In this document: positions 1 through 24,045 of the stretch, one piece after another
How positions within the stretch are numbered: the first letter of the stretch is position 1
Layout of the letters: each line of letters opens with the position of its first letter
IMG/VR virus record: IMGVR_UViG_3300001749_000005
Location: 20,744-44,788 of that record
DNA: 24,045 nt
DNA from: a virus
Strand: one strand, 5' to 3'
Program-made: the position numbers and the translations under genes
Notes under the pieces: generated by a model
Database searches by the model: none
What the model saw: only the letters and a program-made list of their open reading frames with translations
Told to the model about the DNA's origin: nothing

Positions 1-470
1 AACACTTCCTCATTAATCATGTGTTCTAACGTGTGGCTTGTTATGAAAAGGTCGTATTTTTGTATAGGTATTTGCCAGAACGGTTTTTTAAGCCGTACAT
101 TCCAGAATTTATAACCTTTAAGTTTAGGTTTAGTTCGTTGTATGGCTATAGAGCAAAAATCATAATTTACATAAATAAAATTGGGGTAACATGTTAACAC
201 GTCAAACGCAAGTTCCCCTTGATAACCGCCTAATTCAATAATCCGGAGAACATTTTTGTTTAGTTTCTGTTTAACCTCTTCAATAGCCTTTAACACTGCT
301 GGTAAACAGTAGTGACTACCTTGATTGGGATACCGCAGCGCCCACGCATTGTATATGTCAACTTGCTGCCTGAAGGTGAGTTGTCTATAATGTTTTCTCC
401 ACAAGTCAAAACTAACTGGTTTTCCTCCAGCCTTGATACGTTCCAAAATTTCAGGGTTTATTCTACTCAA
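1..470 (-). CDS. SAM-dependent methyltransferase (class I), 3' end outside window
   Basis: The reading frame stays open from about 470 down to base 1 and leaves the window, so the C-terminus is missing. Seen directly: a Gly-rich SAM-binding motif (ELGGYQGELA) in the middle, and later a DLFITSHTLEHM segment. In class I methyltransferases of the Methyltransf_11/23 type the first matches motif I and the second the post-motif-II 'LEH' loop. The acceptor is unknown; as the last gene of a glycosyltransferase operon, it may methylate a sugar, which is inference. The start is uncertain. I chose TTG at 470 because GGTGA lies just upstream; no ATG is in frame between it and the preceding stop. Confidence 0.72.
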   Translation of the reverse strand, partial: MSRINPEILERIKAGGKPVSFDLWRKHYRQLTFRQQVDIYNAWALRYPNQGSHYCLPAVLKAIEEVKQKLNKNVLRIIELGGYQGELAFDVLTCYPNFIYVNYDFCSIAIQRTKPKLKGYKFWNVRLKKPFWQIPIQKYDLFITSHTLEHMINEEV

Positions 471-482
471 AAGTTCACCAAC

Positions 483-1232
483 CTAAAAGCTTCTTTTCGC
501 TTTAATAAATTTTATTTCTCGTTTCCAATTGTTTCGCGGGTTTCTACCCATTCTAAGGTGTGAGTACATACCTTCTTTTCCAAAATGAAGTAAAAAGATT
601 CTTGTATCAATGCGAATCGGTATATGTTGTTTTTCACAGTCTAACGCAAACTGTAAGTCAAACACTATGCCTCTTCCATGTTTTTTCGTTTCAGCCGTAA
701 AGCAGAACTCGTCTTTAACTTTCTTGTATGGTCTAAACGGGACTTTTTTGAGTGTGTCTCGGCGAATCAATGTAAGTGGAAAACCCATAAACCACACTCT
801 GGCGAAGGGATACCCATACTTTGCTAAGAGTATGTCTCTCATCGCAACGAAACCGTAGTCGTTCATAGTTAACTTTCCAGTTTTAAGTTTGTGTGTGTTA
901 GGTCGCCTCAAAGAGATGGAAGCTAAAGATGGACGCTCTCGTTTATAGGGAGGCAACCAAATATTACTCCACCCACTTATAACTGGAAAGTGATGTTTCT
1001 CTTCATCTCCTAAGAGCATTTTAACGTGGTCAGGTGAACCCAAATAATCATCGTGCCCCATAATGAGATAGTCGTAGTCATGTTCGAAAAAAAACTTTCT
1101 AGCTATGTTATGCGCTTCATGTGTTAGATAATTTCTGACAATAAGCTTGTCTACAAAGTTAACTCGGTTAGCCCACTGCCAAAACAAGGTGAAGTTACGA
1201 CCTGACGGAATATAATAGAGCGCTTTACCCAT
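483..1232 (-). CDS. GT-A-like glycosyltransferase
   Basis: This 249-aa protein has the look of a compact GT-A nucleotide-sugar transferase. A hydrophobic strand (YDYLIM, residues 53-58) leads into HDD at 60-62, in the place of the metal-binding DxD. Upstream helices and the later VWFMGFPLTLIRRD stretch fit a GT2-like fold, and there is no membrane segment. It is shorter than most GT2 enzymes and diverged. Its ATG overlaps the stop of the gene upstream at 1232, so the two are probably translationally coupled. It likely adds a sugar to a viral or host glycan together with its neighbours; donor and acceptor cannot be told. An unrelated 'DDY' protein is possible but less likely in this setting. 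Confidence 0.6.
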   Translation of the reverse strand: MGKALYYIPSGRNFTLFWQWANRVNFVDKLIVRNYLTHEAHNIARKFFFEHDYDYLIMGHDDYLGSPDHVKMLLGDEEKHHFPVISGWSNIWLPPYKRERPSLASISLRRPNTHKLKTGKLTMNDYGFVAMRDILLAKYGYPFARVWFMGFPLTLIRRDTLKKVPFRPYKKVKDEFCFTAETKKHGRGIVFDLQFALDCEKQHIPIRIDTRIFLLHFGKEGMYSHLRMGRNPRNNWKREIKFIKAKRSF

Positions 1233-2110
1233 TATTGTCTAGCAACCTTCTCAAAAAGGCGGTCCCACTCTTTAACTCTAACCTTCCATGAACGATACTT
1301 CACTATAAAACGGCGGTTTCGCTGTCCAACTTTCCTCAGCACATCTTTACGTTCATCAAACATTTTCAGTTTTTGGTTAACCGTTTTTATGATTCTACTG
1401 TCTGGGTTGGCTGGAACAAGGCAAGATGGCGGAACAACTTTACGTATGCTACACACGTTTGTAGCGATAACAGGCAGACCGCAGCTCATAGCCTCTAAAA
1501 CAGTTAAGTTTACACCGTGAGCTTTTCCTTGCTTCATCAGCATAACGTACACGTCCAAATTGTTGTAAAACTTAACCATTGGAGCGCGACTGCGGTTTGG
1601 CATAAAATATTTCGCACCGTGCTGACTCATCATTTTCACAGGATAATCAAGTTTTTTCAGCAGGTAACAGCGGTTAATTGGAGCACCACTGTTTCCAGCC
1701 CATCCTACTCTCAGCTTAGGCGAGGTTTTTTTTGTGGTAGGCTTAAAGATAGCGGTGTCTACTCCTTCTCTTGCTATGACAACGTTTCGTATGCCGAGAC
1801 TTTTTGCTCGCCTAGCCGCTCTTTCAGTGCATACTGCATACAAACTTGAGGTAGATGGTTTACCGAGGAAACTGCCGCAGCAATAGATAATCAAAGGTTT
1901 TCTACGAATTGCATCCTGGAGTTGAGCATGTTTACCAGGTAAATGGTTCCAGCACCAATTGGAAAAAAGGAAAATCACATCGTGAGCATTGATGATTTGA
2001 GGAGTCAGTCGTCCACCCGCTATAGGTCGAATCGTAATTTTATGCCGTGAATATTTTTGTATGCCCCTAGCATTCATATCATGTGCCCATCCGAAAACAT
2101 CGGGTATCAT
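1232..2110 (-). CDS. GT-B glycosyltransferase, GT4-like, probably missing its N-terminal module by a frame break
   Basis: The 292-aa product has a typical GT4 C-terminal half: LRVGWAGNSG near residue 133 begins the second Rossmann domain, and VNLTVLEAMSCGLPVIATN near 200-218 is the donor-binding loop. The first Glu of the family's E-x7-E motif is replaced by His (family knowledge). The frame stays open upstream of ATG 2110 and encodes ...GRLKVL just before MIPD, the normal first strand of this fold, so the real N-terminus probably lies further upstream. The neighbouring ORF 2145-2375, one frame away, encodes the N-terminal module that the paralogue at 3222-4577 carries in frame. Either the gene is frameshifted here or two proteins are made. 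Confidence 0.75.
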   Translation of the reverse strand: MIPDVFGWAHDMNARGIQKYSRHKITIRPIAGGRLTPQIINAHDVIFLFSNWCWNHLPGKHAQLQDAIRRKPLIIYCCGSFLGKPSTSSLYAVCTERAARRAKSLGIRNVVIAREGVDTAIFKPTTKKTSPKLRVGWAGNSGAPINRCYLLKKLDYPVKMMSQHGAKYFMPNRSRAPMVKFYNNLDVYVMLMKQGKAHGVNLTVLEAMSCGLPVIATNVCSIRKVVPPSCLVPANPDSRIIKTVNQKLKMFDERKDVLRKVGQRNRRFIVKYRSWKVRVKEWDRLFEKVARQ

Positions 2111-2144
2111 TAGAACTTTCAGTCTCCCTAAGGCACGCTTAACA

Positions 2145-2375
2145 CTAGGTCGTTTGTGTGTAGCTTGGTGAAAGCGGCATCGTTACCGTGAGGCGGTGTC
2201 TTCCAACCTTTCTCACTCTAGGAGGCATATGTATTTGGGGTGTAAATGTTTTCGGGTGACGGAAACGTAAAACTGTCGGTGAAAGAGGTACAGGTCGTTT
2301 CTTATGTGGAAACCTAACAACTTGCTGTTTCTTTTCTTGTTTCCACACCTTGAAGCGTCGTCTAAACACGCTCAT
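2145..2375 (-). CDS. stand-alone N-terminal module (SVFRRRF type) of a glycosyltransferase
   Basis: This 76-aa basic, Pro-rich ORF starts at an ATG inside the ATGA overlap with the stop of the GT-A gene upstream. It resembles the first ~105 residues of the GT4 protein at 3222-4577: MSVFRRRFKV aligns with SVLKHNFNV, PTVLRFRHP with PTVLYFRHS, and IHMPPRV with LHIPPRI. It ends at a TAG at 2147-2145, while the GT4 frame at 1232-2110 is open one base away across the same point. It may be a free adaptor peptide, or the severed head of the next gene; the homology favours the second. No catalytic residues are visible. Confidence 0.62.
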   Translation of the reverse strand: MSVFRRRFKVWKQEKKQQVVRFPHKKRPVPLSPTVLRFRHPKTFTPQIHMPPRVRKVGRHRLTVTMPLSPSYTQTT

Positions 2376-3229
2376 TTCTGTTTGCCACGGTAAGTGAACC
2401 ATTTAGGCTCTTTTTTTTGGTCTAGTAGGTGGAAAGGTAAAATCTCCAAGAATTTAAGAGGTTGCAGACCGTGCCACCAATCATAGGGTAAGCCATAGAA
2501 CCAATCACGTTTTTCCTCGATGTTTTTTATGATAACGGTCTTCCAATGTTCTAACACCCACTTTGCACTTCGTATAAGTTGAGAGCCAGCTTCATAATCT
2601 AAGTGGGCGCAGACAACCCTAGGGGTGCAAACAACTTTCAGTTTTTGTTTATGCACTTCATCCCAGAACGCAAAGTCGCCAGACGCCTCATAAGGAGGCC
2701 ACTTCACTTTCTTCAATGCTTCCCTAGACATTAACATGAAAGCTTCTCCAGCGTTTCCCGTACACACAAAAGGCTCCAGTTTCTTAATCCTAGAAGGAAT
2801 TTTTTTCTCTATACCTTCATTGCCATTCCAAGTCATAAGTTGACTGAACGCGTCAGTACCACATTTATGAGGCCTCTCAGGCGTTAAACTTGTTACTACG
2901 GGAGCTTCATGTTTCACTGAAGTTTCAATCAGAGTCACTAGAGCATGCGGAGGCGGAATCATATCGCTATCCATTTTAACGATGTAATCATAGTGTTGAA
3001 TAGCGTATGGTCTTATCTTGTTCATGTTAGTTCTTCTTGCTTGGTTTCCAGGAATTTTTTTGCCCTTTCCGTCGAGTGGTTGCTCAGTTAAAACCGTGAA
3101 GTCGATAGTAACCTTTTTATATTCTGGGGTTTGTCGTGTGTAACAAACTATTTTTCCTAATGCTTTAAAAAGTTTAGGCGCCACATCCGGTAAGCAGCGA
3201 GCAACACAAACAAGTAAGATTTTAGTCAT
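2372..3229 (-). CDS. GT-A glycosyltransferase, GT2-like
   Basis: The 285-aa protein begins MTKILLVCVAR and carries the canonical GT-A metal site: YDYIVKMDSDM, with DSD at residues 87-89 after a beta strand. A second acidic region, FAFWDEVHKQ, lies at the position of the catalytic base in GT2 enzymes, and FVCTGNAGEAFMLMSRE resembles the acceptor-loop region. There is no transmembrane helix, so it should act on the cytoplasmic side. Its start overlaps the end of the upstream GT4 gene by 8 nt and its stop overlaps the next ATG, so it sits in a coupled operon. Linkage and sugar are unknown. Confidence 0.78.
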   Translation of the reverse strand: MTKILLVCVARCLPDVAPKLFKALGKIVCYTRQTPEYKKVTIDFTVLTEQPLDGKGKKIPGNQARRTNMNKIRPYAIQHYDYIVKMDSDMIPPPHALVTLIETSVKHEAPVVTSLTPERPHKCGTDAFSQLMTWNGNEGIEKKIPSRIKKLEPFVCTGNAGEAFMLMSREALKKVKWPPYEASGDFAFWDEVHKQKLKVVCTPRVVCAHLDYEAGSQLIRSAKWVLEHWKTVIIKNIEEKRDWFYGLPYDWWHGLQPLKFLEILPFHLLDQKKEPKWFTYRGKQK

Positions 3230-4577
3230 TTATCTCCGCCAACACATTCGCTATTTTCTGTGCTGTGTTTCTCCAACTAAAATTCTTTCGGGTTTCAATA
3301 GCTAGGGCTTCAGCTTTCTTCTTTAATTCAACTATGTTGTCGATTGCACGGTTTAGCAGTTCATAAGCGTCATCTGGGTCTGGGTCTGGTCCGAAACCAG
3401 TGTGAACAGGGTTACGCTTTAAAACAATGACTCGTCCCTTACTTTTTATAATGAGAGCTTCCTTCGCATATTCTGTTATGCATGGACAACTGCTTGCTAT
3501 AATAACTAAGCCTCGTGCCATAGCTTCCAACACGTTAAGCTCAAACGCGCCTCCCCTTGAAGGCGCAAACAAAATGTCGCAGGAGTCGTACAACGAAACT
3601 AAATCAGGTTCCGTCAGCCATCGGCGAAAACAAGTAGTGTTCGGTAATTTACATAATTCCCTGCGTCCCCCAACTTTAACAACAAACTTCACGTCTTTTC
3701 TTTCGGTGAGGATACGTTTCATCACTTCCATAACTACGTCACCGCCCTTCCTCCATTTAGAGTGCAACTGGAAGAACAGCACTTTTACACCGTCTTCTGG
3801 AACTTGAGGGAGACGTTTTTCAGGAGTATTATACGCTTCGCTGAGACCGTGAGGTATCACTTTCACAGGTATTTCCGTTCCACTATTCAAATATGTAGTT
3901 TTTGCAGCAAGACTTGGCACCATCAAAAGGTCAAGCTCGTTTACGATTGGAATAACCATGGTAGAGATAGCGTCGGAATCTGCAACTTCAAAACCCACAA
4001 TTTTCTTATGAATGTTTTTTAGGTGTTCTCGTGTAGAAGGTTTTCTCCAGCCTTTAATACCCCAGTAAAGCGCAGGATGCACGATACATATGTCAGAAGC
4101 TACACCTTGCCCTCGCGTCATGTTTTTAAGAGTAACCCAATTAACATTCCATCCAGCATACGGCAGGTTTCTCATGTGGTGTCTACTTACAACACCGAAA
4201 CTGCCTCTGATTGGACCGTAATATGTAATAAATGGGTTTTCAGGGTTATCAACAAAAGATTGCTTAATTAGCAGTACTTGTGCTTCGGAAGTTGGAGAGG
4301 AACGTGGAGTATATGGAAGAGGCGGGGGGATTGGTGGTATTTGCACGTTAAAGCGAGGTGTGGTTTCTTGTATCCTCGGGGGAATGTGAAGTTCGGGTAC
4401 TGGTGGCGGTGAGTGCCTAAAGTAAAGAACGGTTGGTTCTCCAGTTCTCTCTATAACCTTGTGGTCATGCCTTATAATTTTCCGTGGCTCTACTTTCATC
4501 GTCTGAACGTTAAAATTGTGTTTCAACACGCTTTCTTCTGGAATATGTTTCTTAACGTCCTTTGAAATAGTAGTCAC
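3222..4577 (-). CDS. GT4-like glycosyltransferase with an N-terminal SVLKH/Pro-rich module
   Basis: The 451-aa protein has two parts. Residues 1-105 form a basic then Pro-rich module (EESVLKHNFNV, PTVLYFRHSPPP, IPPIPPPLPYTP) shared with ORF 2145-2375; its first ~35 residues are shared with the small proteins at 4577-4735 and 21084-21275. The rest is a GT-B enzyme: VKVLFFQLHSKWRKGG starts the C-terminal Rossmann domain, and FELNVLEAMARGLVIIASS is the nucleotide-sugar loop; the first Glu of E-x7-E is shifted or absent. The start is GTG, sharing one base with the stop of the lead peptide, with AGAAGGA about 7 nt upstream. The module may dock the enzyme to a partner or the virion; that is inference. 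Confidence 0.82.
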   Translation of the reverse strand: MTTISKDVKKHIPEESVLKHNFNVQTMKVEPRKIIRHDHKVIERTGEPTVLYFRHSPPPVPELHIPPRIQETTPRFNVQIPPIPPPLPYTPRSSPTSEAQVLLIKQSFVDNPENPFITYYGPIRGSFGVVSRHHMRNLPYAGWNVNWVTLKNMTRGQGVASDICIVHPALYWGIKGWRKPSTREHLKNIHKKIVGFEVADSDAISTMVIPIVNELDLLMVPSLAAKTTYLNSGTEIPVKVIPHGLSEAYNTPEKRLPQVPEDGVKVLFFQLHSKWRKGGDVVMEVMKRILTERKDVKFVVKVGGRRELCKLPNTTCFRRWLTEPDLVSLYDSCDILFAPSRGGAFELNVLEAMARGLVIIASSCPCITEYAKEALIIKSKGRVIVLKRNPVHTGFGPDPDPDDAYELLNRAIDNIVELKKKAEALAIETRKNFSWRNTAQKIANVLAEIND

Positions 4578-4735
4578 TATGATTTCCTTCTAAAAATTGT
4601 TCCCATTTCCCACTTAAGTATGCTTTCTCCAGCTTGAGCACCATCAATACCAGCAGATTTGCTGTTAACTGGTCTTATCTTTTCCTGTTTTGGCACTATT
4701 TTCTTTACGTTAAATCTATGTTTAAACACTGACAT
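4577..4735 (-). CDS. small lead peptide of the glycosyltransferase operon (SVFKHR family)
   Basis: This 52-aa ORF opens the operon. It begins MSVFKHRFNVKKIV and contains ESILKWE near residues 37-43. Both motifs recur in the 63-aa protein at 21084-21275 (ESVFKHR and KSILEWE), and the first in the GT4 enzyme directly downstream. A TATA-like CTTAAAT is centred about 26 nt before the ATG, so the transcript is probably leaderless. The stop shares a base with the GTG of the next gene. It is too short for an enzyme and has no membrane segment or Cys. Conservation of its motifs at other loci is the main evidence that it is real. Confidence 0.7.
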   Translation of the reverse strand: MSVFKHRFNVKKIVPKQEKIRPVNSKSAGIDGAQAGESILKWEMGTIFRRKS

Positions 4736-4757
4736 AACATGAAATATGGGGAAGTAT

Positions 4758-4764
4758 CTTAAAT
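4758..4764 (-). promoter_or_regulatory. TATA box of the glycosyltransferase operon
   Basis: ATTTAAG (minus strand) lies centred about 26 nt upstream of the ATG at 4735. This is the archaeal TATA-to-start distance, so transcription should begin at or next to the ATG, giving a leaderless mRNA. Confidence 0.5.
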
Positions 4765-4780
4765 AATTTCACTTTACTTC

Positions 4781-4789
4781 AAAAAAAAA
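4781..4789 (-). terminator. T-run terminator after the virion-protein gene block
   Basis: Nine T on the minus strand follow about 14 nt after the stop codon at 4803. T-runs without a strong hairpin terminate archaeal transcription. It separates the block above from the glycosyltransferase operon, whose own TATA box comes next. Confidence 0.6.
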
Positions 4790-4802
4790 GAGGGTGTAGT
4801 TT

Positions 4803-5243
4803 TTAAGGGTCTATCTGTGGTGAGTTAGAATCACCCCAGAAGCTTAAAGAGCCTATTGCGCCTTCGTATGCGACATCTTCAATCTTGAACGTTACTGTAC
4901 CTTCTAGAACGTGGATAGGGTCTTTCAAATTAGCTAAGATGCGAGTAGGGTTATCAAGACAGTCTACTTGTCCAGCAGGTAAAAGATGGCTTGTACCGCC
5001 TGTTTGAGTTATTATAAGTTTGCCTGTTCCTTCCTTAAGCCAGAAGTTCAAGTATACTAATCGCAGTTGTTGCCCCGCCGGGACTATAACAGTTGTGATT
5101 GTGCCATCCTTGTTAACTTCGATGTCTCCGCTGAACCTTACGTTAGCATTTGAGATTCTAGCGTCTTGGAACTCGTGGAAAGCTTTATTGTATTCTTTCT
5201 GCACGACTTTTGTGTATCCTTCTATTTCTTCTCCAGCCATCAT
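4803..5243 (-). CDS. beta-rich protein, possible virion protein
   Basis: About 146 aa, soluble and rich in beta-prone stretches (FSGDIEVNKDGTITTVIVP, LRLVYLNFWLKEGTGKLIIT, GTVTFKIEDVAYEGAIGSLSF). It has no Cys pair, membrane segment or catalytic motif; the pattern suggests a beta-sandwich, as in capsid or fibre proteins. ATG 5243 (or 5240) is chosen because GGTG lies just upstream; a GTG at 5249 is also in frame. The upstream gene's stop overlaps this ribosome-binding region, so the pair is probably coupled. It is the last gene before a T-run terminator. Function unknown; the virion role is inferred from position and fold character only. Confidence 0.7.
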   Translation of the reverse strand: MMAGEEIEGYTKVVQKEYNKAFHEFQDARISNANVRFSGDIEVNKDGTITTVIVPAGQQLRLVYLNFWLKEGTGKLIITQTGGTSHLLPAGQVDCLDNPTRILANLKDPIHVLEGTVTFKIEDVAYEGAIGSLSFWGDSNSPQIDP

Positions 5244-5245
5244 TA

Positions 5246-5938
5246 TCACCTTTCACTTGCGGGAGAAGTCACTGGAAACAGTGTTAGCGGACGATACCTT
5301 GCCACTTTTTTATATAGGTTGTTGAGAACTTCTGTGTATCTATCATATGAAGGTTCAAGAACTACTCCATCTTCAGTATAGTCGACTTGTCCTACAAGCT
5401 CAACGTCGAGTTTATTGATGTAAAAGTTAAAGTGTGGCGTTACTGTTATGTCGAGACCGTTGTAAACTTCAATTCCTGCTAGGTCACAGAGTTTAGGAAC
5501 GAGGAAGTGTTCAGTGAAAAATGTTGGTCGGTCAAACGGACTCATCTGCATTGTAAAGTGTGCTACTGTGCGTATTCTCTTACTCGGCCACGGAAGTTTT
5601 GGAGTGCCATGTCTCTTTCTATCTGTTGGCAATTGAATATACCATTTAACGTTTGGTTTGATGCCTGCAATCCACTGGAAAATTTGCCCGCGTGCTCTAG
5701 GTTTGCCACCGACGGTTTTTTCTGTCCATAATGTTGGTTTGATTGCTTGAGATACATAGGGTCCGCCAACTTGCCCTGGAGCTATATTACGGTCTGCCAC
5801 GTCAACTTCCGGCCAGCCGAACTCCCATGCTATATGTGCAAAGTCGCGTCTACGCACGAAGAAGAAACGTTCTAGGTTTTCATCCCAGAAACTTATGAAG
5901 TCGCCTTCAAGAATCCACCTGTTTGTCCAACTACCCAT
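5246..5938 (-). CDS. unknown protein, candidate virion component
   Basis: The 230-aa protein is rich in aromatic residues (FISFWDENLERFFFVRRRDF near the start; many Trp and Phe) and has beta-prone C-terminal segments (LDITVTPHFNFYINKLDVELVG). There is no membrane helix or signal peptide. AGGGTGAT sits about 5 nt before the ATG. Its stop lies within the ribosome-binding site of the next gene. I recognise no family. Soluble composition, the Trp/Phe content and its place among similar proteins suggest a structural role, without proof. Confidence 0.72.
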   Translation of the reverse strand: MGSWTNRWILEGDFISFWDENLERFFFVRRRDFAHIAWEFGWPEVDVADRNIAPGQVGGPYVSQAIKPTLWTEKTVGGKPRARGQIFQWIAGIKPNVKWYIQLPTDRKRHGTPKLPWPSKRIRTVAHFTMQMSPFDRPTFFTEHFLVPKLCDLAGIEVYNGLDITVTPHFNFYINKLDVELVGQVDYTEDGVVLEPSYDRYTEVLNNLYKKVARYRPLTLFPVTSPASER

Positions 5939-5974
5939 TCATATCACCCTAATTGTTGTATAGGCTCAGAATGG

Positions 5975-6304
5975 CTAGTTGCCTTCGCCGTTGAACTCGA
6001 TTTTGGTTTCTTCGTAACCAGAAAGCTGACCTATAGTTCCGTCTTCGCCGATAGCGTAAATGTGGATGGTAACGGTGTTTCCGAACTGTCCTGGGTTGTT
6101 GACAGTACAGTTTGCAATACGGTCTTTCTCAGCAGACATTATTTTCATGTGCCAGATGCTTTGGACTCCGAACATATAAGCTGGAATCTCTTCGCCGTCT
6201 TTGACTCCGTCTACGAAACCGTCGAACTTTACTTTGTCTTTTCCTTCTATTCGTATAGTATCTAAGAAGCTGTCAGGCCATCCGGGGTTAAATTCGTAAG
6301 TCAA
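5975..6304 (-). CDS. small beta-sandwich-like protein, candidate virion component
   Basis: A 109-aa acidic protein with strands such as DTIRIEGKDKVKFDGFVDG, SIWHMKIMSAEKDRI and NTVTIHIYAIGEDGTIG. It resembles a single small beta domain with no catalytic residues and no membrane segment. The start is TTG, supported by a strong GGAGG about 7 nt upstream; no in-frame ATG is available at the right place. It lies 13 nt after the 209-aa gene and belongs to the same minus-strand unit. Function unknown. Confidence 0.68.
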   Translation of the reverse strand: MTYEFNPGWPDSFLDTIRIEGKDKVKFDGFVDGVKDGEEIPAYMFGVQSIWHMKIMSAEKDRIANCTVNNPGQFGNTVTIHIYAIGEDGTIGQLSGYEETKIEFNGEGN

Positions 6305-6317
6305 TGTTAAGCCTCCG

Positions 6318-6947
6318 CTACTCGTGTAGCACTAGGTCTTTTCTTCTATAGAATACGAAGCCTTTCGGGATTATTCTTTGGTATCCTGGGCCTTCAAAGT
6401 AGCCTCTTAACTCGAAGCCTGTTTCCTCGTCTATTTCAAAGCCTTCCTCGAAAATTAGGACTGGTTTGGTGTAGTTTCTGATTTCTTCAATGTCAACCAT
6501 TGGGATTTTTCTGTCGCCTATCTGCATCTTCAGTTTGGTAACGCAGATACTTTTGGAACCGAAAGCGAAGCCTGCGAGTGCTCCTCTGAAATCTTTGGGC
6601 ATAGTGCCGATGGCTGTTGGGTTGCCTCCTTGAAGAATTGTTTTCCATCCTGGAACTGCTGAAGGAGAGGGACTTGTCGAAGTGAATAATTGTCTGTAGC
6701 TGTTTCGTCCCCAAGTTGCAGGGTCATGGCGACTGTCTAGGATGTCAGCGTTCTCGTCAGCGAATAAGTATGGAAGCCAAGTGGTTCTGCCGAACTGTTT
6801 CTTGCCTGGTTGGAAACCTCCATAGGTGAAACCGCCCCAAAGGCGCAGTGTGTTGGATAAAGTAAGTTCTTCTAGGTTTTGAAGAGTCTTCTGGAACTCA
6901 GGTGCTTGCTGTCTAATTTCATGTTCTTCCATTATTACATAAGACAT
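6318..6947 (-). CDS. unknown 209-aa protein leading the virion-type block
   Basis: The first gene of the 4803-6947 unit. It has a helical N-terminus (EEHEIRQQAPEFQKTLQNLEELTL) followed by a Gly/Trp-rich core (LWGGFTYGGFQPGKK) and strands ending IIPKGFVFYRRKDL. No membrane helix or known motif is visible. First-gene position and predicted strong expression from the shared leader motif would suit a major virion protein, but the fold is not recognisable. The ATG is preceded by the leader element ending GGAG. Alternatively it could be a non-structural viral protein. Confidence 0.7.
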   Translation of the reverse strand: MSYVIMEEHEIRQQAPEFQKTLQNLEELTLSNTLRLWGGFTYGGFQPGKKQFGRTTWLPYLFADENADILDSRHDPATWGRNSYRQLFTSTSPSPSAVPGWKTILQGGNPTAIGTMPKDFRGALAGFAFGSKSICVTKLKMQIGDRKIPMVDIEEIRNYTKPVLIFEEGFEIDEETGFELRGYFEGPGYQRIIPKGFVFYRRKDLVLHE

Positions 6948-6956
6948 TTTCTTTTT

Positions 6957-6968
6957 CTCCTACACGTT
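6957..6968 (-). promoter_or_regulatory. shared leader element AACGTGTAGGAG (copy 1)
   Basis: It reads AACGTGTAGGAG on the minus strand, ending 9 nt before the ATG at 6947. GGAG is the ribosome-binding part. TTTTAAG-type and TATTTATT boxes lie upstream, but the spacing is less regular here than at the other copies. Confidence 0.6.
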
Positions 6969-7036
6969 TTACAAAAAACTTAAAAGCAGTTTAGCCTAAT
7001 AAATACCGTCCGTAGATAATGTCGGAAGAGTGGTAA

Positions 7037-7243
7037 ATGTCAGAAGTGTCTAAAGGTTGGAAATTAATAGATGTAGTGAAAGTTCACGGTAAAGGAAGAA
7101 TAGTTATTCCGCAAGATGTACGAAAAGAAATGGATGTTAAAGACGGTGATAAAGTGGCTGTTTACAGAGATTTTACGGGGCGATTTTTCTTTTCCAAGAT
7201 TGAAAGTTCGACAAAAGGTCCGAGGTATCCTGGAGGACGATAA
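7037..7243 (+). CDS. AbrB/SpoVT/MazE-type DNA-binding protein
   Basis: The 68-aa protein contains the swapped-hairpin AbrB signature at residues 14-46: VKVHGKGRIVIPQDVR followed by VKDGDKVAVYRD. Such proteins bind AT-rich DNA as dimers and act as transition-state regulators or antitoxins. No toxin of a known family adjoins it. The partner gene starts within its stop codon (TAATG), so the two are co-translated. It is transcribed divergently from the virion-type block at 6947 and could regulate that shared region; this is inference from position. Confidence 0.85.
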   Translation: MSEVSKGWKLIDVVKVHGKGRIVIPQDVRKEMDVKDGDKVAVYRDFTGRFFFSKIESSTKGPRYPGGR

Positions 7244-7635
7244 TGCCATACACACCTGCGAAAAAAGACAGTGTTCAGGAAATACCTAGTACCTGCCCCC
7301 TTCTCAGAACTTGCCAGCAACGCATAAAAGATTTGCAAGAGTATCAAAGGTTAAAGCAAAAATGGACTAAATATGCGAAGGAACAAGAAACTGAAGAAGT
7401 TAAGGTTGATGTAAAAGCAAAGAAAGGGAGAAAAACAAAGAAAGTTAAAATTGATTGGGCACAGGAAGTTGCTGGTTCACAAGTTTTCTATTTAGAATAT
7501 GGCAAAAACGCGCAGGAACGACTCGCTAATATGTGCCCACATGTTAAAAAGGAAGAGTTAGGGTTAATAACGAAGGAACCGCCGTATTTGGAATGTCAAC
7601 TGTTCAGTGAGTGGTACTATTCGCAGAAACGATAA
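7243..7635 (+). CDS. Cys-containing protein coupled to the AbrB regulator
   Basis: The 130-aa protein has an N-terminal CPLLRTC pair (about residues 19-25), a long basic helical middle (many Lys and Glu), and a C-terminal MCPH plus LECQLF. Four Cys in two clusters could bind zinc or an iron-sulfur cluster; the residues are seen, the metal is inferred. Its ATG overlaps the AbrB stop, so the two may act together. A toxin role is possible because AbrB-like proteins are often antitoxins, but no toxin fold is recognisable. It converges with the membrane-protein block at 7703. Confidence 0.68.
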   Translation: MPYTPAKKDSVQEIPSTCPLLRTCQQRIKDLQEYQRLKQKWTKYAKEQETEEVKVDVKAKKGRKTKKVKIDWAQEVAGSQVFYLEYGKNAQERLANMCPHVKKEELGLITKEPPYLECQLFSEWYYSQKR

Positions 7636-7702
7636 AAATAGAGGGTTTTCTAATTAAAAGTGGTTTTTAGGGCGGAGTATCGTTTAGTTGGAAAGAAGTT
7701 GT

Positions 7703-8134
7703 TTAGGTTAGTGTGTAACGGCCTGCTTGTGTTGCGGTTGTAGGCGTATATTTGGATGTTCCGAGTCTTGTTACGCCTCTCGCTGTCGCAGCGGCTACGA
7801 CTGGGCGTGCCACTGTTGGTCGTACTACCCTGATTCTTGTTGCCGCAGCTCCGGGCAGTATTCCGAGTTGGTCCATTAATCCGAGTGCGAATACGGTGCC
7901 TGCTACGCCCCAGCCGAAGTACAGACCTAATCCTTTTGGCAGGTATATTGTTGAGCCTATGCCGATTATTAGGGCTACTATGAAGTCTATGATGGTTGTG
8001 GTTTTTATTGGTCCTACCATTTGTCCAGCGAATTGAGTGGTTAAGAATTGGAAGTGTAAATAACCTGCTGCTACTCCGCCGATTCCCGCTACGAAAACTT
8101 CTTTTCCAATTTCCATATAGTTAACGTATGCCAT
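7703..8134 (-). CDS. multi-pass membrane protein with basic Ala/Thr-rich tail
   Basis: The 143-aa protein shows three hydrophobic stretches in residues 10-95 (around VFVAGIGGVAAGYL, TTTIIDFIVALIIGIGSTIYL and GWGVAGTVFALGLM), then a basic, Ala/Thr-rich tail (TRIRVVRPTVARPVVAAATAR). It could be an envelope protein or a holin-like membrane protein; neither can be shown. It has its own copy of the shared leader and a well-placed TATA box. Confidence 0.7.
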   Translation of the reverse strand: MAYVNYMEIGKEVFVAGIGGVAAGYLHFQFLTTQFAGQMVGPIKTTTIIDFIVALIIGIGSTIYLPKGLGLYFGWGVAGTVFALGLMDQLGILPGAAATRIRVVRPTVARPVVAAATARGVTRLGTSKYTPTTATQAGRYTLT

Positions 8135-8141
8135 TTCGTAT

Positions 8142-8153
8142 CTCCTACACGTT
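8142..8153 (-). promoter_or_regulatory. shared leader element (copy 2)
   Basis: AACGTGTAGGAG on the minus strand, 7 nt before ATG 8134. A TTTTTAAG box (8176-8183) is centred about 26 nt upstream of the first base of the element, so the mRNA probably begins with the element itself. Confidence 0.68.
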
Positions 8154-8193
8154 ATTATTCAATAAGGGGTTAATGCTTAAAAAGTTTATTGTT

Positions 8194-8526
8194 TCAAACA
8201 GTGATAGTCCATTCGCGGTTCGGCCATGTTCCCGTTACCCTCTGCACTGTGCCAGCTAACTCGCTAATTTTGGATACTACTACGCTTAAAAGCCAGCCCA
8301 ACCCTGCTTCTTTTGACACGCCGGGAATTTTTTCCATAAACATCAATCCGCCAATTAGCAAGGTTATCAAGTCGCCTGTTCCAATCCCCCAAATCCATGT
8401 TCCCGCAGAGTCTTTAAGAGTTACAGTGTATAACAAGCCTATTTTGCTTAACGGTACATCTATGAAAATAGATGCTACTGTCCCGCTTAATCCACCAATG
8501 ATTATATGTTCAAATTGTTTCTCCAT
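8194..8526 (-). CDS. small membrane protein
   Basis: About 110 aa with two or three hydrophobic stretches (IIIGGLSGTVASIFI; WGIGTGDLITLLIGGLMFM; LGWLLSVVVSKI) and a polar C-terminus. ATG 8526 is preferred over GTG 8535 because GGTG sits at 8537-8534, giving a normal gap. It follows the 148-aa membrane protein after a few bases and shares its transcript. No family recognised; probably a virion membrane or host-membrane protein. Confidence 0.66.
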   Translation of the reverse strand: MEKQFEHIIIGGLSGTVASIFIDVPLSKIGLLYTVTLKDSAGTWIWGIGTGDLITLLIGGLMFMEKIPGVSKEAGLGWLLSVVVSKISELAGTVQRVTGTWPNREWTITV

Positions 8527-8535
8527 TTTTTTCAC

Positions 8536-8982
8536 CTATATTTTGTAGGAATTTTGAATTAAGGATGGCCCCCAAATTAGGATTACAACACCGAAGATTA
8601 GTGTTCCCCAAATATACCACGGTACAGCTTGTATTATTGAGTAGAGCGAGATGACGATTGCTACAAGTCCTATAAGCGTTAGAATTGTTGGTAGCCAAAC
8701 GATTATGGTTGCAGCAGTTAAACTGATGGGGCGAGGCGTTAAGCCTAACTCTCCTCTAGAAACCATTGTGAATTGAAAGTTGATTGTTTGAGTGCCGACT
8801 TGTATCCAGTTGATTTGGAGTTCAGGGTATTCATTTTTGAATCTGTTTAAAACAAAAGCGGCTACATCTTCAGGGTCACGTATGGTTGTGGTTTGAACGT
8901 GGACTTCATAGGTTTTACCTACTTGTAAAATGCCTGTTTTAGGCTGTGCCTGCCCAGCTACACGTAAACCATACTGAACCAT
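8536..8982 (-). CDS. two-helix membrane protein with an extramembrane beta domain
   Basis: The 148-aa protein has an N-terminal ~75-residue soluble region with alternating strands (GKTYEVHVQTTTIRD; QTINFQFTMVSRG) and a helix (VAAFVLNRFKNEYPEL). Two C-terminal hydrophobic helices follow, from about residue 88 to 140 (AATIIVWLPTILTLIGLVAI and WYIWGTLIFGVVILIWG). There is no signal peptide. It carries its own copy of the shared leader and a TATA box. Function unknown; it fits the block's membrane/envelope theme. Confidence 0.68.
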   Translation of the reverse strand: MVQYGLRVAGQAQPKTGILQVGKTYEVHVQTTTIRDPEDVAAFVLNRFKNEYPELQINWIQVGTQTINFQFTMVSRGELGLTPRPISLTAATIIVWLPTILTLIGLVAIVISLYSIIQAVPWYIWGTLIFGVVILIWGPSLIQNSYKI

Positions 8983-8989
8983 CTTTCGT

Positions 8990-9001
8990 CTCCTACACGT
9001 T
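8990..9001 (-). promoter_or_regulatory. shared leader element (copy 3)
   Basis: AACGTGTAGGAG on the minus strand, 7 nt before ATG 8982. The CTTTAATAC box at 9021-9029 is centred about 24 nt upstream of the element. Confidence 0.68.
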
Positions 9002-9040
9002 ATTGTTAATTGTTGTTTATGTATTAAAGAATTTCTGTTA

Positions 9041-9811
9041 TTATCTCCAAGGACGCGCCTCTATCACTTTCCCAACAATGTAGAGACCGCCTAAACCAGC
9101 TACAGCTACAATAGCTACCCAAAGCAGGAAGTCGCGTGTTCTTGCCCCTTTCGGTACGCCCAAGCATATTTCAACATGTTCGTTATAAGCGTCAATTATT
9201 GATTGAGGCACATCTTCAGGCGTAGCATACTCTGATTTAAGTCCAAAGCCCGCGCCGCATTTAGGACATACATACCAATATAGTGTCGACTGGTAAGTGT
9301 AGTATTCTGACCAATTATCAAAAGTAGTCGGGTCTGCTGTTGTTCCACCAGTGTAGCTGGGAGGCTGAAGCACATATTCGGAAAGAGTCATAAAACTTTG
9401 GCTTAACATGTAAACGACTACCACAGCAATTATGGCAGCCGCTATTATTGTTATAGCATAAATTAAAGCTATTACAATCGCGGGAGCTATCAGTCGTTCT
9501 CCAAATCTAGCTTCTAACGTTGGTTGTTCTGATGCAATCCATAAGCGAGGTTTATAAATGTCTTGGGTGACTCCTTGAATGGCTAGGATACCGTCACAGA
9601 AACCGTCTACCTGTTGAGTGTAAAGGTCATTGGTTATTCTAGTTTCTAAAGTGTTTAAGTCTGGAGCAGTTGCAGCGGGAGTTGTTGTGTGAACACTGTA
9701 GCTTTCATAATAAATAGCCATTTTACCCGTTAAGGGACTTCGCATTTGCAGAGTACGTCCAGTGAATCTTACACGAGAAGAACGCAAAAGTTTTCCTAGT
9801 TGTTTCTGCAT
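9041..9811 (-). CDS. two-helix membrane protein with a C2HC zinc-finger loop
   Basis: The 256-aa protein has a basic N-terminus, a long hydrophobic hairpin at about 107-136 (IAPAIVIALIYAITIIAAAI), a polar loop, and a C-terminal helix at about 228-248 (LLWVAIVAVAGLGGLYIVG). Within the loop Cys182, Cys185, His212 and Cys216 form a C-x2-C-x26-H-x3-C zinc-finger pattern. A zinc finger between two membrane segments is unusual. It might bind a virion partner or nucleic acid; this is inference. The ATG follows directly after its copy of the leader (TAGGAGATG). Confidence 0.72.
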   Translation of the reverse strand: MQKQLGKLLRSSRVRFTGRTLQMRSPLTGKMAIYYESYSVHTTTPAATAPDLNTLETRITNDLYTQQVDGFCDGILAIQGVTQDIYKPRLWIASEQPTLEARFGERLIAPAIVIALIYAITIIAAAIIAVVVVYMLSQSFMTLSEYVLQPPSYTGGTTADPTTFDNWSEYYTYQSTLYWYVCPKCGAGFGLKSEYATPEDVPQSIIDAYNEHVEICLGVPKGARTRDFLLWVAIVAVAGLGGLYIVGKVIEARPWR

Positions 9812-9826
9812 CTCCTACACACCGTT
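9812..9826 (-). promoter_or_regulatory. shared leader element, variant (copy 4)
   Basis: AACGGTGTGTAGGAG on the minus strand: the element with a 3-nt insertion, touching ATG 9811 with no spacer. TATATA/CTTAAAAAA sequences lie 14-21 nt upstream, inside the end of the previous gene, so this gene may have an internal promoter. Confidence 0.5.
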
Positions 9827-9828
9827 TA

Positions 9829-10935
9829 TTATCTCTTTTTTAAGTATATAACGATTAAGGCAACAGATGTTAAGGCTACACCTGTAGCCAAGATAATTTG
9901 CCAAGGAAAGCCGCCGCCTTTACTGACCCAGTGAACTTCCACTTCCGTATCAGTTTGTAAATCAAAAGTTATGTTTAAGTCTGTAGTGGTTGAGCCGTCA
10001 GGCTTTACCCAATAAGCAAAGGTTCGGTCTCCAGGAGCTTCAGCGATTAAAGCGTATGTTCCTTTAGTCAGTTTAGCACTAAAGGGAACGTCAAGGTATT
10101 GTTCTATTCCTGCATACACTATTTTTACTGCTTTTTCACCTGGAAAATTGTTCAGGTTTTCGTCAAACGATTTAATTGTAAGCAGTGCAGGTTCAGCTAC
10201 GCCGTATATTGCTGTAATAGTTTTTGTTCCTGGCTCTATAGTTTCCGTTCTTGTAGGGCTTGTATTTCCATCAAGCCAATTTTGGAAGTCTGTAGCGTCA
10301 ATAGAAACTGTAACTGTTGTGCCTACGGGAAGGCTTGGTGTTTGAGAAGGAGTTGTGAAAGGGTATATCTGTTCAAGGTAAGTCATGCTACCGGTTTTTC
10401 CAGCAGGGTTACTTGCAACAACTAAGACGCCTTCAGCTACTTCATAGCTGAAATGTAGAGTTTCAACCCAGAAACTTCCAGCTTGTCCAGAATTTTCCCA
10501 ACAGTCAATTCTGAACTGTTTTATTTTAGTCCAGTCGAATCCTGCTTCCTCATCCCAACCTTGGCCTGGACCCAAACGGTATTCTTTTGTTTCCCAAACG
10601 CTTGTTGGACTCGTAATTGTTTGTCTGGCCGCTGACCTGCCATCTACATCATAAAGCACGACGGTGACGTTACCATTATGTGCTTCATCTAAAGCATGGT
10701 AAAAAAACAGTTTCGCATTTGTTTGTGTACCATCAAACTCTTTCCCGTTTTTCAACGTGAAAATAGAGCCTTCATAATAGATATAGCCCACAGCATATGT
10801 CCTGATACTGCCTTCTCCCGCAACTTTAACATAAGGGTCAAATTCAACCTCACCCGCAACTGGACTCCAATCTCCCTCTTCCGGATGTAACGTTTCACTC
10901 CAAGCTTCAGGGTCCGAGGGATAAGTAACTAGCAT
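9829..10935 (-). CDS. tail-anchored multi-domain surface protein (jelly-roll plus Ig/PEGA-like domains)
   Basis: The 368-aa protein begins with a ~165-residue region resembling a galactose-binding-like jelly roll (VKVAGEGSIRTYAVG near 36; FDWTKIKQFRIDCWENSG near 133; FWVETLHFSYE). Two smaller beta modules follow: one with TTVTVSIDATDFQNWLDG and TKTITAIYG, and a PEGA-like one (FSAKLTKGTYALIAEAPG, then FAYWVKPDG). Last comes a Gly-rich hinge and a single C-terminal helix (IILATGVALTSVALIVIYL, KKR end). No signal peptide is visible. It is probably a glycan-binding or spike-type virion protein, inferred from domain types. Confidence 0.72.
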   Translation of the reverse strand: MLVTYPSDPEAWSETLHPEEGDWSPVAGEVEFDPYVKVAGEGSIRTYAVGYIYYEGSIFTLKNGKEFDGTQTNAKLFFYHALDEAHNGNVTVVLYDVDGRSAARQTITSPTSVWETKEYRLGPGQGWDEEAGFDWTKIKQFRIDCWENSGQAGSFWVETLHFSYEVAEGVLVVASNPAGKTGSMTYLEQIYPFTTPSQTPSLPVGTTVTVSIDATDFQNWLDGNTSPTRTETIEPGTKTITAIYGVAEPALLTIKSFDENLNNFPGEKAVKIVYAGIEQYLDVPFSAKLTKGTYALIAEAPGDRTFAYWVKPDGSTTTDLNITFDLQTDTEVEVHWVSKGGGFPWQIILATGVALTSVALIVIYLKKR

Positions 10936-10946
10936 TAGGTTTAGTT

Positions 10947-10958
10947 CTCCTACACATT
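10947..10958 (-). promoter_or_regulatory. shared leader element, AATG variant (copy 5)
   Basis: AATGTGTAGGAG on the minus strand, 11 nt before ATG 10935. GCTTTTATC (10980-10988) is centred about 26 nt upstream, again placing the likely RNA start at the element. Confidence 0.62.
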
Positions 10959-10992
10959 AGTTATAGATTAGGCTAGAAAGATAAAAGCTTTT

Positions 10993-11175
10993 TTAGGTCT
11001 TCACTTTTAATCCTTGCGCTTCCAAAGTGACTTCAGCAGGAGCAGCTGTTTCTGAGTGGGCGATAATAGCAATTATTTTTCCCGTGTAGTTGTTTGTGTC
11101 AATTGTTATAGCAGTGTCTTTTCCTAGTTCAGTGTCAAGTATTTCCTCATTTAAAGTTACCATTATAGTCTTCAT
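10993..11175 (-). CDS. small beta-strand protein of unknown function
   Basis: A 60-aa protein, MKTIMVTLNEEILDT..., with strands TAITIDT, GKIIAIIAHS and EVTLEAQGLKV, and no Cys or membrane helix. It could be a minor structural protein. A strong GGAGGTG lies about 9 nt upstream of the ATG. It sits directly downstream of the glycosidase gene and is probably co-transcribed with it. Confidence 0.62.
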   Translation of the reverse strand: MKTIMVTLNEEILDTELGKDTAITIDTNNYTGKIIAIIAHSETAAPAEVTLEAQGLKVKT

Positions 11176-11190
11176 CTTTTTTTCACCTCC

Positions 11191-12156
11191 TTATCCTCGA
11201 CTTAACAAGAAAAACATTCCGCCTACGATTATTAATGGAAGTATGAAAGAGGGTGGCGGTGGTGGAGGTGGAGTTTGCGGAGTCCAGAAATTCTGAGCAA
11301 AATAGTCTTGTGCAAACTGGTAGTAACAATGGTAGTCGTCATAAGTGCCTATACGATGTAAGATAATGTTAGCATTGTATTTTTTGGCATATTCGAGATA
11401 CTTCATTACAAACGCCATGTTGCCAGGATACATGAGATAACCTCCAGAAATACACATGTTGCTGTAGTTATAGCTACACCCAAGTTCGGTGACGCAATAA
11501 GGCACGTTTAACTGTCTAGTTTGATACGCGCTTCCTCCGCTTCCTTCAAAATGGTTTCGTAACCAGCCAGTGACTCCTTTGCTTTCTGCAAAACTGTCTA
11601 AATCAGTAGGTAAAGGTGAGGTTGTAACTCCATCCCAATCCGCACCATAGTAGTGTCTTCCAATCATATAATTGTGTTGGGGGTCATCTAAGGCTTTAAT
11701 AGTCATGTAACCTCCCCATTGGCTGTAGTTGAATAGTATAGGTAATTTTATGCCAGTGCTTCGAAGAGCATCGAGTAAGTCTTGGAACCAACTGTAACCT
11801 GTAGACGCGTTTGGTGGCGCCCACTCGTTTATAGCTTCAATAACTACATTTGTTCTGTTGTTAAAGCGACTAGCTTGTTGAACCCAAAAGTCTATCCATT
11901 CTTGTTTGTGGCCAGTGAGATAATCTGATGGAGGATAATTATGCATTAGGTCTAAATAGACAGTTATACCAAGTTCATCACCGCGGGAAACTATATAGTC
12001 GATTTCCTCTTGAGTGTAATGTAACCCGTTTCTCCAAGGTTGAGCAGCGTAAGGTCGTATTGCATTCCAGCCAGCATCATGCAACCTAACTAATTGCTCT
12101 TCTAGTTCTGTGATACCCCCGTAGAAGTATCCACCCCAACCGAAAACCATCATCAT
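11191..12156 (-). CDS. GH5-like glycoside hydrolase with Pro-rich stalk and C-terminal membrane anchor
   Basis: The 321-aa protein reads as a (beta/alpha)8 glycosidase of clan GH-A. INEW at 109-112 carries the acid/base Glu111, HYY at 168-170 matches the conserved HxY of GH5-type enzymes, and VTELG at 222-226 carries the probable nucleophile Glu224. A PxP stalk (296-302, seven Pro in a row) leads to a hydrophobic helix (FILPLIIVGGMFFLL) and the end. There is no signal peptide: the catalytic barrel starts at residue 5. It would hydrolyse a polysaccharide, perhaps a host surface glycan on entry or exit; substrate unknown. It starts within ATGATGATG after AGGT; a TATA-like TTAATATATAG is about 20 nt upstream. 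Confidence 0.82.
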   Translation of the reverse strand: MMMVFGWGGYFYGGITELEEQLVRLHDAGWNAIRPYAAQPWRNGLHYTQEEIDYIVSRGDELGITVYLDLMHNYPPSDYLTGHKQEWIDFWVQQASRFNNRTNVVIEAINEWAPPNASTGYSWFQDLLDALRSTGIKLPILFNYSQWGGYMTIKALDDPQHNYMIGRHYYGADWDGVTTSPLPTDLDSFAESKGVTGWLRNHFEGSGGSAYQTRQLNVPYCVTELGCSYNYSNMCISGGYLMYPGNMAFVMKYLEYAKKYNANIILHRIGTYDDYHCYYQFAQDYFAQNFWTPQTPPPPPPPSFILPLIIVGGMFFLLSRG

Positions 12157-12260
12157 TACCTGTGCTATATATTAAAAGAACTTTAATTTATCATTTAGGG
12201 TCTATCAGAAAGGAAAGCTTTTTTAAATAAGACAATAGTAGAATTAATTAGTGAAGTAAT

Positions 12261-13085
12261 ATGGTCATATTTGAAGATGGTTTTGAAAGTGGTAATTTTG
12301 TCGCTTGGACTAACGTGCAAGGATATGGAGGAGGGGTTGCATCAGTCAGTATGGAGCAACCGCGCTCAGGTATTTATAGTGCAAAGTTTGAAGTTGCGCC
12401 AACGATTGAATGGGCTGGAGCTTTATGTTCACATAATGTAACTGGACATATTGAGCTTTACGCGAGAGCGTACTTCCTAATTGGTCAAGGCTTGCCTTTA
12501 CCAGCTGGTTGGTTTGATATTTTAACATTTGAAGAGGCAGGAGAGCCTTACGAGTATATTGCTAGTGTTGGAATCTCAAAAAGAACGGGTGTTGATGCTT
12601 GGCGACTTAGAGCTAGAAATGGAACAGGATGGGTTAGTGTTGATGGTAGCCCAGTACCAAACACCCTCCAATATATCTGTGTTGAACTCCACGTAACAGT
12701 TGATGCAGTAAACGGAGCTGTTCAATTATTCGTTAACGGAGTTTTAGATGCTCAAATCTTAGGCATTGACACTACAGCGTTTGTTTTAGGACGTGCACGA
12801 TTTGGAATACACAAACCGTCAGAAGCCTCTGAAACAGGTGCGGGAAATCTCAATCTAATCGTGTATGTTGACAATTGTGTTGTAGCAGAAGAATATATTG
12901 GTCCTGAGGAGCCTCCGCCACCGCCATGTGAGTCTTACTTAACTCAAGCAGAATGTGAAGCAGCACTATGTTACTGGTATGATGGTACATGTCATTCAGA
13001 GCCAGCGCCGCCGCCTCCTCCGCCACCAGATATACTTCCGCTGTTAGTGTTATGTGGAATAGTGTTGCTGTTAACTCAGATTTAG
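12261..13085 (+). CDS. lectin-like (ConA-type jelly roll) protein with Cys module, Pro-rich stalk and C-terminal anchor
   Basis: The 274-aa protein starts with FEDGFESGNFVAWT, typical of concanavalin-A-like lectin/glucanase domains, and holds strands to about residue 210. A Pro-rich linker leads to a four-Cys module (Cys223, 232, 237, 244; CYWYDGTC). A second stalk (seven Pro in a row) and a terminal helix (ILPLLVLCGIVLLL) follow. The stalk-plus-anchor tail closely resembles that of the GH5-like enzyme, although this gene is on the opposite strand. No signal peptide. It probably binds a sugar on the virion or cell surface (inference). A TTTAAATA box is about 35 nt upstream. Confidence 0.76.
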   Translation: MVIFEDGFESGNFVAWTNVQGYGGGVASVSMEQPRSGIYSAKFEVAPTIEWAGALCSHNVTGHIELYARAYFLIGQGLPLPAGWFDILTFEEAGEPYEYIASVGISKRTGVDAWRLRARNGTGWVSVDGSPVPNTLQYICVELHVTVDAVNGAVQLFVNGVLDAQILGIDTTAFVLGRARFGIHKPSEASETGAGNLNLIVYVDNCVVAEEYIGPEEPPPPPCESYLTQAECEAALCYWYDGTCHSEPAPPPPPPPDILPLLVLCGIVLLLTQI

Positions 13086-13225
13086 CTTCTTACGTTATTC
13101 GCAGCTTCGTATAACCTAGGAAGATTTCGGACGAAAAGTTCTAAACTGTAAACTATGGTGTCAACTATTACTTTTGCGTTGTTTCCTTCAGCTGAGATTT
13201 CAAATTGGTATTTAGGTATTTTCAC
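13082..13225 (-). CDS. short hypothetical protein, tail-to-tail with the lectin gene
   Basis: A 47-aa frame: GTG start at 13225, KIPKYQFEISAEGNNAKVIV, then an amphipathic helix (TIVYSLELFVRNLPRLYEAA). It begins inside the last codons of the upstream HTH gene and ends so that its stop overlaps the lectin gene's stop on the other strand. This exact tail-to-tail packing and the sensible composition support a real gene. The ribosome-binding site is weak, so the start could be different. Function unknown. Confidence 0.5.
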   Translation of the reverse strand: MKIPKYQFEISAEGNNAKVIVDTIVYSLELFVRNLPRLYEAANNVRS

Positions 13226-13454
13226 TGTTAGTTTCGTGTGTTTCCCTCTTATGCCATTTATGAATGCGAGAGCCGTATTTACCGTTTAACATTCGGTTTT
13301 CAAGTAAGCCATGTTTCTTTGCTTGCACAAGATACCGCACCATTGTTCTAACTGTTAATCGTGCTTGCTTCGCTAAATAGTGGGTTGTCTGCCATTCACT
13401 TGTCATGTTAGCTATTACATGGAAGGCACGGTCACGAGAAGTCGGCGCAGTCAT
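13212..13454 (-). CDS. winged-helix/HTH protein
   Basis: An 80-aa basic protein with a helix-turn-helix: EWQTTHYLAKQARLTVRTMVRYL (residues 20-42) followed by a wing-like KKHGLLENRMLNGKYGSR. It resembles MarR/ArsR-type small winged helices. GGAG lies in the end of the preceding gene about 11 nt before the ATG. It belongs to a chain of five overlapping small genes that look regulatory. Target unknown. Confidence 0.72.
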   Translation of the reverse strand: MTAPTSRDRAFHVIANMTSEWQTTHYLAKQARLTVRTMVRYLVQAKKHGLLENRMLNGKYGSRIHKWHKRETHETNSENT

Positions 13455-13457
13455 AGT

Positions 13458-13631
13458 TTACTTCTCCTTAACAATAATTATTCCTTCTTCAATCAAACGA
13501 TTCAACGCAAACTCCAAATCTTTAAGCTGGATTATTTCAACCTCATCTCTAAAGTTGAAGAGAGAACCTCTAGAAGTAGGAAACCTATCCTTAATTATTC
13601 TCACTAAGTCTTTCGCGTCTTTAGAACTCAA
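13458..13631 (-). CDS. small winged-helix-like protein
   Basis: A 57-aa protein read from TTG 13631, which lies within the end of the upstream zinc-knuckle gene and is preceded by GGAGAAGGGG. It shows SSKDAKDLVRIIKDRF, FNFRDEV and LEFALNRLIEEGIIIVKEK; the last part looks like the third helix and wing of a winged-helix domain. It ends 3 nt before the next ATG. Small size and a TTG start make it easy to overlook. A DNA-binding role is inferred. Confidence 0.62.
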   Translation of the reverse strand: MSSKDAKDLVRIIKDRFPTSRGSLFNFRDEVEIIQLKDLEFALNRLIEEGIIIVKEK

Positions 13632-13842
13632 TTTTCCCCTTCTCCTTCAACTCAGCTAGTTTGGCTTTAGCTCTTCGTTTTTGTAGGGCTTTCTTGCAAG
13701 CTGTGCAGTTGTCTAGACTGTCATCATTTCCCTGCTCTAATTCACCGAGAAACATCCATTTCCCACAAAGAGACCGCCCATTAATAATATAATGTGCCTT
13801 TCTCCAGTTGGATGCAAAACCCCATCCTTCTTTTTCACTCAT
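13621..13842 (-). CDS. zinc-knuckle protein, paralogue of 22757-22972
   Basis: The 73-aa protein has His17, Cys26, Cys46 and Cys49 (KAHYI, LCGKW, CTACKK) and a basic C-terminal helix. The protein at 22757-22972 has His16, Cys26, Cys46 and Cys49 with the same flanking pattern (KAHAS, LCGRD, CKKC), so both probably form one zinc site. Such small zinc proteins are common in tailed and archaeal viruses, often of unknown role. Its ATG overlaps the TGA of the upstream HTH gene. Confidence 0.72.
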   Translation of the reverse strand: MSEKEGWGFASNWRKAHYIINGRSLCGKWMFLGELEQGNDDSLDNCTACKKALQKRRAKAKLAELKEKGKIEF

Positions 13843-14093
13843 TCAATCTTTGCCTCTTTAAAGGTAAATTCATCAAAATTCATAACCCAGCGTTTTCTTT
13901 CACTAATAACTATTGGAGCACCTTTCATTCTTTTTGATATATTTTGTATTCGTTTCAATCTTCTCCACACAATTGTTCTACCGCTCGTTTCAGGCTTATT
14001 TAATTGTAAAACTTCAGCCATCTCTTTTGTTGTCGCACCATCAAACGTCTTAGCCAATAGATGTTTAAGTATTCCTTTGTCTAATTCAGTCAA
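13839..14093 (-). CDS. winged-helix regulator, N-terminus unresolved
   Basis: The 84-aa core (TTG 14093) has a clear helix-turn-helix: GILKHLLAKTFDGATTKEMAEVLQL, then WRRLKRIQNISKRM and a wing (APIVISERKRWVM). The frame stays open about 150 nt upstream and encodes a coiled-coil-like stretch (KQLDKRVTRLERELKKVLDI) joined to it without a stop, yet no ATG, GTG or TTG exists there. So the true protein is likely longer, started at a rare codon or hidden by an indel near 14205 (ATGTAACG). Palindromes around the TATA box suggest autoregulation. It heads the 13082-14093 regulatory chain. Confidence 0.7.
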   Translation of the reverse strand: MTELDKGILKHLLAKTFDGATTKEMAEVLQLNKPETSGRTIVWRRLKRIQNISKRMKGAPIVISERKRWVMNFDEFTFKEAKIE

Positions 14094-14255
14094 ATCTTGC
14101 CAGTTAAATGGGTCAGTGACCGGTGAAAGTTCAAGAATGTCAAGAACTTTTTTTAATTCACGTTCTAAACGTGTTACTCGTTTGTCTAGTTGTTTCGTGC
14201 TATATATCGTTACATCACCTTTGTAACCTTTAGAACGGTTTATGTTACTATTAAG

Positions 14256-14331
14256 TATTTATATGTTGCTAACATTTTTTTGTGGAAGAAAAACGAGAGA
14301 GAAAGGAGTTATTCAATGTTACAATAACATT
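14256..14331 (-). promoter_or_regulatory. promoter with palindromic operator candidates for the 13839 regulator
   Basis: ATATAAATA (minus strand, 14256-14264) is a good TATA box. ATGTT-GCT-AACAT (14263-14275) overlaps it, and AATGTTA-CAA-TAACATT (14315-14331) lies upstream; another half-site is near 14242. Two palindromes sharing ATGTT/AACAT arms at a HTH gene's promoter suggest a dimeric repressor's operators. Confidence 0.55.
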
Positions 14332-14406
14332 TGTGATTGCAACCATGTCTGCTTAGCCGTTTCTAATATTGTTTAGGGGTACTAATTGGTTTAAAGTTTT
14401 GTTGTT

Positions 14407-14483
14407 TGATGGCGCGAGGGGAGAAAGGAGAGAAGAAAAAGAAAGAAAATCGTTTGTTTTCCACTCACTTTAGCGCGCCATCA
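14407..14483. repeat. 10-bp perfect inverted repeat around a purine tract
   Basis: TGATGGCGCG (14407-14416) and its exact complement CGCGCCATCA (14474-14483) are GC-rich in an AT-rich setting and flank about 57 nt. The first ~35 of those are almost pure A/G. It could be an origin element, a packaging site or a structured RNA. Confidence 0.6.
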
Positions 14484-14532
14484 GGTTAGTATTGTTTTTG
14501 GGTGTTTAAAGCTTTTTTGTTTTTTTGGTAAG

Positions 14533-14652
14533 TCAGCGTGTTATTAGTACGATGACGATGAATCCAGTTGTTGCTGCTATAAGTAGCAGTTCCAGCAATG
14601 GGATAGGTTTAGGCGTTCTTATTGTGAAGTTGCTTTCCTGGTCTATCGGCAT
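14533..14652 (-). CDS. single-helix membrane protein or displaced tail of the preceding protein
   Basis: A 39-aa frame: MPIDQESNFTIRTPKPIPLL, then one hydrophobic helix (ELLLIAATTGFIVIVLI) ending TR. The ATG lies 3 nt beyond the stop of the 130-aa gene in the -1 frame. Surface proteins elsewhere in this window end in exactly this kind of Pro-containing linker plus helix. So it may be either a coupled small protein or the membrane anchor of its neighbour, separated by a frame break. The upstream AGGAC is a weak ribosome-binding site. Confidence 0.55.
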   Translation of the reverse strand: MPIDQESNFTIRTPKPIPLLELLLIAATTGFIVIVLITR

Positions 14653-14654
14653 TT

Positions 14655-15047
14655 TTAATGTCCTGCTTGAGCGCTTAGGTTCCAGTCGTGGTTAGGCATA
14701 TAGCCTATCAGAGGATAGTCGGTTAATGATGAGCCTTCTGGGAGGGTCTGTGTTTTTGATGCTAATTCCTCGCTTGTGTCTCTATCAATTATCTTATAGA
14801 ATATGTCGCCAGCACCTTGCCCATCGTTTCTGACAGCAATACTTACACGAATTACGTCGCCCTCCTCTGCAATCGGAATTTCCCCTGCCAAAATGTCATA
14901 CGCCATGTTTTTTGTGGAGTTTTCAATGATTAGCTGTGTCATTGACGCTACGGCTCCCAAAAGGTCTACCATAAATATTTTTTCGTCGTCCACTACACCT
15001 ACAGGTAAGCTGTATCTTTGGGTTAAACGTTGCACATACAACACCAA
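14655..15047 (-). CDS. secreted/surface-type beta-sandwich protein lacking its anchor
   Basis: A 130-aa protein. Its second half resembles a CARDB-like beta sandwich of archaeal surface proteins (VIRVSIAVRNDGQGAGDIFY, then KIIDRDTSEELASKTQTL, ending HDWNLSAQAGH). Related surface proteins normally continue a few strands into a C-terminal membrane helix; here the frame stops and the helix appears in the next small ORF. The start is probably TTG 15047: a CTTTAAAC box lies about 25 nt upstream, so the mRNA may be leaderless. Other starts (GTG, TTG) follow within four codons. Confidence 0.66.
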   Translation of the reverse strand: MVLYVQRLTQRYSLPVGVVDDEKIFMVDLLGAVASMTQLIIENSTKNMAYDILAGEIPIAEEGDVIRVSIAVRNDGQGAGDIFYKIIDRDTSEELASKTQTLPEGSSLTDYPLIGYMPNHDWNLSAQAGH

Positions 15048-15063
15048 ATAAGTAAGTATCTGT

Positions 15064-15378
15064 TTATTGTTTAAAGGTTTTTGTTTTTTTCGGAGGTGGT
15101 GGGGGTGGTTGGTTGTTTGTTTGTAGTTCTATGAAGATTTTTATTCCTTTGGCGAGGTCTATTAGTTCTTGGAAGTCTAGTTGTTTTGCTTTTTCTATTA
15201 TGGCTTCTAATTCTTTGATTTTAGGTTGGATTGTTGGGTGTTTAAGGATTGCGTCTGCTGTAGTTATGGCTGTGTCTCGTGACAAGCGGGGTAGGAAGTA
15301 TTTGAAGAATATCCATGTGCCAAGTAGGAAAGAGAGTAAGCCTGAGACGAAGTTTACAAGGCAGGTAAGTAGTTCCAT
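15064..15378 (-). CDS. membrane-anchored helical protein with poly-Pro end
   Basis: The 104-aa protein has an N-terminal membrane helix (CLVNFVSGLLSFLLGTWIFF, residues 6-25). A cytoplasmic amphipathic helical region follows (IKELEAIIEKAKQLDFQEL), then a run of six Pro and a Lys-rich end. Its ATG follows the stop of the 46-aa gene after 1 nt. It could be a membrane scaffold for virion assembly; no family is recognised. Confidence 0.7.
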   Translation of the reverse strand: MELLTCLVNFVSGLLSFLLGTWIFFKYFLPRLSRDTAITTADAILKHPTIQPKIKELEAIIEKAKQLDFQELIDLAKGIKIFIELQTNNQPPPPPPKKTKTFKQ

Positions 15379-15379
15379 G

Positions 15380-15520
15380 TTATACGCCCAACATTTTTTT
15401 AGCTAATTCTAACTGTAGTTTATGTTTTTTTTCTTTTTCTTCTCGCCGTCGCGTTTCGGCTCTCTCAACACGTCCCTCAGGCGTTAAACCTGTCATTTTT
15501 TCTCTGCTTTTCTTACCCAT
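15380..15520 (-). CDS. small highly charged helical protein
   Basis: A 46-aa frame: MGKKSREKMTGLTPEGR, then an Arg/Glu/Lys-rich helix ending KLQLELAKKMLGV. AAGGA lies about 10 nt before the ATG, and the stop is immediately followed by the next gene's ATG. Packing within the operon is the main support. It may bind nucleic acid or a partner protein; no function can be named. Confidence 0.6.
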   Translation of the reverse strand: MGKKSREKMTGLTPEGRVERAETRRREEKEKKHKLQLELAKKMLGV

Positions 15521-15572
15521 TTCTTTGTTTCCTTTTCATAATTCTTGGAAATAAATAACTTGCACAGCTCAC

Positions 15573-15812
15573 TTAGACATTTCCGTTTATTAGTTCTTCT
15601 ATGTAGTCTAGTAATGTGTTGAGTTGTTTTTTTATGTATTTTCGTCCTTTAGAGCTTGTTAGAAGTAGCCATGCTTGTTTGTATTCTTGTAGGTTTTGGT
15701 TGAGGTTGGGCCAGATTTGGATGGTTACGGGTCCGACTGTTACTGTGGCGTTGCATAGGGTTTCGTAGAGTAGCCAGTCGGCGGGTTCGTTGGTTTTGAT
15801 GGCTTTAAGCAG
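15573..15812 (-). CDS. ORF without canonical start, +1 frame to the acidic coiled-coil gene
   Basis: About 79 aa of sensible protein: LLKAIKTNEPADWLLYETL, a beta hairpin (TVTVGPVTIQIW), then helices to ...LDYIEELINGNV. The frame is open back to about 15870 but contains no ATG, GTG or TTG; the only near-starts are CTG at 15812 and 15851. It overlaps the end of the 67-aa gene in the +1 frame, whose last codons are GCT TAA. So it is either translated from CTG, or is the C-terminal domain of the upstream protein reached by +1 frameshifting or hidden by an indel. The coordinates use CTG 15812 as a placeholder. Confidence 0.5.
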   Translation of the reverse strand: MLKAIKTNEPADWLLYETLCNATVTVGPVTIQIWPNLNQNLQEYKQAWLLLTSSKGRKYIKKQLNTLLDYIEELINGNV

Positions 15813-16008
15813 TCGGTTCTTCGCTTGTTGTGGATTCGGTTTCTGAGTCAGTTTCTTCCGCCTCTTCTTGAGTTTCTACAGGTATTGGCGGGCCTATCGA
15901 CGCTTCGGTTGTTTCTGGTTCTTTTAAGACGCATCTGGCTTTAACGTCGGCTAGTTCAATTTTCAACTCGGCTACTTCTTTCCTTAATTTTTCAATTTCT
16001 TCACTCAT
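15805..16008 (-). CDS. coiled-coil plus acidic linker protein
   Basis: A 67-aa protein. Residues 1-25 form a coiled coil (EEIEKLRKEVAELKIELADV); the rest is a disordered Glu/Thr/Ser-rich linker ending EEPTA. A linker ending in nothing is odd, and the frame beyond the stop (+1) encodes a folded domain. The ATG overlaps the TGA of the 108-aa gene. The coiled coil may drive oligomerisation of a structural or scaffold protein. Confidence 0.68.
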   Translation of the reverse strand: MSEEIEKLRKEVAELKIELADVKARCVLKEPETTEASIGPPIPVETQEEAEETDSETESTTSEEPTA

Positions 16009-16331
16009 TGATGTACCTCCTTTTCTCCTTTTTCTATGTCGCCTAAGCGGTCTATTATTACATAGAAGCGGTATCTTCCTGATTGTTTAAGCTCTATGTA
16101 AGGTTGTCCTTTCTGTTCGACAACTCGTTGGTCTCCAATGTTCAGGCTAACTATCATGCCTTCGTAAGCATTAACGTCGCCTACTTCTACAATTCCATCG
16201 TTTACGAGAACTTCAGTTATGTCGGGTAAGACAATTTTTGTTTTAGGTGTTAAACGGAATCTAAGTTTTTTCGTTAGTTCTTTTTTGGCTTCTTCACCTT
16301 TCTTTTCAATATACTCTTCAAGTTTGCTCAT
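16005..16331 (-). CDS. 108-aa unknown protein with an N-terminal charged helix
   Basis: An N-terminal Lys/Glu helix (KLEEYIEKKGEEAKKELTKK) precedes a compact beta domain (KTKIVLPDITEVLV, VNAYEGMIVSLNIGDQRVV, GRYRFYVIIDRLG). It is soluble, without Cys. Its ATG overlaps the stop of the 456-aa gene (TAATG), and its own stop overlaps the next ATG, so all three are translationally coupled. Unknown family. Confidence 0.7.
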   Translation of the reverse strand: MSKLEEYIEKKGEEAKKELTKKLRFRLTPKTKIVLPDITEVLVNDGIVEVGDVNAYEGMIVSLNIGDQRVVEQKGQPYIELKQSGRYRFYVIIDRLGDIEKGEKEVHQ

Positions 16332-17701
16332 TATTTTTCCTCCTTCTTCGTAGGTTTAGGTATTTTCTGTTTCTTGGGTTTGATTTTACCTTGTTTTACT
16401 AAGGAGCCTTTCATTCCTCTTATTTGTTGTCCGCTTAGTTTTGTTGCTTTTGTGATTAGGTTTACAGGTGTTCCTCCTAGGAGCATTTGCCGGGCTGTTT
16501 CTTTGCGTTGTTCAAGTGTTGGGGTTTCACCTATCAAATGTTTATCAGACGGCATTGTTCCTGGTTCAGCTGGAGTTTGTTTTGTTGGTTGAGGCACTAC
16601 CTGTAGTGGTTGTGTGGGTTGTGTAGACGTTATTTCAGGTGGAAGGTGTTGTTCTGGAAGTGTGGCGAGTTCTTCAGGTGTTACTTCATGTATTTCTGCG
16701 CCTGGGGGTATTGTGGTTGGAGGTGGAGGTTTAGCTGCACCTTTGTGTTGTTCTACGTAGCCCCATATCATTTTAGCTATTTTGCCTACGGGCACTTGAA
16801 CGTTTTCTATATATTTACCAAGTTTTTCAGGGGTTAATGGTTCTCCTTTGTCTTTTATGCCGAGTCGTTTGTGCATGAAGGCTCTGATTGCTGGGTCTTT
16901 TTCGGATAGTTGGCTCATTCGTGTGATTTGGTCAAATTCTGTAGGAGCGTTTCGGATTTCGGTTATTTGTCGCGTAAGGTCTTGATGTTTCCAATTGGAT
17001 TCTCTTTGCATCGAGTCCATTTGTGCTTGGTGTAGCTCTTTACGCATGTCTTTCATTTCTTCTCGCCAGAGGTCTTCAGCTTTTTTAGCTTCGTCTGGTG
17101 TTCCAAAAATTCTCATGGTCATGGCGTATTCTTTGAGTTCGTCTAGTCTCTCTCGGATGCCTGATTTTGGTTGTTTCGCTGGTGTTTGCAACCGTTTTAC
17201 CTGTGCGTCTTTAAGTTCTTTGAGTATCGCTAGAATTGCTGGGTCGGTTTCCTTTTTTTCTAAACTGTCTAGTGCTTTGAGTTCTGCGACTGTTTCCATT
17301 ATGTCTCTTTTTTCTTTTGGTTGAGGGTAAGGGTATTGTTGTGGAGGTTGCCCCCAGTAAGGAGGGTAGGGAGATTGTTGTTTGGGTTCGTCGCCGAGGC
17401 TGATGCCTAATGTTTTCAGGTAGACTTTGGTTTCTACAGCGTCAGCTATTACGCTTTTAAGTCTGTCTCCTATATTGGTTCCTCCGGGAGGACGGGTTTC
17501 AGGTAGAACGGCTTCTGTCAGTTTTCTCCTTTTGGCTGGTGCTCTAGCTGAAGCAATCTGTTTAAGCTCCTCGAAAACGTCTAGGGGCACTTTGTTGAGT
17601 AATTCATGTAGGATTTCTTTTTCCTCTTTGCCGCTTGATGCAGAAGCTAGTTTGAGTTTGTCGATGTCACCTTTATAAATTCTCATTGGTCCTGTACTCA
17701 T
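16331..17701 (-). CDS. large helical/Pro-rich protein with a C-terminal HTH-like segment
   Basis: The 456-aa protein is the longest in its operon. Seen: a Lys/Glu-rich N-terminus, a Pro/Tyr/Gln-rich linker (residues ~110-130), long charged helices (ELHQAQMDSMQRESNWKHQD), and a second Pro/Thr linker. The C-terminal region (ETARQMLLGGTPVNLITKAT then LSGQQIRGMKGSLVKQ) looks like a helix-turn-helix, followed by a Lys tail. It may be a scaffold, a virion-associated DNA-binding protein or a partitioning factor; I cannot choose. The ATG has no clear ribosome-binding site and sits downstream of the repeat-bearing promoter region. Confidence 0.7.
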   Translation of the reverse strand: MSTGPMRIYKGDIDKLKLASASSGKEEKEILHELLNKVPLDVFEELKQIASARAPAKRRKLTEAVLPETRPPGGTNIGDRLKSVIADAVETKVYLKTLGISLGDEPKQQSPYPPYWGQPPQQYPYPQPKEKRDIMETVAELKALDSLEKKETDPAILAILKELKDAQVKRLQTPAKQPKSGIRERLDELKEYAMTMRIFGTPDEAKKAEDLWREEMKDMRKELHQAQMDSMQRESNWKHQDLTRQITEIRNAPTEFDQITRMSQLSEKDPAIRAFMHKRLGIKDKGEPLTPEKLGKYIENVQVPVGKIAKMIWGYVEQHKGAAKPPPPTTIPPGAEIHEVTPEELATLPEQHLPPEITSTQPTQPLQVVPQPTKQTPAEPGTMPSDKHLIGETPTLEQRKETARQMLLGGTPVNLITKATKLSGQQIRGMKGSLVKQGKIKPKKQKIPKPTKKEEK

Positions 17702-17719
17702 TTTAATCGTCTAGTTTGT

Positions 17720-17808
17720 TGTTCGTGCATGTACATAAGCTTATCTGTTCGCATGTATGTGGATTTTTAGTTTTATCTGTTCAGTGTAAACGTTCTAGTG
17801 TGCGAACA
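17720..17808. promoter_or_regulatory. divergent promoter region with repeated TGTTCG motifs
   Basis: Between the divergent genes at 17701 and 17948 lie TGTTCGTGCATGTACAT (from 17720), TGTTCGCATGTATG (from 17746) and the inverted TGCGAACA (17801-17808). The last is the exact complement of TGTTCGCA at 17746-17753. This is the layout expected of operators controlling one or both directions. No single strong TATA box stands out. Confidence 0.45.
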
Positions 17809-17947
17809 ATCATGTGCACGTCTATAACAAGCTTAAGGAGTAGGTGTTTGCTATATTTGGGAAATAAAAGGGGTGTTAGTTCCATCTTAAAGAATGTCGG
17901 AAAGGGAAAAGACATAAATCTCTTGATAGTCTCTTCTTAACAGGTAA

Positions 17948-18223
17948 GTGATAGGTTTGGAGAAGCAGAAAGTCTTGATTGTTTCACCTGTTTGTCCAAG
18001 TTGTGAAGTGGTGAAGAAGCATTTAGCTAAGCAGGGAACGCTTGACAAGTATATTATTGTGGATGCTTCAACTCCTGAAGGTTTAGATTTTGCTAGAAGG
18101 TTAGGCATACGAGGTGTTCCTCAATGCGCGATTATCGAGGGGGAGGGAGAAAAGAAGACTGTGAGGATTTGCAGTGATGAGGAGTGGAAAAGGATGATGA
18201 AGGGTGATGAGCGAGAAACCTAA
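17948..18223 (+). CDS. thioredoxin/glutaredoxin-like protein
   Basis: The 91-aa protein has the redox fold in outline: strand VLIVS, CPSC at residues 16-19 at the start of a helix, YIIVDAS, then GIRGVPQCAII with the cis-Pro motif (VP) typical of thioredoxin-like proteins, and a final charged helix. It should catalyse dithiol/disulfide exchange in the cytoplasm, perhaps serving the many Cys-rich small proteins nearby; the partner is inferred. The start is GTG 17948, with TTG seven codons or fewer downstream as an alternative. Confidence 0.78.
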   Translation: MIGLEKQKVLIVSPVCPSCEVVKKHLAKQGTLDKYIIVDASTPEGLDFARRLGIRGVPQCAIIEGEGEKKTVRICSDEEWKRMMKGDERET

Positions 18224-18470
18224 AGAAGAAAAACCTGAAGAAGTTGCAGAGCCAGAGCTGAAAGAGTTTATAGTTTATGTTAAAGCAGTTCCTGCATTTC
18301 CCAACGCTTTTACACCTGATATTTTAGACAGGGTTATAGCTGCTAATGAAGAGGAAGCTAAAGATTACATGGTGGGTAGGTTAGCTGAGCATGATTATAT
18401 AGTGGAGAAATGGTATGCTGTTGCAGAAACTACGATTTTAGGGGCGACGGCGCGGGCTTTGAGTGGTTAA
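18207..18470 (+). CDS. 88-aa protein of unknown function
   Basis: A Lys/Glu-rich N-terminal tail (about 20 residues) precedes a compact alpha/beta domain: FIVYVKAVPAFPNAF, ILDRVIAANEEEAKDYMV, then YIVEKWYAVAETTIL. This resembles small beta-alpha-beta 'ANEEEA' domains in which a strand leads into a helix that signals residue input; no function is known to me. It overlaps the redox gene by 17 nt. ATG 18207 is used; GTG 18204 is also in frame. Confidence 0.68.
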   Translation: MSEKPKEEKPEEVAEPELKEFIVYVKAVPAFPNAFTPDILDRVIAANEEEAKDYMVGRLAEHDYIVEKWYAVAETTILGATARALSG

Positions 18471-18485
18471 TGGAAGCAGTTAAAC

Positions 18486-18848
18486 ATGAAAATAACGAAT
18501 TTAGACACGGATTTATTGTTGTACTTGATTACTGAAAGAGGAGCTACAACAACAGAATTGGCGAAGTTGATGTTTGCTCCTATAAACGATTATGAACTGA
18601 GGAAACACGACAGCAAAATTAGGTATAGATTGGAAAGGATGAGAAAGAAAGAACTTTTGCATAAGAACGGGGTCAAATACACGGTTAATGAAGAACGAGT
18701 TTTTCTGACGCAAGCATCCATGTTTCTAGAGGACATTGAAGTTGCGTTGCCAATGGGAAAAATGCTTGTAGTGTATCCTAAAGACGATGAAATTATGATG
18801 AGAACGTTGCGCACTGAGTCTATGTTGCCGCCTAGAAAAAGTGATTGA
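18486..18848 (+). CDS. winged-helix transcriptional regulator
   Basis: The 120-aa protein begins with a winged-helix domain: DTDLLLYLITERGATTTELAKLM (helices 1-2), KIRYRLERMRKKELLHK (recognition helix) and GVKYTVNEERVFL (wing). The remaining ~45 residues contain a strand-like segment (KMLVVYPKDDE) that may mediate dimerisation. It ends the 17948-18848 operon and may act on the repeat-bearing promoter just upstream of that operon, which is inference. Confidence 0.75.
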   Translation: MKITNLDTDLLLYLITERGATTTELAKLMFAPINDYELRKHDSKIRYRLERMRKKELLHKNGVKYTVNEERVFLTQASMFLEDIEVALPMGKMLVVYPKDDEIMMRTLRTESMLPPRKSD

Positions 18849-18863
18849 GTTTTATGAAAAGCC

Positions 18864-18873
18864 CTTTAATAAG
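18864..18873 (+). promoter_or_regulatory. TATA box of the 18916 operon
   Basis: CTTTAATAAG is centred about 27 nt before the shared leader element at 18895-18906, the standard archaeal TATA-to-start distance. Confidence 0.6.
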
Positions 18874-18894
18874 GGTTCAGCCTACAAGAGTATT

Positions 18895-18906
18895 AACGTG
18901 TAGGAG
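18895..18906 (+). promoter_or_regulatory. shared leader element (copy 6, plus strand)
   Basis: AACGTGTAGGAG, 9 nt before the ATG at 18916. Identical to the minus-strand copies at 8142-8153 and 8990-9001. Confidence 0.7.
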
Positions 18907-18915
18907 TAGAAAACA

Positions 18916-19152
18916 ATGGGCATAGAAGGCCTTAAAACAAAGAAAGGCGCTTGGGTAAAACCAGGGCGCACTGGCGGACCTTTATTGCCAGGAAGCTATA
19001 GAGGATATATTTATGTGAGAGCACCTCCAAAGCCGTACCCGACTACAGCTCAACAGAAAGCAATTGGTGCGAAAGGTAGATGTGTCCGAGAGAAGTGTAC
19101 GGGCAAGAAAGGCAGCGATTTCATTTCGTGCAGGGTAAGCTGCACTGGTTAA
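18916..19152 (+). CDS. 78-aa basic Cys protein, paralogue of 19510-19746
   Basis: A 78-aa basic protein sharing with 19510-19746 the layout KGAW[VI]K, YP-T-x-QQK, G-[RL]-x-[VI]-R-E-x-C-x-GKKG and C-R. Here KGAWVKPGR is followed by a Gly/Pro-rich insert, then YPTTAQQKAIG, CVREKCTGKKGSDFISCR and CTG. Four Cys may bind a metal or form disulfides; basic charge suggests nucleic-acid binding or a virion core protein, both inferred. It has its own leader element and TATA box, so it is probably well expressed. Confidence 0.72.
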   Translation: MGIEGLKTKKGAWVKPGRTGGPLLPGSYRGYIYVRAPPKPYPTTAQQKAIGAKGRCVREKCTGKKGSDFISCRVSCTG

Positions 19153-19244
19153 GAACCGCCAAACCCTCTTTTTCTTTTTTCATCCACAAATTTTTATAGG
19201 TCTATAGCTAAGTATTGTTTGGAAGAGTAGAGTTGGCTTTAACT

Positions 19245-19520
19245 ATGGCTCAGTTTGAGAGTTCTTTGAAGGCAGATAAGAAGCTAAGAGAAGCATGTTC
19301 AGTGTTTGGGTTAGACGATAAGGAATGCAAGAAGCTAGAGGGATATGTCGGGGAAATCTGTGGAGTTTTAGGTAAGGGCGCAAAAACAAAGAGGAAGAAA
19401 CAGTTGAGTAAATGGCAATTGTGCATTAAGGAACGAAGGTCAGGGAAGCCTTTTGACCCAGTTGCTATTAAGCAACTTGCGAAAGAATATAAAGCGGGGA
19501 CGTGTCCTAGTGGCGCATAA
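19245..19520 (+). CDS. basic Cys-containing helical protein
   Basis: About 91 aa from ATG 19245 (TTG 19215 and 19233 are in frame upstream). Five or six Cys fall in helices (LREACSVFGLDDKECKKLEG, VGEICGVLG, WQLCIKERRSGKPF, GTCPSG) with many Lys. A TTTTTATAGG box lies at about 19189, so transcription may begin near 19217. It stands between the two paralogous 78-aa proteins and likely works with them. No family recognised. Confidence 0.66.
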   Translation: MAQFESSLKADKKLREACSVFGLDDKECKKLEGYVGEICGVLGKGAKTKRKKQLSKWQLCIKERRSGKPFDPVAIKQLAKEYKAGTCPSGA

Positions 19521-19746
19521 AGGCGCGTGGATTAAGGTTCGCCGTCAAATGAGCAAGTACCCGGAGACTCCTCAACAGAAGAAAGTGAAGATAGGCGGCT
19601 TATTGATTCGAGAGGTTTGCAAAGGCAAAAAAGGCATGGAGTTTATGGAGTGCAGAACTGAAGTTTTACAGTGCGCTTTTGACGATGAGAAGTGTAAGAA
19701 AGCTCTTTTAGAAGTGAAGAAGAAACTTCAGGCGGAAGCGGATTAG
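19510..19746 (+). CDS. 78-aa basic Cys protein, paralogue of 18916-19152
   Basis: The frame extends upstream to TTG 19453, but GTG 19510 gives a 78-aa protein of exactly the same length as its paralogue and begins just before KGAWIKVRR, where that family starts to align. GGGGA lies about 10 nt upstream. Motifs: YPETPQQKKVKIG, REVCKGKKGMEFMECR, then CAFDDEKCKK and a Lys/Glu helix. It overlaps the preceding gene by 11 nt. Confidence 0.68.
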   Translation: MAHKGAWIKVRRQMSKYPETPQQKKVKIGGLLIREVCKGKKGMEFMECRTEVLQCAFDDEKCKKALLEVKKKLQAEAD

Positions 19747-19747
19747 A

Positions 19748-19936
19748 ATGGTTGATGTTCGTAAAGTTTGTGAGGGCGCAACAATTATTTTCACGTTTGG
19801 CGGTGGCTTGGCTGCTTATGAGGGTTATGACCGGGAAGGGTTGATTTTGACGTTTTTGGCGGCGGGGTCTGCTCTTATGAGTTTCTTCGCGGTTGGAGAA
19901 TCGTTGTTGGGCTTGCCAAGCTTAAGGAAGGGGTGA
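19748..19936 (+). CDS. two-helix small membrane protein
   Basis: The 62-aa protein has two hydrophobic helices (ATIIFTFGGGLAAYEGY and LILTFLAAGSALMSFFAVG) separated by a short polar turn with DREG. Its gene starts 1 nt after the stop of the previous one. It could be a holin-like or virion-membrane protein; no family is recognised. Confidence 0.66.
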   Translation: MVDVRKVCEGATIIFTFGGGLAAYEGYDREGLILTFLAAGSALMSFFAVGESLLGLPSLRKG

Positions 19937-19937
19937 C

Positions 19938-20249
19938 ATGGAAGATAAAGAGAGAAGGATAGACCCAGCGTTCATAGAAAAAATAAGGCGTAAGAGAGAG
20001 GAACAGTTAGCAAAACGGACGGATTATGAAAGAGCTATTGATGAATTAAAAGCGCATGCAGGGTATTGTGAAACAAAAGAAAGAATTTACGCGTTTTTGG
20101 AGTCGGCAAACGTAAAAAATAAAGAAGAGATACTTGAGAGGTTAGTACAGGAGAAGAAAGTATCTCTCGAACCGAAAGTTTGTATGTTTCCTTATATCCT
20201 ACATCTTGTAGCAACAAAAGAAGAGGAAGAAAAGACAAAACATGAATGA
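19938..20249 (+). CDS. charged helical protein of unknown function
   Basis: A 103-aa protein with charged helices (FIEKIRRKREEQLAKR; YERAIDELKAHAGY; KERIYAFLES; KEEILERLVQEKKV) and a short hydrophobic segment. GGGGTGA just before the ATG, one base after the previous stop, is a strong coupled start. It could be a helical winged-helix or adaptor protein; unassigned. Confidence 0.66.
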   Translation: MEDKERRIDPAFIEKIRRKREEQLAKRTDYERAIDELKAHAGYCETKERIYAFLESANVKNKEEILERLVQEKKVSLEPKVCMFPYILHLVATKEEEEKTKHE

Positions 20250-20367
20250 TAAAGCCTTGAAAAAGTTCGTTGAATATGAACGGTTAGACTCTAAACTTTA
20301 CAGTCGAACCAGAAGGATTTGGCATAAGTTTTTGTTCCGAGAAGAACATATGTTTACTGAGGATTAG
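20242..20367 (+). CDS. 41-aa basic protein
   Basis: ATG 20242 lies inside the end of the previous gene. The product MNDKALKKFVEYERLDSKL... is basic and aromatic and ends FREEHMFTED. It lies 2 nt before the next ATG. Operon packing and composition support it; function unknown. Confidence 0.52.
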   Translation: MNDKALKKFVEYERLDSKLYSRTRRIWHKFLFREEHMFTED

Positions 20368-20369
20368 TT

Positions 20370-20537
20370 ATGATTTCGGATAAGACGTTAAGACAAGTGG
20401 AAGAGGCAGGGTTGTTGTGGTGTCCTCACTGTTATAATGCGGGTAAGCTTATGACTTTCGCAACGTTCCATGATTTGCAACGTCATGTGAGGAAGGGATG
20501 TAGGACTTTCGCTAAAGGTGATTCTTGGCAAAGCTAG
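20370..20537 (+). CDS. small zinc-finger protein
   Basis: The 55-aa protein has WCPHC (Cys18, Cys21), then FHDLQRH (His34, His39) and Cys44: a C-x2-C-x17-H-x4-C finger. It probably binds DNA or RNA, as single-finger proteins of archaeal viruses often do (family knowledge, binding inferred). It is the last gene of the 18916-20537 chain; its stop overlaps the stop of the convergent membrane gene at 20534. Confidence 0.7.
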   Translation: MISDKTLRQVEEAGLLWCPHCYNAGKLMTFATFHDLQRHVRKGCRTFAKGDSWQS

Positions 20538-20851
20538 GGTACCTGTCCAAGCATGGTTACAAGTTTCGTATAAAATATATAGAGTGCTATTTCCAAAGGT
20601 GTGTCTGGCACAATAGCGATGGTGACTATGCTTCTGAGAGTAGTTATGAAGAGTCTTAACAAGTCGTCTGGTGAGGCTGTCTGAATAAATTCTGTTGTTG
20701 TTCCCTCTGGAAAGAAAGGGGCAATTTTAGAGTCAGCCAACATTTGCAAAAGTGATTCTCGTATCACGCTAATAATTGTCATAAAATATTGGTTTTGTCC
20801 AGTGTTGTAGCCGAGGAGGCCTCCGGCTAAACTGCCTAAAATCCAATTCAT
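20534..20851 (-). CDS. membrane-associated protein of unknown function
   Basis: The 105-aa protein starts with a glycine-rich hydrophobic helix (ILGSLAGGLLGYNTG) and has further amphipathic or hydrophobic segments (FMTIISVIRESLLQML; LLRLFITTLRSIVTIAIVP; LEIALYIFYTKLVTML). It has the shared leader and a TATA box, like the membrane-protein genes of the 7703-10935 block, so it probably belongs to the same expression class. Confidence 0.68.
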   Translation of the reverse strand: MNWILGSLAGGLLGYNTGQNQYFMTIISVIRESLLQMLADSKIAPFFPEGTTTEFIQTASPDDLLRLFITTLRSIVTIAIVPDTPLEIALYIFYTKLVTMLGQVP

Positions 20852-20861
20852 TTCAGTTTAT

Positions 20862-20874
20862 CTCCTACTACGTT
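20862..20874 (-). promoter_or_regulatory. shared leader element, variant (copy 7)
   Basis: AACGTAGTAGGAG on the minus strand, 10 nt before ATG 20851; the TATA box is centred about 22 nt upstream. Confidence 0.6.
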
Positions 20875-20892
20875 AGCAGATTAGTTGAGAAA

Positions 20893-20900
20893 CCTTATAA
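20893..20900. promoter_or_regulatory. palindromic TATA box serving two directions
   Basis: CTTATAAG is a perfect palindrome. It is at a proper distance from the leader element of the minus-strand gene (20874) and about 30-35 nt before the tRNA-like gene on the plus strand, so one box may drive both. Confidence 0.55.
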
Positions 20901-20931
20901 GAGTTTGTATTGCCTCACTAATACCTAAAGT

Positions 20932-21030
20932 GGACGGAGTAACCCGTTTAGCCATCAAGATGAGGCAGCAGGGAGTCTGCTGACGCGGGAAGGCTCAAGT
21001 CGGGGGTTCAAATCCCCCGTCTGTCCGCCA
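20932..21030 (+). tRNA. tRNA-like gene with encoded CCA and non-canonical core
   Basis: GGACGGA (20932-20938) pairs with TCTGTCC (21020-21026; one G-T pair), followed by G and an encoded CCA. A perfect T arm (GGGGG-TTCAAAT-CCCCC, 21002-21018) is present, extendable by a C-G pair. The middle is abnormal: CCCG (20943-20946) pairs with CGGG (20986-20989), enclosing a GCC/GGC hairpin and a CAGCA/TGCTG hairpin with loop GGGAGTC, which has no U33. I cannot assign an anticodon. With CCA it is 99 nt, near the size of long-arm (Ser, Leu, Sec) tRNAs. It may be an unusual tRNA, one with an intron, or a tRNA mimic. Confidence 0.6.
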
Positions 21031-21040
21031 TACGCAAAAC

Positions 21041-21048
21041 TAATATGA
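21041..21048 (+). promoter_or_regulatory. TATA box of the 21084 gene
   Basis: TAATATGA is centred about 26 nt before the leader element at 21070. Confidence 0.5.
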
Positions 21049-21069
21049 CTAGAGAAAGCTAATAATATT

Positions 21070-21081
21070 GTCGTGTAGGAG
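21070..21081 (+). promoter_or_regulatory. shared leader element (copy 8, plus strand)
   Basis: TGTCGTGTAGGAG region with the CGTGTAGGAG core at 21072-21081, 2 nt before the ATG at 21084. Confidence 0.62.
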
Positions 21082-21083
21082 AA

Positions 21084-21275
21084 ATGTTGAAGGTTTCTAA
21101 AAACCTAAAGGAGCATGTGAAAGAGGAAAGCGTGTTTAAGCATCGTTCTCAGATTGTGAGACCTGAACAAGAACAAAAGAGTATTTTGGAGTGGGAGCAC
21201 AGGGATGACCTGCCGAAATGTTGGGCGCGGCGTGTGACAGAAAACCTGATGGGAAGATACAGAAAGATAGAGTAG
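21084..21275 (+). CDS. stand-alone SVFKHR-family protein
   Basis: The 63-aa basic protein starts KVSKNLKEHVKEESVFKHRS and later has KSILEWEHRDD, ending in an Arg/Lys-rich stretch. EESVFKH matches EESVLKH of the GT4 enzyme (3222-4577), and the ESVFKHR plus SILEWE pair matches the lead peptide at 4577-4735. It has the shared leader and TATA box and is transcribed alone. The shared module might dock to the same partner as the glycosyltransferases; this is inference. Confidence 0.74.
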   Translation: MLKVSKNLKEHVKEESVFKHRSQIVRPEQEQKSILEWEHRDDLPKCWARRVTENLMGRYRKIE

Positions 21276-21287
21276 AAAAAAAGAGGG

Positions 21288-21734
21288 TTAAGAGTTAAGT
21301 AGTTGTTTGTATTCCTCAACAGCATTAGGATTGTATTTCATTGGATGCAAGAGAGTCTCCCAATCTCTCCTAAAGGCTTTATACTGCACTGAAAGCATTA
21401 AGAGAATAATTGGAGACATGACTCCAACAGAGACGATGTAGTTCAAAGGGAATAAGAAGGCAAGCATACAAAGCGTTATGATAGTAGCAACCGCAAAGCC
21501 CATTATAACTGACGGAAGGATTAATGCTACTGTAATGAATGTTGTGAAGGCAGGGAATTTGTCTCCTAAAATTCCCCATGATATATCTGGTATGCGTTCT
21601 AGTAGAGTAACCAATGTTGTTGGCAAGGTCTTGCGTGTAATACTGTAGCTATGCCTAAAAAAGCGACAAGCATAATGATTCGATGGTGTCTCAAGAGAAA
21701 ATTCCTCATTGTTTTTAATCACCACCTTTCTCAC
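21288..21734 (-). CDS. multi-pass membrane protein, N-terminus possibly made by -1 frameshift
   Basis: Residues 60-120 hold strong membrane helices (FTTFITVALILPSVIMGFAV; TIITLCMLAFLFPLNYIVSV; MSPIILLMLSVQY), then a charged C-terminus. The GTG at 21734 has no ribosome-binding site. An ATG at 21709 in another frame has GGTGGTGA 10 nt upstream and encodes MRNFLLRHHRIIMLVAFL, itself membrane-like. A slippery TTTTTTA in exact phase at 21662-21656 would shift that frame into this one. The true start is therefore open: GTG 21734, or ATG 21709 with recoding. Confidence 0.66.
   Translation of the reverse strand: MRKVVIKNNEEFSLETPSNHYACRFFRHSYSITRKTLPTTLVTLLERIPDISWGILGDKFPAFTTFITVALILPSVIMGFAVATIITLCMLAFLFPLNYIVSVGVMSPIILLMLSVQYKAFRRDWETLLHPMKYNPNAVEEYKQLLNS
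21599..21709 (-). CDS. short upstream frame ending after a slippery TTTTTTA site
   Basis: ATG 21709 is preceded by GGTGGTGA and encodes 36 aa (MRNFLLRHHRIIMLVAFLG... ending WLLY). Its GCT TTT TTA codons form the heptamer T-TTT-TTA in phase. Without slippage a short hydrophobic peptide is made; with -1 slippage the product joins the main membrane protein at RHSYSIT. A sequencing error in the six-T run would look the same. Confidence 0.4.
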   Translation of the reverse strand: MRNFLLRHHRIIMLVAFLGIATVLHARPCQQHWLLY

Positions 21735-21737
21735 TCT

Positions 21738-21923
21738 ATGTTTTTAGGCTTCAACTTGTTTTTAAGCCTTTGGGATTTAAGACGCCTTAGGAAGGCACGG
21801 TTGAGCAGGAGATGGTTAGAGTTTTTCGTGGAAGGTTTGGGAAGAACTGGCGGACGGCAAAAGAAACTTGAAGAAAAAGCGGTGGAAAAATGGAAGGTTG
21901 AAGTTAACAGGTTAGAAGCCTAG
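21738..21923 (+). CDS. basic helical protein, divergent from the membrane gene
   Basis: About 61 aa from ATG 21738: MFLGFNLFLSLWDLRRLRKA, then WLEFFVEGLGRTGGRQKKLEEKA and a charged helix ending VNRLEA. The frame is also open upstream to ATG 21651, but that part is antisense to the membrane gene and less protein-like. No ribosome-binding site precedes ATG 21738; a leaderless start is possible. A membrane-proximal basic protein; existence moderately supported. Confidence 0.45.
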   Translation: MFLGFNLFLSLWDLRRLRKARLSRRWLEFFVEGLGRTGGRQKKLEEKAVEKWKVEVNRLEA

Positions 21924-22028
21924 TGTTTCTTTCGGATGTGTGAACGCTATGTGTAGTGTGTTAGTCTGGTGTAGTTCTGCATGTAGCAAAGATTTTTAAG
22001 CTAAAAGCGGTTATAAAGAGATACCACA

Positions 22029-22117
22029 AAGTAGACATTCCTCAAAAGAAGGAGACCTAACATCTACTTCTTAGTGCTGTTTGTCTATTTAAGCCTTACG
22101 GTAGAGGCTGTTCTACC
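22029..22117 (+). promoter_or_regulatory. structured leader of the 22139 operon
   Basis: A GGTTATAAAGAG box lies at 22010-22021. Downstream, AAGTAGA (22029-22035) pairs with TCTACTT (22063-22069), enclosing GAAGGAG, and GGTAGA (22100-22105) pairs with TCTACC (22112-22117). The arms of the two hairpins are alike (GTAGA/TCTAC), so alternative pairing is possible, as in an attenuator. A second TATA-like CTATTTAAG lies at 22085-22093. Confidence 0.42.
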
Positions 22118-22138
22118 TATGCCTTAGTTGGGATGTGT

Positions 22139-22303
22139 ATGAAAAAAGCGGTTAGATGGAATGCGGATTTGCTGACGGTGTTGAGCCGGGTTACTGGGCT
22201 TGATTACACGACTATTATGCGGAATGTTTTGCATCTTTGCCGTTGTTTAGGTATTGAGTTTCCTAATAATATGGAGAGTGGGGATAGTGAGGAGGCCAGG
22301 TGA
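22139..22303 (+). CDS. small HTH-like protein
   Basis: The 54-aa protein has a VLSRVTGLDYTTIMRNVLHLCRCL segment that looks like a helix-turn-helix or ribbon-helix type region, followed by an acidic tail ending SEEAR. GGGAT lies about 6 nt before the ATG. It opens the right-hand operon and could regulate it, which is inference. Confidence 0.58.
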   Translation: MKKAVRWNADLLTVLSRVTGLDYTTIMRNVLHLCRCLGIEFPNNMESGDSEEAR

Positions 22304-22307
22304 AGTG

Positions 22308-22439
22308 ATGAGTAAGGACTTGGATTTTTTCTTGGTGTTGGGGTTGCATGGTTTAAGATATTACAGGGCAGGTTTGTTTTTGTGGTTTTATCATCACCGA
22401 CACATCCTAAATTTACAGAGGTTGACTAAAAATGAGTGA
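22308..22439 (+). CDS. 43-aa aromatic/His-rich protein
   Basis: ATG 22308 follows AGGTG at a normal distance and lies 4 nt after the previous stop. The product MSKDLDFFLVLGLHGLRYY... has a mildly hydrophobic centre (AGLFLWFYHHRH) and a polar end (NLQRLTKNE). It may be membrane-associated. It overlaps the next ATG by 8 nt. Confidence 0.55.
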   Translation: MSKDLDFFLVLGLHGLRYYRAGLFLWFYHHRHILNLQRLTKNE

Positions 22440-22566
22440 TGAAGAGTTTTGGTTTTGGATGAACAGTTTTGAGTTGTGGCATGTTTGGGGTTACAAAGTT
22501 GTGGATTGGGAAAAAGATTGTTATGATGTGTGTAGAGTGGGTATGAAGGAGTCTCAAACAAAATGA
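22432..22566 (+). CDS. 44-aa Trp-rich acidic protein
   Basis: The product MSDEEFWFWMNSFELWHVWG... is acidic with six Trp and two Cys (DCYDVCRVG), ending KESQTK. Its last codons and stop form the first copy of the GGAG...CAAACAAAATGA junction, where the next ATG overlaps the stop. Function unknown; a protein-protein role, for instance an inhibitor, is conceivable. Confidence 0.58.
   Translation: MSDEEFWFWMNSFELWHVWGYKVVDWEKDCYDVCRVGMKESQTK
22546..22566 (+). repeat. intercistronic junction repeat, copy 1
   Basis: AAGGAGTCTCAAACAAAATGA joins stop and start (ATGA) and encodes the end ...SQTK. The GGAG is the next gene's ribosome-binding site. Confidence 0.7.
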
Positions 22567-22760
22567 TTGAACGCCTTCTTGAGTTTAAAGCTTTCATGCA
22601 GATTATCCCTAAAACACCACAAGAATTAGAAGAAAAGATGCGAATATTGAAGGTATTTTTATCTCAAAATAAGGATTTAGAACCTTTCTTGCTTAAACAA
22701 GCTGTTGAAGATTTGGCGAGATTGTGGAAAATATTTTCGGAGAGGAACCAAACAAAATGA
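22563..22760 (+). CDS. 65-aa helical protein
   Basis: An all-helical 65-aa protein: MIERLLEFKAFMQII, LEEKMRILKVFLSQNKDL, FLLKQAVEDLARLWKIFSE, ending RNQTK. No Cys or known motif. It starts in an ATGA overlap and ends in the second copy of the repeated junction. Unknown function. Confidence 0.66.
   Translation: MIERLLEFKAFMQIIPKTPQELEEKMRILKVFLSQNKDLEPFLLKQAVEDLARLWKIFSERNQTK
22741..22760 (+). repeat. intercistronic junction repeat, copy 2
   Basis: AGAGGAACCAAACAAAATGA, encoding ...NQTK and stop, overlapping the next ATG. Confidence 0.7.
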
Positions 22761-22972
22761 GATATTTCAAACCTTTTGGGGGGTTCTTTCAAGTTAAAGC
22801 TCATGCTTCAAAAGATGGTAAGAAGACATTATGTGGTCGTGATATTGACAGCAGTTGGGAAGAACTTGAGGATTGGAAGATGTGGTTCTCATGTAAGAAG
22901 TGTTTCGCTAAATCACTCAAAGTAATGGAGAGGGGAAAACAACTTTCAAAAAAGGAGAAACAAACAAAATGA
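22757..22972 (+). CDS. zinc-knuckle protein, paralogue of 13621-13842
   Basis: ATG 22757 in the junction ATGA is preferred over an in-frame GTG at 22724. The 71-aa protein has His16, Cys26, Cys46 and Cys49 (KAHAS, LCGRD, SCKKC), spaced almost exactly as in the 13621-13842 protein, and a Lys-rich tail ending KEKQTK. It probably folds around one zinc ion. Two copies in different operons suggest distinct partners. Confidence 0.72.
   Translation: MRYFKPFGGFFQVKAHASKDGKKTLCGRDIDSSWEELEDWKMWFSCKKCFAKSLKVMERGKQLSKKEKQTK
22951..22972 (+). repeat. intercistronic junction repeat, copy 3
   Basis: AAAGGAGAAACAAACAAAAT then GA, encoding ...KQTK and stop, overlapping the next ATG. Confidence 0.7.
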
Positions 22973-23184
22973 GTGATGTAGAAGCAAAGAAAGTTACGAA
23001 GAGGATGCAGAAACGTTTAGGGAAGGGATGGCGTGAAGTAATTGGAAAAATGAGTGAGAAACATCGTTGTTGGGTAACTGAAGGTTATGGTTGCCCTTAC
23101 AAGATAGGAAATAGATATTGGGATATTTACAAGTGTCCCTACAGACGTGAGGATTCTCCATGTATGAAAAAGAAGGAGAACTAA
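22969..23184 (+). CDS. 71-aa basic Cys protein
   Basis: An N-terminal basic helix (KKVTKRMQKRLGKGWREVIG) precedes four Cys (34, 42, 56, 65; RCWVTEGYGCPYK, YKCPYRR, SPCMKK). This could be a metal-binding knuckle. It starts from the third junction copy (ATGA) and ends in a variant junction (AAGGAGAACTAA). Confidence 0.66.
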   Translation: MSDVEAKKVTKRMQKRLGKGWREVIGKMSEKHRCWVTEGYGCPYKIGNRYWDIYKCPYRREDSPCMKKKEN

Positions 23185-23189
23185 ATAAT

Positions 23190-23342
23190 ATGGTTCGTTG
23201 TGTCTTTTGCGCTAACTTCACTCGGAAAACAAGAGAATGTAGTGCATATCTAGACAGTAAAGGTAAACCAGTAGTCATAAAGCATATTCATGAGAATATG
23301 TCGTGCCCAAGATATAAGCGGAAGGAGAACCAAACAAAATGA
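23190..23342 (+). CDS. 50-aa Cys/zinc-type protein
   Basis: ATG 23190 follows AAGGAG within 15 nt. The product has CVFC (Cys4, Cys7), ECSAY (Cys17) and MSCPRYK (Cys39), consistent with one zinc site, and a Lys-rich end, ENQTK. It ends in the fourth junction copy. An upstream in-frame start at 23160 lies inside the preceding gene and lacks a ribosome-binding site. Confidence 0.64.
   Translation: MVRCVFCANFTRKTRECSAYLDSKGKPVVIKHIHENMSCPRYKRKENQTK
23321..23342 (+). repeat. intercistronic junction repeat, copy 4
   Basis: GAAGGAGAACCAAACAAAAT then GA, encoding ...NQTK and stop, overlapping the next ATG. A shorter relative without the CAAACAAA part lies at 23172-23184. Confidence 0.7.
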
Positions 23343-23830
23343 GCAAGGAGAAGTATTATGATATGGAGGAGCAAAGAAGAATGGAAGAGAAGTATGCTCC
23401 GATTGTTATGGATTTACTTGAAAGGAAATTTGGTGAAGAACCGAAGGATGTGCGCGATGAACATAAGGATTTTGATTTTAGGTGTGTTGGATTTACTTTT
23501 GGTTTAAAAGCAGACAGTGTAATAGCGGAGACAAAGAACCTTTTTATTGAAACGTTGAGTGTAGCGCAGGATACTGAGTTAAGAAAGAAAGGTTGGCTGT
23601 ATAGCCAAGAGTGTGACTATGTAATTTATTTGGATACTCACAACCTGAGATTGTTGTTGTTACCTTTAAAACCACTGCAACAATATGAGAGATTTATTAA
23701 AAGTTTCCCGCGTGGGTGGGCGCAGAATAAAGACCGTGTGTCTATACGCCACCTTGTTCCAATGCGAATTATTTTTCTTTGGTTATATGGCTCGTTTGGT
23801 ATAGATTGGGTTGAGCTTGAGGAGAACTAA
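23339..23830 (+). CDS. PD-(D/E)XK-like nuclease fold protein
   Basis: The 163-aa protein has DFDFRC (Asp44, Asp46), then VIAETKNLFIET with Glu64-x-Lys66, then KKGWLYSQECDYVIYLD. The order Asp...ExK...helix...Tyr-rich strand matches restriction-endonuclease-like (PD-(D/E)XK) proteins, in which the acid residues bind the metal that cuts DNA. The adjacent HNH gene strengthens a nucleic-acid role, such as resolvase or restriction-type nuclease; which one cannot be told. ATG in the junction ATGA. Confidence 0.55.
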   Translation: MSKEKYYDMEEQRRMEEKYAPIVMDLLERKFGEEPKDVRDEHKDFDFRCVGFTFGLKADSVIAETKNLFIETLSVAQDTELRKKGWLYSQECDYVIYLDTHNLRLLLLPLKPLQQYERFIKSFPRGWAQNKDRVSIRHLVPMRIIFLWLYGSFGIDWVELEEN

Positions 23831-23833
23831 GGA

Positions 23834-24045
23834 ATGAAACGTAAAACCTATGTTCATGCAAGCAGAGTCCATTATTATAAGGGTAAACCAATCATCATCA
23901 CTGGTGGGTGTAAGTCACGAAGAAGAAAGATAATTGCTTTGTTAGGTGGTCGCTGTATTAAATGTGGAAGCACTGAGAATTTAGAGTTACACCACGCTGG
24001 TTTATGTGAAGATAAAACTAGGTCAAAGAATAGATGGGGAACGTG
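23834..24045 (+). CDS. HNH endonuclease, 3' end outside window
   Basis: The visible 70 residues have a basic start (RRRKIIALLGGRC), a CIKC zinc pair (Cys41, Cys44), then LELHH (His53, His54), the HNH beta-beta-metal start. The rest, including the final His, lies beyond the window. HNH proteins cut DNA and occur as homing, restriction or phage packaging nucleases. GGAGAACTAAGG precedes the ATG, a relative of the operon's junction sequence. Confidence 0.82.
   Translation, partial: MKRKTYVHASRVHYYKGKPIIITGGCKSRRRKIIALLGGRCIKCGSTENLELHHAGLCEDKTRSKNRWGT

Follow-up and report, generated by a model that had tools for sequence, protein, structure and literature searches.

The question raised by this locus is why eight genes on both strands of one viral genome should be preceded by copies of the same short sequence, and whether that sequence is a Shine-Dalgarno (SD) site or something larger. 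The window is the whole stretch of 24,045 nucleotides that was analysed, positions 20744-44788 of an IMG/VR record of 44.8 kb, whose right-hand 24 kb it forms; the remaining 20.7 kb were scanned too, and coordinates marked "genome" refer to the full record. The gene list comes from greedy ORF selection and is an uncurated annotation. The window has a GC content of 41%, and a tRNA scan and an Rfam scan of it returned zero tRNAs and zero families. Its closest database links are rudivirus glycosyltransferases, with lipothrixviruses also hit (best match 33% identity, E 6e-37). These links and the position of the TATA boxes, about 25-30 nt ahead of the starts, make it likely that the record is an archaeal virus whose host would belong to the Thermoproteota or a similar group. 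The glycosyltransferase nearest the rudivirus enzymes is encoded at window 3222-4577 (-) within a block of several glycosyltransferases.

All eight places at which the preliminary description had reported the leader exist. With their TATA-like sequences they are, in window coordinates:

6957-6968 (-), leader AACGTGTAGGAG, exact, 9 nt to the ATG of the 209-aa gene 6318-6947
TATA box of the 6947 site, ambiguous: at -35, or a weak CTAAACTG near -26
8142-8153 (-), leader AACGTGTAGGAG, exact, 7 nt to the ATG of the 143-aa gene 7703-8134
8176-8183 (-), TATA-like TTTTTAAG, starting 30 nt ahead of the element at 8142-8153
8990-9001 (-), leader AACGTGTAGGAG, exact, 7 nt to the ATG of the 148-aa membrane-protein gene 8536-8982
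9021-9028 (-), TATA-like TTTAATAC, starting 27 nt ahead of the element at 8990-9001
9812-9823 (-), leader GGTGTGTAGGAG, three mismatches, 0 nt to the ATG of the 256-aa gene 9041-9811
9845-9852 (-), TATA-like GTTATATA, 29 nt ahead of the element at 9812-9823, inside the end of gene 9829-10935
10947-10958 (-), leader AATGTGTAGGAG, one mismatch, 11 nt to the ATG of the 368-aa gene 9829-10935
10978-10985 (-), TATA-like TTTATCTT, starting 27 nt ahead of the element at 10947-10958
18866-18873 (+), TATA-like TTAATAAG, starting 29 nt ahead of the element at 18895-18906
18895-18906 (+), leader AACGTGTAGGAG, exact, 9 nt to the ATG of the 78-aa gene 18916-19152
20862-20873 (-), variant leader (A)ACGTAGTAGGAG, 10 nt to the ATG of the 105-aa gene 20534-20851
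20894-20901 (-), TATA-like CTTATAAG, starting 28 nt ahead of the element at 20862-20873
21040-21047 (+), TATA-like CTAATATG, starting 30 nt ahead of the element at 21070-21081
21070-21081 (+), leader GTCGTGTAGGAG, two mismatches, 2 nt to the ATG of the 63-aa gene 21084-21275

The copies differ in how near-identical they are: four are exact and one has a single mismatch; the others carry two or three mismatches or, as in the leader of the 20851 gene (AACGTAGTAGGAG), match only with one inserted base. What is conserved is a core of 9 nt, GTGTAGGAG; its preferred form has 12 nt, AACGTGTAGGAG, in which the AAC ahead of the core is a preference only (A in 6/11, A in 7/11 and C in 5/11 sites). Scanning the other 20.7 kb added three motif genes (genome 1099-, 6906- and 16615-), which brings the gene starts carrying the element to 11, eight in the window and three outside, on both strands. 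Nine of them have a copy of the core and two have variants, GTAGTAGGAG at the 20851 gene and TGCGTAGGAG at genome 1099. A further perfect core (GACGTGTAGGAG), at genome 3818-3829 (-), has no convincing ORF behind it and possibly marks a small RNA or a decayed gene.

This recurrence exceeds chance. The 44.8 kb contain 10 copies of the core against 0.28 expected; none of 200 first-order Markov genomes has more than 2, and the 12-mer was seen 4 times and never in the simulations. Outside the TATA box and the leader the flanks are not common between sites and the genes are unrelated. The sites are therefore not recent duplicates, and the element recurs before non-homologous genes of one genome, as a virus-specific shared promoter element would.

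GGAG is a normal SD, used by other genes of the virus, so the simplest account would be an ordinary SD multiplied by chance or recent duplication. The context of GGAG speaks against this, as do copy number, flanks and gene content. GGAG lies near the start in 25 of the 75 listed genes, and 11 of these carry the motif: in a script listing, TAGGAG is preceded by GTG, GTA or GCG in these 11, and none of the 14 other GGAG genes has both. An upstream gap of its own or a divergent promoter precedes 10/11 motif genes vs 3/15 other GGAG genes, of which the remaining 12/15 are operon-internal (Fisher p = 0.001; slightly wider spacing was allowed in this count, hence 15 genes and not 14, and the p-values here are descriptive because several tests were devised after the motif had been seen). 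The duplex energy with the canonical 16S tail AUCACCUCCU is equal with or without the first six nucleotides of the element. Conservation thus extends past the bases that pair with 16S rRNA, since the GTGT beyond them is kept. The earlier view that the element is more than an SD is borne out, as GTGTA is retained while adding no pairing energy and is missing from the other GGAG-led genes. We regard an ordinary SD with chance or duplication as the least probable explanation of all, close to negligible.

What the element is tied to is seen from its distances. TATA-like octamers, when anchored on the element, peak at -30 to -26 with a best offset of -29 (p = 0.003 against rotated sequences), and the signal is weaker when anchored on the ATG (p = 0.04). 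The distance from element to ATG varies from 0 to 11 nt (sd 3.6). The coupling is therefore to the TATA box and not to the start codon, at a fixed distance with one site ambiguous. Of the two sites said to have irregular spacing, 6947 is indeed ambiguous, while 9811 has a good GTTATATA at -29 and so fits better than was first described. The boxes themselves are weak; the region is loosely AT-rich and no octamer is common to the sites. Archaeal TATA boxes centre near -27, archaeal transcription start sites (TSSs) are purines following a pyrimidine, the median 5' UTR is 12 nt long, and output can be tuned through an initiator located in the initially transcribed region (PMC5316973). The element-anchored peak together with this general TATA position would place the transcript start within the AAC, giving 5' leaders of about 12-23 nt. 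This agrees with the proposal that the transcripts begin at the element.

The element marks a subset of the promoters of the virus, as had been suggested. At other genes (e.g., 15047- and 19215+) the TATA box is placed for leaderless starts, and at least two leadered TATA promoters, genome 9521- and 11108-, lack the element, which is therefore not needed for leadered expression.

Taken together, we favor, with a probability of roughly 60%, a compound initiator-plus-SD leader at the 5' end of one transcript class, which would form one promoter class of an archaeal virus. Genes unrelated to one another would then probably have one start signal in common that joins transcription start and ribosome binding. 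Host TBP and TFB would bind the TATA box about 25 nt upstream of the start, RNA polymerase would initiate at the AAC, and each mRNA would open with a leader of about 12-23 nt containing the common sequence, with GGAG as the ribosome-binding site. GTGTA would owe its conservation to a role as an initiator-type promoter element within the initially transcribed bases, one that probably sets the timing or strength of these promoters jointly, so that the class may be co-regulated. It could be read through a preference of the host polymerase or by a virus-coded DNA-binding protein.

The same position would also suit a signal read in the RNA, in which translation would favor viral mRNAs through their identical 5' end, recognised by a factor of the virus or the host or through special 16S pairing. 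The conserved stretch takes in and adjoins the SD and is predicted to open the mRNA; with an extended 16S tail ending ...CCUCCUACAC, all nine bases of the core would pair. However, the spacing to the start codon is variable, AACGTGT adds nothing to pairing with the canonical archaeal 16S tail, and GTGTA is missing at the operon-internal SDs of this virus. The exact GATCACCTCCTACAC was found in 0/295 genomes of one archaeal phylum, although the host may lie elsewhere. Recognition at the DNA level is favored over a translation tag because the element is coupled to the TATA box, and we consider the RNA-level signal unlikely. Still less weight goes to the version in which the common 5' end AACGUGUAGGAG is a leader tag that singles out the mRNAs of this virus for translation, either through a translation factor of virus or host or through a GUG-UAG start-stop pair joined to the SD.

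A viral transcription or translation factor reading the element is possible. Binding over the TSS is common among archaeal viral regulators (PMC5569661), and a virus-coded repressor or activator might bind GTGTAGGAG over the start site as an operator. The candidates are small winged-helix-like proteins and an AbrB/MazE-fold protein encoded in the window at 7037-7243 (+) (Pfam E 5e-8; PDB SpoVT). This small DNA-binding protein is encoded divergently from the 6947 motif gene and is a candidate regulator. However, the dyad symmetry of the element is limited to ACGT, the invariance of GGAG is already accounted for by the SD, and nothing links any protein to the element. This proposal overlaps with the initiator-plus-SD leader and differs from it only in who reads the element; as a separate explanation we hold it to be doubtful.

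The leader had also been suggested to be a copy of one favored by the host. Viruses can have strong promoters in common with host genes (PMC11065993). The search results give this idea no support: a search of 84,980 genomes for TATA, leader and ATG together gave 22 hits, with no archaeal lineage enriched; 21 of the hits are bacterial, and most lie within coding frames. The sole archaeal genome among them contains 7 copies of GTGTAGGAG vs 21 of its reversed control. On these genomes a copied host leader appears very improbable.

Among viral contigs, TATA plus leader gave 8 hits, none with a repeated leader, and leader plus ATG gave at least 118. The 80 leader-plus-ATG stretches that were fetched had at most two core copies each, and these matches are therefore attributed to chance. 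Relatives of the virus were sought with its proteins. The 209-, 143-, 271-, 238- and 658-aa proteins returned only glycosyltransferase/epimerase homologues from viral contigs, and the 143-, 209-, 456- and 932-aa proteins no relatives other than such homologues from phage records. Relatives of the 143-aa protein were not found in genomes, and a virus protein compared with 247 genomes of one archaeal phylum found nothing in what was an uninformative search. The NAD-dependent epimerase of this virus (genome 17083-19059, -) is split by an intein-like insertion, which is unusual in a small archaeal virus; PF14890 scores below cut-off there, with the two epimerase halves on either side.

What is known of promoter classes in archaeal viruses comes mostly from Sulfolobales. 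A start-site word of 9-12 nt coupling initiation to ribosome binding would offer a handle, from sequence only, on gene classes in orphan viruses, and would open the role of the archaeal initially transcribed region to testing. By analogy, the element may work like known virus-specific promoter elements, the new features being its leader position and the inclusion of the SD. The GTC element of the rudiviruses SIRV1/SIRV2 (Kessler et al., 2004, cited in PMC5569661) is likewise a short virus-specific cis element downstream of TATA; as summarised in PMC5569661, it is present in most promoters of one archaeal virus and was proposed as a virus-specific regulatory element. By that same summary GTC has three bases, whereas the element described here has 9-12 bases reaching the SD and lies at the predicted start. 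The early (anti-defence) genes of SIRV2 and other archaeal viruses also have one genome-specific sequence per class ahead of non-homologous genes, and this regulatory sequence varies from virus to virus (PMC11065993). The early consensus, however, surrounds BRE/TATA and its TATA is near-identical (PMC11065993), whereas here no near-identical BRE/TATA core lies within the common sequence: the TATA is loose, and what is conserved is the leader of a putative expression class. The archaeal initiator resembles the element in its position in the first transcribed bases and in its capacity to regulate output, but is general and not required (PMC5316973), while here a 9-nt word is fused to the SD in a subset of genes.

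The most frequent upstream 9-mers of eight archaeal viruses were compared, and most of them are TATA/A-rich or start-codon words. STSV1 (NC_006268) alone among them has a recurring word that includes the ribosome-binding site, inside a 75-nt block alike throughout. In several of its genes the TATA, the leader and the ribosome-binding site recur with constant spacing (TAGGTGAAAT), much as is seen here. However, the STSV1 blocks are alike over about 75 nt including TATA and upstream sequence, as if by block duplication, and in the present virus only the leader core is.

The motif genes had been proposed to form a membrane/virion class. A transmembrane segment is predicted in 6/11 of them vs 16/62 others, which is a trend only (Fisher p = 0.077), and none of the motif-class products compared with Pfam, PHROGs and PDB sequences could be identified, as a virion protein or otherwise. 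The label is therefore unproven. Single-sequence AlphaFold models of two motif-class proteins had pLDDT values of 36 and 58, too poor to search with.

The element can also correct gene starts. For genome 6551-6928 (-), the leader indicates that the gene probably starts at 6883 and encodes 110 aa (genome 6551-6883), the ATG further upstream being in overlap with the promoter. Another leader-like word, TTGGGGTGAAAG, has three occurrences, one of them (genome 1-60) directly ahead of the first gene, and may mark another promoter class.

Elsewhere in the window, the product of 11191-12156 (-) belongs to the GH5 cellulase family (Pfam E 3e-17) and has both a C-terminal membrane anchor and a proline-rich linker, and the product of 12261-13085 (+) has a C-terminal anchor of the same kind. 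The products of 21084-21275, 4577-4735 and 3222-4577 have an N-terminal peptide in common (EESVFKHR, MSVFKHRFNV and EESVLKHNFNV), which is perhaps a common targeting or assembly tag.
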